Positions 1 through 64,000 of a DNA stretch of 64,000 nucleotides are shown here, piece by piece. Position 1 is the stretch's first letter, and every line of letters starts with the position of its first letter. The translations under genes and the position numbers were made by a program. Origin of the DNA: Comamonadaceae bacterium (lineage in GTDB: Bacteria; Pseudomonadota; Gammaproteobacteria; Burkholderiales; Burkholderiaceae_C); contig CANEXF010000001.1 of assembly GCA_947443645.1 (NCBI GenBank), positions 62,001-126,000 on the forward strand, given 5' to 3'. Below the pieces are notes generated by a model, which was not told the DNA's origin, made no database searches, and saw nothing but the letters and a program-made list of their open reading frames with translations.

Positions 1-875
1 CCATGCTGCTCGGCTATGCATGGCAGCGTGGCTGGGTACCGCTGGGTCTGGCGTCGCTGCTGCGCGCGATCGAGCTCAATGCGGTGGCCGTGGATCAGAA
101 CAAGACGGCCTTTGCCTGGGGCCGGCACGCAGCAATCGATCTGGACAAGCTGCAAAAGCTGTTCGCGCCCGCGCAAGTCATCGCCATGCCTGTTGCCCGT
201 CAAGGCGTCAATGCGCTGGTCGCCAGGCGGGCAGCATTTCTGACCGACTATCAGGACGCGGCCTACGCGCAAGACTATGAAGCATTTGTGCGCAGGGTTG
301 AGCTTGCAGAGTCAGCTCTGGGCAAGACGGCCTTGACGCAAAGCGTCGCGAAAAACCTGTTCAAACTCATGGCTTACAAGGACGAGTACGAAGTGGCGCG
401 GCTGCATGTTGACACCGCTTTCCTGGCCCAGGTCAACAATATGTTTGAAGGCAACTTCAAGCTCAACTACCATCTCGCGCCGCCGCTGATTGCCCATAAA
501 AATGCGCAGGGCGAGCTGCAAAAGCAGAAATTTGGCCCCTGGATGCGCACTGCTTTCAAGTGGCTTGCAAGGTTGAAGTTTTTACGCGGCACCGCCTTTG
601 ACGTGTTTGGCCGCAGCGCAGAGCGCCAGACCGAGCGTGCCCTGATAGACGAATACAAGGCGTCGGTTCAGACACTGCTTGAAACCCTGAATGCCGACAA
701 CCATGCGCTGGCGCTGGAGATCGCGCGTATTCCGGAGCAGATCAAGGGCTATGGGCATGTCAAGGAGCGCAATCTCAAGGCCGCCCGGCTGCAGTGGCGC
801 GCGCTGATGGCAGATTACGCGCTGGCGACTAAGCGTGCGCCAGCCGTTGAAACAAGCCGCCAGGCAGCCGGCTGA
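1..875 (+). CDS. Indolepyruvate ferredoxin oxidoreductase, C-terminal part (5' end outside window)
   Basis: The frame is open from the window edge to TGA at 873-875, so this is the 3' end of a longer gene. The visible 290 residues resemble the C-terminal part (a DUF6537-type region) of the large fused indolepyruvate:ferredoxin oxidoreductases of Burkholderiales, which run to about 1,150-1,200 residues. Those enzymes oxidise aryl pyruvates to aryl-acetyl-CoA in the cytoplasm during aromatic amino acid breakdown. The ATG at base 3 is an internal methionine, not the start. The thiamine-diphosphate and iron-sulfur domains would lie upstream and cannot be checked. The last 47 bases overlap the 3' end of convergent dprA. 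The name rests on recalled family resemblance. Confidence 0.75.
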   Translation, partial: MLLGYAWQRGWVPLGLASLLRAIELNAVAVDQNKTAFAWGRHAAIDLDKLQKLFAPAQVIAMPVARQGVNALVARRAAFLTDYQDAAYAQDYEAFVRRVELAESALGKTALTQSVAKNLFKLMAYKDEYEVARLHVDTAFLAQVNNMFEGNFKLNYHLAPPLIAHKNAQGELQKQKFGPWMRTAFKWLARLKFLRGTAFDVFGRSAERQTERALIDEYKASVQTLLETLNADNHALALEIARIPEQIKGYGHVKERNLKAARLQWRALMADYALATKRAPAVETSRQAAG

Positions 876-1977
876 TGTGACCGTCGAGCTCAAGCGCCAG
901 CAATTGGGCTTGCAGCTGCGCGGTGGCCAGACCGGTTCGGGCTTGCAGCGCGTCCAGACTGACCACGTCAAAGCCCAGCGCTGACAGCAAGGCCGCGTCG
1001 GCCGCGACCTCTTTGCCCTCGCTTCCGTTCGTGTTTTCCGCCGTTTGGCGCCATGGGAGTTTCAGCTCTTCCAGCACGTCCTGCGCGGTTTCAACCAGTT
1101 TGGCGCCTTGTTTGATCAGCGCATGGCAGCCGCGTGATTGCGGCGAGTGAATTGAGCCCGGTATCGCAAACACTTCCTTGCCCTGTTCGGCCGCAAGTCG
1201 CGCAGTGATCAGCGAGCCCGACTGGAGCGCGGCCTCCACCACCAGAATGCCTTGCGACAGACCTGAAATGATCCGGTTGCGCCTCGGGAAATTGGCCGTC
1301 AGCGGCGGCGTTCCCAGCGGGAATTCGCTGATCAGCATGCCTTGCTGGGCAATGCGGTGCGCCAGCGCCAGATGTTTTTTGGGATAGACCCGGTCCAGAC
1401 CCGTGCCGACCACTGCAATGGTGTCGCCGCCGCCCAGCATGGCGCCATCGTGCGCCGCGCCATCTATGCCCAGCGCCAGACCCGAAACAATGCACAGGCC
1501 GGATTCGCCAAAGCACCGTGCAAATTGCCTGGCGTTGACTTCACCTTGTGGCGTCGGGTTGCGGCTGCCGACGATGGCGAGCTGCGGTGCGGGTATTTCC
1601 GTGCCAGTCGATGCTACGGTTTTAATAGCTGCTTGCGCACGTACAGCAAGCGTTCCCATCATATAAAGCATCAAAGGTGGATCTTCGATGTCAAGCAGTG
1701 CCGGCGGATAGCCGGTATCGCCCAGTGTGACGATTTGCCGCTGCTCGCCGCTGGCCAGCCAGTCCAGCGTGGTTTGCAACTGGTCCGCCAGGGCGGGCGG
1801 CGCCTGAAGCAGCTTACGGCTGAGATGCTCTGAAGTGACCTGGCGCAGTGCCAGCTCGCTCTGCTCGAAAACGGCTTGCGCCGAGCCGAATGCAGCCAGC
1901 AGCCGGCGCGCGCTGTCGTTGCCCACGCCTGGCGTGAGCGTCAGTCGCAGCCAGGCATTGAGTTCATCGCGCTCCAC
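829..1977 (-). CDS. dprA: DNA-processing protein DprA/Smf
   Basis: DprA binds incoming single-stranded DNA during transformation and loads RecA. The 382-residue protein has an N-terminal helical region, then the Rossmann-like DprA core starting at LAIVGSRNPT (about 133-142), with SGLALGIDGAAH and NFPRRNRIISGLS further on, and a C-terminal winged-helix-like region. The start is GTG at 1977-1975. Residues about 112-130, just before the core, are extra relative to the family as I recall it and coincide with an R1 repeat (peptide RAQAAIKTVAS). The gene lies 63 bases downstream of the LysM gene on the same strand, probably in one operon, and its end overlaps the convergent oxidoreductase gene by 47 bases. 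Confidence 0.93.
   Translation of the reverse strand: MERDELNAWLRLTLTPGVGNDSARRLLAAFGSAQAVFEQSELALRQVTSEHLSRKLLQAPPALADQLQTTLDWLASGEQRQIVTLGDTGYPPALLDIEDPPLMLYMMGTLAVRAQAAIKTVASTGTEIPAPQLAIVGSRNPTPQGEVNARQFARCFGESGLCIVSGLALGIDGAAHDGAMLGGGDTIAVVGTGLDRVYPKKHLALAHRIAQQGMLISEFPLGTPPLTANFPRRNRIISGLSQGILVVEAALQSGSLITARLAAEQGKEVFAIPGSIHSPQSRGCHALIKQGAKLVETAQDVLEELKLPWRQTAENTNGSEGKEVAADAALLSALGFDVVSLDALQARTGLATAQLQAQLLALELDGHISRLPGGLFQRLAHA
1613..1651 (+). repeat. R1 mini-palindrome inside dprA
   Basis: The + strand reads GCTACGGTTTTAATAGC followed by TGCTTGCGCACG, then an inverted AGCAAGCG arm. Read on the coding (minus) strand it gives RAQAAIKTVA, nearly the same peptide as the R1 copies in purK and proA. 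Confidence 0.75.
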
Positions 1978-2040
1978 GCTTGCGCCGCCTGGTGTGCTTG
2001 AGTTGAGTCTAAGCTGTCGCCAGCGTTGATCGCGCGGGTT

Positions 2041-3258
2041 TTAGTTGGGGTTGACGAAGCGGTCGCCAACCTTCACGCCGTCGGTGATTTGCAGCACCAG
2101 CGCGTACGACAGTTGATCGAAGGTGCGAAACACCATCAGCAGACCGTTGCGTTCGTTGGGCAGCTTGATCTGGGCGCGGCCGGAGTCGGTTTTGTCCTGC
2201 AAGCGCTCGCCGTCTTTCAAAACGGCCATCACGTGGCCGCGTTCCAGGCCGTCCCGGCTGCCCCGGTTCACCACAACCACCTGGTTTTCTGCCGCATAGG
2301 TCACCGCGCTGCCATAGACGGACACAATCTGTCCGGAAATCTGGCTGACAGGCGCGTGTGGAACGTAGCTTTGCGATGTCCGTGGCGGTTCGGCTATCAG
2401 GCGGTCGCCAACGCGCATTTCTTCTTTTGCCGCCACGATGTCTATGGTGGCCGGCACCAGCTCGGTTTTGGTGCTGCCGCTCTTGTCGGTGACCAGCTGG
2501 CTTGATTCGCCGCGAACCAGTTCGGCTTTGCCGACGAACTGGGCTTCATAGCCCAGGATGGCGCCCGTGGTGGGGTCTTTCAGTGGCGTGGCGTTGCGAA
2601 AGACCCGGAAGTCCCGGACTTCGCCCTTGGCATCGCTCAAGGCCTTGCCAGCGCTTGCGCCCGCAGATTCGCCGCGTGCATAGGCGCGGTCGCCGCGGCT
2701 GAGCAGCACGCGGCCCTCCTGGGTCGCCACAATGCGGGGTGAATTCGCAAAGCTGGCGGCATCGACGATCATGGGCTCGGCCAGAAAGGGCTCAATCAGG
2801 TTGGCGGCCAGCGTCGGAATCGACGCATCGGCGAGCGATTCATAGCGCGTGCGTGGCGACAACCTGATGCTATCTGCGCCAGCGTCGCCGGCACTGGCTT
2901 CGCGCGTGCGCAGGACGGCGCGGCCGCTGGATTTGTCGAGGTAGAGCTGCTGACCGGGGTAGATGCGGTGCGGGTTATGAATATCCTGCAGGTTCATGCC
3001 CCACAGTTCTGGCCAGCGCCAGGGACTTTTTAGAAATAGACCGGAAATGGACCATAAGGTGTCGCCGCGCTTGACGTTGTAACTGTCTGGGGCGTTGGGC
3101 GCAAGGTCGGCAAGCGGAATGCCCGTTTGCGCCACCTGAACGGCCGTGGCCTTTTGGTCTGCGGTGATGGGGAAGCTCTGTGCATGCAAGCCAAAGGTCG
3201 CACCCAGAAGGGTCAGGGCTATTGAAATACGGCTGAAATGACCAGAAATAATTTGCAT
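2041..3258 (-). CDS. LysM peptidoglycan-binding domain protein, secreted
   Basis: The 405-residue protein has a probable signal peptide (about 1-26, ending GLHA before QSF). A LysM domain spans about 60-107, with YNVKRGDTLWSIS, NPHRIYPGQQLYL and tryptophan-rich WRWPELWGMN between. LysM binds glycan chains of peptidoglycan, so the protein should act in the periplasm. The remaining 300 residues are mostly beta-strand-like with no motif I recognise. It is divergent from def across a 187-base spacer and followed by dprA, the usual Burkholderiales order. The enzymatic role, if any, is unknown. Confidence 0.88.
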   Translation of the reverse strand: MQIISGHFSRISIALTLLGATFGLHAQSFPITADQKATAVQVAQTGIPLADLAPNAPDSYNVKRGDTLWSISGLFLKSPWRWPELWGMNLQDIHNPHRIYPGQQLYLDKSSGRAVLRTREASAGDAGADSIRLSPRTRYESLADASIPTLAANLIEPFLAEPMIVDAASFANSPRIVATQEGRVLLSRGDRAYARGESAGASAGKALSDAKGEVRDFRVFRNATPLKDPTTGAILGYEAQFVGKAELVRGESSQLVTDKSGSTKTELVPATIDIVAAKEEMRVGDRLIAEPPRTSQSYVPHAPVSQISGQIVSVYGSAVTYAAENQVVVVNRGSRDGLERGHVMAVLKDGERLQDKTDSGRAQIKLPNERNGLLMVFRTFDQLSYALVLQITDGVKVGDRFVNPN

Positions 3259-3445
3259 CTTGTGGGCCTGTTGAGCAAGCTTGAGCCGGATCCCTGATGG
3301 GTCAGGGCCAGCTTTTATCTTGATAAATCACTGACGATTCTGTACTTAAGCCCTTGATTAAGCAACGAAATGGCCGTCCGACAAGCCCTCGAATCTGTAA
3401 TAGTCGGCAAAATTTGCGAAAATAGAGACATCTGATTGAGCACCT

Positions 3446-3949
3446 ATGTCCCAACTTACCATCCTTCGCTACCCTGACCCACGCCTGCACACCGTGGCCA
3501 AACCTGTTGCAGCTGTTGACGCCCGGCTTAAGAGCCTGGTGCAGGACATGCTCGAAACCATGTACGAGGCCGAAGGCATAGGCCTGGCTGCGACGCAGGT
3601 GGATGTGCATGAGCGCCTGGTCGTGATTGACGTGAGCGAAGGCCGTGACCAGCCTTTGGTGTTGATCAACCCGGAAATCCTCTGGGCCAGCGACCAGACC
3701 CAGGTCAACGATGAAGGCTGCCTGTCGGTGCCCGGTATTTACGACGGCGTGGAGCGCTCCAGCGCCGTCAAGGTTCAGGCGCTGGGTTTGGACGGGAAAC
3801 AACAAACCCACGAGGCCGAGGGCCTGCTGGCCGTCTGCATACAGCACGAGATGGATCACCTGATCGGCAAGGTGTTCGTGCAATACCTGTCACCGCTCAA
3901 ACGCAACCGGATCAAGACCAAGATGGTCAAGCAGCAAAAAGGCGAGTAA
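3446..3949 (+). CDS. def: Peptide deformylase
   Basis: This metalloenzyme removes the N-formyl group from nascent proteins. All three signature motifs are present: GIGLAATQ (44-51), EGCLSVP (90-96) and HEMDHLIG (134-141). They give metal ligands Cys92, His134 and His138 and catalytic Glu135. The length of 167 residues is normal. It starts at ATG 3446 and ends 6 bases before fmt, so the two form an operon that handles both ends of the formyl-methionine cycle. Confidence 0.97.
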
Positions 3950-3955
3950 ACCTCG

Positions 3956-4933
3956 ATGCGCATCATATTCGCGGGCACGCCCGAGTTCGCCCGCGTTGCG
4001 CTGGCGCAGCTCCTGGCCGCTGGCTTTGAAGTTCCGCTGGTCCTGACCCAGCCCGACCGGCCCGCAGGACGCGGCATGAAGCTGCAGGCTTCCAGCGTCA
4101 AGCAATGGGCGCTAGCCCACAATATCCCGCTGGCCCAGCCCAGAAGCCTGCGGCTTGATGGCAAGTTCCCGCAAGACGCCGCAGCGGCCCGTGAGGCGAT
4201 TCTTGCGGCGCAGGCCGATGTCATGGTGGTGGCGGCCTACGGGCTGATCCTGCCGCAGTGGGTGCTGGATGTACCCAGGCTAGGCTGCCTCAATATTCAC
4301 GCATCGCTGTTGCCGCGCTGGCGCGGTGCTGCGCCCATACACCGAGCAATCGAAGCCGGTGACGCCCAGACCGGCGTGACCATCATGCAGATGGACGCCG
4401 GGCTGGATACCGGCGACATGTTGCTGGTTGAAAAACTGCCGGTGATGCCGCAAGACAGCACGGAATCCCTGCATGACAAGCTCGCAGCACTGGGTGGCCG
4501 GATGATTGTTGAAGCGCTCGAGATGGCCGCCTGTGGCGGGCTCAAGCCCGTGCCGCAGCCGCCTGAAGGCGTCACTTATGCGCACAAGATTGAAAAACAC
4601 GAGGCGCTGGTCGACTGGTCCCAGGACGCGGACGTGATCGCGCGCCGCATACGCGCTTTCAACCCTTTCCCGGTGACTTTCAGCACGCTCGGGTCAGAGG
4701 CCATCAAGTTCCATGAGGCCCGGGTGTTGCTTGAGAGTCGGCCTGCAGACGCCTTGCCCGGCCAGGTGCTGGCGGTCAGCGAGCAGGGTGTGGACGTGTG
4801 CGCTGCCGATGGCCTGATTCGCATCATGCGTTTGCAAAAAGCTGGCGGCAAAGTGCTGGCTGCCGCCGACTTTTTGCGCGGCTTTGAGATCCGGCCCGGC
4901 ATGGTTTTCAATCAAGCCGCCACCGCCGCCTGA
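3956..4933 (+). CDS. fmt: Methionyl-tRNA formyltransferase
   Basis: The enzyme transfers a formyl group from 10-formyl-tetrahydrofolate to Met-tRNA(fMet) for initiation. The 325-residue protein has the N-terminal formyltransferase domain with [12 protein letters not shown] (113-124, catalytic Asn113 and His115) and Asp151 in GLDTGDM. The C-terminal OB-like domain follows. It is translated from ATG 3956 just behind def. Only 12 bases separate its stop from the GTG of azlC, so read-through is likely. Confidence 0.97.
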
Positions 4934-4945
4934 GGCCCCACCCTG

Positions 4946-5692
4946 GTGACTGCGCGCCTGTTGTTCAGACATCCCGAGTTCCGCAGGGGGCTTCAAGACA
5001 TGGCCGCAGTGTCGCCGGGGCTGGCCGCCTGGGGCTTGATGACCGGTGTGGCCATGATCAAGTCGGGCATGAGCCTGACAGAAGCGCTGCTGATGGGCGT
5101 GCTGGTGTTTGCTGGCAGTTCGCAGCTCGCGGCCATTCCACTGATCGCAGCTGGCGCGCCCATGTGGGTGATTCTGGCAACGGCGTTTTGTGTGAACCTG
5201 CGCTTTGTAGTGTTCAGCGCACACTTGCGGCCTTATGTGATGCACCTGCCCTTGTGGCGCCGCATGCTCAACGGCTATTTAACCGCCGACCTGAGCTATG
5301 TGCTGTTCACCACGCGTTTTCCACAGGCCTCGCAAGACCCCGCCACGCGGCGCGCACAAGAAGCCTATTGGGCGGGTAACTCGGCCATGAGCTGGTTCGG
5401 CTGGGTGGGTGCCAGCTTGCTGGGCATTGCGCTGGCCAATTCGATTTCACCGCAGTGGGGCCTGGGCTTTGCCGGCATTCTGGCGCTGCTGGGCATCTTG
5501 TGCTCGCTGGCGACCAACCGTTTGCGCAGCGTCGCCGGCGGTGTGGCGGGCGCAGCCGCCGTTGCGGCTTATGCTTTGCCGCTCAAGCTCAATATTCTGC
5601 TGGCGATTGCCGCAGCGGTGGCGATCTGCCTGCTGCTGGAGCGGCCGGTCGCGGCCAGCGCGGCCGCTGACAAAAGCGGTGATGCGGCATGA
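4946..5692 (+). CDS. azlC: AzlC-family branched-chain amino acid exporter, large subunit
   Basis: This is a 248-residue multi-pass inner-membrane protein of the AzlC/YgaZ family. It pairs with a small AzlD partner to export branched-chain or related amino acids. Visible signs are the N-terminal FRRGLQDMAAVSPGLAAWGL region, the MGVLVFAGSSQLAAIPL segment, and repeated hydrophobic helices to the C-terminus. The start is GTG at 4946. Its TGA overlaps the ATG of azlD by 4 bases (ATGA), indicating translational coupling. The exact substrate is not visible. Confidence 0.9.
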   Translation: MTARLLFRHPEFRRGLQDMAAVSPGLAAWGLMTGVAMIKSGMSLTEALLMGVLVFAGSSQLAAIPLIAAGAPMWVILATAFCVNLRFVVFSAHLRPYVMHLPLWRRMLNGYLTADLSYVLFTTRFPQASQDPATRRAQEAYWAGNSAMSWFGWVGASLLGIALANSISPQWGLGFAGILALLGILCSLATNRLRSVAGGVAGAAAVAAYALPLKLNILLAIAAAVAICLLLERPVAASAAADKSGDAA

Positions 5693-6024
5693 ACAGCACG
5701 GATTTGTGGACGCTCACCACGATTGTCGGCATGGCCCTGGTGACCGTTATCACGCGCTCATTTTTCTTTTTATCCGACAAACCCTGGGAGCTGCCTGGCT
5801 GGGCCAGGCGCGGCCTGCATTACGCGCCGATTGCCGCGCTGGCCGCTGTCATCGTGCCCGAGATCGTCATGACGCAAGGCCATCTGATTGCGACCTGGAT
5901 GGACGCGCGGCTGTTTGCGGTTGCGGCCGGCGCCGGCTGGTTTTACTGGCGTCGGGGCGTGTTGGGCACGCTTTTGACCGGGATGTCGGTTTATCTGCCG
6001 CTGCATGTGGGCCTGGGCTGGTGA
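5689..6024 (+). CDS. azlD: AzlD-family small exporter subunit
   Basis: A 111-residue hydrophobic protein with about four membrane segments, of the AzlD/YgaH family. Features include TRSFFFLSDKPWELPGWARRGLHYAP and a predicted last helix ending GLGW. It is the obligate partner of AzlC and overlaps that gene by 4 bases. The stop codon lies within a perfect hairpin (6023-6045) just before the pgk promoter region. Confidence 0.9.
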   Translation: MNSTDLWTLTTIVGMALVTVITRSFFFLSDKPWELPGWARRGLHYAPIAALAAVIVPEIVMTQGHLIATWMDARLFAVAAGAGWFYWRRGVLGTLLTGMSVYLPLHVGLGW

Positions 6025-6045
6025 GGTGCCGGCATTTGGCGCCTC
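6023..6045 (+). terminator. Hairpin at azlD stop, terminator-like without U tract
   Basis: GAGGTGCC (6023-6030) pairs with GGCGCCTC (6038-6045), eight pairs including one G-U, with a 7-base loop. No run of T follows, so intrinsic termination is uncertain. It abuts the TACAAT box for pgk. Confidence 0.35.
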
Positions 6046-6046
6046 C

Positions 6047-6052
6047 TACAAT
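6047..6052 (+). promoter_or_regulatory. Candidate -10 box for pgk
   Basis: TACAAT lies 72 bases before the pgk ATG. Several genes here have TACAAT or TAAAAT at comparable places. No convincing -35 at 16-18 bases is visible. Confidence 0.35.
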
Positions 6053-6123
6053 CGTTGTCTAATCGCCCGGTCCTGACTTTCGGCCCCGGCTCTTTCTTTC
6101 GCCCCCTTCATTTGTGAGCTTTC

Positions 6124-7317
6124 ATGGAATTCATCCGCTTTTCAGATCTGTGCGCCCGTGGTCAGGTCGCTGGCCAGCGCGTCTTCATTCGCGCAGACCT
6201 GAACGTGCCGCTGGGCGCTGACGGCAACATCACGGAAGACACCCGTATTCGCGCCTCGATTCCCTGCATACAGATGGCGCTCGATGCCGGCGCTGCCGTG
6301 ATGGTCACCTCACACCTGGGGCGTCCGACCGAGGGTGAATTCAAGCCTGCGGACTCCCTGGCGAATGTGGCGAAACGCCTCGGTGAACTTATGCAGCGCG
6401 ACATTCCCTTGCTGTCCAACTGGGTCGACGGCGTGGACGTCAAGCCGGGCCTGGTGGTGCTGCTTGAAAACTGCCGCCTCAACCCGGGTGAGAAAAAAAA
6501 CAGCGAGACCCTGGCGCGCAAGCTGGCGGCGCTCTGCGACATTTTTGTACATGATGCTTTCGGCACCGCACACCGCGCTGAAGCGTCAACCTATGGCATT
6601 GCGCAGTACGCCAAGGTCGCCAGCGCCGGGCCGCTGCTGGCCGCCGAGATGGATGCCATAGCCAAGGCGCTCAGCAACCCGCGCCGGCCCCTGGTCGCCA
6701 TCGTGGCCGGCAGCAAGGTGTCGACCAAGCTCACCATCCTGAAGGCGCTGGCCAGCAATGTGGACCAGCTGATCGTGGGCGGTGGCATTGCCAACACCTT
6801 CATGCTGGCGGCGGGTTTGAACATTGGCAAAAGCCTGGCAGAAGCTGATCTCTTGCCTGCGGCCAGGGCCGTGATCGAGGCCATGAAGGCGCGCGGCGCA
6901 GCCGTACCGATCCCAACCGATGTGGTCACCGCCAAGACATTTGCCGCCGATGCCGTCGCGACCATCAAGGCGGCGACCGAGGTGGCTGACGATGACCTGA
7001 TTCTGGACATCGGCCCGGACACTACAGCCAGGCTGGCCGCCCAGCTGATGTCGGCCGGCACCATTGTCTGGAACGGCCCGGTCGGCGTGTTTGAGTTCGA
7101 GGCTTTCTCGCACGGCACCGAAGGCATTGCCCGCGCGATTGCCGCGAGCAGCGCTTTTTCCATTGCCGGCGGTGGCGACACGCTGGCAGCGATTGCCAAG
7201 TACGGCATCGAAAAACAGGTGGACTACATCTCCACCGGCGGCGGCGCGTTTCTTGAAGTGCTTGAAGGCAAAACCTTGCCGGCGTTTGAAATACTGCAAA
7301 AGCGGGCTGTAGGCTAA
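6124..7317 (+). CDS. pgk: Phosphoglycerate kinase
   Basis: Pgk transfers phosphate from 1,3-bisphosphoglycerate to ADP in glycolysis and runs in reverse in gluconeogenesis. The 397-residue protein is full length. It has RADLNVPL (substrate loop), SHLGRPT, an [12 protein letters not shown] loop, [10 protein letters not shown], and C-terminal GGGDTLAAI with STGGGAFLE for nucleotide. Its own promoter region lies upstream and an R1 hairpin with a T run follows, so it appears to be a single transcription unit at the head of a glycolysis and purine cluster. Confidence 0.98.
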
Positions 7318-7330
7318 GGTCCGAGCGCTC

Positions 7331-7386
7331 TGTTTTCAATAGCTGCTCGCGCCCGCTTTTAGGGCGCCAGCAGCTTTTTTTATTTA
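7331..7386 (+). terminator. R1 repeat acting as pgk terminator
   Basis: AGCTGCTCGCGCCC (7341-7354) pairs with GGGCGCCAGCAGCT (7362-7375) with only one mismatch and a 7-base loop. A run of T starts at 7375. It is both an R1 copy and a good rho-independent terminator 24 bases after the pgk stop. Confidence 0.8.
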
Positions 7387-7494
7387 TAAATTCCACCCTG
7401 GACCGGTTCGCCCGAGCGGGCCTGACCATGACCTGGATCAAGGTGCGCGCCGCGACCAGCCGATAAGCTCCAAGCTATCTTTTGGAGAATCTGC

Positions 7495-7974
7495 ATGGCC
7501 CACCTTGAATGGTCTGACGCCCTGTCCCTGGACCTGCCGTTCATGGACGACACGCACCGCGAGTTTGTTGATCTGTTGTCAGTCGCCCAGCACGCGACTG
7601 ACCAGGCCTTGCCTGTTGCCTGGCAATCGCTGATAGACCACACCGACGTGCATTTCGGTCAGGAAGACCGCTGGATGCAGGCGACACGCTTTGCCGCGTC
7701 CAACTGCCACAGCATGCAGCACAAGGTGGTGCTACAGGTGATGCGTGAAGGCGCAGCGCAGGCGCTGGCCGGTGATCTGGATGCCGTGCGCGCCATGGCC
7801 AGCGAGCTGGCGTTGTGGTTCCCCTACCATGCGCAAAACATGGATGCGGCACTGGCCCTGCATTTGCGCCGCGCCGGCTTTGATGCGGACACCGGCCTGG
7901 TCGCCTGTCCTGAAGCCTTGCCTGCCGACATGATCCACGGCTGCGGCGGTGCGACCTGTTCTGACGCGCACTGA
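7495..7974 (+). CDS. Bacteriohemerythrin-like protein
   Basis: The 159-residue protein carries a full set of hemerythrin di-iron ligands: His21, His53, Glu57 (HTDVHFGQE), His72, His76 (HSMQH), His112 and Asp117. This points to a four-helix oxygen-binding or oxygen-sensing cytoplasmic protein. After about residue 125 a tail contains three cysteines (ACPEAL, GCGGATC) that are not part of the core; a redox or metal role is possible. TTGGAG precedes ATG 7495 at good spacing. It lies alone between pgk and pyk. Whether it stores, delivers or senses oxygen cannot be told. Confidence 0.88.
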   Translation: MAHLEWSDALSLDLPFMDDTHREFVDLLSVAQHATDQALPVAWQSLIDHTDVHFGQEDRWMQATRFAASNCHSMQHKVVLQVMREGAAQALAGDLDAVRAMASELALWFPYHAQNMDAALALHLRRAGFDADTGLVACPEALPADMIHGCGGATCSDAH

Positions 7975-8057
7975 AGGGGACGCAATCGCTTGAGCGGACG
8001 GCGTGGGTCGGTGATTCCGTGTGAAAATGAAAATCACACCACTTGAAAGACCGCTCC

Positions 8058-9491
8058 ATGCCACGTCGCGCCACCAAGATTGTTGCCACCCTCGGACCTG
8101 CTTCCAGTGATCCAGCGCTGCTGGAGAAAATGATTCTCGCCGGGGTGAACGTGGTTCGCCTGAACTTCAGCCACGGCAAGGCGCAAGACCATATCAACCT
8201 GGCTGCCGTCGTGCGCGAGGCGTCCAAACGGGCCGGTCGCGAGGTCGCCATCATGGCCGATCTGCAGGGCCCCAAGATTCGCGTCGGCAAATTCGCCGAG
8301 GGCAAGGTGCTGCTGGTGCCGGGCGAAAAATTTGTCCTTGACGCGTCACGCAGTGAGCCGGGCGACATCAAGGGCGTGGGCCTGGACTACAAGGAGCTGC
8401 CGCGCGATGTCAAGGCGGGCGACACCTTGCTGCTCAACGACGGCCTGATTGTGCTGACGGTTGACCGGGTGCAGGGTGAGGAAGTCATCACCACCGTCAA
8501 GCTGGGCGGCGAGTTGTCCAACAACAAGGGCATCAACAAGCAGGGCGGCGGCCTGACCGCGCCGGCGCTGACTGCCAAGGACATGGAAGACATCAAGACC
8601 GCCATGAGCTTTCAGGCCGATTACGTGGCCGTGAGTTTCCCGAAAAATGCCACCGACATGGAGATGGCGCGCCAGCTCTGCAATGTGGCCGCCGCGCAGT
8701 ACAAGCACAAGCCGGGGCTGATCGCCAAAATCGAGCGCGCCGAAGCGATTCCAAATCTTGAGGAAATCCTGCGCGTGAGCGACGGCATCATGGTCGCGCG
8801 TGGCGACCTTGCGGTTGAAGTCGGCAACGCTGCCGTGCCGGCGCTGCAAAAACGCATGATCAAGCTGGCGCGCGCGCATGACAAGGTCGTCATCACCGCG
8901 ACCCAGATGATGGAGAGCATGATTCTCAATCCGGTGCCGACCCGCGCCGAAGTCAGCGATGTGGCCAACGCCGTGCTGGACGGCACCGATGCCGTCATGC
9001 TGAGTGCCGAGACGGCCGCCGGCAAGTTTCCGCTCGAGACCATCGTGGAAATGGCCAACATCTGCCTGGAAGCGGAAAAGGCCGAGTACAAGGAAATCGA
9101 TGCCGATTTCACCGGCAAGACCTTTGTGCGCATTGACCAGTCGATTGCCATGGGCGCGCTGTTCACGGCCAGCCACCTTGGCGCCAAGGCCATTGTGGCG
9201 CTCACCGACAGCGGCTCCACGGCGTTGTGGATGAGCCGCCACGACATCCGTGTGCCCATTTATGCGCTCACCTCGCGCCTGACGACGCAGCGCAAGATGG
9301 CGCTGTACCGAAATGTGCGCCCCTTGCTGATGGACACCAGCGGGGACCGCGACACCGCGCTGAGCCAGGCTGAAGGGCACCTGCTGAGCCGCAAAATCGT
9401 GCAAAGCGGCGACGTGTATGCGATCACCTGTGGCGAGCCCATGGGTGCGCCTGGTGGCACCAATATGCTCAAGATTTGCCGCGTGGCCTGA
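8058..9491 (+). CDS. pyk: Pyruvate kinase
   Basis: Pyruvate kinase makes pyruvate and ATP from phosphoenolpyruvate. The 477-residue protein begins MPRRATKIVATLGP, the usual start for the family; the frame extends to a TTG at 8043 but I prefer ATG 8058. NVVRLNFSHG (about 31-40) and MVARGDLAVEVG carry substrate and metal contacts, ITATQMMESM is the active-site helix, and the C-terminal alpha/beta domain is complete. It lies between pgk and fba, in keeping with clustered lower glycolysis genes. Confidence 0.97.
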   Translation: MPRRATKIVATLGPASSDPALLEKMILAGVNVVRLNFSHGKAQDHINLAAVVREASKRAGREVAIMADLQGPKIRVGKFAEGKVLLVPGEKFVLDASRSEPGDIKGVGLDYKELPRDVKAGDTLLLNDGLIVLTVDRVQGEEVITTVKLGGELSNNKGINKQGGGLTAPALTAKDMEDIKTAMSFQADYVAVSFPKNATDMEMARQLCNVAAAQYKHKPGLIAKIERAEAIPNLEEILRVSDGIMVARGDLAVEVGNAAVPALQKRMIKLARAHDKVVITATQMMESMILNPVPTRAEVSDVANAVLDGTDAVMLSAETAAGKFPLETIVEMANICLEAEKAEYKEIDADFTGKTFVRIDQSIAMGALFTASHLGAKAIVALTDSGSTALWMSRHDIRVPIYALTSRLTTQRKMALYRNVRPLLMDTSGDRDTALSQAEGHLLSRKIVQSGDVYAITCGEPMGAPGGTNMLKICRVA

Positions 9492-9530
9492 GGGCCTGAT
9501 CTGGCGCGGCCTTGCGCTTGGGCTGCTGTT

Positions 9531-9558
9531 TTGGCCAAATCTCGTCAAACGGTAGAAT
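9531..9558 (+). promoter_or_regulatory. Candidate sigma-70 promoter for fba
   Basis: TTGGCC (9531-9536) and TAGAAT (9553-9558) are separated by 16 bases, about 90 bases before the fba ATG. Confidence 0.4.
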
Positions 9559-9650
9559 CACTATCGGTTTGCGATGGCCGCAGCCTGCCCAGGACCGCGC
9601 CAGCAGCCCCCCTTTTTTGACAGCGTTTCAATTTATCTAGGATTTCGATC

Positions 9651-10715
9651 ATGGCACTCGTATCGATGCGTGAACTGCTGGACCATGCGGCAGTCAACGG
9701 CTACGGCATTCCGGCATTCAACGTCAACAACCTCGAGCAGGTTCAGGCCGTGATGGAAGCCGCCAGGGAAACCGGCGCGCCCGTGATCCTGCAGGCCAGT
9801 GCTGGCGCGCGCAAATACGCGGGCGAAGCCTTTATCAAGCACCTGATTCAGGCGGCCATCGAGATGTACCCGCAGATTCCGCTGGTGATGCATCAGGACC
9901 ACGGCCAGAACCCTGACGTCTGCCAGGGTGCGATCGATCTCGGGTTTTCCTCGGTAATGATGGACGGCTCGCTTGAAGGCGACGGCAAGACCATTGCCAG
10001 CTACGAATACAACGTTGACGTGACCCGAAAAGTCGCCTCGATGGCGCACAAGCTGGGCGTCACGGTTGAAGGTGAACTCGGCTGCCTGGGTTCGCTGGAG
10101 ACCATGCAGGGCGACAAGGAAGACGGCCACGGCACTGACGCTGTCATGACGCGCGAGCAATTGCTGACCGATCCCGAGCAGGCGGCTGATTTCGTCAAGC
10201 AGACCCAGATCGACGCGTTGGCCATCGCGATTGGCACCAGCCACGGCGCCTACAAGTTCACGCGCAAGCCCACCGGCGACATCCTGGCGATTGACCGCAT
10301 CAAGGAAATCCACCGCCGCATTCCGAGCACCCATCTGGTGATGCACGGCTCGTCCTCGGTGCCGCAGGAGATGCTGGCCATCATTCGCCAGTACGGCGGC
10401 CAGATGAAGGAAACCTACGGCGTGCCGGTCGAAGAGATCCAGGAAGCCATCAAGTACGGCGTGCGCAAGATCAATATCGACACCGACATCCGCCTGGCCA
10501 TGACAGGCGCTGTGCGCAAGTTCCTGGCCGAGAACCCTGAAAAGTTCGATGCCCGTGAATGGCTCAAGCCAGCACGTGAAGCCGCCAAGGCGCTGTGCAA
10601 GCAGCGCTACCTCGAGTTCGGCTGTGAAGGCCAGGGCGCCAAGATCAAGGGCGAGAGCCTGCAGGTGGTTGCCGCCAAATACGCCAAGGGTGAGCTGGCG
10701 CAAGTCGTTCACTGA
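9651..10715 (+). CDS. fba: Fructose-bisphosphate aldolase, class II
   Basis: This zinc aldolase splits fructose-1,6-bisphosphate into two triose phosphates. The 354-residue protein has GIPAFNVNN (19-27), MHQDHGQN (80-87, Asp83 and metal ligand His84), VEGELG (139-144), IGTSHGAYK and the C-terminal [11 protein letters not shown] phosphate-binding strand. The length matches the longer class II type. A strong terminator follows at 10755-10790, before purC. Confidence 0.97.
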
Positions 10716-10754
10716 AAAAGCCGCGCCATTCCCTGCGGATTGGCGATAATTTCA

Positions 10755-10790
10755 AGCCCGTGGACTCTGCCTGAGTCGCGCGGGCTTTTT
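10755..10790 (+). terminator. Rho-independent terminator after fba
   Basis: AGCCCG (10755-10760) pairs with CGGGCT (10781-10786), and an inner ACTC pairs with GAGT. Five T follow. It ends 17 bases before the purC ATG, so the purC transcript either starts inside this stretch or reads through it. Confidence 0.7.
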
Positions 10791-10806
10791 CACTTTGTTG
10801 CCCACC

Positions 10807-11715
10807 ATGACCCAAGCACTACACACCTCAGCTCTGACTTCCGTTCCACTGCTTGCCCGCGGCAAGGTGCGCGACAACTACGCCGTCGGCAAGGACCGCC
10901 TGCTGATGGTGGCCAGCGACCGCCTGAGCGCCTTTGACGTGATCCTGGGCGAGCCAATTCCTGGCAAGGGCGCGCTGCTCACGCAGATGGCGCTGTTCTG
11001 GTTTGACAAGCTGGGCTACATCTGCCCCAACCACCTGACCGGTGATGCGCCTGAAAGCGTGGTCACGGCCGCCGAGCTGCCGCAGGTCACGGGCCGCTCC
11101 ATGCTGGTCAAACGGCTCAAGCCGATACCGGTCGAGGCCGTGGTGCGCGGCTACCTTGCTGGCAGCGGCTGGAAGGAATACCAGGACAGCCAGTCGGTCT
11201 GCGGCGTACCGTTGCCGGCCGGTCTGAAAAACGCCAGCAAGCTGCCCGAGTCGATTTTCACGCCTGCGGCCAAAGCTGACGTCGGCGAGCATGACGAAAA
11301 CATCAGCTACGAGCAGGTCGTCAAGATCGTCGGGCCTGAGCTGGCCGCGCAGATCAAGAAACTCAGCCTGGAGATCTACCAGGCAGCGGCTGCCTTTGCG
11401 CTGACTAAAGGCATCATCATTGCCGACACCAAGTTCGAGTTTGGCCTTGATGAAAACGGCACGCTGACCCTGATGGACGAGGTCCTCACGCCGGATTCCT
11501 CACGCTACTGGCCGATCGAAGGCTATGAAGCGGCATTTGCCGCTGGTGAAAACCCGCCCAGCTACGACAAACAGTTTGTCCGCGACTGGCTGGAGAGCGT
11601 GCGCATCAACGGCAAGCCCTGGGACAAAACCCCACCGTCGCCGCGTCTGCCGCAAGAAGTGATTGAGAAAACCGCTGCCAAGTACCAGGAAGCGCTGACG
11701 CGCCTGACGGCGTAG
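10807..11715 (+). CDS. purC: Phosphoribosylaminoimidazole-succinocarboxamide synthase
   Basis: PurC ligates aspartate to CAIR in purine synthesis. The 302-residue protein shows [35 protein letters not shown] and IADTKFEFG, the usual SAICAR synthase landmarks. I place the start at ATG 10807; the open frame also includes TTG codons at 10795 and 10798. It lies in a purC-purE-purK neighbourhood, with convergent ybbN between purC and purE. An R2-type repeat begins 7 bases after the stop. Confidence 0.97.
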
Positions 11716-11721
11716 ATAGGT

Positions 11722-11858
11722 TCCCCCCTGCCTCGGCTCACTGCGTGTAGCCGGAACCCCCCTCAAGGGGGCGGCGCCTGCGGCCGGGCAAAGCCCGTTC
11801 CGCGGCCCCAGCTAAACAAGACATCAAACGCAGTGGGGGCGGGCGCAGCCTCCACGGG
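11722..11858. repeat. R2-type GC-rich repeat between purC and ybbN
   Basis: It contains CTCACTGCGTGTAG, CCCCCCTCAAGGGGGCGGCG, then CCTGCGGCCGGGCAAAGCCC. These are the inverted counterparts of R2 elements at 47579, 54166 and 59324. It lies between convergent genes and can form stable hairpins, so it may also limit read-through. Confidence 0.6.
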
Positions 11859-11860
11859 GG

Positions 11861-12757
11861 TCAGCTCAATATCACGCTGCTGAGCCGGCGGCGGTAGGTC
11901 GCGACGGTTGGGTCATCTGGTGGAATCTGGCCGTCCGCCACCTTGGGCTTGGGCACCTCGATGATGTCCAGAATGGCGATATAGGTTTTGCGCGCCAGGT
12001 CTTCTTTCCAGGTTTTGTCGCGCATCAGGATATCGAGCAACTCGTCGAGCGCGTCGGTCCAGCGCTGCTGCGCCATCAGCCAGCGGGCCTTGTCAAAGCG
12101 CGCTTCAAAATCCCGCTTGTTGACTGTAATTTTTGCGTCAAACTGGGCTCCAGCATCTGCTGCGCTTGCGCTGATAGCTACAAAATCAATAGCATTCATC
12201 CAGCGTTGCAGTGAATCAAAGCGGCGCACCGCAGCGGTTTGTGCAATCACGGGCGCAAACGCCACCTTGGCGTCGTCGTCCTGGCCGCGTTGCAGCAGCA
12301 GCTTGACGTAGTCAAAACGCGCATTGTCATTGCCTGGCTCGGCGGCCAGCGTCTGCTTGAGTTCTTCCAACTGCGCCTCGGGGTCGACCTCGGCCGCGAG
12401 TGCTGGCGCTTCTTCTTCGGGCAGGTCCTCGGCCGGCGGCAGGTGTTTGTCTAGAAATTCCTTGACCTTGCCCTCGGGCAGCGCGCCCGAAAAGCCGTCC
12501 ACGGGCTTGCCGTCCATCATCAGGATACAGGTCGGAATGCTGCGAATGCCGAAGGCTGCGCCCAGCTGCTGCTCCTGGTCGGAATCAATCTTGACGAGTT
12601 TGAAACGGCCGGCGTAGTCGGCTTCGACTTTCTCCAGAATCGGGCCCAGCGACTTGCACGGGCCGCACCAGGGCGCCCAGAAGTCGATCAGCACCGGAAT
12701 GTTCATGGAAGCGGCAATCACTTCCTGTTCAAAGTTGGCAACGGTAACGTCAATCAT
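11861..12757 (-). CDS. ybbN: Thioredoxin-TPR co-chaperone (YbbN/CnoX type)
   Basis: The N-terminal thioredoxin domain (about 1-110) has DFWAPWCGPCKSLGP with an active Cys31-Gly-Pro-Cys34 pair and the cis-proline stretch IRSIPTC. It is followed by an acidic linker (about 113-130) and a C-terminal TPR-like helical region with LKQTLAAEPGNDNARFD. The 298-residue layout matches YbbN/CnoX, a holdase linked to chaperonins and protection under oxidative stress. Unlike E. coli YbbN (by recall), the CxxC is intact, so oxidoreductase activity is plausible. An R1 copy lies inside at residues about 187-200 (NAIDFVAISASAADA). Confidence 0.9.
   Translation of the reverse strand: MIDVTVANFEQEVIAASMNIPVLIDFWAPWCGPCKSLGPILEKVEADYAGRFKLVKIDSDQEQQLGAAFGIRSIPTCILMMDGKPVDGFSGALPEGKVKEFLDKHLPPAEDLPEEEAPALAAEVDPEAQLEELKQTLAAEPGNDNARFDYVKLLLQRGQDDDAKVAFAPVIAQTAAVRRFDSLQRWMNAIDFVAISASAADAGAQFDAKITVNKRDFEARFDKARWLMAQQRWTDALDELLDILMRDKTWKEDLARKTYIAILDIIEVPKPKVADGQIPPDDPTVATYRRRLSSVILS
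12158..12197 (-). repeat. R1 mini-repeat inside ybbN
   Basis: On the coding strand the sequence is GCTATTGATTTTGTAGC followed by TATCAGCGCAAGCGC. It matches the left arm of R1 in the UDG-like gene, in the same reading frame (AIDFVA versus AIDSVA). Confidence 0.65.
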
Positions 12758-12893
12758 GGTGGTTTATTTTCGGGTTTGAGGCGCGGATTTCAATCGGGCG
12801 AGGGTAGCACGTCAGCCGGCTTCACCCCAGCCCTTAAAATCAGTCGCTTACGGCGTCCGGCCCTCTCAACGCAAAGACCTTGAAGGTCCTCTT

Positions 12894-13415
12894 ATGACAA
12901 CAAGCAACAATCCATCCCGCCCCGCGAGTCAAGCCATCGTCGGCGTGGTGATGGGCTCCAGCAGCGACTGGGAAACCATGCAGCACGCGGTGCAGATACT
13001 GCAGCAGTTCGGCGTGCCGCACGAAGCCAGTGTGGTGTCTGCGCACCGTATGCCCGATGAGCTGTTTGCCTATGCCGAGCAGGCCCTGGGGCGCGGCCTG
13101 CAGGCCATCATTGCGGGCGCGGGCGGCGCGGCGCATTTGCCGGGCATGCTGGCGGCCAAAACCACTGTTCCGGTGCTGGGCGTGCCGGTGGCGAGCAAGC
13201 ATTTGCAAGGCGTGGATTCGCTGCACAGCATTGTGCAAATGCCCAAGGGCGTGCCGGTCGCGACCTTTGCCATTGGCAACGCTGGCGCTGCCAACGCGGC
13301 ACTGTTCGCGGTGGCCATGCTGGCGCTGCACGACCAGGCGCTGGCCGCCAAGCTGCAGGCTTTCCGGCTTGAGCAGACCGCCGCTGCGCGCGCCATGACC
13401 TTGCCGCCAGCATGA
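12894..13415 (+). CDS. purE: N5-carboxyaminoimidazole ribonucleotide mutase
   Basis: PurE converts N5-CAIR to CAIR in purine synthesis. The 173-residue protein shows [10 protein letters not shown] (20-29), SAHRMPDEL (49-57, active-site His51) and [16 protein letters not shown]. It starts at ATG 12894. The TGA overlaps the purK ATG by 4 bases, so the PurE and PurK subunits are made together. A TAAAAT box at 12835-12840 is a candidate -10. Confidence 0.97.
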
Positions 13416-14674
13416 GCCAGCCTGCTGCATCTCCAGCGCTTCCGGCCGGACTACCGGTTTTTCCTGGCAGCCTCTCGGCTTCGGGCCAGCCGGCCACCTT
13501 GGGCGTGATGGGCGGCGGCCAGCTGGGCCGCATGTTTGTGCATGCCGCGCAGCGTCTGGGTTACTTCACCGCAGTGCTGGATCCGGATCCACAAAGCCCG
13601 GCCGGCCAGGTCAGCCACCACCATGTGCAGACCGCTTATGGCGATCAGCAGGGCTTGTCGCAACTCGCCGCGCTGTGCGCCGCCATCACCACCGAATTTG
13701 AAAACGTGCCGGCCGATGCGCTGCAAACACTTGGCCTGAGCCGGCCGGTCGCGCCTGGTGCGGCCGCCGTGGCGATTGCGCAAGACCGGATTCTTGAGAA
13801 GGCCCGCCTGAGCGCCTGCGCCGCGCTGTCCGGCGTGCACTGCGCGCCTTATGCGGTGATTGAAAGCGCAGCGCAGCTGCAGGCCGTGGCGCCTGACTTG
13901 CTGCCCGGCATTTTGAAAACCGCGCGCATGGGTTACGACGGCAAGGGCCAGGTGCGCGTCGGCAATGCCGCCGAACTTGCGGCGGCCTGGGCTGAACTGA
14001 AGGGCGTGCCTTGCGTGCTTGAAAAGCGCATGCCGCTGAAGTCCGAGTGCTCGGTGATTGTTGCGCGCGGATGGAGCGGCGAAGTCGTGAGCTTTGCGCC
14101 GCAGCGCAATGTGCATGTTGACGGGATTCTCGCCGTCACCCACGCCTATGAAGGAAATGTACCTGCAGCGCTTGCAGCGCGGGCGCAAGCAGCTACTGAA
14201 TCAATAGCAAGCCAGATTCGTTACGTGGGCGTGCTGTGCGTTGAGTTTTTTGTCGTCGATGACGGCAGCGCGCAGGGCGGCCTGATCGTCAATGAGATCG
14301 CGCCACGCCCGCACAACAGCGGCCACTACACCGTGGACGCCTGCGACGTCTCGCAGTTTGACCTGCAAGTGCATGCGATGGCCGGCCTGAGTCTGCCGCG
14401 GCCGCGCCAGCATTCGCCGGCCATCATGCTCAACTTGCTGGGCGAGGTCTGGTTTGACGCCCAGGGACAGGCGCGCACACCCGACTGGCAGGCGGTGCTG
14501 GCCTTGCCCGGCACGCGGCTGCACCTGTATGGAAAGCTCGAAGCGCGCGCCGGCCGCAAGATGGGCCATATCAACATCACCGGCAGCGCGCTGGCCGGCC
14601 CTGCTGGCGTGCTGGCCACGGCCAGGCGGGTCGCCGATATCCTGGGTTTGCCGGGACTGGACGCGCTGTCATGA
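13412..14674 (+). CDS. purK: N5-carboxyaminoimidazole ribonucleotide synthase
   Basis: PurK is an ATP-grasp enzyme that carboxylates AIR using bicarbonate and ATP. The 420-residue protein has about 30 extra N-terminal residues before the core [12 protein letters not shown] (31-42). ATP-grasp motifs follow: [40 protein letters not shown]. An R1 copy occupies residues about 256-268 ([11 protein letters not shown]), just before [12 protein letters not shown], without disrupting the frame. It is coupled by 4-base overlaps to purE upstream and sua5 downstream. Confidence 0.96.
14171..14211 (-). repeat. R1 mini-repeat inside purK
   Basis: The minus strand reads GCTATTGATTCAGTAGC followed by TGCTTGCGCCCGC, the clearest full-length R1 core in the window. 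On the purK strand it encodes [10 protein letters not shown]. Confidence 0.8.
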
Positions 14675-15669
14675 TTCTTCCCGGTAGCGACCCGCTGGCG
14701 CTTGCTGAGGCCGCGCGCCAGATACGTGCCGGTGCCCTGGTCGGTTTTCCGACCGAGACGGTCTACGGCCTGGGTGCTGATGCATCGAACGACCAGGCTG
14801 TGGCCGGCATCTTTGCGGCCAAGGGCCGGCCGGCCAACCACCCCTTGATTGTTCATGTGGCCGATAGCGCGCAGGTCCAGGCGTATGCCAGCGCTGTGCC
14901 GCCGTTTGCCGCGCGCCTGATACAGGCCTTCTGGCCAGGACCGCTGACCGTGATCCTGCCGCGCAAGCCCGGGGTCGCCGCGGCTGCAGCTGGGGGCCAG
15001 GATTCGATAGGCCTGCGCTGTCCTTCCCACCCGGTGGCGCTGGCGTTTTTGCGCGCCTGTCTGGCCTTGGGCGTCAGCGGCGTGGCCGGGCCCAGCGCCA
15101 ACCGCTTTGGCCGTGTCAGTCCGACCACGGCCCGGCATGTGCAGCAAGAGCTGGGCGACGCGCTGCTGGTGCTTGACGGCGGGCCATGCGAGGTCGGCAT
15201 CGAGTCCAGCATTGTCGACTGCACGCGCGGCCAGCCGGTCTTGCTGCGCCCCGGTGTGCTGACGCGCGCGCAGCTCGCTGCTGCTTGCGGCGAGCCGGTG
15301 CTGGAACCCGATGAACTGATCGCACCCCAAAGCCAGGCGCCGCGCGCACCCGGCACACTGGCCTCCCATTACGCGCCGCAGGCCAGCGTGCGCCTGATGG
15401 ACGCCGCCGCGCTGCAGACCGCGCTCGACCTGCTGGGCGCGGATGCCGCCCACATCGCGGTGTATGCGCGCACGCCGCTGCGCATCCAGTCCTCGCAAGT
15501 GCTGCTGCGCCGCATGCCTGACGATGCGCTGGCCACGGCCCAGCAACTGTTTGCGGTGCTGCGCGACTTTGACGCGCAGGGCGTCAAGCTGATCTGGATT
15601 GAAAATCCGCCAGCCCATGCCGACTGGGACGGCGTGCGTGACCGCATGACACGCGCAGCGGCGGTCTGA
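14671..15669 (+). CDS. sua5: L-threonylcarbamoyladenylate synthase (Sua5 type)
   Basis: The enzyme makes threonylcarbamoyl-AMP from threonine, bicarbonate and ATP for t6A at tRNA position 37. The 332-residue protein has the YrdC domain with FPTETVYGLGA (26-36), KGRPANHPLIVHV, GPSANRFG and SSIVDCT. The Sua5 linker APGTLASHYAP and a C-terminal Sua5 domain follow, so it is the long form. Its ATG overlaps the purK stop by 4 bases. TsaB, which acts later in the same pathway, is at 24228. Confidence 0.95.
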   Translation: MILPGSDPLALAEAARQIRAGALVGFPTETVYGLGADASNDQAVAGIFAAKGRPANHPLIVHVADSAQVQAYASAVPPFAARLIQAFWPGPLTVILPRKPGVAAAAAGGQDSIGLRCPSHPVALAFLRACLALGVSGVAGPSANRFGRVSPTTARHVQQELGDALLVLDGGPCEVGIESSIVDCTRGQPVLLRPGVLTRAQLAAACGEPVLEPDELIAPQSQAPRAPGTLASHYAPQASVRLMDAAALQTALDLLGADAAHIAVYARTPLRIQSSQVLLRRMPDDALATAQQLFAVLRDFDAQGVKLIWIENPPAHADWDGVRDRMTRAAAV

Positions 15670-15705
15670 GGCCGCGCTCCTCACTTCAGCCACCAGCTAT
15701 TTGCC

Positions 15706-15981
15706 ATGAGCAAACTCGGCCACACCCGCGACAAGATCTATAAAACGGTCGCGCGCCAGATGCATGGCGTGGTGCCATGCTGGGTCTGCGGCCAGCATGT
15801 GCTGCCGGCAGCGGCAACGCTCGAACACATACAGCCTCTGAGCGAAGGCGGCAACAGCCACGCGACCAACCTGGCCATCAGCCACGAGCTTTGCAACAAC
15901 CAGCGCCACGCCAGCGCGACGCTCAAGCCCTCCATGGCAACGCCAGGCCGGGTGCAACGTGGTGACGATTCCGGCGCCTGA
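15706..15981 (+). CDS. Small HNH endonuclease
   Basis: The 91-residue protein is essentially one HNH domain. It has CWVC (Cys25 and Cys28), then LEHIQPLSEGGNSHATNL (39-56), with the first catalytic His41 and Asn55. SHELCNNQR follows, in which His60 and Cys63 complete a zinc-knuckle arrangement. It lies 36 bases after sua5, possibly at the end of the pur operon. There is no phage or restriction gene beside it. Its target is unknown, and repair or a lost mobile origin are both possible. Confidence 0.85.
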   Translation: MSKLGHTRDKIYKTVARQMHGVVPCWVCGQHVLPAAATLEHIQPLSEGGNSHATNLAISHELCNNQRHASATLKPSMATPGRVQRGDDSGA

Positions 15982-16215
15982 GCTTCGCACCTGCGCTTAG
16001 CCCGCGCGGCTGATGCGCCCGTCCTGCCGGGCTTGTCCTCGGGCCAGACCTGCAGCATCGCCTTGCTGTGCAGCATTAACTCCCCGCCTAGGGTATTCCA
16101 CAGGTTCATTTTTGAAGTTTGAAATTAGCATGCTAACGATGTTGATGATTGCTGCCTGTTCAACTGGCGCGCTTTAATCGATCTGGTTTTTTTCATCCTG
16201 TACAAGGGGTTCCAC

Positions 16216-17664
16216 TTGCAAACTGCAAAGCAATTCATCGACGGTCATTGGCTCACCCAGGTCAGTGGCAGCGAACGCCTGGGCCAGTCCATCAACCCGG
16301 CAACCGGGCAAGTGGCGGCCCTGTTTTGCGACGGCACCCAGGCTGAAGCCGAGGCTGCGGTTGCCGCGGCGCAGCGAGCCTTTGATGCCACGAACTGGAA
16401 GCGCAGCCCGCGTCTGCGCGCAGAAGTCTTGCTGGACTTTGCCGCCAGGCTCGATGCCCGCAAGGAAGAGATTGCCGACTGGCTGGTGACGCTCAACGGC
16501 AAGCTGCGGCGTGAAGCGCTCGGTGAAATTGGCGCGGGCATTTCCGAGCTGCGCTATTACGCAGGTCTGGCGCGCAATCTGTTCGGCCGGGTGCTGGAAG
16601 TCGAGCCGGGCTGCTATTCCTCGCTGGACCGGGAGGCTGCCGGTGTGTGCGCCATCATCCTGCCGTGGAACGCACCGGTGACGCTGCTGGTGCGCTCGCT
16701 CGCGCCGGCGCTCGCCGCCGGCTGCACCGTGGTCATCAAGCCGGCGTGCCAGACGGCCCTGGTCAACAACATGGTGATCGAGTGCCTGAGCTGCGACACG
16801 CGGGTGCCTGCCGGTGTCGTGAATTCGGTCATCGAGTCCGGCTCTGAGGTGTCGCGCTACCTGTGCGAGACCCCAAGCGTTGAGGTCATCAGCTTCACCG
16901 GCTCGTCTGCGGTCGGCAAGATCATCGCGCAGAACACGGCGTCCACGCTCAAGCGCCTGTCGCTGGAGCTTGGCGGCAAGGCGCCGGCGCTGGTGTTTGC
17001 CGATGCGGACATGGACAAAACCGTGGCGGGCATTGTGGCCGGCGGCATGGTGATGGCCGGCCAGCAGTGCACGGCGATTACCCGCGTGCTGGTGGAAGAT
17101 GCGGCTTACGACAGTTTTTCCCTGCGTCTGGTCGAGGCCTTGAAAGCCGTCAAGGTCGGGCCCGGCAATGACCCGAGCTCACAGATGGGTTGCCTGATCG
17201 ATGTGCGCAACCGTGACCGCATCGATGCGCTGATGGATACCGCGCAAGCCACGCAGCGGGTGCTGCTGCGTGGGCGTGCGCCGGGCGGCGCGCTGGCCGC
17301 TGGTGCATTCATCACGCCCAGCCTGGTTGAGGTGCAGGACCTGGCCTCTGATTTCATCCAGAAAGAGCTGTTTGGCCCCTTGCTGGTGATTGAGCGTTTT
17401 GTCAGTGAAGACGAGGCCGTGAGCCGGGCCAATGCCACGCGCTTCGGTCTGGCCGCCAGTGTCTGGAGCACGGACGCGAAAAAATCGCGCCGCATTGCAG
17501 CGCAGCTGCGTTCGGGAACGGTCTGGTCAAACAGCCACAACCGGCTGTTTGCCGAGGCCGAAACCGGCGGCTTTCGTGACAGCGGCTACGGACGGCTGCA
17601 CGGCGTTGAAGGACTCAACGATTTTCTGCAAACCAAACACTTTTACTTCGAGACCAACACGTGA
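16216..17664 (+). CDS. NAD(P)-dependent aldehyde dehydrogenase
   Basis: The 482-residue protein has a full aldehyde dehydrogenase active site: PWNAP (150-154, oxyanion Asn152), IKPA (Lys175), the nucleotide loop FTGSSAVG (227-234), general base Glu251 in LELGGK and nucleophile Cys285 in GQQCTA. The start is probably TTG 16216, because AAGGGG (16204-16209) lies 6 bases before it and the protein begins MQTAKQFIDG as in relatives. Its stop overlaps the next gene's GTG by 4 bases. The neighbouring thiamine-diphosphate enzyme suggests it oxidises the aldehyde formed by decarboxylation of a 2-oxo acid. The substrate is unknown. Confidence 0.93.
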   Translation: MQTAKQFIDGHWLTQVSGSERLGQSINPATGQVAALFCDGTQAEAEAAVAAAQRAFDATNWKRSPRLRAEVLLDFAARLDARKEEIADWLVTLNGKLRREALGEIGAGISELRYYAGLARNLFGRVLEVEPGCYSSLDREAAGVCAIILPWNAPVTLLVRSLAPALAAGCTVVIKPACQTALVNNMVIECLSCDTRVPAGVVNSVIESGSEVSRYLCETPSVEVISFTGSSAVGKIIAQNTASTLKRLSLELGGKAPALVFADADMDKTVAGIVAGGMVMAGQQCTAITRVLVEDAAYDSFSLRLVEALKAVKVGPGNDPSSQMGCLIDVRNRDRIDALMDTAQATQRVLLRGRAPGGALAAGAFITPSLVEVQDLASDFIQKELFGPLLVIERFVSEDEAVSRANATRFGLAASVWSTDAKKSRRIAAQLRSGTVWSNSHNRLFAEAETGGFRDSGYGRLHGVEGLNDFLQTKHFYFETNT

Positions 17665-19391
17665 GCATTCCCGAAAAACACAGTGCCGCCCATTATTTCC
17701 TTGAAGGGCTGACCGAGCTTGGCATCGACTACGTGTTCTCCAACCTCGGAACCGACCATGTGTCGCTGATTGAAGAGCTCGCGCGCTGGGATCTGCAGGG
17801 CCGGCCGCATCCCGAGTTCATGCTTTGCCCGCACGAGAACGTCGCCATGCACATGGCGGCCGGTTTCGCTGCCGTTACGGGCCGTGGGCAGGCGGTGATG
17901 GTGCACGTCGATGCGGGCACGGCCAACTCGGCCATGGGCATGCACAACATGTTTCGTGGTCGGCTGCCCGTGATGCTGATTGCCGGCAAGGCGCCGTTCA
18001 CGCTGCGCGGCGAGCTTGAAGGCTCGCGCGACAACTATGTGCATTTCGTGCAGGACCCATTTGACATCGCCAGCCTGGTGCGGCCCTATGTTAAATGGGA
18101 GTATTCACTGCCCAGTGGCTTGATCGCCAAGGAAGTGCTGCGGCGTGGTCACTCGATGATGCAGAGCGACCCGCAAGGGCCGGTGTATCTGACGCTGCCG
18201 CGTGAAGTGCTGGCCGAACCCGTGGCCGCCGAACAGGTGCGTGCATTTGACAGTCAGCGCTACGGCGCAGTACTGGCCGGTGGCATTGACGCGCCGCGCG
18301 CGCAGGCCATTGCCAGCCAGTTGATGGCTGCCAAGCAGCCGATTGCCGTGACGTCCTACCTGGGCCGCAAGGCCGAGGCGGTCGCGGCGCTGGAAGAGCT
18401 GGCCATGCTGTGTGGTGTGCAGGTCTTTGAGTTCAGCCCCAGCACCTTGTGCGTGCCGCGCAGCTCGCCGTGCTTTGCGGGTTTTGACGCCTCCAAGGCC
18501 ATCGGCAGCGCGGACCTGGGCCTGCTGCTGGATGTCGATGTGCCCTGGCTGCCCAAGTTTGTCCAGGAGAGTCCGCAAACCCGCTGGACACACATCGACG
18601 TTGATCCGATCAAGAAGGATTTCCCGATGTGGGGTTTTGCCACCGACATGCGGGTGCAGGCCGATTGCGCTACCGTGTTGCGTCAGGTCGCTGACATCGT
18701 GCGCGCGCAGGCCAGCGATGAATTTCACCGCCAGGTCACCGAGCGCATTGCCGGCTGGGCCGCGCCGCGCCAGGAGCGTCTGGCAGCGGTCGCCAGGGCA
18801 GCGGAAAACCCGGGCAAGGCCGGTGCGATTTCTGCCGCCTACTTTTGCGCGGTGTTGGGCGCGGCCATTGCGCCTGAAGACATCGTGATCAACGAAGCCA
18901 TTCGCAACGCGCCTTCCGTGCTGAACCAGATCCCGCGCAGCCAGGCGCACACGCTGCTGTGTGCTGCCGGTGGTGGCCTGGGCTACAGCGGCGGCATGGC
19001 GCTGGGCGCCAAGCTGGCCAATCCCGGGGTGCGCGTGCTGCAAATCGTCGGTGACGGAGGTTTTCATTTCTCCACACCGACCTCGGTGTACGCGACCGCG
19101 CAACGCTATGCGCTGCCGATCTTCACCGTGGTGCTGGACAACGGCGGCTGGCAGGCGGTCAAAGAGGCCGTGTTGCGCGTTTATCCCGACGGCTCGGCTG
19201 CCCAGGCCAATGAATTCCAGGCGCGCCTGCAGGGCCAGCACCGGCATTTCGAGAAAGTCGCCGAGGCCTTTGGCGCGTATGGCGAATGCGTGTCTGATCC
19301 AGCCGAGGTCGATGCGGCGATTGCGCGCTGCCTCAAGGCGGTGGACGCTGGCCAGGCCGCGGTGCTCAATGTGCAGCTTGGCCTTCAATAG
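17661..19391 (+). CDS. Thiamine-diphosphate-dependent enzyme of the acetolactate synthase/decarboxylase family
   Basis: The 576-residue protein has the three-domain layout of this superfamily. CPHENVAMHMAAGFAA carries the cofactor-activating Glu59, a central domain covers about 200-340, and the C-terminal thiamine-diphosphate motif is GDGGF (464-468) ending LDNGGW (492-497). The usual second Asn of the GDG..NN motif is Gly here, which is a common variation. It starts at GTG 17661, overlapping the dehydrogenase stop. No acetolactate synthase regulatory subunit is nearby. A 2-oxo-acid decarboxylase or carboligase in a catabolic operon fits best, but the substrate cannot be named. Confidence 0.88.
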   Translation: MSIPEKHSAAHYFLEGLTELGIDYVFSNLGTDHVSLIEELARWDLQGRPHPEFMLCPHENVAMHMAAGFAAVTGRGQAVMVHVDAGTANSAMGMHNMFRGRLPVMLIAGKAPFTLRGELEGSRDNYVHFVQDPFDIASLVRPYVKWEYSLPSGLIAKEVLRRGHSMMQSDPQGPVYLTLPREVLAEPVAAEQVRAFDSQRYGAVLAGGIDAPRAQAIASQLMAAKQPIAVTSYLGRKAEAVAALEELAMLCGVQVFEFSPSTLCVPRSSPCFAGFDASKAIGSADLGLLLDVDVPWLPKFVQESPQTRWTHIDVDPIKKDFPMWGFATDMRVQADCATVLRQVADIVRAQASDEFHRQVTERIAGWAAPRQERLAAVARAAENPGKAGAISAAYFCAVLGAAIAPEDIVINEAIRNAPSVLNQIPRSQAHTLLCAAGGGLGYSGGMALGAKLANPGVRVLQIVGDGGFHFSTPTSVYATAQRYALPIFTVVLDNGGWQAVKEAVLRVYPDGSAAQANEFQARLQGQHRHFEKVAEAFGAYGECVSDPAEVDAAIARCLKAVDAGQAAVLNVQLGLQ

Positions 19392-19446
19392 ATTCCCGCA
19401 AGCGCACAGGCGCTGCACCTCACCCGATTCACCTCAGGAGCAAAGC

Positions 19447-20421
19447 ATGCGTTCAAACCAGGGATTTCGATTGTTGCTTGCCGCACTGGCCTGCACCGCT
19501 GCCGCCGCGCAGCCGCTGGCTGCTGCAGCCGCTGACTACCCCGTCAAACCCATCACCATCGTCGTGGGCTACTCTGCCGGCGGCGGCGTTGATGCGATGG
19601 CCCGCATCGTGGCTGAAAAACTGCCTGCGCTGCTGGGGCAGCCGGTGGTCGTGGAGAACCGGCCCAGCGTTGGCGCCATTGTTGGCAGCAACTTTGTTGC
19701 CAAGGCCAAGCCAGATGGCTACACGCTGCTGATGGGTGCGCCCGGGCCCATCATTTTCAACCACGCGATCTACAGCAAGCTACCCTACGGCCCGCAGGAT
19801 CTGACGCCGATCTCGTTTGTCAGCGACTCGCCGCTGGTCCTGCTGGTCAATGTCAACAACCCGGCAAAAAACGTGCAGGAGCTGGTCAACCAGTCGAAAC
19901 AAAATCCTGACAAGTCCAATTACGGCGCGAGCTCGGCGTCGTTTCAGCTGATCACCGAGCTGTTCAACCGCAAGACCGGCGCGAAGTTCACGCACATTCC
20001 CTACAAGGGCGCCAACGATGCCGTGATGGCGGTGATGTCTGGCGACGTGACCATGACGCTGGCAGATGCCGGCCCGGCTTTCACCGGCATGCAAAGCGGC
20101 CGTGTCAAGGCGCTGGCCGTGACCTCTGCTGTGCGCATGAAGGACTACCCCAACGTTCCGACACTCGGTGAGCTCGGCATAGACCTCAAGGCGTCGCTCT
20201 GGATTGGCCTGTTGGCGCCCAGCGGCACACCGCCGGAAATCATCAAGCGTCTGCAGGAAGAAGTCGCCAAAGTGGTGGATATGCCCGATGTGCAGAAAAA
20301 AATCAGTGGCATGTCCGTGACCCCCATGAGCAACACCTCCGAAGAGTTCGCAAAAATAATTGCCACAGAAATTCCGCTGTGGCGGCAGCTGGCGCAGGAC
20401 AACAACATCAAGGCCAACTAA
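19447..20421 (+). CDS. Bug-family (TctC-type) periplasmic solute-binding protein, copy 1
   Basis: The 324-residue protein has a signal peptide (about 1-30, ending AAAA before DYPVKP) and the Bug fold: PITIVVGYSAGGGVDAMAR, QPVVVENRPS, AKAKPDGYTLLMG, and late GTPPEIIKRLQEE. Bug proteins bind carboxylates or amides for tripartite tricarboxylate transporters. CAGGAG precedes ATG 19447. No TctA or TctB membrane genes are nearby, so it would have to use a distant transporter or act as a sensor. It probably captures the substrate of the two enzymes upstream. Confidence 0.92.
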   Translation: MRSNQGFRLLLAALACTAAAAQPLAAAAADYPVKPITIVVGYSAGGGVDAMARIVAEKLPALLGQPVVVENRPSVGAIVGSNFVAKAKPDGYTLLMGAPGPIIFNHAIYSKLPYGPQDLTPISFVSDSPLVLLVNVNNPAKNVQELVNQSKQNPDKSNYGASSASFQLITELFNRKTGAKFTHIPYKGANDAVMAVMSGDVTMTLADAGPAFTGMQSGRVKALAVTSAVRMKDYPNVPTLGELGIDLKASLWIGLLAPSGTPPEIIKRLQEEVAKVVDMPDVQKKISGMSVTPMSNTSEEFAKIIATEIPLWRQLAQDNNIKAN

Positions 20422-20485
20422 CAGGTCTGTCCCTCAAGCCGCGCGTGCTTCAGCCGGTTAAACCAGTCTAGCCAAGGAACGCTCC

Positions 20486-21454
20486 ATGCTTTTGAATCCA
20501 GGCTTTCGCCTTCTTGCCGCGACGCTGGCGTGCGCAACCTATTTTCCGTGGGGTGCCGTTGCGGCCGACTATCCGACGCGTCCGGTCACTATCGTGGTCG
20601 GCTTTTCAGCGGGCGGCAGCAGCGATGCGCTGGCCCGCATCGTGGCGGAAAAGCTGGGCGCGGCACTTGGTCAGCCGGTGGTGGTTGAAAACCGTGCCGG
20701 CGTGGCCTCCATCGTGGGCGCCAATTTCGTCGCCAAGGCCAAGCCCGACGGCTACACCCTGCTGATGGGCGCGAGCGGCCCCAACGTCTTCAACTACGCG
20801 CTGTATGCCAAGCTGCCTTATGCGCCGCAAGACTTTGCTCCGATCTCGCTGATAGGCACGTTTCCGCTGGTGTTGCTGGTGAATTCAGCCAACCCCGCGA
20901 AGTCCATGCAGGAACTGGTCAGCTTCTCGCGGCAAAATCCCGACAAGTCCAACTACGGCGCAAGTTCGGCGTCGTTTCAGCTGATCACCGAGCTGTTCAA
21001 CAGCAAGACCGGCGCGCGCTTTTCGCACATTCCCTACAAGGGCAGCAACGACGCGATCACGGCAGTCATCACCAACGATGTCAGCATGACGCTGGTCGAT
21101 GCCGGCGCGGCTTCGGCCGTGCTGCAGGGCGGCCGTGTCAGGGCGCTGGCCGTGACCTCGGGCGAGCGCCTCAAGGAACTCGCTGGCGTGCCCACCATGG
21201 GCGAGCTTGGCGTTGACCTCAAGGTGTCGTTCTGGAGCGGCCTGCTGGCCCCCAGCGGCACGCCACCCGCAGTGCTCAAGCGCCTGCAGGAAGAGCTTGC
21301 CAGGGTGCTGGAGATGCCGGATGTCAGAAAACGCATCAGCGCCATGTCGGTGGTTCCTGGCAGCAGCAGTTCGGAAGAGTTTTCGAAACTGATCGCCTCG
21401 GAAATTGCCATATGGCGACAAGTCGCACAAGACAACAACATCAAGCCTAACTGA
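20486..21454 (+). CDS. Bug-family (TctC-type) periplasmic solute-binding protein, copy 2
   Basis: The 322-residue paralogue of the preceding gene has a signal peptide ending GAVA before ADYPTRP. The two share long nearly identical stretches such as NPDKSNYGASSASFQLITEL and LAPSGTPP, and both end QDNNIK plus two residues, indicating tandem duplication. The N-terminal third and the ligand-loop region around FVSDSPLV versus LIGTFPLV differ, so ligand preference may have split. It lies 64 bases after copy 1, with AAGGAACG before its ATG. Confidence 0.92.
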   Translation: MLLNPGFRLLAATLACATYFPWGAVAADYPTRPVTIVVGFSAGGSSDALARIVAEKLGAALGQPVVVENRAGVASIVGANFVAKAKPDGYTLLMGASGPNVFNYALYAKLPYAPQDFAPISLIGTFPLVLLVNSANPAKSMQELVSFSRQNPDKSNYGASSASFQLITELFNSKTGARFSHIPYKGSNDAITAVITNDVSMTLVDAGAASAVLQGGRVRALAVTSGERLKELAGVPTMGELGVDLKVSFWSGLLAPSGTPPAVLKRLQEELARVLEMPDVRKRISAMSVVPGSSSSEEFSKLIASEIAIWRQVAQDNNIKPN

Positions 21455-21465
21455 GCGCCGTCGCC

Positions 21466-22083
21466 CTATTTTTCGGGCGGCTCGTCTTCAAGCGGCGCAA
21501 GGTCGGACGAGTAACTGCGGCCGCCTATGTTGATGGCGCTGTTTTTTTGCCAGGTCGCTTCAAAAGTCGCGAGGTCTGCAGCGCTTGCGTGCTCGTATTT
21601 TTGGACATTGCTCAGAGGCTGGCCTGTTCGCGCGGCCTGGCTTGCGTCCGGGTTAGCTGCGCGCGTCGCGCCTGGGGCTGTTTCGTCCAGTGTGTCATCG
21701 CTGCGCCAGTACACGCCCATCACGATCAGGCCGTATTGCTGCTGCGCATTGTGGGTCAGCGCCGCCGCAGTTTCCACGCGCTGCCTGTGCTGGCCCTGCG
21801 CGCTTTCCATGAAGGCGGGTGACATGTCCAGCATCACCACATAGCGGTGTCCGCGCTTGTCGGTGCGCATCACCTTGAAGCGGTAGCTGCCCGGTGCGAT
21901 GGCGCGGGCGGCGAGGCTGGCGCGTATGGTCTCAAACAGCAGTTCCCGGCGAAAGCTCATGCGCTCTTCGAGGTTCATCGCAATCGGCGCCGTCTCCGGC
22001 CCGCGCGTCTGTCCAGAGTCCCGGCTCAGGGATTCGCCGCTGGGGTCGGGCTTCGATGAAAACAGGGATTTGAAAAATGCCAT
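21466..22083 (-). CDS. Conserved hypothetical protein
   Basis: I do not recognise a named family. Starting at the ATG complement at 22083-22081 gives 205 residues beginning MAFFKSLFSSKPD. The frame is open for 26 more codons but that part looks non-coding. No signal peptide or membrane span is visible. A central block (about 45-135) with RRELLFETIRASLAA, GSYRFKVMRTDKRGHRYVVMLD and AQQQYGLIVMGVYWR looks like a folded alpha/beta domain. It is followed by a linker rich in Ala, Thr and Asp and a short acidic tail. It is convergent with the Bug genes. Confidence 0.7.
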   Translation of the reverse strand: MAFFKSLFSSKPDPSGESLSRDSGQTRGPETAPIAMNLEERMSFRRELLFETIRASLAARAIAPGSYRFKVMRTDKRGHRYVVMLDMSPAFMESAQGQHRQRVETAAALTHNAQQQYGLIVMGVYWRSDDTLDETAPGATRAANPDASQAARTGQPLSNVQKYEHASAADLATFEATWQKNSAINIGGRSYSSDLAPLEDEPPEK

Positions 22084-22242
22084 ATTGAATCGGTCGACGA
22101 ATCGGTCAGATTGCAATGCGGGGTCTGCGCTCAGGCCTTGCGCTGAGCGCGCTTGAAGCATCCAGGCCGGACCGAGGCGGTTTGAAAACTTCAGCGCGAT
22201 GATAGTCTGGCCTTACGCGCCTGTCATGGCTTGACCAGACTT

Positions 22243-22536
22243 TTACATTTGTGCCTTGCGGCCATAGCGCAACTTCATCAGCAAAATGGCCAGCGCCAGG
22301 GCCAGTGTGACGGCATTGGCGATCACCACCGGCCAGGCCTGTAGCAGCCAACCATAAGCCAGCCAACATGCCACACCAGTCGTGAACACGCTGTACATGC
22401 CCAGCGACACGCCGCTGACATCGCGGGTCCGAAAGCTCAACCAGGCCTGAGGCAAAAAGGCGGAGGTGGTCAGACAGGCCGCCAGCGTGCCGACCACATC
22501 AGTGGGCGTCCAGCCCCATTGGCTTAACCAGTTCAT
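22243..22536 (-). CDS. SemiSWEET/PQ-loop small sugar transporter
   Basis: The 97-residue membrane protein has three predicted helices and the PQ-loop signature TSAFLPQAWLSFRTRDVSGVS. This is the SemiSWEET type, which dimerises to move sugars such as glucose or sucrose across the inner membrane. Its ATG overlaps the dacB stop by 4 bases (ATGA), so it is translated with that gene. The pairing with a peptidoglycan enzyme is unexplained. Confidence 0.85.
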   Translation of the reverse strand: MNWLSQWGWTPTDVVGTLAACLTTSAFLPQAWLSFRTRDVSGVSLGMYSVFTTGVACWLAYGWLLQAWPVVIANAVTLALALAILLMKLRYGRKAQM

Positions 22537-24074
22537 CGCCGACCTTCCTTGACCGCCCAGTCCACCAGCGCATCCAGGGCGGGCCTGGCGGCTGCGGCAT
22601 TCGGATGGTTGACGATGGCCACCACGACCAGGCGCCGGCCGCTGGGCGTGTGCACATAGCCGGCCAGCGCGCTGGCGTCGCGCAGGCTGCCGGTTTTCAA
22701 ATGTGCCCAGCCTTGCGACAGCTTTGACTTGCTGCGCTTGAGCGTGCCATCAATGCCCGCCATCGGCAGCGAGGCCATCAGCTCAGGCATGACGCCCGAG
22801 ACATAGGCTGTTTGCAGCAGACGCGCCAGCGCTTGCGGCGTGATGCGTTCGAAGCGCGACAGGCCTGAGCCCTTGTCGATCACCGGCATGTAGGTCTCGC
22901 CAAAGCGGTCCCGCCACCACTGGCGCAGCAGCTCGCGTGAGGCGTCCTGGCTGGCGGGCAGCTCGACCTGACTGGCTTGTGCCGCCGGGTCCTGGCTAAG
23001 GCTCAGTGTCAGGAACAGCTGCTGCGCCATCACGTTGTTGCTGTATTTATTGATGTCGCGAATCACCTCGGCCAGCGTGGGCGAGTTGAGTTCAAACGCG
23101 GGCTTGAGGCCATAAGGCGCGCGGCCTTCGCGCACGCGCCCGAGCAGCTTGCCGCCCATTTCCTGCCATAGGCCCAGGACGGCGCGTTCGGCATAGCTGG
23201 CCGGATCAGCATAGGCGACAGGCCAGGTTTTTTCGCCGCAAGCCATCGGGTAACTGCCCTTGAAGCTGATGCGCGCCGGATCGCTGAAGTCGGCCTGCAG
23301 TGCGGCCCGGTAATCGCCGCATTCGGCCAGCGCGGCGCCGGCCTTGTCGCCCCCGGCGCTGGTGCTGAGCGGCACGCTGGACTGCATTTGTACCTGGGCC
23401 AGTTGCGGCTCAAAGCTCACGCTGGCCCGGCCACTGGCGTAGTTGGGCACAAACGTCATCACCACCGACTTGTAGTTGATCAGCAGCGCATCCGGCGCGG
23501 CGTTGTAGGGCCGCAAAGGCTCGCCGTCAAAGTCGGCCGCGTTTTGCGGCGCCAGCGCAAAGGCGCTGCGGTCCAGCACGATGTCGCCGGCAATTGTTTT
23601 GATACCCAGGACTTGTACCCGGCGCAGCAGCAACCACAGCCGCTCCAGCACCAGCTTGGGGTCGCCCCGGCCCTGGATGATGAGGTTGCCCTTGAGCGTG
23701 TCGTTGACGATGGCGCCCTCGATATAGACCGGCGTGCGCCAGGTGTAGGACGGCCCCAGCAGCTCCAGCCCCGCATAAGTCGTCACCAGCTTCATGACCG
23801 AGGCCGGGTTCATGGCCTGATGGGCCTGCCAGCTGAGCAGCGGCAGGGACTGTGCCTTGCCAGCGGCTGCCGACAAGGCCGGGGCCGCGTCCAGCACCAG
23901 TGCGGCCATGGCGCCAGGCGGTACTTTGGCACGCGCCAGCAAGGCCTCGACTTCAGCCGGCAAGCTGGTGTTTTGCGCCTGTACCTGCGCGGCCAGGCCG
24001 GCCAGACTGAGGGCTATAAAAACACGCGCCGCCAGGCGCATTTTGACAAGGGCGCGGGCGGGGTTCAGAGGCAT
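22533..24074 (-). CDS. dacB: D-alanyl-D-alanine carboxypeptidase/endopeptidase (PBP4 type)
   Basis: This periplasmic serine peptidase trims or cleaves peptidoglycan cross-links. The 513-residue protein has a signal peptide (cut near AQVQA before QNTS). Its catalytic SxxK is Ser92-Val-Met-Lys95 (NPASVMKL), the SxN is in YSNNVMAQQ, and the KTG triad is in HLKTGSLRDASALAGYV. The large insert typical of class C penicillin-binding proteins is present between these. I take ATG at 24074-24072; ten more codons upstream are open but would spoil the signal peptide. Confidence 0.95.
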   Translation of the reverse strand: MPLNPARALVKMRLAARVFIALSLAGLAAQVQAQNTSLPAEVEALLARAKVPPGAMAALVLDAAPALSAAAGKAQSLPLLSWQAHQAMNPASVMKLVTTYAGLELLGPSYTWRTPVYIEGAIVNDTLKGNLIIQGRGDPKLVLERLWLLLRRVQVLGIKTIAGDIVLDRSAFALAPQNAADFDGEPLRPYNAAPDALLINYKSVVMTFVPNYASGRASVSFEPQLAQVQMQSSVPLSTSAGGDKAGAALAECGDYRAALQADFSDPARISFKGSYPMACGEKTWPVAYADPASYAERAVLGLWQEMGGKLLGRVREGRAPYGLKPAFELNSPTLAEVIRDINKYSNNVMAQQLFLTLSLSQDPAAQASQVELPASQDASRELLRQWWRDRFGETYMPVIDKGSGLSRFERITPQALARLLQTAYVSGVMPELMASLPMAGIDGTLKRSKSKLSQGWAHLKTGSLRDASALAGYVHTPSGRRLVVVAIVNHPNAAAARPALDALVDWAVKEGRR

Positions 24075-24161
24075 GGCCTGATTATCGGTGCAGCCCGGCG
24101 CCACTGGCTGGATAATCGGGCTCTCAGGCCGGTCTGCGCGGCGGCTCGCCCGGGCATACGC

Positions 24162-24216
24162 GCTATTTATTTAATAGCTACTTGCGCCCGTATCCATTGA
24201 CTTTTGGCCTTATTTG
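24162..24216 (+). repeat. R1 mini-repeat upstream of tsaB
   Basis: GCTATTTATTTAATAGC is followed by TACTTGCGCCCGT and a T-rich right arm. It fills most of the space between the divergent dacB and tsaB starts and therefore overlaps any promoter of either gene. Confidence 0.75.
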
Positions 24217-24227
24217 TACTTAAAAAA

Positions 24228-25019
24228 ATGAAATTTCTGGCGTTTGACACCAGCACCGATGTGATGTCGATTGCCCTGACCGACGGCGCCAGCGTGTGGC
24301 AGCACAGCGGGCCAGGCGGCGCCAAGTCGTCAGCGACCTTGATCCCGGCGATCCTGGACTTGCTGGCCCAGGCACAGCTGACGCTGGGCGCGCTCGACGC
24401 GATTGTCTTTGGTCGCGGGCCGGGCTCTTTCACGGGCCTGCGCACCGCTTGCGCCGTGGCCCAGGGTCTGGCGCTGGGCGCCAATCATGGCGCGGGCGTG
24501 GCGGTGCTGCCGCTGGACACCCTGATGGCCGTGGCTGAAGAGGCGCGCTATCAGCGTGCCCAGGCCGGCGGCGCGCCTGTGCTTGAAGTCACGGCGCTGC
24601 TCGATGCGCGCATGGACGAGATGTATGTGCAGCGCTTTCAATTCAGCGACGGCCCTGATGGGTCGGTCTGCACTGCGCAGGGCGAGTGCACGCTGATCCG
24701 GCCCGAAAACCTGCGGCCCGAGCAGGCCAGCGGTTTGCTGGCCGGCAATGTCTTTGGCGTTTATGCCGACCGGCTGCGGCCCGAGCTGTTGAGCGCTGGC
24801 CGTATTGCGCTGGCGCTGCCCACGGCGACGGCCATGCTGCGTCTGGCGCCGCAGCTGGCGGCCAGCGGGCATTGTGTGGACGCAGGACAGGCGCTGCCGC
24901 TCTATGTCAGGGACAAGGTCGCCTTCACGACCGAAGAGCGGGCGCTGGCCAAGGCGCAAAATATCAAAGATGCCGAAGACGCCATCCGGGCGCAAGCTCT
25001 GCTCGCCGGCCCGAATTGA
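24228..25019 (+). CDS. tsaB: tRNA threonylcarbamoyladenosine biosynthesis protein TsaB
   Basis: TsaB is the TsaD partner that scaffolds transfer of threonylcarbamoyl to A37 of tRNAs. The 263-residue protein begins MKFLAFDTSTDVMSIAL (ASKHA fold) and has GRGPGSFTGLR (62-72), the strongest family signature. ATG 24228 is preferred over upstream codons because the family begins exactly here. It is followed 13 bases later by rimI, the usual proteobacterial pair. Confidence 0.94.
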   Translation: MKFLAFDTSTDVMSIALTDGASVWQHSGPGGAKSSATLIPAILDLLAQAQLTLGALDAIVFGRGPGSFTGLRTACAVAQGLALGANHGAGVAVLPLDTLMAVAEEARYQRAQAGGAPVLEVTALLDARMDEMYVQRFQFSDGPDGSVCTAQGECTLIRPENLRPEQASGLLAGNVFGVYADRLRPELLSAGRIALALPTATAMLRLAPQLAASGHCVDAGQALPLYVRDKVAFTTEERALAKAQNIKDAEDAIRAQALLAGPN

Positions 25020-25032
25020 ACTTTTTTCTTTC

Positions 25033-25542
25033 ATGAACGCCGTCCTCAAAACCACCCAGACACTGGAAGCCCAGTTTGAAGCCATGACGCCAGCCTGGCT
25101 GGACGCGGTGGTGCAAGTTGAGCTGGGCGCGTATGACCATCCATGGACACGCGGCAACTTTAGCGACTCGCTCAACGCCGGCTACCAGGCCCAGCTGCTG
25201 ACCGCCGGCACGGCGCCGCAGTCCGAGCTGCTCGGCTACTTTGTGGCCATGAAAGGTGTGGACGAAGTGCATTTGCTGAACATCACTGTCGCCAGCAAGC
25301 ACCAGCGCCAGGGCTGGGCCAGGGTCATGCTGGACGGGCTGGCGATCTGGGCGCGTGGCCAGGGTGCGCAATGGCTGTGGCTGGAAGTGCGGCTGAGCAA
25401 TACCCGCGCCAAGCTGGTGTATGAACACTACGGTTTTCGGCAGGTTGGCCTGCGCCGCAACTACTACCCGGCCGGCGGCCAAGGCCCGTCCGGGCGCGAA
25501 GACGCCGTCGTGATGAGCTTGGCCTTGACGGACGCCGCATGA
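25033..25542 (+). CDS. rimI: Ribosomal protein bS18 alanine N-acetyltransferase
   Basis: The 169-residue GNAT acetyltransferase shows acceptor-loop residues AYDHPWTRGNF, the CoA-binding stretch VASKHQRQGWARVML (a QxxGxA-type loop) and C-terminal YEHYGFRQVGLRRNYYP with REDAVVM, the RimI landmarks. RimI acetylates the N-terminus of S18 and possibly other proteins. It starts at ATG 25033, just behind tsaB. Its TGA overlaps the next ATG by 4 bases. Confidence 0.92.
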   Translation: MNAVLKTTQTLEAQFEAMTPAWLDAVVQVELGAYDHPWTRGNFSDSLNAGYQAQLLTAGTAPQSELLGYFVAMKGVDEVHLLNITVASKHQRQGWARVMLDGLAIWARGQGAQWLWLEVRLSNTRAKLVYEHYGFRQVGLRRNYYPAGGQGPSGREDAVVMSLALTDAA

Positions 25543-26324
25543 GCCTGGACCTCGACAAGCGCCAGCGCGCCATGCTGCGCGAAATGGGTGTGCGGGTCTG
25601 GCAACCGATGGCCGCGCCTGCAAGCGTGGCGACGCCATCAGCTTTGGCCGCCGCACCCTTGCCTGAGCCGGCCGAGCCAGTCGCAAGGCCGCAAGCCGGT
25701 CATACGCTGGTCGCTATTGATTCTGTAGCTGCTGACGCCCGTCAATCAATCGTTGCAAGCACTTTTCAGTCAAGGCCTGCGGTTTTGGCACAGGCCGAGA
25801 GCCAGTCCGAAGGCGCGACTGCAGGCTGGAGCATGGGCCAGGCCCAGGCGCTTTACGGCGATGCACCTGCGGGCGGCGCGCGCTGGCTGGTGCTGGCAGA
25901 AATGCCTGCCGCCGCGTTCAATGGGCAGGACTTCAATCCTTTTGAGGGCGACGCCGGCAAGCTGCTGGACAACATGCTGCGCGCGACGCGTCTGCACCAG
26001 GCCGGCGTGGTGATGCTCGCACCGCTGCTGCGGCGCATCGGCGCGGATGCATCTGCAGCGCCCAGCCTGGCCGCCGAGCTGACGGCGGTGCTGGCCGTGG
26101 CGCGCCCCGACATCGTGCTGATCATGGGCCGCATGGCGGCGCAGGCTTTGTTGCAGTCGAGCGAAGCCTTTGGCAAGCTGCGCGGCCAGGTGCACCAGCT
26201 GCAGGGCATACGCGCGATTGCCACGCACGACGCGGCCTACCTGCTGCGCACGCCGCTGGACAAGGCCAAGGCCTGGGACGATTTGTGCCTGGCCATGAGC
26301 GTGGCTGCAGCGCCCGCCAGCTAA
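25539..26324 (+). CDS. Uracil-DNA-glycosylase-fold protein with degenerate motifs
   Basis: The 261-residue protein follows rimI where Burkholderiales usually carry a uracil-DNA glycosylase-family gene. Residues about 115-255 follow the family layout: [12 protein letters not shown] where GEAPG is normal, [15 protein letters not shown] (133-147) matching the PF-G-AG-LL loop, RPDIVLIMG, and [10 protein letters not shown] where HPSYLLR is normal. Only one Cys is present, near the C-terminus, so the four-Cys iron-sulfur cluster of family 4 is absent. Activity is doubtful. Residues 20-110 are a low-complexity Ala/Pro linker containing an R1 copy. Confidence 0.75.
25713..25770 (+). repeat. R1 mini-repeat inside the UDG-like gene
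   Basis: GCTATTGATTCTGTAGC is followed by TGCTGACGCCCGT and a right arm ending in ACTTTT. It is translated in frame as [10 protein letters not shown] (59-68) within the linker of the protein. Confidence 0.8.
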
Positions 26325-26373
26325 AACGCGTCAAACAAAGCACGGCGCGCGTTTTGGCGCATGCCGGGCTTCT

Positions 26374-26379
26374 TACAAT
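26374..26379 (+). promoter_or_regulatory. Candidate -10 box directly before pyrF
   Basis: TACAAT ends 6 bases before the pyrF ATG, with TTTTGG (26352-26357) 16 bases further up as a weak -35. If used, transcription would start at or next to the start codon. Confidence 0.4.
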
Positions 26380-26385
26380 CAAGCC

Positions 26386-27237
26386 ATGAGCAATCCCCTG
26401 ACCTTTCTCGACATGCTGGGCGCCGCCGAGCGCCAGAACCAATCCATGCTGTGTGTCGGCCTGGACCCGGAGCCCAGCAAATTTCCTGGCCGCCTGCTGG
26501 GCAATGCCAACAAGATTTACGATTTTTGCGCCGCCATCGTCGACGCGACCGCCGACCTGGTGGTGGCCTTCAAGCCGCAAATCGCCTACTTTTCGGCGCA
26601 CCGCGCCGAGGGCCAGCTCGAGCGCCTGATGGAGCATATGCGCCGCGCCGCGCCGCAAGTGCCCATCATTCTGGACGCCAAGCGCGGTGACATCGGCTCG
26701 ACCGCCGAGCAATACGCGATAGAAGCTTTTGAGCGCTATGGCGCCGACGCCGTCACGCTGTCGCCCTTCATGGGTTTTGACTCGGTCGCCCCCTACCTCA
26801 AGCACCAGGGCAAAGGCGCGTTTTTGCTCTGCCGCACCTCCAACCCTGGTGGCGACGACCTGCAAAACCAGCGCCTGGCCTCGATTGAGGGCCAGCCGCT
26901 GCTGTATGAGCATGTGGCCCGCCTGGCGCAAGGCCCGTGGAACCTCAATGGCCAGCTTGGGCTGGTGGTGGGCGCCACCTATCCGGCAGAAATCGAACGC
27001 GTGCGTCTTGTTGCGCCGACCTTGCCGCTCTTGATTCCTGGCGTGGGTGCGCAAGGCGGTGACGCGGTGGCCACCGTGCGTGCCGGCTGGCGGCCGGATG
27101 CACCCATTATCGTGAACTCTTCGCGCGCCATTTTGTATGCGTCCTCGGGCGAGGACTTTGCCGAAGCGGCACGCCGCGAGGCGATCCGCACGCGTGACGT
27201 GCTGCAGGCCGCCCGCCCTGATTCTGCTACGCTTTAA
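26386..27237 (+). CDS. pyrF: Orotidine-5'-phosphate decarboxylase (type 2)
   Basis: PyrF makes UMP from OMP, the last step of pyrimidine synthesis. The 283-residue protein is of the longer second type, with [21 protein letters not shown] and the catalytic [11 protein letters not shown] (96-106, Asp97, Lys99, Asp102). Late phosphate-binding residues lie in [11 protein letters not shown]. The last residues and the TAA stop fall inside an R1 copy. No Shine-Dalgarno sequence is obvious, and the -10-like TACAAT lies only 6 bases upstream. Confidence 0.96.
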
Positions 27238-27273
27238 ATAGCGTGTTGCGGCCGTTTGACGTGCGTTAAAAGG
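27226..27273 (+). repeat. R1 mini-repeat overlapping the pyrF stop
   Basis: GCTACGCTTTAAATAGC is followed by GTGTTGCGGCCGT and a right arm ending GTGCGTTAAAAGG. The TAA of pyrF (27235-27237) lies in the left arm, and the end of the convergent EamA gene (27266) lies in the right. Confidence 0.65.
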
Positions 27274-28183
27274 GTTTTTGGCGTTTGATCAGGCCGCCCA
27301 GCATGACGCAGGCCAGCGCCGCCACGACCAGCGCCACACCGGCCCATTGCCAGGGTGTGACGACTTCGCCCAGCACCAGCATGCCGGCGGCCAGGCCGAC
27401 AATCGGCACGCCCAGGCTGAAGGGTGCGACCCGGTTGGCCGGGTGGCGCTTGAGCAGTCCGGTCCACAGGCTGTAGCCAACAATGGTCGCGCCCCAACCC
27501 AGGTAAGCCACTGCGAGCCAGCTGGACGGGCGCGCCGCCAGCCACTGCCAGCGCAGCGCCGGGTCGTCAAACGCCAGCGACAGCGCGATGAAGGGCAGTA
27601 TCGCCACCGAGCTGCTCCAGACCACAAAAGCCACTGGCGAGTAGTCGGTATAGCGCTGCTGCACGCTGCGTGCGACGATGTTGGACATGGCCCACATCGC
27701 AGCTGCGCCCAGTGTCAGCGCAAAGCCGGCGATGGTGGTGGCGCTGCTGGCGGCACCCGGCGCCAGATAGTTCAGCACAAAGCAGCCCAGGCCCAGCGCG
27801 GCCAGCAGCATGCCGGCCTGCAGCGGCCGGCTGGCGCGTTCATGCAGCAAGGCAAAGCCGAACAGCGCGGTGAAAAATACCTGGGTCTGCAGCAACACCG
27901 ACGCCAGCGCCGCCGTCATGCCGACATGCAGCGCCAGAAACAGGATGCCGAACTGGCCCACGCCCTGAAAGCAGCCATACAGCAGCAGCCATTTCCAGTG
28001 GATGCGCGGCGGCTTGATGAACAGCGCCAAAGGCAGCACGGCAAACAGATAGCGCGCCGCGCCCAGCTGGAGAGGGCTGAAGTCGCGCAGCGCAAACTTC
28101 ATGACCACAAAGTTCACGCCCCAGACCAGCACCACCACCAGCGCGGCGGCCAGGTCGCGTCCGCTCAGGGCCTGGCTCTTCAT
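27266..28183 (-). CDS. EamA/DMT-family transporter
   Basis: The 305-residue inner-membrane protein has about ten helices arranged as two EamA repeats (about 10-140 and 155-295). LVVVLVWGVNFVVMKFAL and PLQLGAARYLFAVLPL are typical of the drug/metabolite transporter superfamily, with PIVGLAAGMLVLGE in the second repeat. Many relatives export amino acids or metabolites such as cysteine derivatives; the substrate here is not evident. It is convergent with pyrF, and the thioesterase gene upstream (24 bases) is on the same strand. Confidence 0.9.
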   Translation of the reverse strand: MKSQALSGRDLAAALVVVLVWGVNFVVMKFALRDFSPLQLGAARYLFAVLPLALFIKPPRIHWKWLLLYGCFQGVGQFGILFLALHVGMTAALASVLLQTQVFFTALFGFALLHERASRPLQAGMLLAALGLGCFVLNYLAPGAASSATTIAGFALTLGAAAMWAMSNIVARSVQQRYTDYSPVAFVVWSSSVAILPFIALSLAFDDPALRWQWLAARPSSWLAVAYLGWGATIVGYSLWTGLLKRHPANRVAPFSLGVPIVGLAAGMLVLGEVVTPWQWAGVALVVAALACVMLGGLIKRQKPF

Positions 28184-28207
28184 GCCCTGCAGCCCGTCGC
28201 GCTGAGC

Positions 28208-28657
28208 TCAGGCCAGTGCTTGCGCGGCACGCGAGGCGTCCAGGTGGGCTTTGACGTACTGGGCCAGCGCAATGTCGCTCGGTGTTTCCGGCTGCCAGGC
28301 CTGGACGGGTATGGTTTTTCCGTCCGGGTCTACTGCCACAAACACCACCACGCATTCGGTGACTTTTCCCATCTGCTCGAGCTTCATGTCGCCGGTGCGC
28401 ACCTCGACCGATATGTTCATGCTGCTGCTGCCCGTGTAGGCCAGCCTGGCCTCGACTTCCACCAGGTCGCCAATCCGGATCGGGCGCGTAAAGCGAATGC
28501 TGCCGACCGAGACCGTCACGCAATAGCGCTTGGCCCAGCGTGTGGCGCAGGCGTAGCCTGCTTCGTCTATCCATTTCATGACGGTGCCGCCATGCACCTT
28601 GCCGCCAAAGTTGATGGTGCTGGGTTCGGCCAGAAAGCGCAGAGTGATGTGGGACAT
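28208..28657 (-). CDS. Acyl-CoA thioesterase, hotdog fold (YciA-like)
   Basis: The 149-residue single hotdog domain hydrolyses acyl-CoA. GGKVHGGTVMKWIDEAG carries the helix with the catalytic Asp region, and IRFTRPIRIGDLVEVEARL and TGSSSMNISVEV are core strands. The length and order match YciA-type cytoplasmic thioesterases. It lies upstream of the EamA gene on the same strand, probably co-transcribed. The acyl chain preference is unknown. Confidence 0.9.
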   Translation of the reverse strand: MSHITLRFLAEPSTINFGGKVHGGTVMKWIDEAGYACATRWAKRYCVTVSVGSIRFTRPIRIGDLVEVEARLAYTGSSSMNISVEVRTGDMKLEQMGKVTECVVVFVAVDPDGKTIPVQAWQPETPSDIALAQYVKAHLDASRAAQALA

Positions 28658-28677
28658 GATGTACTCCGAATTGACTT

Positions 28678-28733
28678 GCTATGCTAATAATAGCTGCCAG
28701 CGCTCGTCCTGATTGCGTTGGCGGCTATTTTTT
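28678..28733 (+). repeat. R1 mini-repeat between the thioesterase gene and uvrA
   Basis: GCTATGCTAATAATAGC, then TGCCAGCGCTCGT, then an inverted GCGTTGGCGGCTATT arm and six T. The T run is on the + strand although both flanking genes run leftward, so it is poorly placed to end uvrA transcription. Confidence 0.75.
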
Positions 28734-28734
28734 C

Positions 28735-31700
28735 TCACAACAGGCGTTTGAGGTAGCGACCGGTGTGGCTGTCGGGGTTGTCGGCAATGTCTTCCGGCGT
28801 GCCCACGCCGACCACGGTGCCGCCACCGGCACCGCCTTCGGGGCCCATGTCAATCAACCAGTCGGCGGTCTTGATCACGTCCAGGTTGTGCTCGATCACG
28901 ACGATGGTGTTGCCCGCGTCGCGCAGCTGGTGCAAGACCCTGAGCAGCAGATCAATGTCGGCAAAGTGCAGGCCGGTGGTTGGCTCATCCAGAATGTAGA
29001 GCGTGCGGCCGGTGTCGCGTTTGGACAGCTCCAGCGCGAGCTTGACGCGCTGCGCCTCGCCGCCCGACAGCGTGGTCGCGGCCTGACCCAGCTTGACGTA
29101 GGACAGGCCCACGTCCAGCAGCGTGTGCAGCTTGCGCGCAATTGTCGGCACGGCCTTGAAGAACTCGGACGCGGCCTCGACCGTGAGGTCCAGAATCTGG
29201 GCGATGTTTTTGCCCTTGTACTGCACTTCCAGGGTTTCTCGGTTGTAGCGCATGCCTTTGCAGACATCACAGGGCACGTAGACGTCGGGCAAAAAGTGCA
29301 TCTCGACTTTCACCATGCCGTCGCCCTGGCAGGCTTCGCAGCGGCCACCGGCGACGTTGAAGCTGAAACGGCCCGAACCGTAGCCGCGCTCGCGCGCGGT
29401 GTTCATCTCGGCCAGCAGCTCGCGAATCGGCGTGAACAGGCCGGTATAAGTGGCGGGGTTGCTGCGCGGCGTGCGGCCAATGGGCGACTGGTCAACATTG
29501 ATGACCTTGTCGAAGTGCTCTATGCCTTCTATGCTTTCGTGTGCCGCAGGCTCTTCGTGTGAGCGGTAAAGCGTGCGCGCCACGGCCGCGTAAAGCGTGT
29601 CGTTGACCAGCGTCGACTTGCCTGAACCCGACACGCCCGTGACGCAGGTCAGCAGGCCGACCGGAAACTCCACGCTCACGCCCTTGAGGTTGTGACCGGT
29701 GGCATTGATCACGCGCAGCGCCTGCATGTCGCCCAGCGTGGCCTGGTGCACCGCTTCGCGCTCGGCGCGCCGCGTGGCGGCCGGACTGGGCGGAAAGCGC
29801 GACGGCTTTTTGCCGGCAAACGCATCGACGCTCTTGACGGTGGGCAGCCAGGCGGTGCGTTTGGCGGGCACCGCAATTTTCAGCGTGCCGGCGAGGTATT
29901 TGCCCGTCAGTGAGGCCGGGTTGGCCTTGACTTGCTCGTAACTGCCCTGGGCCATCACCCGGCCGCCATGCACGCCGGCGCCCGGCCCCATGTCGATCAC
30001 ATGGTCGGCCGCGCGAATCATGTCTTCGTCGTGCTCGACCACCAGCACGCTGTTGCCGATGTCACGCAAATGCTTGAGCGTGTCGATCAGGCGGTCGTTG
30101 TCGCGCTGGTGCAGGCCAATGCTGGGCTCGTCGAGCACATACATCACGCCGGTCAGGCCAGAGCCGATCTGCGAGGCCAGCCGGATGCGCTGCGATTCAC
30201 CGCCGGACAGTGTCTCGGCGCTGCGGTCCAGGCTCAGGTAATTCAGCCCGACGTCGTTGAGGAACTTCAGGCGCAGCCCGATCTCGCGCACCACCTTGTC
30301 GGCAATCTCGGCCTTGGCGCCCTGCATTTTCAGATGGCTGAAATAGGCAAAACTCTCGCGCAGCGTGTCATGGCTGATCTCGAAGATCGCCTTGCGCGCG
30401 CGCGGCGCGCCGGCCTCTTCGCTGTCAGGCGCGCTGACCAGATAGACATGGCGCGCTTCACGCCGCAGCCGGGTGCCGCCGCAATCGGGGCAGGGCTGCA
30501 CGCTGCGGTAACGCGCGAGCTCTTCGCGCACGGCGGTCGAATCGGTTTCCTTGTAGCGACGCTCGAAGTTGGTGATCACGCCTTCAAACGGGTGCTTCTT
30601 GCTGACTTTTTTACCGGCCGTGCTGCCGGAATCCATCACGTAGCTGAACTTGATGTCTTCCTCGCCCGAGCCATGCAGCACGACTTGTTGCACGCTGGCC
30701 GGCAGGTTTTCAAAGGCCGTGTCGATGTCAAACTGGTAGTGTTTGGCCAGGCTTTCGAGCATCGAGAAATAGTAGGCATTGCGCCTGTCCCAGCCCTTGA
30801 CGGCGCCGCTGGCCAGGCTCAGCGAGGGGAAGGCCACGATGCGTGTGGGATCGAAAAATTCCTTGTGCCCCAGGCCATCGCAGCCCGGGCAGGCGCCCAC
30901 GGGCGAGTTGAAGGAGAAAAGCCGCGGCTCCATCTCGCTGAGCGAGTAGCTGCAGACCGGGCAGGAAAACTTGGCGCTGAACAGATGCTCCTTGCCGCTG
31001 TCCATTTCGAGTGCGATGGCCTTGCTGTCGGCCAGGCGCAGCGCGGCTTCGAAACTTTCGGCCAGGCGCTGGCGCATGTTGTCAAAATCCGTTCGGGCGG
31101 TGCTTGGAGACGCCTCCGATAGCTCTTCGGCAAGCTCGGCGTGTGTGGGTGCGCGGCGCACCTTGATGCGGTCAATCACCACATCAATGTCGTGCTTCTC
31201 GGTTTTCTTGAGTTTTGGCAGGGCATCGAACTCGTAGGCCTGGCCGTCGACGCGAAAGCGCACATAGCCCTGGGCCTGCATTTCGGAAAACACATCGACA
31301 AACTCGCCTTTGCGTTCGCGCGCCACGGGCGCCAGAATCATCAGCTTGGTGTCTTCGGGCAGCGCCAGCACGCTGTCGACCATTTCGCTGACGCTTTGCG
31401 CCTGCAGCGGCAAATCATGCTCGGGGCAAAACGGCGTGCCGGCGCGCGCAAACAAAAGCCGCAGGTAGTCGTGGATCTCGGTGACCGTGCCGACGGTGGA
31501 GCGCGGGTTGTGGCTGGTGGCTTTTTGTTCTATGGAAATGGCTGGCGACAGGCCTTCGATCATGTCCACATCGGGCTTGTCCATCAGCTGCAGAAACTGC
31601 CGTGCGTAGGTGGACAGGCTTTCCACGTAACGGCGCTGGCCTTCGGCGTACAGCGTGTCAAAGGCGAGCGACGACTTGCCCGAGCCGCTCAGGCCGGTGA

Positions 31701-31932
31701 TGACCACCAGCTGGTTGCGCGGAATATCGAGGTCAATGTTTTTGAGATTGTGGGTACGTGCGCCGCGTATGCTGATGCGCTGGGCCGCAAAGACGGCCCG
31801 CATGCGTATCGCGTCTGAATTGCCTTCGTCCTGAGCCTGGCTCAGGATGCTCGTAGAGGCGGCTGAATTTGCCTGAGGCGGCTCTTCGCTGCGTTCGTTG
31901 GCGAGGTAGGTGTTGTCGTCAGGAGAGTTCAA
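28735..31932 (-). CDS. uvrA: Excinuclease ABC subunit A
   Basis: UvrA finds bulky DNA lesions and loads UvrB. The 1,065-residue frame has the first Walker [11 protein letters not shown] (80-89), zinc-finger cysteines, [13 protein letters not shown], a second Walker [11 protein letters not shown], the CEACQGDG zinc region and [15 protein letters not shown] with [11 protein letters not shown]. The start is uncertain. TTG 31932 opens the frame and the first 25 codons have strong third-position GC, which favours translation. ATG at residue 44 (31803) would give the compact N-terminus seen in E. coli. An R3 repeat lies between the two (residues about 26-37). Confidence 0.95.
31822..31857 (-). repeat. 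R3 palindrome at the uvrA 5' end
   Basis: CATCCTGAGCCAGG and GCTCAGGACGAAGG, read on the minus strand, form a GAGCC/GGCTC-type palindrome related to the R3 copies at 42990 and 47491. If TTG 31932 is the start, it encodes [12 protein letters not shown]. Confidence 0.55.
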
Positions 31933-32112
31933 TGGAATGCAGGCGCCGCAAAACTCTCAATCATAGACCGAAGCCCTGTTTCAAGCACAATACAAGGCTG
32001 TGACCCCGGCTGGCGCCGTACTCCAAGTGGTGTCGGCCGGCCAGCCTTATTTTTTTGACCCTAGACCGCTCCACCTGTTTTGACCGCGCCTTCCGCCATC
32101 CCGTCCTTCCCC

Positions 32113-33348
32113 ATGACCGCCATGGAGCGGCGCGCCAGCGCCTCCCTGGCCTCGATTTTCGCCTTGCGCATGCTGGGGCTGTTCCTGGTGTTGCCGGTGT
32201 TTGCGCTGGAAGCGGCCAGATACCCAGGTGGTGATGACCCGGCCCGTGTCGGTCTGGCCATGGGCATTTATGGTCTGACGCAAGGTCTGTTGCAGATTCC
32301 GTTCGGGATCGCTTCGGATTGGTGGGGCCGCAAACCGGTAATGCTGGCCGGGCTGCTGATGTTTGCGCTGGGCAGCTTTGTGGCCGCTTGGGCGCCTGAC
32401 CTGAGCTGGCTGGTGATTGGCCGCGCGCTGCAAGGCGCGGGCGCGATTTCGGCCGCCGTCACGGCCATGCTGGCCGACCTCACGCGTGACGAGGTGCGTA
32501 CCAAGGCCATGGCGCTGGTCGGCAGCAGCATTGCGCTGATGTTTGCGCTGGCGCTGGTGCTGGCGCCGCTGCTGGCCGGCTATATCGGCTTGCACGGGCT
32601 GTTCGCACTGACTGGCTCGCTGGCGCTGGCGGGCATGGCGGCCGTGCTTTGGTGGGTGCCGCCAGAGCCTTTGCAGCATGCCGACCGGCCGCGCGGCAGC
32701 TTGCTGGAAGTGCTCAGAGACAAGGCGTTGCTGCGGCTTGATGTCGGTGTGTTTGTGCTGCATGCGGTGCAGCTGGCGATGTGGGTGGCTATTCCCGCCT
32801 TGCTGGTCGCGGCCGGGCTGGACAAGGCCTTGCATTGGCAGATTTACCTGCCGGCCGTGCTGGCTTCTTTCGTGGTCATGGGCCTGACGCTGTTTCCGCT
32901 TGAAAAACGCGGTTATCTGCGCGCCGTTTTTCTAGGCGCGGTGGGCTTGATCTTTCTGGTGCAGCTGGGACTGCTCTGGTCCCTGAAGCTGGCTTCGCCC
33001 AACCTGGGTCTGCTGGGCGCGCTGCTGTTTTTGTTTTTTTGCGGTTTCAATGTGCTCGAAGCCACCCAACCCAGTCTGGCTTCACGCTTGGCGCCTGCCC
33101 ATGCGCGTGGGGCGGCCTTGGGGGTTTACAACACGCTGCAGTCGCTCGGGTTTTTTGCCGGTGGCGCAGTCGGCGGCTGGATCACCAAGAGCCAGGGCGC
33201 GCAGGGCCTGTTTCTGGTTTGCGGCGCCTTGATGCTGCTCTGGTTGCTGGTCGCCTGGTCCATGAAAGCGCCCAGCAGGCAGGCCGGGTTGGCCGCAAGT
33301 TCTCGCCCCGTCGCTGATGCAATGACGGCCCAGCCAGTTAAACTGTGA
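32113..33348 (+). CDS. Major facilitator superfamily transporter
   Basis: The 411-residue protein has twelve predicted helices. Motif A is GIASDWWGRKPVMLAG between helices 2 and 3, and an RALQGAGAISAAVTAMLADL stretch forms helix 4. It resembles the YajR/drug-efflux-like MFS proteins that lie between uvrA and ssb in many Burkholderiales. I choose ATG 32113; TTG 32080 and ATG 32122 are alternatives. It ends 27 bases before ssb. The substrate is unknown. Confidence 0.9.
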   Translation: MTAMERRASASLASIFALRMLGLFLVLPVFALEAARYPGGDDPARVGLAMGIYGLTQGLLQIPFGIASDWWGRKPVMLAGLLMFALGSFVAAWAPDLSWLVIGRALQGAGAISAAVTAMLADLTRDEVRTKAMALVGSSIALMFALALVLAPLLAGYIGLHGLFALTGSLALAGMAAVLWWVPPEPLQHADRPRGSLLEVLRDKALLRLDVGVFVLHAVQLAMWVAIPALLVAAGLDKALHWQIYLPAVLASFVVMGLTLFPLEKRGYLRAVFLGAVGLIFLVQLGLLWSLKLASPNLGLLGALLFLFFCGFNVLEATQPSLASRLAPAHARGAALGVYNTLQSLGFFAGGAVGGWITKSQGAQGLFLVCGALMLLWLLVAWSMKAPSRQAGLAASSRPVADAMTAQPVKL

Positions 33349-33375
33349 GCACAAGCTAGATTAGGAGAACAGGCC

Positions 33376-33876
33376 ATGGCCTCAGTCAATAAAGTCATCA
33401 TCGTCGGCAACCTCGGCCGCGACCCAGAAACCCGAGCCTTCCCGAATGGCGATCAGGTCACCAACGTGACTATCGCCACGACGGACCGCTATAAGGACAA
33501 GACCAGCGGTGAGATGAAAGAAATCACCGAGTGGCACCGCGTGAGCTTTTTCGGCCGCCTGGCCGAGATCGCCGGCCAGTACCTGCGCAAAGGCTCGCAG
33601 GTCTATGTCGAAGGCAGCTTGCGTACGCGCAAGTGGACCGACAAGGACGGCGTAGAGAAATTCACCACTGAAATCCGCGCTGACTCCATGCAAATGCTGG
33701 GCAGCCGTCAGGGCATGGGTGGCGGCTCAGGTGGCGATGACGGCAGTGGCTACGAGGCGCCTAGCCGCCCAGCGGCCGCCCCGGCACGGGCACCTGCTGC
33801 TGCGCCACGCCAGGCGCCTGCTGCGGCCAAGGCAGCAAGTGGCTTTGACGACATGGACGACGACATTCCGTTTTGA
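33376..33876 (+). CDS. ssb: Single-stranded DNA-binding protein
   Basis: SSB coats single-stranded DNA in replication, repair and recombination. The 166-residue protein has an N-terminal OB fold (about 1-112: [38 protein letters not shown]). A Gly/Ala/Pro-rich linker follows, and the acidic tip DDMDDDIPF binds partner proteins. TAGGAG precedes ATG 33376. A rho-independent terminator follows. I could not see a LexA box upstream. Confidence 0.98.
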
Positions 33877-33921
33877 TTTTTTTTAGCGGGTCAGCCGCAT
33901 GTCGCAAAAGTCCGCAAGCAG

Positions 33922-33944
33922 AGCCCGTTTCAGACGGGCTTTTT
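33922..33944 (+). terminator. Rho-independent terminator after ssb
   Basis: AGCCCGT (33922-33928) pairs perfectly with ACGGGCT (33934-33940) around a 5-base loop, followed by TTTT. Confidence 0.8.
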
Positions 33945-34112
33945 GCTTCAGGGCGCGCTGGCCCACGGCTTGAATTGGTTTTTTCTTACAAACAAAGCAC
34001 GCCGCACCGGGTCTTCGTGGGTAGCATTGCCCAAGTGCTGGAAACTTTGCCTGAGCCCGGCTGGCGTGCGACGTCGCTTGCCGATCCAGCAGGCCACGTA
34101 CAACGACAATCA

Positions 34113-35546
34113 ATGATGAAACATATCCAGCCCTCCCGCTTTCTTTTGTGTGCAGCCTGGTTGCTGGCAGGCGCGTTTGCGACCAAGTCGGCCTGCGCGC
34201 TGGGGGGGACTGACCCCGTGGTTGATATTCTGACGGTGCCCGGCAGTGCCGGTCTGGGCTTTGTGACGCGTGTCGAAACGTCGCCTTACCGGGGCGGTGG
34301 CACGCGCTACGATTTGCTGCCGGTTTACCTCTACGAAGGCGAGCGTTTGTTTTTGCATGCCAACCGGGTTGGCTTGAAGCTGCTCAACAACAACGACGGC
34401 AAAACTGGCGAGCCCAACGGTGTGCAGCGCCTGGACCTGTTTGTCGAGCAGCGGCTCGAAGGCCATCCGGTGGGTCGCATTCCTGCCAGCCTGGTCGGCA
34501 TGGCGCCGCGTGATTCCGGCATTGATCTTGGGCTGTCCTACCGCTACCGCCAGCCTTGGGGTATTTTGCAGGCCGAGCTGCTTCACGACATCGGAAAAAC
34601 CTACAAGGGCACCGAGGTTCGGCTGGGCTACAGCTATGACTGGCGCTCGGGACCCTGGACTTTGCGTCCCAATGTGACGGTCGCGGTTCGCGACGCCAGG
34701 CTCAACAATTATTACTACGGCGTGCTGGCCAGTGAAGCCACAGCCGAGCGAGCGGCCTACACCCCGGGTTATGGCATCAACACCTCGGTGGGCCTGTATG
34801 GCACTTATGACATGTCGCAGCGCTGGCGCCTGCTGGCCGGTGTGTCGGCCACGGTTCTGGGCAACTCGGTCAAGGACAGTCCCATCGTCCAAAAACGGGT
34901 GCTGCCAGCTGTCTACATAGGCGCGGTTTACGATTTTGGCGGCCACAAGCGCGAGTGGGCTTACAACGATTCGCCGACCTATTTCAAGGCGCTGTATGGC
35001 AAAGCGGCGGAGCCGAGCTGCCATCTGGCCAGGATCATCACTGCGCGCTGCTTTTCGACCGCGTCCAGCAATGCCACCAGCATCAGCGGCATTCAGATTG
35101 GCAAGCCTTTTATTCAAAAGCTCAATGGCTGGCCGCTGGACTTTGCCGGCTACGTCGGACTGACGCGCCACAACGACTCCGGCTTGCAGGCCGGTGGCCT
35201 GCAACTGGATCTCTTCATGAAGGCGATTTATTCCGGATTCCCGTGGAGTGACCGCGTCAAGACGCGGCTCGGCATGGGCCTGGGCTTGTCTGCGGCGCAG
35301 CGCGTGCCTTACACCGAGGTCAGCAGCCAGGCCTCAGGTGGCAAGACCACCTCGCGTTTGCTCAACTACATGGATCCGACGCTGGACGTCAGCGTCGGTG
35401 ATTTGCTGGGTGTGCGTTCGCTCAAGGAGACTTATGTCGGCTTTGGCGTGTCGCACCGCTCCGGCATTTTCGGCTCCTCACGGCTGCTGGGCAACGTCAA
35501 CGGCGGCTCCAACTACATCTACACCTATCTTGAGACGGCGTTTTAA
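34113..35546 (+). CDS. MipA/OmpV-family outer-membrane protein, enlarged
   Basis: The protein of about 477 residues begins MMKHIQPSRFLL and has a signal peptide ending near SACA before LGG. The N-terminal part (about 35-285) resembles MipA/OmpV: RYDLLPVYLYEGERLFLHANRVGLKLL, then alternating strands to YIGAVYDFGG. About 190 more residues follow with further beta-strand-like repeats, ending in ETYVGFGVSHRSG and C-terminal Phe, the usual outer-membrane assembly signal. MipA-like proteins are normally about 250-280 residues, so this one is nearly twice the size. The function is unknown beyond a probable beta-barrel. The frame is open upstream to 33873 across the ssb terminator, so ATG 34113 or 34116 is preferred. 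Confidence 0.78.
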   Translation: MMKHIQPSRFLLCAAWLLAGAFATKSACALGGTDPVVDILTVPGSAGLGFVTRVETSPYRGGGTRYDLLPVYLYEGERLFLHANRVGLKLLNNNDGKTGEPNGVQRLDLFVEQRLEGHPVGRIPASLVGMAPRDSGIDLGLSYRYRQPWGILQAELLHDIGKTYKGTEVRLGYSYDWRSGPWTLRPNVTVAVRDARLNNYYYGVLASEATAERAAYTPGYGINTSVGLYGTYDMSQRWRLLAGVSATVLGNSVKDSPIVQKRVLPAVYIGAVYDFGGHKREWAYNDSPTYFKALYGKAAEPSCHLARIITARCFSTASSNATSISGIQIGKPFIQKLNGWPLDFAGYVGLTRHNDSGLQAGGLQLDLFMKAIYSGFPWSDRVKTRLGMGLGLSAAQRVPYTEVSSQASGGKTTSRLLNYMDPTLDVSVGDLLGVRSLKETYVGFGVSHRSGIFGSSRLLGNVNGGSNYIYTYLETAF

Positions 35547-35576
35547 AGTTCATTAAAGGCCGGCTCTTGATGGCAT

Positions 35577-37064
35577 TTAGTGCGCATCGGCTTGTTGGGC
35601 CGCCCTGATGCTGGCGCTATCGTCGCCTTTTGCACCATTGAAGAACAGGTTGAGCAGCACCGCAGTGATGGACGCCAGCAGGATGCCGGACTCGATCAGG
35701 GGATGAAGTCCGTGAGGCATCCATTGCTTGAAGTTAGGTGCGATCAGCGGAATCATGCCGACGCCCAACGAAACAGCCACGATCAATGAATTAAAGCGCG
35801 CGGTCTTGAAGTCCACGCCTGCGAGTATGCGTATGCCGGTGGCCGCCACCATGCCGAACATGACCAGGCCAGCACCACCGAGGACTACGGTCGGGAGCGA
35901 CTCGACCAGCGCAGCCATTTTGGGCACTACGCCCAGCAGGATCAAAATGAGGCCGCCAGCGACGCAGACGAATCGGCTTTTGACGCCCGTGACAGCTACC
36001 AGTCCGACGTTTTGGGAAAAGCTGGTGTAGGGGAAGGTGTTGAAGATGCCGCCTATCAGTGTTCCCAAGCCGTCGGTGCGCAAGCCCCGCGTGAGCGCGG
36101 CCTGATCGACCTTGCGCCCGGTCATGTCGCCGAGGGCGAGGAACATGCCAGTGGACTCTATCATCACGACGATCATGACCAGCGTCATGGTGAGTATCAG
36201 AATCGGGTCAAAAGTGGGTGTGGCAATCTCAAATGGAAGCACCAGGTCAAACCAGGCGGCTTTGCTGACTTTTTCAAACGTCATCTGACCGAGCGCGGCA
36301 GCGACCGCAGCGCCAATCACAATTCCCAGCAGCACTGAGATATTGGCGATGAAGCCTTTGGTGAACCGGGCAATCAGCAAGATCGCGGCGAGCACCAGAG
36401 CGGCAATCCCCACGCCGTCCAGACTTGCATATTTCGGGTTGGGGATGCTGGCTGCGAGGGCCAGACCTTTGGGCAAGGGCGGCAGCGCCGATCCCTGCGC
36501 GGACGCGAAAGCGGTCGCGTCGGCAAGCCATTTGGCATGCTCTGGATTGACCACGCTGGGCGCGGTCGGGCCAAAGGGATTGCCAAAAATCCAGTTGATG
36601 CCTATGCGCATCAAGCTGATGCCAATGACGGCAATGATGGAGCCGGTCACCACAGGTGGAAAAAAGCGCAGCATGCGGCTCACCAGCGGCGCGATCGCTA
36701 TGGATATGATGCCCGCGCCAATGATGGCGCCGAAGATCAGGCCCGCGCCCTCTACGCCGGGGTGGCTACCAGCCATGGCCACCATGGGGGCGACTGACGC
36801 GAAAGTCACGCCCATCATCACCGGCAGCCGGATACCGAACCATTGCGTGGCACCCAGGGACTGGATTAGCGTGACCAGGCCGCAACAAAACAGGTCGGCC
36901 GAAATAAGCATGGCCACCTGCTCGGGGCTTAGCTTGAGTGCCCGGCCCACGATCAGCGGTACCGCGACAGCACCGGCATACATCACCAGTACATGTTGCA
37001 GACCTAATGCCGCCAGTTGCCCTGATGGCAAGCGTTCATCTACGGGGTGGACATGGGCAGTCAT
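35577..37064 (-). CDS. NCS2-family nucleobase:cation symporter (xanthine/uric acid type)
   Basis: The 495-residue inner-membrane protein has about 14 helices. LAALGLQHVLVMYAGAVAVP is the NCS2 N-terminal signature, and SFSQNVGLVAVTGVKSR is the substrate-motif region. GAGLVMFGMVAATGIRIL follows. The pattern is closest to xanthine/uric acid permeases rather than uracil permeases. AAGGAT precedes ATG at 37064-37062; 17 open codons upstream are less likely. Two TGTATAC sites lie 43-75 bases upstream and may bind a regulator. No purine catabolic genes are adjacent. Confidence 0.9.
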   Translation of the reverse strand: MTAHVHPVDERLPSGQLAALGLQHVLVMYAGAVAVPLIVGRALKLSPEQVAMLISADLFCCGLVTLIQSLGATQWFGIRLPVMMGVTFASVAPMVAMAGSHPGVEGAGLIFGAIIGAGIISIAIAPLVSRMLRFFPPVVTGSIIAVIGISLMRIGINWIFGNPFGPTAPSVVNPEHAKWLADATAFASAQGSALPPLPKGLALAASIPNPKYASLDGVGIAALVLAAILLIARFTKGFIANISVLLGIVIGAAVAAALGQMTFEKVSKAAWFDLVLPFEIATPTFDPILILTMTLVMIVVMIESTGMFLALGDMTGRKVDQAALTRGLRTDGLGTLIGGIFNTFPYTSFSQNVGLVAVTGVKSRFVCVAGGLILILLGVVPKMAALVESLPTVVLGGAGLVMFGMVAATGIRILAGVDFKTARFNSLIVAVSLGVGMIPLIAPNFKQWMPHGLHPLIESGILLASITAVLLNLFFNGAKGDDSASIRAAQQADAH

Positions 37065-37106
37065 GGGTATCCTTTGGCATGAGGTTGGGTTAATTGCATG
37101 CCAAAC

Positions 37107-37137
37107 TGTATACAAAGCAGTCGATGGCTTGTATACG
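37107..37137 (-). promoter_or_regulatory. Paired TGTATAC sites upstream of the NCS2 permease
   Basis: CTGTATACAAAG (37106-37117) and CTTGTATACGG (37128-37138) share the palindromic GTATAC core, with centres 23 bases apart, about two helical turns. TTGTATACAA-like operators are known for some GntR-family repressors. No such gene is in the window. Confidence 0.5.
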
Positions 37138-37213
37138 GACTTGCCCTAGGCCTGTCGTGCGTTCTCCGCTTGTTGCCGCGGCTGCGGGGACGCGGATCAG
37201 GCGCTGCCCTTCC

Positions 37214-38392
37214 TCAGGTCTGAGATGACTTGCCAGGAAAATTCTGCACATTGCTGCTGGCAATGACTCCGCCGCCCAGGCAGACATCACCGTCATAAAG
37301 CACGGCTGATTGCCCGGGCGTGACGGCCCACTGGGCCTGCTGGAAAGCCAGCTCGCATTGCGTGGCGCTCGCACTGCGCAATTCGCAGACGGCATCGGCC
37401 TGCCGGTAACGGGTTTTTGCCGCGAGGGTGCCGGGCACAGGGGCGGTACCAGCCACCCAGCTGCAGTCCTGCGCAAGCAGTTCAGTTGATTGCAGCCACG
37501 GATGCTCGTGGCCTTGCACGACCCACAAGGTGTTGCTTTCCATGTCCTTGCGCGCCACAAACCAGGGCTCGTGCTCGCCCACGCCACGCTGACCGCGCGC
37601 CTGCGCGGCCTTGAGGTCCGCGCCTTTGGCTTTGACGCCGCCTATGCCCAGCCCGGAGCGCTGGCCCAGGGTGTAAAAGCTCAGGCCTACATGCTCGCCA
37701 AGCACGCGCCCTTTGTCGCTTCTGATCGGGCCGGGCGCCTTGGCGATGTAGCGGTTCAGAAAGTCGCGGAAAGGCCGCTCGCCAATAAAGCAGATGCCGG
37801 TGGAGTCCTTTTTCTTCGCGTTCGGTAGGCCGATCTCGTCGGCAATGCGGCGCACCTCGGTTTTTTTCAGTTCCCCGACCGGGAAAAGCGTTTTGGCCAA
37901 TTGCGCCTGGTTCAGCCTGTGCAGGAAATAACTCTGGTCCTTGGCTGGATCCAGGCCTTTGAGCAGCTCATGCAGTCCGGTTCGCTCATTGAGGCGCACG
38001 CGCGCGTAATGTCCAGTGGCGATCTTTTCGGCGCCCAGGCGCATCGCATGGTCCAAAAAGGCCTTGAACTTGATTTCGGCATTGCACAGGATGTCCGGAT
38101 TCGGCGTGCGGCCGGCCTGGTATTCGCGCAGGAACTCGGCAAACACGCGGTCCTTGTAATCGGCGGCGAAGTTGACATGCTCTATTGGGATGCCGATGAC
38201 ATCGGCCACAGCCGCCGCGTCGACAAAGTCGATATTCGACGAGCAGAACTCGCTGTCGTCGTCATCTTCCCAGTTCTTCATGAAGATGCCTATGACCTCA
38301 TGGCCCTGCTGTTTGAGCAGCCAGGCGGTGACGGCGGAGTCCACGCCGCCGCTCAAACCCACTACGACCCGTTGACTGTTTGTCTTTTGCAT
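37214..38392 (-). CDS. mnmA: tRNA-specific 2-thiouridylase MnmA
   Basis: MnmA adds sulfur to wobble uridine 34 of tRNAs for Lys, Glu and Gln. The 392-residue protein has the PP-loop GLSGGVDSA (12-20), catalytic Cys103 in [14 protein letters not shown], the second active-site Cys in [17 protein letters not shown] and the C-terminal beta-barrel. It is the third gene of a minus-strand string LysR-NUDIX-mnmA, with 37 bases to the NUDIX gene. Confidence 0.96.
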
Positions 38393-38429
38393 CAGGCGAT
38401 TTTAGGTTTGACGGCCAAACCCTTGAAAT

Positions 38430-38933
38430 TCACGGTTCAAGCGACAGCACGCTGGGGTCTGTGGTGATCAGCTCCAGAGGGTAACGGCGACCGGCCAGAT
38501 AGTCTTCCATGCAGCGCAGCAGCAAGGGGCTGCGGTGTCTGTCGGTGCTGGCCCTGATCTCATCGGCAGTCAGCCAGACGGTGCGCACAATGCCCTCGTC
38601 CAGCGCCTGGCCTGCAACCTGCTCGCCGAGTTCACCGCAAAATGCAAAGCGCAGATAAGTGATGTCCAGCACGCCTTCGGGCTGGATACGCTCAAAACGC
38701 GACAAATAAACGCCCACCAGGGCCGTGGGCGTGAAGTGAAAAGCGGTTTCTTCCAGCGTTTCCCGGGCGCAGCCCTGGCTGGGACTCTCGCCGGGGTCCA
38801 GATGGCCGGCCGGGTTGTTCAGCCGCAGGCCATCGCGGGTTTCTTCCTCGACCAGCAGGAATTTGCGGATGCCGTTGAAATCTCGTTCAATCACCGCAGC
38901 GACCGTAGCGCTGGGTTTCCATCTTGTGTTCAT
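38430..38933 (-). CDS. NUDIX hydrolase (NudJ-like)
   Basis: The 167-residue protein has a Nudix box from Gly43 (GHLDPGESPSQGCARETLEE, with Glu49, Arg57, Glu58, Glu61 and Glu62). The residue usually Gly near the end of the box is Ala64. Its place directly before mnmA is that of nudJ (phosphatase of HMP-PP and other nucleotides) in proteobacteria, which supports but does not prove NudJ function. The start ATG (38933-38931) overlaps the LysR stop by 4 bases. Upstream codons of the open frame belong to the LysR gene region. Confidence 0.88.
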   Translation of the reverse strand: MNTRWKPSATVAAVIERDFNGIRKFLLVEEETRDGLRLNNPAGHLDPGESPSQGCARETLEETAFHFTPTALVGVYLSRFERIQPEGVLDITYLRFAFCGELGEQVAGQALDEGIVRTVWLTADEIRASTDRHRSPLLLRCMEDYLAGRRYPLELITTDPSVLSLEP

Positions 38934-39931
38934 ATTTTGATTATCCCTTGTCTTTTTGACATGTTCTCGGGGCTGGCCATGCTGATAAAGCCCTCGGCGA
39001 AGCTTTCGCGCAAATACGCCACAAAACACTGGACGGCCTTGGGCAGCTGGGGCGACCACGGGCGCAAGGCGTAGATATGCTCGCCAAAAAAGCCTTGCAC
39101 CTGCCAGTCGGGCAGCACCTGCACCAAGCTGGGGGTGGGGCCGTCCAGGCTGCCGGCGGGCAAGCTGAAGTCGGGCAGCAAGCCTATACCCAGGCCGGCC
39201 AGCAGCGCATCGCGCAGCACCTCGCTGTTATTGGCCTTGAGCGAGCCCTTGACGCTCACGCCGATTTTTTGATTTGGCGTGGACCTGCGCTTGCTTGGCT
39301 GCACAAAAGTCCAGCTGCTGCCGTGCGCGCCGCCCAGATAAAGCAGGCAGTCGTGGGCGCTGAGCTCGCTCGGGTGCGCGGGCACACCGCGGCGTGACAG
39401 GTAGTCCGGGCTGGCCAGCAAAATGGAGCGCGTCTCACAAAGCAGCCACGCGACGTGGGTTTCTGGCGGTGTGCTGGTGTGTCGAATCGCCAGGTCAAAG
39501 CCCTCGTTGGCCAGGTTGACAAAGCGATCGGTCAGTTCCAGCTCGATATGGATGTCGGGAAAGCGCTTGAGGAAGCCGGTCACGCAAGGCCCCAAGTGCT
39601 GCCGGCCCAACGCGACCGGCGCGGTGACCCGAATCAGGCCGCGCGGCGTGCCGACCAGGTCTTTGGCTGCGGTGTAGCTCTCGCTGATGCGGCTAAAAGC
39701 CGGCTGCATTTCGCTGACCATCTGCTGGCCGGCTTCCGTCAGGCCCACGGAGCGGGTGGTTCGGCGCACCAGCGTGACGCCGGCCGAACGCTCCAGCTCG
39801 CTGATGCGCATACTGGCCGAGGCCTTGGACACGCCCAGGCGACGCGCGGCTTCCGTGAAGCTGCGCGTGTCGGCCAGAACCGTCAGCAGATGCAGGTCGG
39901 ACAGCAGGGGAGAGAGTTGGTCAGAAGACAT
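38930..39931 (-). CDS. LysR-family transcriptional regulator
   Basis: The 333-residue protein has an N-terminal winged helix-turn-helix (about 10-70: RSFTEAARRLGVSKASASMRISELE, LVRRTTRSVGLTEAG) and a LysR substrate-binding domain of the CrgA-like group (IRVTAPVALGRQHLGP, FDLAIRHT). It faces mmsA across a 180-base divergent spacer, a common layout for a regulator and its target, so it may control mmsA. It also overlaps the NUDIX gene, so it lies in one transcript with mnmA. The ligand is unknown. Confidence 0.9.
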   Translation of the reverse strand: MSSDQLSPLLSDLHLLTVLADTRSFTEAARRLGVSKASASMRISELERSAGVTLVRRTTRSVGLTEAGQQMVSEMQPAFSRISESYTAAKDLVGTPRGLIRVTAPVALGRQHLGPCVTGFLKRFPDIHIELELTDRFVNLANEGFDLAIRHTSTPPETHVAWLLCETRSILLASPDYLSRRGVPAHPSELSAHDCLLYLGGAHGSSWTFVQPSKRRSTPNQKIGVSVKGSLKANNSEVLRDALLAGLGIGLLPDFSLPAGSLDGPTPSLVQVLPDWQVQGFFGEHIYALRPWSPQLPKAVQCFVAYLRESFAEGFISMASPENMSKRQGIIKI

Positions 39932-40111
39932 CGGAGTTTGTCATTGTTTATTAATGTGAACAATGTAATCATTAAACAGGGGATTATCAATTCGCTGGCC
40001 GGACCCTAGACTGCAGTCTTGTTGGTGTAGGCGGCTTTTCCGGTGTTCAGGCCGGTCTGGCCTGCAGCCCCTCAACCGTCACTGTACTCATCCAAGCCTC
40101 AAAGGATTCGC
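39932..40111. promoter_or_regulatory. Divergent regulatory region LysR / mmsA
   Basis: This 180-base spacer should hold promoters for both genes. An AT-rich stretch at about 39940-39990 (TTTGTCATTGTTTATTAATG onward) contains short ATTAA/TTAAT inversions. I do not see a single clear T-N11-A LysR site. AAAGGATT precedes the mmsA ATG. Confidence 0.4.
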
Positions 40112-41629
40112 ATGTCTTCAACTTCCGCAATCATTGGTCACTATGTCAACGGACAGCTGCATGCCGGCAGCTCTGGCCGTAGCCAGGATGTCTTCAATCC
40201 GGCCACAGGTGCCGTGTCAAGTCAGGTCGCGCTGGCCAATCCTGCGGACGTTGATGCCGCTGTGGCTTCTGCACAGGCGGCGTTTCCGGTCTGGAGTGAG
40301 TTGCCGCCGCTGCGTCGCTCGCGCGTGATGTTCAAGTTTTTGGAGCTGCTCAACGCCAACAAGGACAAGCTGGCCCACATGATCACGGCCGAGCATGGCA
40401 AGGTCTTCACCGACGCGCAGGGTGAAGTCTCACGCGGCATAGACATTGTCGAATTTGCCTGTGGCATGCCGCAACTGCTCAAGGGTGACTTTACCGATCA
40501 GGTCTCGACCGGCATAGACAATTGGACGCTACGTCAACCTTTGGGTGTGGTGGCCGGCATCACGCCGTTCAACTTTCCCGTGATGGTGCCCATGTGGATG
40601 TTTCCGGTAGCGATTGCAGCGGGCAACTGTTTCATCCTAAAACCCAGCCCTATAGACCCCAGCGCCAGCCTGTTCATGGCGGAACTGCTCACGCAAGCTG
40701 GTTTGCCCAAGGGCGTGTTCAATGTCGTGCAGGGCGACAAGGAAGCCGTCGATGCGCTGCTGGTGCACCCGGATGTCAAGGCGGTGTCTTTCGTGGGCTC
40801 GACACCGATCGCCAATTACATCTATGAAACCGGCGCCCACCATGGCAAGCGCGTGCAGGCGCTGGGTGGCGCAAAAAACCACATGGTGGTCATGCCCGAC
40901 GCCGATCTGGAGCAAGCCGTCGATGCGCTGATTGGTGCCGGTTATGGCTCGGCCGGTGAACGTTGCATGGCGATTTCGGTCGCGGTGCTGGTGGGCAATG
41001 TGGCGGACAAGCTGATTCCCATGCTGCAGGCGCGCGCCAAAACCCTGGTCATCAAAAACGGTGTGAATCTGGACGCCGAGATGGGCCCCATCGTCACCGC
41101 CGCTGCGCACAAACGCATCACCGGCTACATAGACCTGGGCGTTGAAGAAGGCGCCCAGCTGCTGGTGGATGGCCGAACGTTTACTGGCAAAGACGCGGGC
41201 GGCGGTTGCGAAAACGGTTTCTGGATGGGCGGCACGCTGTTTGACCATGTCACGCCCGAGATGCGCATTTACAAGGAAGAAATTTTTGGCCCGGTGCTGG
41301 GTTGTGTGCGCGTCAAGGACCTGGCCGAAGCCGTGAGCCTGATCAATGCCCACGAGTTTGGCAATGGTGTGAGCTGCTTTACCCGTGACGGCAATGTGGC
41401 GCGCGAGTTTTCACGCCGCATCCAGGTTGGCATGGTTGGCATCAACGTGCCGATTCCCGTGCCCATGGCTTGGCACGGCTTTGGCGGCTGGAAGAAAAGC
41501 CTCTTTGGCGACATGCACGCCTATGGTGAAGAGGGTGTGCGTTTTTATACCAAGCAAAAATCCATCATGCAGCGCTGGCCAGAGAGCATTGGCAAAGGCG
41601 CTGAATTTGTGATGCCCACCGCCAAATAG
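40112..41629 (+). CDS. mmsA: Methylmalonate-semialdehyde dehydrogenase (CoA-acylating)
   Basis: MmsA oxidises methylmalonate or malonate semialdehyde to propionyl- or acetyl-CoA in valine, beta-alanine or inositol breakdown. The 505-residue protein has the dehydrogenase fold with [15 protein letters not shown] (151-165), catalytic Cys285 in GSAGERCMA and QALGGAKNH (249-257). In the last motif Asn replaces the general-base Glu of ordinary aldehyde dehydrogenases, as expected for this CoA-dependent subfamily. It stands alone here, without mmsB or acyl-CoA dehydrogenase, and faces a LysR gene. ATG 40112 has a good AAAGGA site. Confidence 0.95.
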
Positions 41630-41857
41630 TTGTTTGGTTGCGGCGGTTTTTTTGAATTTCTGCGGGCTTGCCGTCTGTTGGGGGGAAGCTGCGGCCGGCT
41701 AAAACTCTGGCCGCTGCTGCAAAAATTGGCATAAATCTCATGTAAGCTTTGCAACGCTTACCAATATGCGTGCGGGCTCACCCCGGTGATGCCGGCCATG
41801 CCCCGCTCGCATGAGGGCGCAGACCCGCCAGAAAACCAATAAACCGAGGAGATGCCC

Positions 41858-42988
41858 ATGCTGATTGGGATACCCGCAGAAATAACGGCCGGCGAAACAC
41901 GCGTTGCCGTCACGCCCGAAACGGCTAAAAAGCTCAAGGCGCAAGGCCACACAGTACGTGTCGAGTCTGGCGCAGGTCTGGCCGCAAGTGTGACGGATGA
42001 GGCCTATATCGCCGCCGGTGTCGAGATAACCGATGCCGCTGGCGCCTATGCTGCTCACATTGTGCTCAAGGTGCGTTGCCCGCTGGACAGCGAGATCCAG
42101 TACACCCGCCCCGCAAGCGTCGTGGTCGGCATGTTGAACCCCTTTGACGCGACCGGTTTGCAGCGCCTGGCCGATGCCCAGCTGACCACTTTCGCGCTGG
42201 AAGCTGCACCGCGCACCAGTCGCGCGCAAAGCATGGATGTGCTGTCCTCGCAGGCCAATATTGCCGGCTACAAGGCCGTGATGATGGCTGCAGACCAGTA
42301 CCAGCGGTTTTTCCCCATGTTGATGACTGCGGCCGGAACGGTCAAGGCCGCGCGCGTGGTGGTCTTGGGCGTCGGCGTTGCCGGCCTGCAGGCGATTGCC
42401 ACGGCCAAACGCCTGGGCGCGGTGATTGAAGCCAGTGATGTGCGACCCAGCGTCAAGGAGCAGGTTGAATCGCTGGGTGGTAAATTCATTGAGGTGTCCT
42501 ACGACACACCTGAGGAAAAAGAGGCGGCCGCGGGTGTGGGCGGCTATGCCAAGTCCATGCCGCAAAGTTGGCTGGACCGACAAAAAATCGAGGTCGCCAA
42601 ACGCGTGGCGCAGGCTGATGTGGTCATTTCCACCGCGCTGATTCCCGGCCGTCCCGCGCCCACGCTGATTACCGAAGAGATGGTCAAGTCCATGAAGCCG
42701 GGTTCGGTGATTGTTGACATCGCCGCCGGCAAGGGTCCCGATGGCGGTGGCAATTGCCCGCTGTCGGAAGCCGACAGGACCGTGCGCAAGCACGGCGTGA
42801 CGCTGATCGGTCAAACCAATCTGCCGGCCTTGGTGGCCGCCGATGCCAGCGCGCTTTACGCGCGCAACCTGCTGGACTTCCTCAAGCTCATCATCGGCAA
42901 GGACGGTACGCTGAACATCGATATGGCGGACGACATTGTGGCGGCCTGCCTGATGACCCAGGCCGGCGAAGTCAAGCGTAAAGCTTAA
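41858..42988 (+). CDS. pntAA: NAD(P) transhydrogenase subunit alpha, part 1
   Basis: This is the NAD(H)-binding domain I of proton-translocating transhydrogenase. The 376-residue protein begins MLIGIPAEITAGETRVAVTP and has the Rossmann stretch VVVLGVGVAGLQAIATAKRLGA and GSVIVDIAAGKGPDGGGN. Two in-frame ATGs exist. GAGGAG (41846-41851) touches the first (41852) but lies 6 bases from the second, so 41858 is the better start. The alpha subunit is split here, with membrane helices encoded by pntAB 96 bases on. The spacer holds an R3 palindrome. Confidence 0.95.
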   Translation: MLIGIPAEITAGETRVAVTPETAKKLKAQGHTVRVESGAGLAASVTDEAYIAAGVEITDAAGAYAAHIVLKVRCPLDSEIQYTRPASVVVGMLNPFDATGLQRLADAQLTTFALEAAPRTSRAQSMDVLSSQANIAGYKAVMMAADQYQRFFPMLMTAAGTVKAARVVVLGVGVAGLQAIATAKRLGAVIEASDVRPSVKEQVESLGGKFIEVSYDTPEEKEAAAGVGGYAKSMPQSWLDRQKIEVAKRVAQADVVISTALIPGRPAPTLITEEMVKSMKPGSVIVDIAAGKGPDGGGNCPLSEADRTVRKHGVTLIGQTNLPALVAADASALYARNLLDFLKLIIGKDGTLNIDMADDIVAACLMTQAGEVKRKA

Positions 42989-42989
42989 A

Positions 42990-43053
42990 TCCGTTCGGGC
43001 TGATCCTGTTGGCGCTGCAAAGCCCCAGAGCAGGCTCAGGGCGAACGGGACAG
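42990..43053. repeat. R3 palindrome between pntAA and pntAB
   Basis: CCGTTCGGGCTGATCCTG (42991-43008) is roughly complementary to CAGGCTCAGGGCGAACGG (about 43033-43050). This resembles the widespread GGCTCAGG..CGAACGG palindromes of proteobacterial genomes. It occupies most of the 96-base spacer. Confidence 0.7.
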
Positions 43054-43084
43054 CTCAAAAACCTAGCGAAACAAAGGAAGCACC

Positions 43085-43411
43085 ATGGATGCCGTGTCAC
43101 CCACCATCATCAACCTGATTATTTTTGTTCTGGCCATTTATGTGGGCTACCACGTGGTGTGGACTGTCACACCGGCCCTGCACACCCCGCTGATGGCCGT
43201 GACCAATGCGATTTCGGCCATCGTGATTGTCGGCGCCATGCTGGCGGCAGCCCTGACCGAAACACCGCTGGGTAAAACCATGGGCGTGCTGGCCGTCGCG
43301 CTTGCCGCTGTAAATGTGTTCGGCGGCTTTCTGGTCACGCGACGCATGCTCGAGATGTTTCGCAAGAAAGAAAAAAAGGCCTCGCCTGCGACTGAAGGAG
43401 TGTCTAAATGA
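43085..43411 (+). CDS. pntAB: NAD(P) transhydrogenase subunit alpha, part 2
   Basis: The 108-residue membrane protein has three to four helices (LIIFVLAIYVGYHVVW, AISAIVIVGAMLAAAL, VLAVALAAVNVFGGFLVTRRML). It matches the membrane part of the alpha subunit when that is encoded separately. GAAGCACC precedes the ATG. The stop overlaps pntB by 4 bases (ATGA). Confidence 0.95.
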   Translation: MDAVSPTIINLIIFVLAIYVGYHVVWTVTPALHTPLMAVTNAISAIVIVGAMLAAALTETPLGKTMGVLAVALAAVNVFGGFLVTRRMLEMFRKKEKKASPATEGVSK

Positions 43412-44832
43412 GCATGAATATTGTCACGCTGCTGTATCTGGTGGCGTCAGTTTTCTTCATCCAGGCGCTCAAGGGCCTGTCCCATCCCACGACTTCGCTT
43501 CGCGGCAACCTGTTTGGCATGGTCGGCATGGCGATTGCCATCTTCACCACCGCCGCACTGATTGTTGAAAGCTCGGGCGGCAAGGCCTTGGGCATGGTTT
43601 ATGTACTGGGCGCGCTGCTGGTGGGCGGCGCAGCCGGCACCCTGATGGCCAAGCGGGTCGAGATGACCAAGATGCCCGAGCTCGTGGCCTTCATGCACAG
43701 CATGATTGGTCTGGCGGCAGTGTTTATCGCCGTCGCCGCAGTGGCTGAACCCTATGCCTTCAGCATTGCGGCCAAAGGCATGGCGATTCCGTCGGGCAAC
43801 CGGCTGGAGCTTTTCCTGGGCGCAGCCATTGGCGCGATCACCTTTAGCGGCTCGGTGATTGCGTTTGGCAAGCTCAGCGGCAAGTACAAGTTCCGCTTGT
43901 TCCAGGGCGCACCCGTGACTTTTGCGGGTCAGCACATGCTGAATCTGGTGCTGGGCCTGCTGATGCTGGGCCTGGGCTTGATGTTCATGTTTACTGGCAG
44001 CTGGATTGCATTTTTTGCGATGCTGGCACTGGCTTTTGTGATGGGCGTGCTGATCATCATCCCGATTGGCGGCGCCGACATGCCCGTGGTGGTGTCCATG
44101 CTCAACAGCTACTCGGGCTGGGCGGCAGCAGGCATTGGTTTTTCCCTGAACAACGCGATGCTCATCATTGCTGGCTCGTTGGTGGGCTCATCGGGCGCCA
44201 TCCTGTCCTACATCATGTGCAAGGCGATGAACCGTTCCTTCTTCAACGTGATTCTGGGCGGCTTCGGCGGTGAGGCCGGCACGGCAGTTGCCGGCGCCAA
44301 GGAGCAGCGTCCGGTCAAGTCGGGCTCTGCCGATGACGCGGCCTTCATTTTGGGCAATGCGCAAACCGTGATCATCGTGCCGGGCTATGGCCTGGCCGTT
44401 GCGCGTGCACAGCACTCGGTCAAGGAGCTGGCGCAAAAGCTGACGGACAAGGGCATCACCGTCAAGTATGCGATTCACCCGGTCGCAGGCCGTATGCCTG
44501 GGCACATGAATGTGCTGCTGGCCGAGGCTGAAGTGCCCTATGACCAGGTGTACGAGATGGAAGACATCAATGCCGAGTTTGGCCAGGCCGATGTCGCCAT
44601 CATTCTGGGCGCCAACGACGTGGTCAACCCGGCCGCGCATGTCAAGGGCAGCGCTATTTACGGCATGCCGATTCTCGAGGCTTACAAAGCCAAGACCGTC
44701 ATTGTCAACAAGCGTTCCATGGCCGCAGGCTATGCGGGTCTGGACAACGAGCTTTTCTACATGGACAAGACCATGATGGTGTTTGGCGACGCCAAAAAAG
44801 TCATCGAGGACATGGGCAAAGCCATCGAATAG
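43408..44832 (+). CDS. pntB: NAD(P) transhydrogenase subunit beta
   Basis: The 474-residue protein has about nine membrane helices in the first 270 residues, then the NADP(H)-binding domain III with VIIVPGYGLAVARAQH, IHPVAGRMPGHMNVLLAEA, DVAIILGANDVVNPAA and VNKRSMAAGYAG. With pntAA and pntAB it forms the inner-membrane pump that uses the proton gradient to make NADPH from NADH. It starts by a 4-base overlap with pntAB. Confidence 0.97.
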   Translation: MSMNIVTLLYLVASVFFIQALKGLSHPTTSLRGNLFGMVGMAIAIFTTAALIVESSGGKALGMVYVLGALLVGGAAGTLMAKRVEMTKMPELVAFMHSMIGLAAVFIAVAAVAEPYAFSIAAKGMAIPSGNRLELFLGAAIGAITFSGSVIAFGKLSGKYKFRLFQGAPVTFAGQHMLNLVLGLLMLGLGLMFMFTGSWIAFFAMLALAFVMGVLIIIPIGGADMPVVVSMLNSYSGWAAAGIGFSLNNAMLIIAGSLVGSSGAILSYIMCKAMNRSFFNVILGGFGGEAGTAVAGAKEQRPVKSGSADDAAFILGNAQTVIIVPGYGLAVARAQHSVKELAQKLTDKGITVKYAIHPVAGRMPGHMNVLLAEAEVPYDQVYEMEDINAEFGQADVAIILGANDVVNPAAHVKGSAIYGMPILEAYKAKTVIVNKRSMAAGYAGLDNELFYMDKTMMVFGDAKKVIEDMGKAIE

Positions 44833-44989
44833 GGCCGTGCACAGGCTGACGCATGGCACCAACTGGTCGTGTGCGGCTTGTTCATACGGGCAAAGTCTGT
44901 CCGCAGATTGCTAGGGAAAACACAATCAACATCGATGCGGCAGGCCGCGACAATTCGTGACGAACCGCCACACCCTGGAGAAGACAAGC

Positions 44990-46678
44990 ATGAATGCAGC
45001 AACCCTGGATCGTCCCTGGCTCGCAGCCTACCCACAAGGCGTTCCTGCGGATATAGACATCTCGCAGTCCCCTTCGCTGGTGGCCCTGATGGAGGAAAGC
45101 TTTGCCAAGTACGCCGATCGCGCGGCCTACAGCTTCATGGGCAAGGAGCTGAGCTTTCGTCAGATCGATAGCCTTTCACTGGCCTTCGGTGCTTATCTGC
45201 AGGGCTTGGGACTGAGCAAGGGCGACCGCATTGCGATCATGATGCCGAATGTGCCGCAATACCCTGTGGCGGTGGCGGCCATATTGCGTGCCGGGTTTGT
45301 GGTGGTCAACGTCAACCCGCTTTACACCCCGCGCGAGCTGGAGTACCAGCTGAAAGACTCTGGCGCCAAAGCGATTGTCATCATAGAAAATTTCGCGCAT
45401 ACGCTGGAGCAGTGCATCGCCAATACACCGGTCAAACATGTGGTGCTCTGCACCATGGGCGACCAGCTCGGCCTGCTCAAGGGCGCGTTGGTCAACCTGG
45501 TGGTGCGCAGGTTGAAAAAAATGGTGCCGGCTTTTGCTTTGCCTGGTGCGGTGGCCTTTAACGACGCGGTGAGCCAGGGTGGGCGCGCCACGCTCAAGCG
45601 GCCAGAGATCACACCCGATGATGTGGCGGTGTTGCAATACACCGGCGGCACCACCGGGGTTTCCAAGGGCGCCGTGCTGCTGCATCGCAATGTGATTGCC
45701 AATGTGCTTCAGTCCGAAGCCTGGAACAGCCCGGCCATGGCGGGCATGCCGGCAGGCGAGCAGCCGGTCTATGTCTGCGCCTTGCCGCTGTATCACATCT
45801 TTGCGTTCACGGTGAACATGATGCTGGGCATGCGCACCGGCGGCAAAAACCTGCTGATTCCGAATCCACGTGATTTTCCGGCGGTGCTCAAGGAGCTTTC
45901 CAAGCACCGGATTCACAGCTTTCCGGCGGTCAACACCTTGTTCAATGGCCTGGCCAATCATCCCGATTTCAATACCGTGGACTGGTCGCACCTGAAAGTC
46001 TCGCTGGGCGGTGGCATGGCCGTGCAGAGCTCGGTGGCAAAACTGTGGCTGGAGAAGACCGGTTGCCCGATCTGCGAGGGCTATGGCCTGTCCGAGACCT
46101 CGCCGTCCGCCAGCTGCAACCCGACCAATAGCAAGGCGTTTACGGGCACCATTGGCGTGCCGATTCCGAGCACCTATTTCAAGCTGCTGGACGACAACGG
46201 CCAGGAGGTCGAAAAGGGCCAGGCTGGCGAGATCGCCATCAAGGGGCCACAGGTCATGGCCGGCTACTGGCAGCGCCCCGACGAGACCGCCAAGGTCATG
46301 ACGCCTGACGGCTACTTCAAATCGGGCGACATAGGCGTGATTGAAGACAATGGCTATTTCAAAATCATAGACCGCAAAAAAGACATGGTGCTGGTCAGTG
46401 GCTTCAATGTCTATCCAAACGAGATCGAAGACCTGGTGGCCAAGCTCGACGGTGTGATGGAATGTGCCTGCGTCGGTGTGCCTGACGACAAGTCTGGCGA
46501 GGCCGTCAAGCTGGTCATCGTCAGAAAAACCCCGGCCCTCACTGAAGCCATGGTGCGTGACTATTGCAAGGCCAACCTTACGGGCTACAAGCAGCCCAAG
46601 GTGATTGAGTTTCGCAATGACCTGCCCAAAACACCGGTCGGAAAAATCCTGCGGCGTGAACTGCGCGACAAGAAGTAG
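44990..46678 (+). CDS. fadD: Long-chain fatty acid-CoA ligase
   Basis: The 562-residue adenylate-forming enzyme activates fatty acids to acyl-CoA. It shows LQYTGGTTGVSKGAVL (P-loop-like motif), GYGLSETSPSAS, YFKSGDIGVIEDNGYF, DRKKDMVLVSGFNVYP and the C-terminal catalytic-lysine motif TPVGKILRREL. ATG 44990 has GGAG at suitable spacing; a GTG at 44957 is an alternative. Its stop lies 6 bases before mtnN, so the two are probably co-transcribed. Confidence 0.95.
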   Translation: MNAATLDRPWLAAYPQGVPADIDISQSPSLVALMEESFAKYADRAAYSFMGKELSFRQIDSLSLAFGAYLQGLGLSKGDRIAIMMPNVPQYPVAVAAILRAGFVVVNVNPLYTPRELEYQLKDSGAKAIVIIENFAHTLEQCIANTPVKHVVLCTMGDQLGLLKGALVNLVVRRLKKMVPAFALPGAVAFNDAVSQGGRATLKRPEITPDDVAVLQYTGGTTGVSKGAVLLHRNVIANVLQSEAWNSPAMAGMPAGEQPVYVCALPLYHIFAFTVNMMLGMRTGGKNLLIPNPRDFPAVLKELSKHRIHSFPAVNTLFNGLANHPDFNTVDWSHLKVSLGGGMAVQSSVAKLWLEKTGCPICEGYGLSETSPSASCNPTNSKAFTGTIGVPIPSTYFKLLDDNGQEVEKGQAGEIAIKGPQVMAGYWQRPDETAKVMTPDGYFKSGDIGVIEDNGYFKIIDRKKDMVLVSGFNVYPNEIEDLVAKLDGVMECACVGVPDDKSGEAVKLVIVRKTPALTEAMVRDYCKANLTGYKQPKVIEFRNDLPKTPVGKILRRELRDKK

Positions 46679-46684
46679 GCAGGG

Positions 46685-47422
46685 ATGCCCACCGCCATCC
46701 TCAGCGCACTGGCCGAAGAGCAGCTCGGCCTGATAGAGCTGCTTGAGCAGCCGCGCAAGGTCAGCCACGCGGGTCGCGATTTCTGGCTTGGCCAGCTGCA
46801 CGGCCAGTCCGTGGTTCTGGCGCTGTCCAGAATTGGCAAGGTTGCAGCCGCCACCACCAGCACGGCGCTGATAGAGCGTTTTGGCGTGCGCCAGGTCGTT
46901 TTCACGGGCGTGGCCGGTGGCCTGGGTGCAGGGGTGAAAGTGGGCGATGTGGTGGTGGCCACGGACTTTGTGCAACACGATCTGGACGCGTCGCCGCTGT
47001 TTGCGCGCTACGAAGTGCCGCTTTATGGCAAGTCCCGCTTTGCCAGCGATCAAGTCCTGAGCCGACTTCTTTTTGAGGCTGCCAGCTCAGCGTTGGCCAG
47101 CTCCAATGCGCTTGAACTGTTCCCCGACGCCCGCGTGCATCAAGGCCTGATTGCCAGCGGTGACCGTTTTGTAGCGGGCGCGACCGAGTCAGTCGCGTTG
47201 CAGCAAGCACTGCTGGGCGCCGGTCATGCGGCGTTGGCCGTCGAGATGGAGGGCGCCGCCGTGGCCCAGGTCTGTCATGACTACGGCGTGCCCTTTGCGG
47301 CAGTGCGCACCATCTCCGACCGCGCCGACGACAGCGCGCATATTGATTTCCCCAGCTTTGTCGATCAGGTCGCCAGCCGCTACGCCAGGCTGATCGTCGA
47401 GCGCTTACTGGGGTTGCTATAA
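46685..47422 (+). CDS. mtnN: 5'-methylthioadenosine/S-adenosylhomocysteine nucleosidase
   Basis: The enzyme splits adenine from methylthioadenosine and S-adenosylhomocysteine. The 245-residue protein has ILSALAEEQLGLIELL at the N-terminus, VVFTGVAGGLGAGVKVGDVVVA, SGDRFV, AVEMEGAAVAQVCHDYGVPFAAVRTISDRAD with the catalytic Glu and Asp, and ends ERLLGLL. The final codons and TAA fall inside an R1 copy. It is a likely second gene of the fadD transcript. Confidence 0.94.
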   Translation: MPTAILSALAEEQLGLIELLEQPRKVSHAGRDFWLGQLHGQSVVLALSRIGKVAAATTSTALIERFGVRQVVFTGVAGGLGAGVKVGDVVVATDFVQHDLDASPLFARYEVPLYGKSRFASDQVLSRLLFEAASSALASSNALELFPDARVHQGLIASGDRFVAGATESVALQQALLGAGHAALAVEMEGAAVAQVCHDYGVPFAAVRTISDRADDSAHIDFPSFVDQVASRYARLIVERLLGLL

Positions 47423-47470
47423 ATTAAATAGCTGTCCGCACCCGTATCCAGTGCGTAAGCGGCTAATTTG
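47416..47470 (+). repeat. R1 mini-repeat overlapping the mtnN stop
   Basis: GCTATAAATTAAATAGC is followed by TGTCCGCACCCGT, and GTGCGTAAGCGGCTAATTTG pairs back with it. The last sense codon and TAA of mtnN lie in the left arm. Confidence 0.75.
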
Positions 47471-47889
47471 ATATCTGAGAAGTGGTGCGACCGTCCTTCT
47501 GGGCGGCCGTTCTTAGCCAAGCTCAGGACCAACGGACCGTAGTTGTCGACGATTGGGCCTGGCTGCGGTATTCGTCATGCAGGAGCCGCGGGACTGGCTA
47601 AGCCAGACCGCAGGCGCAGCGGCCCCCTCGGGGGGCAGGGCGCTAAGTGAAGCGAGTAACCGTGGTGGGAGGGGCTCTTCCCAATGCAAGCAGGAGCCGC
47701 GGGACTGGCTAAGCCAGACCGCAGGCGCAGCGGCCCCCTAGTGGGGCAGGGCGCTAAGTGAAGCGAGTAACCGTGGTGGGGGGGCTCTTCCCAATGCAAG
47801 CAGGTGCCGCGGGACTGGCTAAGCCAGACCGCAGGCGCAGCGGCCCCCTAGTGGGGCAGGGCGCTACGCGCAGCGAGCAACCGTGGGGG
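47423..47889. repeat. Gene-free 467-base stretch filled with repeats
   Basis: The gap between convergent mtnN and corA holds the tail of an R1 copy, an R3-like palindrome (about 47491-47540, CCAAGCTCAGGACCAACGG) and an R2 array. R2 units begin at 47581, 47692 and 47802 (periods 111 and 110), the third incomplete and ending at the corA stop. Unit landmarks are GGGACTGGCTAAGCCAGACC, GCAGGCGCAGCGGCCCCCT and AAGCGAGTAACCGTGG. Open frames across it only translate the repeat. Confidence 0.85.
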
Positions 47890-48879
47890 CTATTTCAACC
47901 AGCCGCGCCGCCTGAAGTACCACATCGGCACGACCGCGCTGGCAATCATCAGCCCGAGCGCGTACGGGTAGCCAAAAGTCCACTCCAGCTCCGGGAAGTA
48001 GCCCTTGAAGTTCATGCCGTAAACGCTTGCAATCAAGGTGGGCGGCAACAGCGCCACGCTGGCCACAGAGAAGATCTTGATGATCTTGTTCTGGTTGATG
48101 TTGATGAAACCCACCGTGGCATCCATCAGGAAGTTGATCTTGTCAAACAAGAACGCGGTGTGCGAGTCCAGCGAGTCAATGTCGCGCAAAATTTGCCGCG
48201 CTTCCTCGAATTGTTCGCCGTTGAGCATCTTGCTGCGCATCATGAAGCTGACCGCACGCCGCGTGTCCATCATGTTGCGGCGTATGCGGCCGTTCAAGTC
48301 CTCGTGGCGGGCAATCGCGCCCAGCACTTCGCCGGCCAGGGCGTCGGTCACATCGCCCGACAGCACCTGCGCGCTGACTTTTTCCAGCTCGACGTAAATG
48401 CCTTCCAGCGTATCGGCCGAGTATTCGGCGTCCGCATCAAACAGCTTGAGCAGAACTTCCTTGGCGTCTTCAATCAGCCCGGGCGCGCGCCTGGCGCGCA
48501 TGCGCAGCAGGCGAAACACCGGCACGTCTTCATCGTGGATGGAAAACAGCACACCCTTGCTTTTGAGGTCGTCATTGACCAGGTTCAGGATGAAAGCCAC
48601 ACGCACCGTGCGCGGCTCGTCTTCGTCTGCGATCAGGAAGTCGGAGCGGATGTGCAGCTCACCGTTGTCTTCTTCGTAAAAACGCGCGGACTCTTCAATG
48701 TCCTCGTCCATCGCGTCTTCAGGAATCGACAGGCCGTAATACTGCTTGATCCAGCGTTTTTCTTCCAGCGTAGGGGACTCCAGGTCAACCCAGATCGGCT
48801 GGAATTTGGAGAGCTCCTCGAGTGACTCGATTTCTTCCTGAAAGAGCCGCCCGTTGGCGAGGGTAAAAATATTGAGCAT
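47890..48879 (-). CDS. corA: CorA-type magnesium/divalent cation transporter
   Basis: The 329-residue protein has a large cytoplasmic N-terminal domain and two C-terminal helices. The ion-filter motif is YGMNF in SVYGMNFKGYFPELEW, followed by ALGLMIASAVVPMWYF and a basic end RRRGWLK. This is the pentameric CorA layout, with slight sequence leaning to Mg2+/Co2+ types. The TAG stop sits exactly where the R2 array ends. The start is ATG at 48879-48877. Confidence 0.93.
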   Translation of the reverse strand: MLNIFTLANGRLFQEEIESLEELSKFQPIWVDLESPTLEEKRWIKQYYGLSIPEDAMDEDIEESARFYEEDNGELHIRSDFLIADEDEPRTVRVAFILNLVNDDLKSKGVLFSIHDEDVPVFRLLRMRARRAPGLIEDAKEVLLKLFDADAEYSADTLEGIYVELEKVSAQVLSGDVTDALAGEVLGAIARHEDLNGRIRRNMMDTRRAVSFMMRSKMLNGEQFEEARQILRDIDSLDSHTAFLFDKINFLMDATVGFININQNKIIKIFSVASVALLPPTLIASVYGMNFKGYFPELEWTFGYPYALGLMIASAVVPMWYFRRRGWLK

Positions 48880-49434
48880 GACTGAGTGCCTAAGGTCCTG
48901 AAGGCGGATGCGCCTGTTGCTTCAAGGGCCACGCAGGGCTTTAAAGCCCGGTGCATGAGGGGTGATGGTGCTTCGCTTTCAACCCCTGCAACGACACTTG
49001 CGTCAGTCTGCTGTGTTGAAAGCTAGCAAGTACTGCTGCTTTCCAAGGATTTCTCCATAGTGAATCTGCCGCGATTATGGCACCTGACAATTGATTTATC
49101 TACCCGCGGCAGACCGGCAAAACCGCTCGGTAACGCATCCTTACGTGTGGGGCTGGCGTGTCAGGGGCTGATGGTCGGCCCGGATAAAGCTGCCGCGCCT
49201 GTCCTTTCCTCGCGATACAGGGCCAAAAAGGCAGAAATTAGTACTCAAAAAATGCCGGGCTTTTGGTCTTGCATAGAGTTTCATTTTTTTGGCGCTGGCC
49301 CGGTTGCATTTACCCCGGCATGGGCGCATAGTTATTTCAAGAGAGCGTTGTGTCCGTCGCCACCCGCCAAACCGCAGGGGGTGGTTTTTTCAACCCGGTT
49401 CCAGTTCTGGAATATTTGGAAGAGGAGTCTCTTT
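48880..49434. other. Gene-free 555-base spacer between corA and hpf
   Basis: Both flanking genes point away from it, so it should carry both promoters. I see no convincing gene. The forward open frame from 49060 merges into hpf but lacks coding-like composition. The stretch around 49060-49110 and 49230-49300 is AT-richer than its surroundings. A terminator-like hairpin lies at 49360-49390. rpoN, which often precedes hpf in proteobacteria, is not here. Confidence 0.6.
49360..49390 (+). terminator. Terminator-like hairpin in the hpf leader
   Basis: CCACCC (49360-49365) pairs with GGGTGG (49379-49384) and six T follow directly, 45 bases before the hpf ATG. The 3' arm could instead pair GGGT with ACCC (about 49393-49396), so an attenuator is possible. 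Confidence 0.5.
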
Positions 49435-49776
49435 ATGAATTTGACGATCAGCGGTCACCATCTTGAAGTTACCCCCGCATTGCGCGGCTATGTAAAAGCC
49501 AAGCTGGATCGAATAACCCGACACTTTGACCAAGTGGTGGATGTCAAAGTCCTGTTGACGGTAGACAACATGAAAGAAAAGGAAAGACGCCAGCGCGCTG
49601 AATGCAATGTGCATGTCAAGGGCCGTGATCTGTTTGCTGAAAGTTCGCACGCAGACCTGTATGCCGCAGTCGATGAGCTGACCGACAAGCTGGATCGCCA
49701 GGTCGGGCGCTACAAAACAAAAACCCAGGACCATCATCACGCGACCGCCAAGCGTGAAGACCAGCCTCAGGCCTAG
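49435..49776 (+). CDS. hpf: Ribosome hibernation-promoting factor (short form)
   Basis: The 113-residue protein has the HPF/RaiA fold ([69 protein letters not shown]) and a short polar tail. It binds ribosomes in slow growth and favours inactive dimers. It lacks the C-terminal domain of long HPF. AAGAGGAG before ATG 49435 fixes the start. A terminator separates it from ptsN, and another hairpin lies in its leader. Confidence 0.94.
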
Positions 49777-49877
49777 TCGGTTTGCCGCCGTGGCTTGACC
49801 CTTTGCTGCGGCGCTGTTCAGAAAGGCCTGAAACCGGTTTTACCGGGCAATCAGTGCTGAATTTACCGAGAATTCCC

Positions 49878-49906
49878 AGCCGCCGCCTGCCTACGGCGGC
49901 TTTTTT
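49878..49906 (+). terminator. Rho-independent terminator between hpf and ptsN
   Basis: AGCCGCC (49878-49884) pairs with GGCGGCT (49895-49901) around a 10-base loop, followed by six T. Confidence 0.75.
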
Positions 49907-49966
49907 ATGTCTCTGGCCTTTCCTGACCCCACGCAAAGTGCATAATTCGGCGACTAAAAGATCGTT

Positions 49967-50440
49967 ATGAACCGTCTTGCGCAAATTTTGCCCCCTACCC
50001 AAGTGCTGGTCAGCGTTGACGCGACCAGTAAAAAGCGTGCTTTTGAAGAAGCCGGACTGCTGTTTGAAAACCAGTATGGGCTGAACCGCGCGCTGATCAC
50101 CGATAGCCTGTTTGCGCGCGAGCGTCTGGGCTCTACCGGTCTGGGCCATGGGGTGGCCATTCCTCACGGTCGTATCAAGGGGCTCAAAGCGCCCCTGGCT
50201 GCAGTGTTCCAGTTGCACGTACCAATTGGGTTCGATGCGCCCGACGAGCAGGCTGTGGTGCTGCTGATTTTCTTGCTGGTGCCTGAGGCTGCGACCCAGA
50301 AGCACCTTGAAATCCTGTCTGAAATCGCCGAGTTGCTCAGTGACGGCGTGCTCCGTGATCAGCTCAAAACCAGTACCGATGCCGCTGCACTGCACCATTT
50401 GATCGCCTCATGGCATTCGACCCATCAGGTCGGCGCGTGA
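49967..50440 (+). CDS. ptsN: PTS IIA-like nitrogen-regulatory protein
   Basis: PtsN (EIIA-Ntr) is the end of the PTS-Ntr phosphorelay that senses nitrogen and potassium status. The 157-residue protein has the IIA fold, with the phospho-acceptor His67 in [15 protein letters not shown] at 49941-49946 is a possible -10, giving its own promoter after the hpf terminator. hprK follows 40 bases later; HprK in this group is thought to modify HPr in the same relay. Confidence 0.95.
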
Positions 50441-50480
50441 GCCCGGTTCCTGGCACCCGGCTTTTGATTGCCTCGCCGGT

Positions 50481-51431
50481 ATGAAACCAACCGCCATCAG
50501 TGCTGACGTTTTGTTTGAGGACCACCGCGCCACCCTGAAGTGGGAATGGGTCGCCGGTCTCGGCGCTTCCGAGCGCCGCTTTGACGAAATCGCCGTGCGC
50601 GCTGCGCGTTCCGGCGCCGATCTGGTCGGTTACCTCAACTACATACACCCCTACCGCGTGCAGATTCTTGGCGAGCGCGAGGTCTCTTATCTGACCAACG
50701 CCGGGGTCGAGGACTGTGCCCGCCGGATATCGCGCATCATCACGCTGGAGCCGCCGGTGCTGATCATGGCCGATGGCCAGACCGCGCCCGATACCCTGCT
50801 GTCGATGTGTGAACGTGCCCAGTTGCCGATGTTCGCCACGCCAGAATCGGCCGCCTTCGTGATTGACGTGCTCAGGGCCTATCTGTCCAAGCATTTTGCC
50901 GACCGTACCTCCATGCACGGCGTGTTCATGGACATTCTGGGCATGGGCGTGATGATCACCGGCGAGTCCGGACTGGGGAAAAGTGAACTCGGGCTGGAGC
51001 TGATCTCGCGCGGCCACGGCCTGGTGGCGGACGACGCGGTAGATTTGTACCGCATCAACCAGACCTCGATTGAGGGTCGTTGCCCGGACCTGTTGCTCAA
51101 TCTGCTCGAAGTTCGCGGCATTGGCCTGCTGGACATCAAGGCGATTTTTGGCGAGACAGCGGTGCGGCGCAAGATGCGCCTGAAACTGATCGTGCATCTG
51201 GTACGCCGCGAAACCCTGGAGCGGGAGTACGAGCGTATTCCTTATGAGCCGCTGACCCAGGACGTGCTGGGTGTGCCGGTGCGCAAGGTCATCATTCAGG
51301 TGGAGGCCGGCCGCAACATCGCCGTTCTGGTCGAGGCCGCGGTACGCAGCGCCATTTTGCAGTTGCGCGGCATCAACACTTACCAGGAGTTTGTCGAGCG
51401 CCACCGCCGGGCCATGGAGCAGGACGACTGA
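50481..51431 (+). CDS. hprK: HPr kinase/phosphorylase
   Basis: HprK phosphorylates HPr on serine and reverses it. The 316-residue protein has the Walker A GESGLGKS (161-168), preceded by the conserved [10 protein letters not shown] (145-154, His146), and the family signature [12 protein letters not shown] with following GETAVR. The length is normal. The gene lies behind ptsN and converges on fur, with a GCCGGG/CCCGGC hairpin in the 55-base gap. HPr itself is not in the window. Confidence 0.95.
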
Positions 51432-51458
51432 GTTTTCTGTTTGCCCTGCCGCTCATGA

Positions 51459-51476
51459 GCCGGGTTTTGCCCCGGC
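51459..51476. terminator. Hairpin between convergent hprK and fur
   Basis: GCCGGG (51459-51464) and CCCGGC (51471-51476) form a six-pair hairpin with a TTTTGC loop. There is no U run on either side, so a termination role is uncertain. Confidence 0.35.
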
Positions 51477-51486
51477 CCGCGCCAGT

Positions 51487-51939
51487 TCAGGCGTGGTGAT
51501 GCCGCACTGGCTCCGTCGTCCGGTTGGGGCAGTTCACCTTGGTGCAGTTGGCGTAAATTGACAGCGAGTGCTCGCTGATGGTGAAACCTTTTTCGCTGGC
51601 CACGGCGTGCTGGCGTTTTTCAATTTCAGCATCGTAAAACTCTTCGACTTTGCCGCAGTCCAGGCAGACCAAGTGGTCGTGGTGCTTGCCTTCATTGATT
51701 TCATACACGGCCTTGCCAGACTCGAAATTGCTGCGGTTAAGCAGTCCGGCCTGTTCAAACTGGGCCAGCACCCGGTAGACCGTTGCCAGGCCAATATCCG
51801 AGCGCTCATCGAGCAAGATCCGAAAGACATCCTCGGCTGTCATGTGGCGCTGTTTGGCGGTCTGAAATATCTCGAGTATTTTCAGCCGCGGCAGCGTCGC
51901 CTTGAGTCCGGTGTTCTTCAGTTCGTTAATATTGCTCAT
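51487..51939 (-). CDS. fur: Ferric uptake regulator
   Basis: The 150-residue protein has the winged helix (LKATLPRLKILEIFQ, DIGLATVYRVLAQFEQAGL), the metal site HHDHLVCLDCGKVEEF and a late CTKVNCPNR zinc pair, ending in a His-rich tail. Fur represses iron-uptake genes when iron is plentiful. It is divergent from bamE, the arrangement found across betaproteobacteria, with 123 bases between starts. Confidence 0.96.
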   Translation of the reverse strand: MSNINELKNTGLKATLPRLKILEIFQTAKQRHMTAEDVFRILLDERSDIGLATVYRVLAQFEQAGLLNRSNFESGKAVYEINEGKHHDHLVCLDCGKVEEFYDAEIEKRQHAVASEKGFTISEHSLSIYANCTKVNCPNRTTEPVRHHHA

Positions 51940-52028
51940 GGATTTTTTCCGGGGAAATGGGGCCGTGGCCCTGGGCCGCCGCTGTTGCTGGCCCCCGGAC
52001 TGGCGCTAGGAGCGGCGCACCCAGCCGC

Positions 52029-52047
52029 TACAATGGTTAATCATATC
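52029..52047. promoter_or_regulatory. TACAAT box and ATGGTTAATCAT dyad before bamE
   Basis: TACAAT (52029-52034) is a candidate -10 for bamE. It overlaps an imperfect 12-base dyad ATGGTTAATCAT (52033-52044) that slightly resembles half of a Fur box. Function is speculative. Confidence 0.35.
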
Positions 52048-52062
52048 GCTACACCCGAACCC

Positions 52063-52641
52063 ATGTTTGCAAAACTACATTACGGCATTCGATCAGCGCT
52101 CAAGCTTTGCGCGCTCACAGCTCTGTCATGCGTGGTGCTGGCGGGCTGTAGCAGCCTGAGCACGACTGCTGTCAATCCGGTCAACTGGATCACGCCCTAC
52201 CGGGTCGATGTGATCCAGGGCAACTTTATCTCCAGCGAACAGGTGGCCATGCTCAGGGCGGGCATGACCCGTGCCCAGGTCAAGGACCTGCTTGGCACGC
52301 CGCTGTTGTCCAGTCTGTTTCACGCTGACCGCTGGGACTATGTGTTCACGCTCAAGCGGCAAGGCGTCGAACCCCAGTCCCTGAAGTACACCGTGTTTTT
52401 CAAGGATGACCTGCTTGAGCGTTTTGAGGGCGACACCATGCCCAGTGAGGCGGAGTTCATCTCCAAACTGGACTCTGGCCGAAAGCTGGGCAAAGTGCCG
52501 CCGCTCGAGGCGACCGAAGAGCAGCTCAAGGCGGCAGAAAAGCCTTCGACAGCAAAAACCGCACCTGCTGCGCCCGCTGCAGCGGCTGACGCCGCAGTGG
52601 CGCCCGTGAGCTACCCGCCGCTTGAAGGCGCTGCGCGATGA
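52063..52641 (+). CDS. bamE: Outer membrane protein assembly factor BamE
   Basis: This lipoprotein of the BAM complex helps insert outer-membrane beta-barrels. The 192-residue protein has a lipoprotein signal peptide with lipobox VVLAGC (Cys about 30). The SmpA/OmlA domain follows: [59 protein letters not shown]. An Ala/Pro-rich tail of about 50 residues is longer than in E. coli. ATG 52063 fits the signal peptide better than ATG 52033. dapB overlaps its end by 4 bases. Confidence 0.94.
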
Positions 52642-53480
52642 GCGCGGGCGAGATGACCCCGGCGCCAGCGCCACACAGTGTTCACAAGATCGCCGTTGCT
52701 GGCGCCAGCGGCCGCATGGGCCAGATGCTGGTTGAGGCCATCAGCCAGAGCGATGATTGCGTGCTCAGCGGTGCGCTGGATGTGCCGGGTAGCCCCGCTG
52801 TGGGCCTGGATGCGGCAGCTTTTTCAGGGCATGCCAGTGGCATCCTGATTCATTCCGATATCCGGCAGGGCTTGAAAGATGCCCGCGTGCTGATTGACTT
52901 CACGCGCCCGGAGGGCACTATGGCCCATCTGGCGGCCTGCCGCGATCTGGGTGTGCAGCTGGTGATAGGTACGACTGGATTTTCCGAGGCCGACAAGGCC
53001 GAGATCGCGGCTGCCGCCAAACATATCGCCATCGTCATGGCGCCAAATATGAGCGTGGGCGTGAATGTCACGCTCAAGCTGCTGGAGATGGCGGCCAAGG
53101 CGCTGGCCATCGGCTACGACATAGAAATCATTGAAGCGCATCACAGGCACAAGGTTGATGCACCTTCCGGCACTGCGCTGAAGATGGGTGAGGTGATCGC
53201 CTCCGCCTTGGGCCGCGACCTGAAAGACTGTGCCGTCTATGCCCGTGAAGGCGTGACCGGCGAGCGTGACCCTTCGAGTATCGGATTTGCCACCATTCGC
53301 GGCGGCGATATTGTGGGCGACCACACGGTGCTGTTTGCCGGCACCGGCGAGCGCATTGAAATCAGCCACAAGTCCTCCAGCCGCGCCACCTACGCGCAGG
53401 GTGCGCTGCGCGCCGCACGTTTTTTGGCGAATCAGAAGACCGGCCTGTTCGACATGTTCGATGTTCTCAATTTGAAGTGA
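52638..53480 (+). CDS. dapB: 4-hydroxy-tetrahydrodipicolinate reductase
   Basis: DapB reduces dihydrodipicolinate on the lysine and diaminopimelate pathway, feeding peptidoglycan. The 280-residue protein has the nucleotide loop [30 protein letters not shown], and the catalytic [20 protein letters not shown]. It is coupled to bamE by ATGA overlap and followed 7 bases later by exbB. Confidence 0.96.
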
Positions 53481-53487
53481 TGGGCCG

Positions 53488-54138
53488 ATGAACCTTTTTG
53501 GCGTTGTGACTCAAGGCGGCCTGATCAGTCAGCTGGTGGCGCTGCTGCTGCTGGCCATGTCGGTCGCCAGCTGGGTTGTGATCCTCTGGAAAGCCTGGCT
53601 GCTGCATCGCGCGAGCGGCGACGTGAGCCGCAGCATTGCGGTGTTCTGGCAGTCGGCCAGTGTCGACGCGGCGCTTGAAAAGGTCGCCGCCTTCGACCGT
53701 GATGCGCTGGTGCTGCCCTTGGTCGCCGCGACGCAAACCAGCGCAGCCGGAACCCTGGCCTCGGCCGGCGACCGGTCGCAGCAGCTGACCCGCGTGTTGC
53801 GCGACGCCCTGCATGCCGTGCTGCACAAGCTGCAGTTTGGCCAGGTCTTGCTGGCCACGGTTGGCTCGACGGCGCCTTTTGTCGGCCTGCTGGGCACGGT
53901 CTGGGGTATTTACCATGCACTGATAGGCATTGCATCAGCGGGCCAGATCACGATAGACAAGGTGTCCGGTCCGGTTGGCGAGGCCCTGATCATGACCGCG
54001 GCGGGCCTGGCTGTGGCCATTCCTGCGGTTCTGGCCTATAACATTTTCGGTCGCCATGTCAGCCGCATTGAAGCAGACCTCGAAGGCTTCGCCCGAGACC
54101 TCAGAGAGCTGTTGGCATCAGGTGGCGCCTCAAAATGA
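53488..54138 (+). CDS. exbB: MotA/TolQ/ExbB proton channel protein
   Basis: The 216-residue inner-membrane protein has three helices (LISQLVALLLLAMSVASWVVILW, then TVGSTAPFVGLLGTVWGIYHAL and EALIMTAAGLAVAIPAVLAYN), with the conserved threonine and glycine pattern of ExbB/TolQ. With ExbD it forms a proton-driven motor that energises TonB or Tol. The normal gene order exbB-exbD is kept, but the pair is separated by a 211-base R2 array instead of being adjacent. Confidence 0.93.
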   Translation: MNLFGVVTQGGLISQLVALLLLAMSVASWVVILWKAWLLHRASGDVSRSIAVFWQSASVDAALEKVAAFDRDALVLPLVAATQTSAAGTLASAGDRSQQLTRVLRDALHAVLHKLQFGQVLLATVGSTAPFVGLLGTVWGIYHALIGIASAGQITIDKVSGPVGEALIMTAAGLAVAIPAVLAYNIFGRHVSRIEADLEGFARDLRELLASGGASK

Positions 54139-54163
54139 ACCCCGAATTTTTTCTCGCCAAATG

Positions 54164-54349
54164 TAGTGAAAAGCGTGGGGGCCACGGGCCGCAGTGTCGG
54201 GCCGCCCCAAGCAAGGCCAGCCCCCTCGGGGGGCAGCGCATTACACGCAGTGAAAAGCGTGGGGGCCATTTTCCGCCGGGCCGCCCCAAGGAAAATGACA
54301 ACCCCCTCGGGGGGCAGCGCATTACACGCAGTGAAGAGCGTGGGGGCCT
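54164..54349 (+). repeat. R2 tandem array between exbB and exbD
   Basis: GTGAAAAGCGTGGGGGCC occurs at 54166 and 54250, and GTGAAGAGCGTGGGGGCC at 54330 (periods 84 and 80). CCCCCTCGGGGGGCAGCGCA and TTACACGCA come before the second and third. The last unit ends directly before the exbD ATG. Confidence 0.9.
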
Positions 54350-54778
54350 ATGACCTTCGGCCGCCTCGAACGCACGCCTGACGCTCAGCCCATGAGCGAG
54401 ATCAACGTCACACCCATGGTTGATGTGATGCTGGTCCTGTTGGTCATTTTCATCCTGACCGCGCCACTGCTGGCCAGTGCCATCCGCATCGATCTGCCGA
54501 AAACCGATGCCGCCAAAGCGGCCGACACGCCCACCTTTGTGACGCTGGTGCTTGACTGGTCCGGGCAGGTTTTTTTGAACGACAAGCCTATGGTTATGGA
54601 TGCGCTGCGCAACCGTTTGACGCAAGTCGCCGCGCAGAATCCAGAGACCGAAGTCCAGCTGCGCGCCGATGAGAGCGTGCCCTATGGCAAGGTGGTCGAA
54701 GTGATGGGCGTGGCGCAAAAAGCCGGCTTGAGCCGGATTGGTTTTGTGGCTGATGCCGCGCCTGCTGCGCGCCCGTAA
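54350..54778 (+). CDS. exbD: ExbD/TolR biopolymer transport protein
   Basis: The 142-residue protein has a short cytoplasmic N-terminus ending PMSEINVTPMVDV, one membrane helix (MLVLLVIFILTAPLLAS, preceded by the essential Asp of VDV) and a periplasmic domain (VFLNDKPMVM, VQLRADESVPYGKVVEVM). ATG 54350 matches relatives that begin with a FGRLER-like leader. The bases before it are the end of an R2 unit, so GTGGGGGCCT must serve as the ribosome-binding context. Confidence 0.93.
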   Translation: MTFGRLERTPDAQPMSEINVTPMVDVMLVLLVIFILTAPLLASAIRIDLPKTDAAKAADTPTFVTLVLDWSGQVFLNDKPMVMDALRNRLTQVAAQNPETEVQLRADESVPYGKVVEVMGVAQKAGLSRIGFVADAAPAARP

Positions 54779-54905
54779 AATCGCGCCACACCATCATTTT
54801 GAATATTCGGGGAAAGTGACGGGGCGACCCTGACTTCTCCTGTAGTTTTAACCGCCCGAAAGTATCGTGCGATCCCGCCAAGCCAAACTCCCGGGCGCCA
54901 GTTCC

Positions 54906-57635
54906 ATGCAAGACAAATACAACCACCTCGACATTGAGCGCGCTGCGCAAACCCACTGGACTGCGCTGGATGCTTACCGCGTTCACGATCACGCAGACCC
55001 CAAAAAGCCGCTGGGCAAGTACTACGCCTGCTCCATGCTGCCTTACCCCAGCGGCAAGCTGCACATGGGTCATGTGCGCAACTACACCATCAACGACATG
55101 CTCACGCGCTACCTGCGCATGAAGGGCTACAACGTGCTCATGCCTATGGGCTGGGATGCGTTTGGTTTGCCGGCTGAAAACGCCGCGATGAAAAACGGCG
55201 TGCCGCCGGCCAAGTGGACCTACGACAACATTGCTTACATGAAAAAGCAGATGCAGGGACTGGGTCTGGCGATTGACTGGAGCCGCGAGGTCGCGACCTG
55301 TGACCCGAGCTACTACAAGTGGAACCAGTGGCTGTTCCTGAAGATGCTGGAAAAAGGCATTGCCTACCGCAAGACCCAGGTCGTGAACTGGGATCCGGTC
55401 GACCAGACCGTGCTGGCCAACGAACAGGTGATTGACGGCAAGGGTTGGCGCACCGGCGCGACGGTTGAAAAGCGCGAGATTCCAGGCTACTACCTGAAGA
55501 TCACGGACTACGCTGAAGAGCTGCTGGACAGCGTGAGCCACAAGCTGCCCGGCTGGCCAGAGCGCGTCAAGCTGATGCAGGAAAACTGGATTGGCAAAAG
55601 CGAAGGTGTACGTTTTGCGTTCACGCACGAGATCCATAACAACGCGGGCGCGCTGATTGGCGATGGCCGCATGTATGTGTTCACGACGCGCGCCGACACC
55701 ATCATGGGTGTGACCTTTTGCGCAGTGGCGCCCGAGCATCCGCTGGCCCTGCATGCCGCGCTATCGAATCCAAAACTTGCCGCCTTTATCGAAGAGTGCA
55801 AATCCGGCGGAACCACCGAAGCCGAGCTGGCCACGCAGGAGAAAAAGGGCCAGCCCACCGGCCTGTTTGTCACGCACCCGCTGACGGGCGACAAGCTTGA
55901 AGTCTGGGTCGGCAACTACGTGCTCATGAGCTATGGCGACGGCGCGGTCATGGGTGTGCCGGCGCACGACGAGCGGGATTTCGAGTTCGCAAAAAAATAT
56001 GCCCTGCCCATCAAGCAGGTCACTGGCGTCGAATGCCAGACCTACAGCCTCGACGCCTGGGCCGACTGGTATGGCGACAAGCAGCGCGGCGTTGCGATCC
56101 ATTCCGGCAAGTACGATGGTCTGGCTTTCAAGGCGGCGGTTGATGCTGTCGCCGCTGACCTGGCGGCCCTCGGCCTGGGTGAGAAAAAAACCACCTGGCG
56201 TCTGCGTGACTGGGGTGTGAGCCGCCAGCGCTACTGGGGCACGCCCATACCCATCATCCACTGCGAGGAGCACGGCGCCGTGCCGGTGCCAGAAAAAGAC
56301 CTGCCCGTGGTCCTGCCGCAGGACTGCGTGCCTGATGGCTCAGGCAACCCGCTGGCCAAGCATGTCGGTTTCCATGCCGGCGTGGTGTGCCCGGTGTGCG
56401 GCAAGGCGGCGCGCCGCGAGACTGACACCATGGACACCTTTGTCGACTCGTCCTGGTACTACATGCGCTACTGTGATCCCAAGAACGATCAGGCCATGGT
56501 GGGCGAAGGCGCGGCTTACTGGATGCCCATGGACCAGTACATAGGCGGCATCGAACACGCCATCCTGCACCTGCTGTATGCGCGCTTCTGGACCAAGGTG
56601 ATGCGTGATCTGGACCTCGTCAAGGTGGACGAACCCTTCACCAAGCTGCTGACGCAAGGCATGGTGCTCAACCACATCTACTCACGCAAGGGTGACAAGG
56701 GCGGCATGGAGTATTTCTGGCCGAGTGAAGTCGAGGACATCCGTGACGCGTCGGGCAAGGTGACGACTGCCAGGCGCAAGACCGACGGGCTGATCGTGAA
56801 CTACGAAGGCGTGGGCACCATGAGCAAGAGCAAGAACAATGGCGTGGACCCGCAGGATCTGATTGAAAAATATGGCGCTGACACCGCCCGGCTCTACACC
56901 ATGTTCACCGCGCCGCCCGAGGCCACGCTGGAATGGAACGATGCCGGCGTCGAGGGTTCCTACCGCTTTCTGCGCCGCGTCTGGAACTTCGGCAGCAAGC
57001 TCGGTACTATGAATTCAGGAGCTGCTGGCGCCCTTCAGTCGGCCGCGCAAGCCGGTTTTGACAAGGAAACCAAAGCCTTGCGGCTGGAAGTGCACAGCGT
57101 TCTCAAGCAGGTGGACTATGACTACCAGCGCATGCAGTACAACACCGTGGTTTCGGGCGGCATGAAGCTGCTCAACGCCCTGGAAGATATCGCCCCCACG
57201 CTTGTCACCGCGTGTACTGCGCTGCCCACCGAGGGGGCCGCTGCGCCTGCGGACCGGCAAAGCCAGACCCGCGGGGCCGGCTTGCTGGGCGCAGCGAATG
57301 AAGGTTTTAGCATCCTGCTGCGCTGCATCTATCCTGCGACGCCGCATCTGGCCTACGCGCTGTGGAGCGAGCTGGGCTATGCGGTCGAACACGGTGCGCT
57401 GCTCGACGCGGCCTGGCCTGAAGTTGACGCCAGCGCCTTGCAGCAAGACGAGGTGGAGCTGATGCTGCAAATCAATGGCAAGCTGCGCGGCTCGGTGACG
57501 GTCAGCGCAACGGCCGACAAGGCTGCGATCGAGGCGGCCGCGCTGGCCAGCGAGGCCTTTATCAAACAGGCCGCGGGCGCACCAGCGAAAAAAGTCATCG
57601 TGGTGCCTGGCCGCCTAGTCAATATCGTTGTCTGA
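54906..57635 (+). CDS. leuS: Leucyl-tRNA synthetase with two repeat-derived insertions
   Basis: LeuRS charges tRNA(Leu) and edits errors. The 909-residue protein has the HIGH-type [15 protein letters not shown], the CP1 editing domain (about 225-430, [12 protein letters not shown]), zinc-like CPVCGKAA and KMSKS-type [10 protein letters not shown]. It is some 30-50 residues longer than relatives as I recall them. Two extra stretches coincide with repeats: residues about 700-711 (R1, [10 protein letters not shown]) and about 763-800 (R2, [16 protein letters not shown] onward). Both lie in the C-terminal anticodon-binding region. The frame is intact. I use ATG 54906; GTG 54867 is less likely. 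Confidence 0.96.
57006..57035 (+). repeat. R1 mini-repeat inside leuS
   Basis: ACTATGAATTCAGGAGC is followed by TGCTGGCGCCCT. It aligns codon for codon with the R1 copy in the UDG-like gene ([10 protein letters not shown] versus [10 protein letters not shown]). Confidence 0.6.
57191..57281 (-). repeat. R2 repeat inside leuS
   Basis: On the + strand CGCCCCCACGCTTGTCACCG, CGTGTACTGCGCTGCCCACC, GAGGGGGCCGCTGCGCCTGC and GGCAAAGCCAGACC match the inverted R2 unit of the intergenic arrays. It is translated in frame. Confidence 0.85.
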
Positions 57636-57670
57636 TTCAGGGCATTAAAGTGCAGGCAAAGGGAAAAACC

Positions 57671-58177
57671 ATGCAACGTCGTCTCTGGCTGACCGGGATC
57701 ACTTCTGCGGCTGCGCTCAGCCTGGCCGGTTGCGGCTTTGAGCTGCGCCGTGCGCCCAACTTCGCCTTTAACACCCTGTTCAGTCCTTTGCCTGAAACCT
57801 CGCCCTTGGGCACGGAACTCAAGCGCTCGCTGGAGTCCACCGGCACGGTTCGTGTGATCAGCGATGTGCGTCAGATCGCCGACGCCGAGGTGCTGATGGA
57901 TGTGCTGCTGGACCAGCGCGAAAAAGTCGTGGTCAGCCGCAACAGCTCGGGCCAGGTGCGCGAGTTCCAGTTGCGCATCCGCTTCAAGTTCCGCTTGCGC
58001 AGCGCCAAGGGCAAGGAGCTGATAGCTGACTCCGAGGTGCTGCAGCAGCGCGACATCAGCTTCAACGAGTCTGCCGTGCTGGCTAAAGAAGTTGAAGAGG
58101 GCTTGCTCTACCGCGAAATGCAGAGCGATATTGTTCAGCAGATCATGCGCCGCCTGGCCGCGGTCAAGTCGCTTTGA
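57671..58177 (+). CDS. lptE: LPS-assembly lipoprotein LptE
   Basis: LptE plugs and supports the LptD outer-membrane channel for lipopolysaccharide. The 168-residue protein has a lipobox LSLAGC followed by GFELRR, the hallmark LptE N-terminus after acylation, and the helical C-terminus IVQQIMRRLAAVKS. ATG 57671 is preferred to GTG 57650. It sits between leuS and holA, the standard order in proteobacteria. Confidence 0.92.
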   Translation: MQRRLWLTGITSAAALSLAGCGFELRRAPNFAFNTLFSPLPETSPLGTELKRSLESTGTVRVISDVRQIADAEVLMDVLLDQREKVVVSRNSSGQVREFQLRIRFKFRLRSAKGKELIADSEVLQQRDISFNESAVLAKEVEEGLLYREMQSDIVQQIMRRLAAVKSL

Positions 58178-58238
58178 CCATGTCTTTCAGGTCTTGCATG
58201 CACGCCAGCCCTTGTGGGTGCGCAGCCGCGCTGATGCC

Positions 58239-59366
58239 ATGAATCTGGCGCCCGGCCAACTCGCCGACCACCTCGCGCGCGGGCTTAAAAGCCTGTACAC
58301 GCTGCACGGTGATGAGCCCTTGCTGGTGCAGGAGTTTGCTGACGCCTTGCGCTCGGCGGCCAGGCTGCAGGGCTACACCGAGCGCACCGTGCACACAGTG
58401 GCCGGCGCGCATTTTGACTGGAGCGAGGTGCTGGCCAGTGGTGGCTCGTTGAGCTTGTTTGCTGACAAGCAGATTGTCGAAATCCGCATTCCCAGCGGCA
58501 AACCGGGCAAGGACGGCTCGCAGGCGCTGCAGCACATTGCAGAACGCGCCCAGGGTGACGATGCCACGCTCACACTGGTGATTTTGCCCAGGCTGGACAG
58601 CATGACCGCCAAGGGCGCCTGGTTTGGCGCGCTCGACAGTTTTGGCGTGACCGTCAAGTTCGAGCCGGTTGACCGCCGCAATCTGCCGCAGTGGATCTCG
58701 CAGCGCCTGCAGCTGCAGGGCCAGCGCGTGGCCGCCGGCGAGGAAGGCCAGCGCACGCTGCAGTTTTTCTCGGACCGGGTGGAAGGCAACTTGCTCGCTG
58801 CACATCAGGAAATTCAAAAGCTCGCCTTGCTTTATCCGGCGAAAACCCAGGCTGGCCCGGACGGTAGCGCGCATGACGGGGTACTGAGTTTTGAGCAGGT
58901 TGAAAATGCTGTGCTCAATGTCGCGCGCTACGACGTGTTCAAGTTGTCTGAAGCGGTGCTGGGCGGGCAGGCGGTGCGCGTGGCGCGCATGCTCGATGGC
59001 TTGCAGTCCGAGGGCGAGTCCGAGGTGCTGGTGCACTGGGCGCTGGCCGAAGACATACGCAGCTTGAAACGCGTCAAGGACGCGATAGCCGCCGGCCGGC
59101 CCATGCCCATGGCGCTGCGCGAAAACCGGGTCTGGGGCGTCAAGGAAAAACTCTTCGAGCGCGTGCTGCCGCAAATGGGTGACACCAGCCTGGCCAACCT
59201 GCTGCACGCCGCGCACAAGGTCGACGGCATCGTCAAGGGCTTGAAGCAACCCGACTGGCCCGCCAATAGCTGGCAAGCGCTGCACCGCCTCGCAGGCATG
59301 GTCTGTGAGCAGTGCGCCGCGCCGGGCCGCCCCAAGCCAGTACAGCTCCCGCGGGGGGCAGCGTGA
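58239..59366 (+). CDS. holA: DNA polymerase III subunit delta
   Basis: The delta subunit opens the beta clamp in the clamp loader. The 375-residue protein has the N-terminal LYTLHGDEPLLVQEFADALR, DKQIVEIRIPSGKPGKDG, LPRLDSMTAKGAW and C-terminal domain LSEAVLGGQAVRVARMLDGL. The final 16 or so residues (CAAPGRPKPVQLPRGAA) and the TGA are encoded by an R2 unit, so the natural C-terminus has been replaced or extended. ATG 58239 lies 61 bases after lptE. Confidence 0.94.
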   Translation: MNLAPGQLADHLARGLKSLYTLHGDEPLLVQEFADALRSAARLQGYTERTVHTVAGAHFDWSEVLASGGSLSLFADKQIVEIRIPSGKPGKDGSQALQHIAERAQGDDATLTLVILPRLDSMTAKGAWFGALDSFGVTVKFEPVDRRNLPQWISQRLQLQGQRVAAGEEGQRTLQFFSDRVEGNLLAAHQEIQKLALLYPAKTQAGPDGSAHDGVLSFEQVENAVLNVARYDVFKLSEAVLGGQAVRVARMLDGLQSEGESEVLVHWALAEDIRSLKRVKDAIAAGRPMPMALRENRVWGVKEKLFERVLPQMGDTSLANLLHAAHKVDGIVKGLKQPDWPANSWQALHRLAGMVCEQCAAPGRPKPVQLPRGAA

Positions 59367-59480
59367 TACACGCTGTGATGAGCGTGGGGGCGATCGAACG
59401 CAGCGAAGGGCCGCCCCGAGCAAGTTCAGCCCCCTCGGGGGGCAGCGCAGTACGCGAAGCGACAAGCGTGGGGGCCACTT
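59324..59480 (+). repeat. R2 tandem pair at the holA/acyltransferase junction
   Basis: GGGCCGCCCC begins two units at 59324 and 59408 (period 84, equal to the exbB-exbD array). Each has a GGGGGGCAGCG core and a GCGTGGGGGC end. The first unit supplies the end of holA; the second runs into the start of the acyltransferase. Confidence 0.9.
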
Positions 59481-61453
59481 TCCGCCAAGACATCAACGCC
59501 CTGCGCGCATGGGCCGTCATCGCTGTGGTCGGCTACCACTTCAATATCGCCGGCTTTGCCAGCGGTTTTGTCGGGGTTGATATCTTTTTCGTGATCTCCG
59601 GCTTCCTCATGACCGGACAGGTGCTGCAGCAGCTTCAGGCCAAGCGCTTTTCTCTGAGCGCCTTCTGGTTGGCGCGGTTGCGGCGGATTTTCCCGGCCTT
59701 GCTGGTGCTTATCCTGAGCACCGTTGTGCTTGGCTGGTGCTTGAGCATGCCCGATGCATTTTTGCGGCAGGTCAGGCAGACGCTGTTTGCGCTGACCTTT
59801 TCCTCCAACATATCGCTGGACGATCAGCGCGGCTACTTTGATGTGGCGGCGCAGACCAAGCCCTTGCTGCACACCTGGTCGCTGGCTATCGAGTGGCAGT
59901 TCTATCTTTGCCTGCCGTTTTTGCTGCTCGCGGTCTGGCGCGTCACGCCTGCGCCAAGGCGGGAGCGGCATGTGCTGCTGGCACTGGTGTTCTTCACGCT
60001 GGCCTCCATGGCCTGGTGTTTGCTGGCCAGCGTGTCAGATGCCGGATCGGGGTTCTTTTCTTTGCGCGCGCGTGCCTGGGAGTTGCTGGCCGGCGGCGTG
60101 ATAGCGTGTGCGCACCGGCTGGCTGCTGCCGGAGGCAAGGCCGTTGATGGTTCGCGCCCCGCGGTACGCGCCGGCGTCTTGGCAGCAGCAGCTGGATGGA
60201 TTTTGGTCGGTCTGACCGCGCTGTCGGGCTTGTCTTCTGGACATTGGCCTGGCCCGTGGACCTTGTTGCCGGTACTGGGCTCAGCCTTGATTATCTGGGG
60301 TGGTCCAATCAAGGCCATGCAGTGCTTGACGGCCAGCAGGCCAGTGCAGCGCGTGGGTGACTGGTCCTACTCGATCTATTTATGGCATTGGCCGCTATGG
60401 GTTTTCGCCCAGCAATGGGCGAGTTATCACGATGTGCCTGTGCAGTGGCCGGCGCAGGCAGCGCTGCTCATGGCATCGGTCGCTTTGGGTTATCTGTCGT
60501 TTCGCTATGTGGAGCAACCGACGCGGCTGCGGCGCGATCTGTGGACGCCATCGCGCATGTGGACGGGCTATGCGCTGGCGCTGGGTGGACTGGCGGTGTT
60601 TACCGTTGCGGCCGTCAAGACGCATGGGTTTCCAGATCGCGTGCCGCCTTACCAGCAGCGCGCCGAACTGGCCAGACGCACCAACACGCCACGTGACGAA
60701 TGCTTTCGCAATGCGCAGTCTCAAAAACGTGATCCGGCTCAATTTTGTGAATTTGGCAGCGCGTCTGGGCCAAAGGTGCCCCAAGCCATGCTGTGGGGTG
60801 ATTCGCTGGCCAACCAGTACCTCGAACCCCTGAGCGCGGCAGCCGCGCAATGGGGGCTGGGCGGACTGATTGCGACGCAAAGCGGCTGCCGCGCACTGTG
60901 GCTTGAGCCGACCCATGCCAGCGACGCGCTTTCTGATTGCGAGCGCTTTAACCATGAGGTGCTGGATTACCTGCATCTTCATGCGCAAGCTGGCATCGTG
61001 ATTCTGGGACGCAACTGGAGCAACAGCGAGGCATCGGCGACCGAGGCCTTCAGCCTGGTCAGGCGATTGCTGGCTGAAGGCAAAACCGTTGTCTTGATTC
61101 TTCCCTTGCTCAATCCCGGCTTTGATGTGCCCGAGCGCTGGATGCGCGAGCAGTTTCGAGTCGGCCACGCCATCGACGAGTGGCGGCTCAAGGCTACACC
61201 AGAGCTGATTCAGGAGACACTCAGAAGCGCTATTTCCCGACAACTGCTTGAGTTTGCGGATAATCCAAGACTGGTAACCGTGGATTTGCTGCCCCAAATC
61301 TGTAGCGATGGGGAATGCTTTCTGGTGCGCGGCGGGCAAGCCAACTATCGCGACACAATTCACATCTCCAACCTCAATGCGAGTCAGTACCAGGCTATTT
61401 TTTCCAGGGCGCTTGGCCAAGCTGTCCACGCAGCCCAGGCGGCGTCACCGTGA
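59468..61453 (+). CDS. Acyltransferase (AT3) with SGNH domain, OafA type
   Basis: The protein has an N-terminal acyltransferase-3 domain with about ten helices (INALRAWAVIAVVGYHF, GFVGVDIFFVISGFLM, HTWSLAIEWQFYL, YSIYLWHWPLWVFAQQW) and a C-terminal SGNH hydrolase-like domain (MLWGDSLANQYLEPL with GDS, late RDTIHISNLNAS with the Asp-His pair). Such proteins O-acetylate surface polysaccharide. The start is unclear because the frame is open back through R2 to 59312. GTG 59468 gives 661 residues with a family-like N-terminus. It interrupts the usual holA-proA neighbourhood and has no other polysaccharide genes beside it. Confidence 0.85.
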   Translation: MGATFRQDINALRAWAVIAVVGYHFNIAGFASGFVGVDIFFVISGFLMTGQVLQQLQAKRFSLSAFWLARLRRIFPALLVLILSTVVLGWCLSMPDAFLRQVRQTLFALTFSSNISLDDQRGYFDVAAQTKPLLHTWSLAIEWQFYLCLPFLLLAVWRVTPAPRRERHVLLALVFFTLASMAWCLLASVSDAGSGFFSLRARAWELLAGGVIACAHRLAAAGGKAVDGSRPAVRAGVLAAAAGWILVGLTALSGLSSGHWPGPWTLLPVLGSALIIWGGPIKAMQCLTASRPVQRVGDWSYSIYLWHWPLWVFAQQWASYHDVPVQWPAQAALLMASVALGYLSFRYVEQPTRLRRDLWTPSRMWTGYALALGGLAVFTVAAVKTHGFPDRVPPYQQRAELARRTNTPRDECFRNAQSQKRDPAQFCEFGSASGPKVPQAMLWGDSLANQYLEPLSAAAAQWGLGGLIATQSGCRALWLEPTHASDALSDCERFNHEVLDYLHLHAQAGIVILGRNWSNSEASATEAFSLVRRLLAEGKTVVLILPLLNPGFDVPERWMREQFRVGHAIDEWRLKATPELIQETLRSAISRQLLEFADNPRLVTVDLLPQICSDGECFLVRGGQANYRDTIHISNLNASQYQAIFSRALGQAVHAAQAASP

Positions 61454-61498
61454 CATGCTCGGCAAACAGCGCTATCGCCGGCGCAATTTAGGACCTCA

Positions 61499-62785
61499 AT
61501 GACCAGTGTTTCCAATCTCATGCACCGCCTTGGCGCCAATGCAAAAGTGGCTTCTGCACTTATGGCGCGGGCGTCAGCAGCTATCAAAAACAAAGCACTT
61601 TTGAGTCTTGCTGCCTTGCTGCGCAGCAGTGTTGCAGACCTGCAGCTGGAAAACGCCAAAGATCTTGAGCGGGCGGCTGTGGCCGGTCTGGCGGGCCCTT
61701 TGCTCGACAGGCTCAAGCTCAGCCCCAAAGACATTGAAACCGTGGCGCTGGGCTGCGAGCAGCTGGCCGCCATGCCCGACGTGATTGGTGAAATCACAGG
61801 CATGAAAGAGCAGCCCAGCGGCATACGCGTGGGCCAGATGCGTGTGCCGATTGGCGTGTTCGGCATGATTTACGAGAGCCGGCCCAATGTCACGATTGAA
61901 GCCGCGTCGCTGGCCATCAAGAGCGGCAATGCCTGCATATTGCGCGGCGGCTCCGAGGCGATCGAGTCCAACAAGGCGCTGGCCGCGCTGGTCCAGCAGG
62001 CGCTGCTTGACGCTGGCTTGCCGGCTGACGCCGTGCAGCTGGTGCCGACCACAGACCGGGCGGCCGTTGGCGAGTTGATCGCCATGCCGCAGTATGTCGA
62101 TGTGATCATTCCGCGCGGTGGCAAGGGACTGATTGAGCGCATCAGCCGAGAAGCCAAGGTGCCGGTCATCAAGCATCTCGATGGCAACTGCCATGTGTAC
62201 GTTGACGATCCCTGCGACATTGCCATGGCCGTGACCCTGGCCGACAACGCCAAAACACAAAAATACAGCCCCTGCAATGCCACCGAGGGCTTGCTGGTGG
62301 CGCGCGGCGTGGCAGCAGAGTTTCTCCCCAGAATCGGTGCCATTTTTGCTGAAAAAGGCGTGGAAATGCGCTGCGATGAGGCCGCAGGGGCCATACTGCG
62401 GGCGCAGCCAGCTATAAATTCTGTAGCAACAATTGTTCCGGCCACCGAGCAGGACTGGTACGAGGAATACCTGGCGCCCATCATCAGCATCAAGCTGGTC
62501 GAGGGGCTGGACGAAGCGATTGCGCACATCAATCAGTACTCCAGCCACCACACCGACGCCATCGTCACGCGCGACCACATGCACGCCCAGCGCTTTTTAC
62601 GCGAGGTTGATTCGGCAAGCGTTATGGTGAATGCGAGCACTCGCTTCGCAGATGGTTTTGAATTTGGTCTGGGGGCTGAAATCGGCATCAGTACCGACAA
62701 GTTCCACGCCCGGGGCCCGGTCGGCATAGAAGGCTTGACCTCCTTGAAGTACGTTGTGCTGGGCCAGGGTGAAGTGCGCAGCTGA
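61499..62785 (+). CDS. proA: Gamma-glutamyl phosphate reductase
   Basis: ProA reduces glutamyl phosphate to the semialdehyde in proline synthesis. The 428-residue protein has [29 protein letters not shown] in pieces, [12 protein letters not shown], the catalytic Cys in [14 protein letters not shown], and [10 protein letters not shown]. Two stretches match R1: residues about 23-33 ([10 protein letters not shown]), where relatives have a similar sequence anyway, and about 301-310 ([10 protein letters not shown]). The start is ATG 61499. proB is not in the window. Confidence 0.96.
61565..61604 (-). repeat. R1-like sequence near the proA start
   Basis: The minus strand reads GTGCTTTGTTTTTGATAGC followed by TGCTGACGCCCGC. 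It shares 15 consecutive bases with the copy in the UDG-like gene. Confidence 0.55.
62399..62428 (-). repeat. R1 mini-repeat inside proA
   Basis: The minus strand reads GCTACAGAATTTATAGC followed by TGGCTGCGCCCGC. On the proA strand it encodes [10 protein letters not shown], matching the peptides in dprA and purK. Confidence 0.7.
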
Positions 62786-62839
62786 CCTCTGAGCCAGGCC
62801 AGGCGCCTCTTGCAAGCCAGTTGCGCGCCCCCAGCTCTC

Positions 62840-62845
62840 TAAAAT
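62840..62845 (+). promoter_or_regulatory. Candidate -10 box before gshA
   Basis: TAAAAT lies 58 bases before the gshA ATG. No good -35 at 16-18 bases is seen. Confidence 0.3.
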
Positions 62846-62902
62846 GCGGCTTCGCAGTCCTGAAGTTCCGCAATACGTTTTTGCCTTTTTGAAAGTGGCC
62901 GT

Positions 62903-64000
62903 ATGGTTCCGCATCTGATTACCGCCCTGAGTGGCCCGATCAACGAGCTTGAGCAGCGCATTCTTGACTCCACGCCGGCGATAGAACGCTGGTTCCGGCT
63001 GGAGTGGATGGAGCACACGCCGCCGTTTTACTGCTCGGTCGATGTGCGCAACGCCGGCTTCAAGCTGGCGCCTGTCGATACCAATCTGTTTCCCGGTGGC
63101 TGGAACAACCTGACGCCCGAGATGCTGCCGCTGGCGGTCCAGGCGGCCATGGCGGCCATAGAGAAAATCTGCCCGGAAGCGCGCAATCTGCTGGTCGTGC
63201 CTGAAAACCACACCCGCAACAGCTTTTATTTGTCCAACCTGCTGGAACTCAAGCGCATTTTTCACCAAGCCGGGCTCAACGTGCGCTTTGGCTCGCTCAG
63301 CAGCGACATCAAGGCGCCCACCACGCTGGACCTGCCGACCGGCGAGAGCATCACGCTGGAGCCCTTGATTCGCAGCGAACGCCGCATCGGGCTCAAAGAC
63401 TTCGACCCCTGCACCATCTTGCTGAACAACGATTTGTCGGCGGGCATTCCCGGCATTCTGGAAGACCTGAACGAGCAGTTTTTGCTGCCACCGCTGCATG
63501 CGAGCTGGTCGGTGCGTCGCAAGTCCACCCATTTCAAGGCCTATGAAGAAGTCTCCAAGCGCTTTGGCAAGCTGCTGGGCATAGACCCGTGGCTTATCAA
63601 CCCGATGTTTGCGCACTGTGGTGAAGTCAACTTCGCCGAAGGTACGGGCATGGACTGCCTGAGCACCAACGTCGACGCCTTGCTCGGGAAGATCAGGCGC
63701 AAGTACAAGGAATACGGCATCAACGAAAAGCCCTTCGTGGTGGTCAAGGCCGACAACGGCACTTACGGCATGGGCATCATGACCGTGCGCGACGTCAAGG
63801 ACTTGCAGGACCTGAACCGCAGGACCAAAAACAAGATGAGCACCACCAAGGATGGTCAGCTGCTGTCCGAAGTGATCATCCAGGAAGGCGTGCTGACCCA
63901 TGAGCGCGTCAATGACGCCGTGGCCGAGCCCGTGGTCTACATGATGGATCGCTATGTGGTGGGCGGTTTTTACCGCGTGCACGCCGAGCGCGGTGTTGAT
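62903..64000 (+). CDS. gshA: Glutamate-cysteine ligase, N-terminal part (3' end outside window)
   Basis: The frame opens at ATG 62903 and is uninterrupted to the window edge (366 residues seen). The protein resembles the distinct betaproteobacterial glutamate-cysteine ligase (about 430 residues) that makes gamma-glutamylcysteine for glutathione. Marks are DVRNAGFKLAPVDTNLFPGGWNNL near the N-terminus, AEGTGMDCLSTNVDALL, VKADNGTYGMGIMTV and YMMDRYVVGGFYRVHAE, an ATP-grasp-like arrangement. It is unrelated in sequence to the E. coli GshA type. About 60 residues are missing at the C-terminus. Confidence 0.9.
   Translation, partial: MVPHLITALSGPINELEQRILDSTPAIERWFRLEWMEHTPPFYCSVDVRNAGFKLAPVDTNLFPGGWNNLTPEMLPLAVQAAMAAIEKICPEARNLLVVPENHTRNSFYLSNLLELKRIFHQAGLNVRFGSLSSDIKAPTTLDLPTGESITLEPLIRSERRIGLKDFDPCTILLNNDLSAGIPGILEDLNEQFLLPPLHASWSVRRKSTHFKAYEEVSKRFGKLLGIDPWLINPMFAHCGEVNFAEGTGMDCLSTNVDALLGKIRRKYKEYGINEKPFVVVKADNGTYGMGIMTVRDVKDLQDLNRRTKNKMSTTKDGQLLSEVIIQEGVLTHERVNDAVAEPVVYMMDRYVVGGFYRVHAERGVD

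Follow-up and report, generated by a model that had tools for sequence, protein, structure and literature searches.

The window, by which we mean the whole 64,000-nt stretch analyzed, carries dprA, a thioredoxin gene (ybbN), purK, leuS and proA, host genes that exceed the NCBIfam curated cut-offs, as the initial annotation had named them, and a UDG-like gene, for which the match of the protein to family-4 UDG lies below the NCBIfam cut-off. A short repeat is dispersed within and between these genes (Table 1). This repeat is real: all 12 places listed in the initial annotation carry the motif, above chance. That annotation divided them into five intergenic and seven in-gene copies; by our ORF calls the seven in-gene copies stand, but 27226 and 47416 each share sequence with the 3' end of a gene, which leaves two gene-end and three intergenic copies.

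Table 1. Copies of the repeat in the window, with host or neighboring genes (scores in bits).
Feature	Coordinates	Strand	Score	Context
Copy in dprA	1603..1683	+	57.1	beats 300 codon-resampled versions
dprA host gene	829-1977	-		copy in antisense frame RAQAAIKTVA
Intergenic copy	7317..7397	+	60.0	about 10 nt past ORF 6124-7317
Copy in thioredoxin-like (ybbN) gene	12123..12203	-	54.5	gene 11861-12757 (-); sense frame AIDFVA
Copy in purK	14138..14218	-	64.9	gene 13412-14674 (+); antisense frame; ungapped overlay
Intergenic copy	24152..24232	+	57.3	between ORFs 22533-24104 (-) and 24204-25019 (+)
Copy in UDG-like gene	25703..25783	+	62.2	gene 25539-26324 (+)
Copy at pyrF 3' end	27216..27296	+	48.3	gene 26386-27237; contains pyrF stop codon
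Intergenic copy	28668..28748	+	59.3	between ORFs 28208-28657 (-) and 28735-31932 (-)
Copy at 3' end of MTA/SAH nucleosidase gene	47406..47486	+	61.9	gene 46685-47422; contains stop codon
Copy in leuS	56996..57076	+	51.4	gene 54867-57635; variable-length linker
First proA copy	61526..61606	-	55.0	gene 61499-62785; antisense frame; over conserved N-terminal residues
Second proA copy	62357..62437	-	48.0	loop of variable length

With a 41-column profile made from the 12 window copies, two of which (7331 and 12158) entered out of register, the copies score 22.5-44.0 bits, and 20 dinucleotide shuffles of the window give at most 17.8. Leave-one-out scores are 19.7-36.5 bits for 10 of the 12, the two misregistered copies not being informative there; with a covariance model of the full length, likewise derived from the 12 copies, these two reach 60.0 and 54.5 bits. 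The core described initially does recur, yet the full motif is longer, about 64 nt (covariance model columns 10-72), and consists of a first dyad, GCTAT-N7-ATAGC, a second dyad, GCGC-CCG/TTG ... CGG/CAA-GCGC, and a T-rich tail, the two dyads being separated by about 23 bp. The second proA copy, scored by halves, gives 39.3 bits for the 5' half and -5.2 for the 3' half. Rfam returned zero matches within the window at gathering scores.

The motif extends well beyond the window, as a genome scan bore out: the genome, which is Polaromonas-like, holds at least 150 copies, among which, as listed, the purK copy has the top score. A 464-kb sample of it contains 67 copies (about one per 7 kb), 35 of them inside genes according to our home-made ORF calls. 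In this sample 75 five-prime halves exceed 14 bits and 65 of these exceed 24 bits, so that near-misses are few and the consensus is strong; the reversed 464 kb yields none above 14 bits with the same profile, which derives from the copies themselves. The information content is 50.5 bits, compared with 13.8 bits required for the observed site density. The 75 listed covariance-model matches have a GC content of 37-63% and include no tandem arrays. Counts per 20 kb have a mean of 2.70 and a variance of 1.80; in G072, a genome of another genus, the coefficient of variation of the gaps (0.88, versus 0.87-1.14 for random placement) does not support regular spacing. Among sampled Comamonadaceae, 41 of 120 genomes have matches. 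A confinement of the motif to core genes was not established, since one (L126) of the two copy-free stretches among 20 bears a dihydroorotase gene and since 30 of 33 IMG/VR stretches bearing the core score above 20, although host flanks may be part of these.

Inside genes the motif was initially said to be read in only two peptide senses. This holds for 31 of the 35 in-gene copies (12 in the same and 19 in the opposite orientation to the gene), whereas four lie in other frames (two in each orientation). The suggestion that the repeat has been selected to be codable is not borne out, as each of the two used frames is open in 6 of 23 full-length intergenic copies, and some unused frames are at least as often open. 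When codons were resampled with the peptide fixed, 34 of the 35 in-gene copies exceeded the best of 300 draws, and fourfold third positions are A or T in 205 of 333 cases (62%) within copies versus 1308 of 6681 (20%) elsewhere in the same genes. Taxa with and without the motif show the same contrast at purK, ybbN and the first proA site, as does leuS within versus outside the motif.

How the copies came to lie in genes can be judged from orthologues lacking them. In purK, ybbN, the first proA site, purD, coaBC and an rsmB-like gene, the residues under the motif align without gaps to motif-free orthologues, in which homologous residues are encoded by unrelated codons; at the first proA site there are no gaps in 48 of 48 relatives, and the ybbN copy is also ungapped in same-genus alignments. 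These sites show the outcome that the initial annotation had named as refuting its proposal of in-frame insertion in the manner of Rickettsia palindromic elements (RPE), a proposal that does fit other sites. Outside the window, 28 hosts were compared with the motif-free genome G132, and the alignment spans the motif in 23 (five were not assessable): 18 have 0-4 gapped residues (seven have none), and in the other five our protein has 9-22 extra residues at, or at most eight residues from, the motif. In-frame inserts occur in the metG linker and in a loop of a 382-aa protein encoded at L117:8151-9299, this loop being present in some members of the genus and absent in others. At the second proA site our protein has four residues more than 27 of 48 relatives and nine more than nine of them, and the loop exceeds ours by 10, 11 and 14 residues in L017, L011 and L027, respectively; the motif was detected in the longer loops of L017 and L027. 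The UDG-like copy sits in a linker whose length and sequence vary among relatives. For leuS, 11 named relatives carry the motif and share one linker length, four residues longer than ours; a clean insertion was dropped as an explanation, because this length also occurs in 14 of 69 other relatives and linker lengths among 80 span -9 to +10 residues relative to ours. Judged from these alignments, insertion would account for only a minority of the copies. The proA N-terminus was considered as the source of the repeat, since in several named relatives the DNA there corresponds to the motif over its full length; the idea was set aside as less likely, as purK, ybbN and others show a like overlay.

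Within the genus, the purK site follows the abundance of the motif: it scores above 15 in 19 of 20 scorable genomes with at least 24 copies (our own included) and in none of eight with at most three. Genome G122 has only three copies, although it is nested among motif-rich genomes with the copy-rich G143 as its sister, and it retains a homologous PurK peptide. The two form a ready-made comparison toward the putative motif-reading protein.

The copies show no clear trace of recent copying when 61 from our genome are compared with column permutations. The top pairwise identity is 0.719, and column-permuted maxima range from 0.672 to 0.781; the variance of pairwise identity, 0.00378, slightly exceeds all 200 permutations (at most 0.00373), a possible faint substructure as copying would leave. 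Dyad 2 is spelled differently on both arms in our genome and in G072, a dialect between two genera. Within a genome, none of 12 stem pairs covaries above permutation (61 own and 30 G072 copies), several pairs being nearly invariant and uninformative. An RNA hairpin or single-stranded DNA structure as the main constraint is unsupported, given copies on both gene strands and pairs without covariation.

The ungapped overlays, the purK distribution, the A/T third positions, the copies no more alike than permuted ones, the dialects and G122 indicate that the motif is probably a DNA-level recognition sequence maintained by drive or selection. We give a probability of roughly 0.45 to the reading that a two-dyad recognition motif of about 64 bp is kept and multiplied in many Comamonadaceae by drive or selection, is not a free mobile palindrome, and serves as a putative self-DNA uptake signal. 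The motif would be read by a protein, which may act when DNA is taken up in natural transformation; uptake and recombination would favor motif-bearing fragments, and motif-bearing alleles would thereby become fixed wherever the protein tolerates them. Of the two competence genes covered, dprA lies in the window and ComEC (PF03772) is encoded in the genome. The latter is uninformative as a discriminator of copy-rich genomes, since 71 of 77 genomes have PF03772, ours included, copy-rich and copy-free alike. More tentatively, this may be the first self-recognition tag of the Comamonadaceae, a two-dyad uptake signal of about 64 bp with genus dialects that recodes some hundreds of genes (extrapolated from the sample) and seeds in-frame loops. 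A constraint at the DNA level would then reshape both codons and loops of housekeeping proteins. Dyads are more typical of dimeric cytoplasmic DNA-binding proteins, which counts against an uptake role, as do the insertions in five of 23 hosts, a length several times that of known uptake cores, the slight excess in the variance of pairwise identity, the even occurrence of ComEC with and without copies, and the lack of a clear regular spacing or restriction to core genes.

Such a dimeric protein is central to an alternative that we consider unlikely, in which the motif is a chromosome-organizing or regulatory site whose two dyads are read at hundreds of places and kept by selection, in genes too. 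The spacing of the dyads, the AGC of dyad 1 (invariant in 61 own-genome copies) and the presence of copies on both gene strands suit this reading, and so do the arms of dyad 2, which change jointly between two genera without compensation in single copies, and a minimum distance of 1165 bp between any two of the best 150 G072 copies. However, 50.5 bits is far beyond the need of a site evolved by point mutation, intermediates are as scarce as the five-prime halves indicate, true insertions exist (five of 23 hosts and the L117 loop), and no candidate protein was found in a search that covered PF01797 and PF03772 only.

A small mobile or copy-spreading palindrome, akin to RPE, MITEs or REPs, would have entered genes by in-frame insertion and recombinational overwriting of codons, the copies now being old. 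It would account for the 9-22 residue insertions, the genus-wide presence and absence of the L117 loop, the longer second proA loops, copies that are discrete rather than graded and the small excess variance of pairwise identity. We nevertheless regard it as unlikely: the most similar of the 61 copies fall within the column-permutation range, A/T third positions persist where gene composition should erase a neutral relic, and the overlays in conserved proteins are gapless. Of 77 genomes, 67 encode the Y1 transposase family PF01797, copy-free ones included, and the single Y1 transposase gene of our genome has no copy of the motif in its surrounding 3.3 kb. That Ala-rich helices of GC-rich genes merely resemble a few real intergenic repeats, as the two preferred Ala-rich frames might suggest, can practically be dismissed in view of the codon resampling and of the 75 versus 0 five-prime halves in forward and reversed sequence, the latter counts with a profile built from the copies.

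RPE lie in frame within housekeeping genes and have a preferred reading frame. The motif shares both properties, but differs in lacking a gap at several conserved hosts, in its maintained silent sites and in copies scarcely alike beyond the shared profile; a gap of the RPE type at the borders occurs at the five of 23 hosts and the L117 loop, but not generally. Like REP elements it is short, palindromic and dispersed, whereas REPs are mostly extragenic (35 of 67 copies of our motif are in genes) and its stem pairs lack copy-by-copy covariation; a link to RAYTs is unsupported, as the stretch around our Y1 gene (L131) has no copy and PF01797 is also present in copy-free genomes. The BRE of Polaromonas and Bordetella is likewise a short repeat, sometimes within coding sequence, but in the description available to us the Bordetella BRE has 63.7-78.9% GC and is often tandem, which sets the motif apart (PMC3110155). 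Literature searches that included literal motif strings returned no prior description of the motif among the papers listed, the string matches concerning other topics in the text accessible.

The closest known kind appears to be the DNA uptake sequences, the USS of Pasteurellaceae and the DUS of Neisseriaceae, families in which uptake selectivity by sequence is, according to the accessible part of one source, well established (PMC4212676). USS and DUS have many copies in coding DNA, few orthologue gaps (24% of alignments for USS) and an anomalously strong consensus (PMC1626085), and recombination has been given as their origin (PMC2397512); DUS dialects are also reported, in the portion of the article available (PMC3630211). 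Our motif resembles them in its many copies (about half coding) in both orientations, its strong consensus with few near-misses and its dialects between genera, and perhaps in that most conserved proteins show little or no gapping when aligned with orthologues lacking the motif. It differs in that their core of about 10 nt (9-11 bp in the part of PMC4212676 consulted) is without the roughly 64 bp and two dyads of the motif, whose uptake role is putative, and in its density of about one copy per 7 kb and its 9-22 residue insertions in five of 23 compared hosts. In the same part of that source, Acidovorax temperans gave transformants with same-species DNA only, and transformation of Verminephrobacter eiseniae is sequence-biased, with no motif named (PMC4212676); the motif might be the sequence that underlies the bias in this earthworm symbiont of the same family. 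If the uptake reading is true, a much longer uptake motif in environmental bacteria would make selfish drive versus selected self-recognition testable there.

All 12 motif copies of the initial annotation were recovered in the window (22.5-44.0 bits against a shuffle maximum of 17.8, the profile coming from the same 12 copies and the maximum from 20 shuffles), and leave-one-out profiles scored them at 19.7-36.5 bits (10 informative of 12). Three of the five copies described as intergenic are so; the other two overlap gene ends and contain stop codons (Table), and therefore probably shape the C-terminal residues of the pyrF and MTA/SAH nucleosidase products. A covariance model built from the 12 copies finds at least 150 places in the whole genome, which appears Polaromonas-like, within the family Comamonadaceae, as a Polaromonas MAG supplies the closest (82% identity) of the 80 named LeuS loci listed. 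We analyzed 67 matches from the window and 20 stretches of 20 kb (75 listed, minus 8 that were weak, with E above 0.01, or reverse-strand echoes): 35 inside genes, 27 between genes and 5 at gene edges, according to home-made gene calls that miss some ORFs.

The consensus of the 61 full-length copies is TGCTAt..aTTtaATAGCTGCTtGCGCCCGtc...cggGCGcTacAGgCataTTT, with 50.5 bits of information (columns 10-72) compared to 13.8 bits implied by the site density. The 5' half is discrete, exceeding 24 bits at 65 sites and 14 bits at 75, with no site above 14 bits in the reversed sequence. The most alike pair of copies has an identity of 0.719, within the maxima of 200 column permutations (0.672-0.781, mean 0.716). 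Pairwise identities vary slightly more (variance 0.00378) than in any of these permutations (up to 0.00373), which may point to a faint substructure. Within a genome, covariation of motif pairs did not exceed permutation. Between two genera both arms differ: copies in the copy-rich genome G072 are mostly GCGCTTG...CAAGCGC (best 30 copies), whereas those of the window's genome are mostly GCGCCCG...CGGGCGC; the G072 copies were picked up with the model of the latter, a bias that works against detecting a dialect.

Inside genes, the motif is maintained at silent sites. When codons were resampled with the peptide fixed, 34 of the 35 in-gene copies scored above all 300 draws; the exception (L113_4504) extends beyond the end of its gene. 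An A or T occupies the fourfold third position of 205/333 codons inside copies and 1308/6681 outside, a figure independent of taxon selection, but for copies located through the motif. Between taxa selected by motif score, fourfold A/T reaches 65% in 19 motif-bearing versus 9% in 9 lacking taxa for purK, 81% (16) versus 7% (8) for ybbN and 58% (6) versus 13% (41) for the first proA site; for leuS it is 67% in 11 bearing taxa, the 65 lacking taxa having no comparable columns.

The initial annotation had proposed in-frame insertion into genes. As a general origin this is contradicted by the absence of gaps at the repeat borders in purK, ybbN and the first proA site. The purK region has zero gaps across the 27 same-genus orthologues shown, own counted (row 28 is a paralogue). 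With a profile restricted to 28 intergenic and gene-edge copies, the purK site was scored in 20 genomes that have at least 24 copies each, own counted: 19 reach 29.7-60.7 bits, and G144 is the exception at -3.1. In 8/8 genomes with 0-3 copies, where homologous peptides are encoded by GC-rich codons, the site scores -20.5 to -32.8; these counts omit G131 (truncated match), G126 (paralogue alone) and G128 (no match). The same profile gives the same pattern for ybbN. The first proA site is gapless in 48/48 relatives, 6 with the motif, 41 scoring below 0 and 1 neither. For 28 hosts outside the window, 23 alignments with the motif-free genome G132 span the motif (3 hosts had no match, 2 did not span), and G132 scores -18.7 to -44.4 at sites long enough for scoring. 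Eighteen of the 23 have 0-4 gapped residues, 7 being gapless, a soft count, since local identity is low in several of the 18 and home-made gene calls give an unusual frame for three of the gapless hosts.

Insertion does describe the remaining 5 of the 23, which carry 9-22 extra residues relative to G132, in one to three pieces. For one host protein (L117:8151-9299), present in 15/30 genomes, a long loop scoring 26.9-49.4 occurs in G000 (the window's genome), G133, G125, G136, G123, G145 and one G131 gene; G099 scores 8.9, and the loop is short in five copy-free genomes, in G144 and G134 with their 149 and 63 copies, and in the second G131 gene. G131 thus holds both forms (L255 and L262/L266). 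At the second proA site the own loop exceeds 27/48 relatives by 4 residues and 9/48 by 9, and is itself exceeded in L017 (by 10), L011 (11) and L027 (14). In L006 this loop has a VRSEPVEG-type peptide, which we take to be the translation of another dispersed repeat in these bacteria; the loop may therefore accept different repeats.

The claim that genes read the motif in only two peptide senses holds for 31 of the 35 in-gene copies, with 4 in other frames. Among 23 full-length copies between genes, each used frame is open in 6 and another forward frame in 11. Stop codons alone are thus insufficient to explain why the two used frames prevail; the cause is probably that both give Ala-rich peptides. 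Hosts above the curated NCBIfam cut-off include DprA, PurK, LeuS, ProA, thioredoxin, HrpA, HisD, NadE, CoaBC, PurD, MetG and GcvP; those below it are only UDG-, RarA-, UvrD-, NuoF- and RsmB-like. The PF03772 matches of G000 and the copy-rich G143, each containing a copy (Table), vary in length between the genomes.

Positions of individual motif copies and of other repeats
Feature	Location	Description
Motif copy, pyrF	window 27226	contains stop codon
Motif copy, MTA/SAH nucleosidase gene	window 47416	contains stop codon
Motif copy in ComEC (PF03772) match	G000:C2:154092-154172	
Motif copy in ComEC (PF03772) match	G143:C9:1287349-1287429	
Second repeat family, AGCCCCCTCGGGGGGCAGCGC...GCGTGGGGGCC	window 47557-47887, 54213-54348, 57192-57238, 59338-59476	GC-rich, partly tandem
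Direct repeat	window 19553-19852 / 20586-20885	300 nt, 74% identity, spacing 1033 nt

In Comamonadaceae, 41/120 genomes, own counted, have matches (E 1e-4 or better). Within the genus 23/30 have matches, three of them just 1-3 copies, and 7/30 are at zero. A PurK+YbbN tree (27 rows, motif columns removed) unites six genomes with 0-1 copies in one clade (SH-aLRT 100) and places G122 (3 copies; contamination given as 6%) away from it, as sister to G143 (SH-aLRT 100), the locus GC being alike (0.665 and 0.650). As the root is a midpoint, the deep split may reflect either gain or loss. In IMG/VR, the 5' core occurs in 33 viral-classified stretches (L269-L301), compared to 6 for the reversed pattern; 30 of the 33 exceed 20 on the full profile, and they may be phage genes or host flanks.

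Function as RNA leaves the copies on both strands unexplained, and neutral insertion relics do likewise for the silent-site maintenance, the overlay on pre-existing codons and the dialects. Together these observations favor a DNA-level recognition motif, to which we assign a probability of about 0.85. Its reader could be a cytoplasmic dimeric protein instead of the uptake machinery, the main rival, favored by the dyads and the length of the motif. Among possible readers of such a recognition motif, we would nevertheless rank DNA uptake first, by analogy with known signals and because sequence-biased transformation, with no motif named in the portion consulted, is reported in Comamonadaceae (PMC4212676).

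The direct repeat perhaps represents side-by-side paralogous genes or domains. The GC-rich family fits the beta-proteobacterial repeat element BRE as characterized in prose (PMC3110155). For the motif itself, the combination of an overlay on coding sequence, an excessively strong consensus and an uneven distribution comes close to the uptake signal sequences of Pasteurellaceae (USS) and Neisseriaceae (DUS), as described in the parts of the sources consulted (PMC1626085, PMC2397512).
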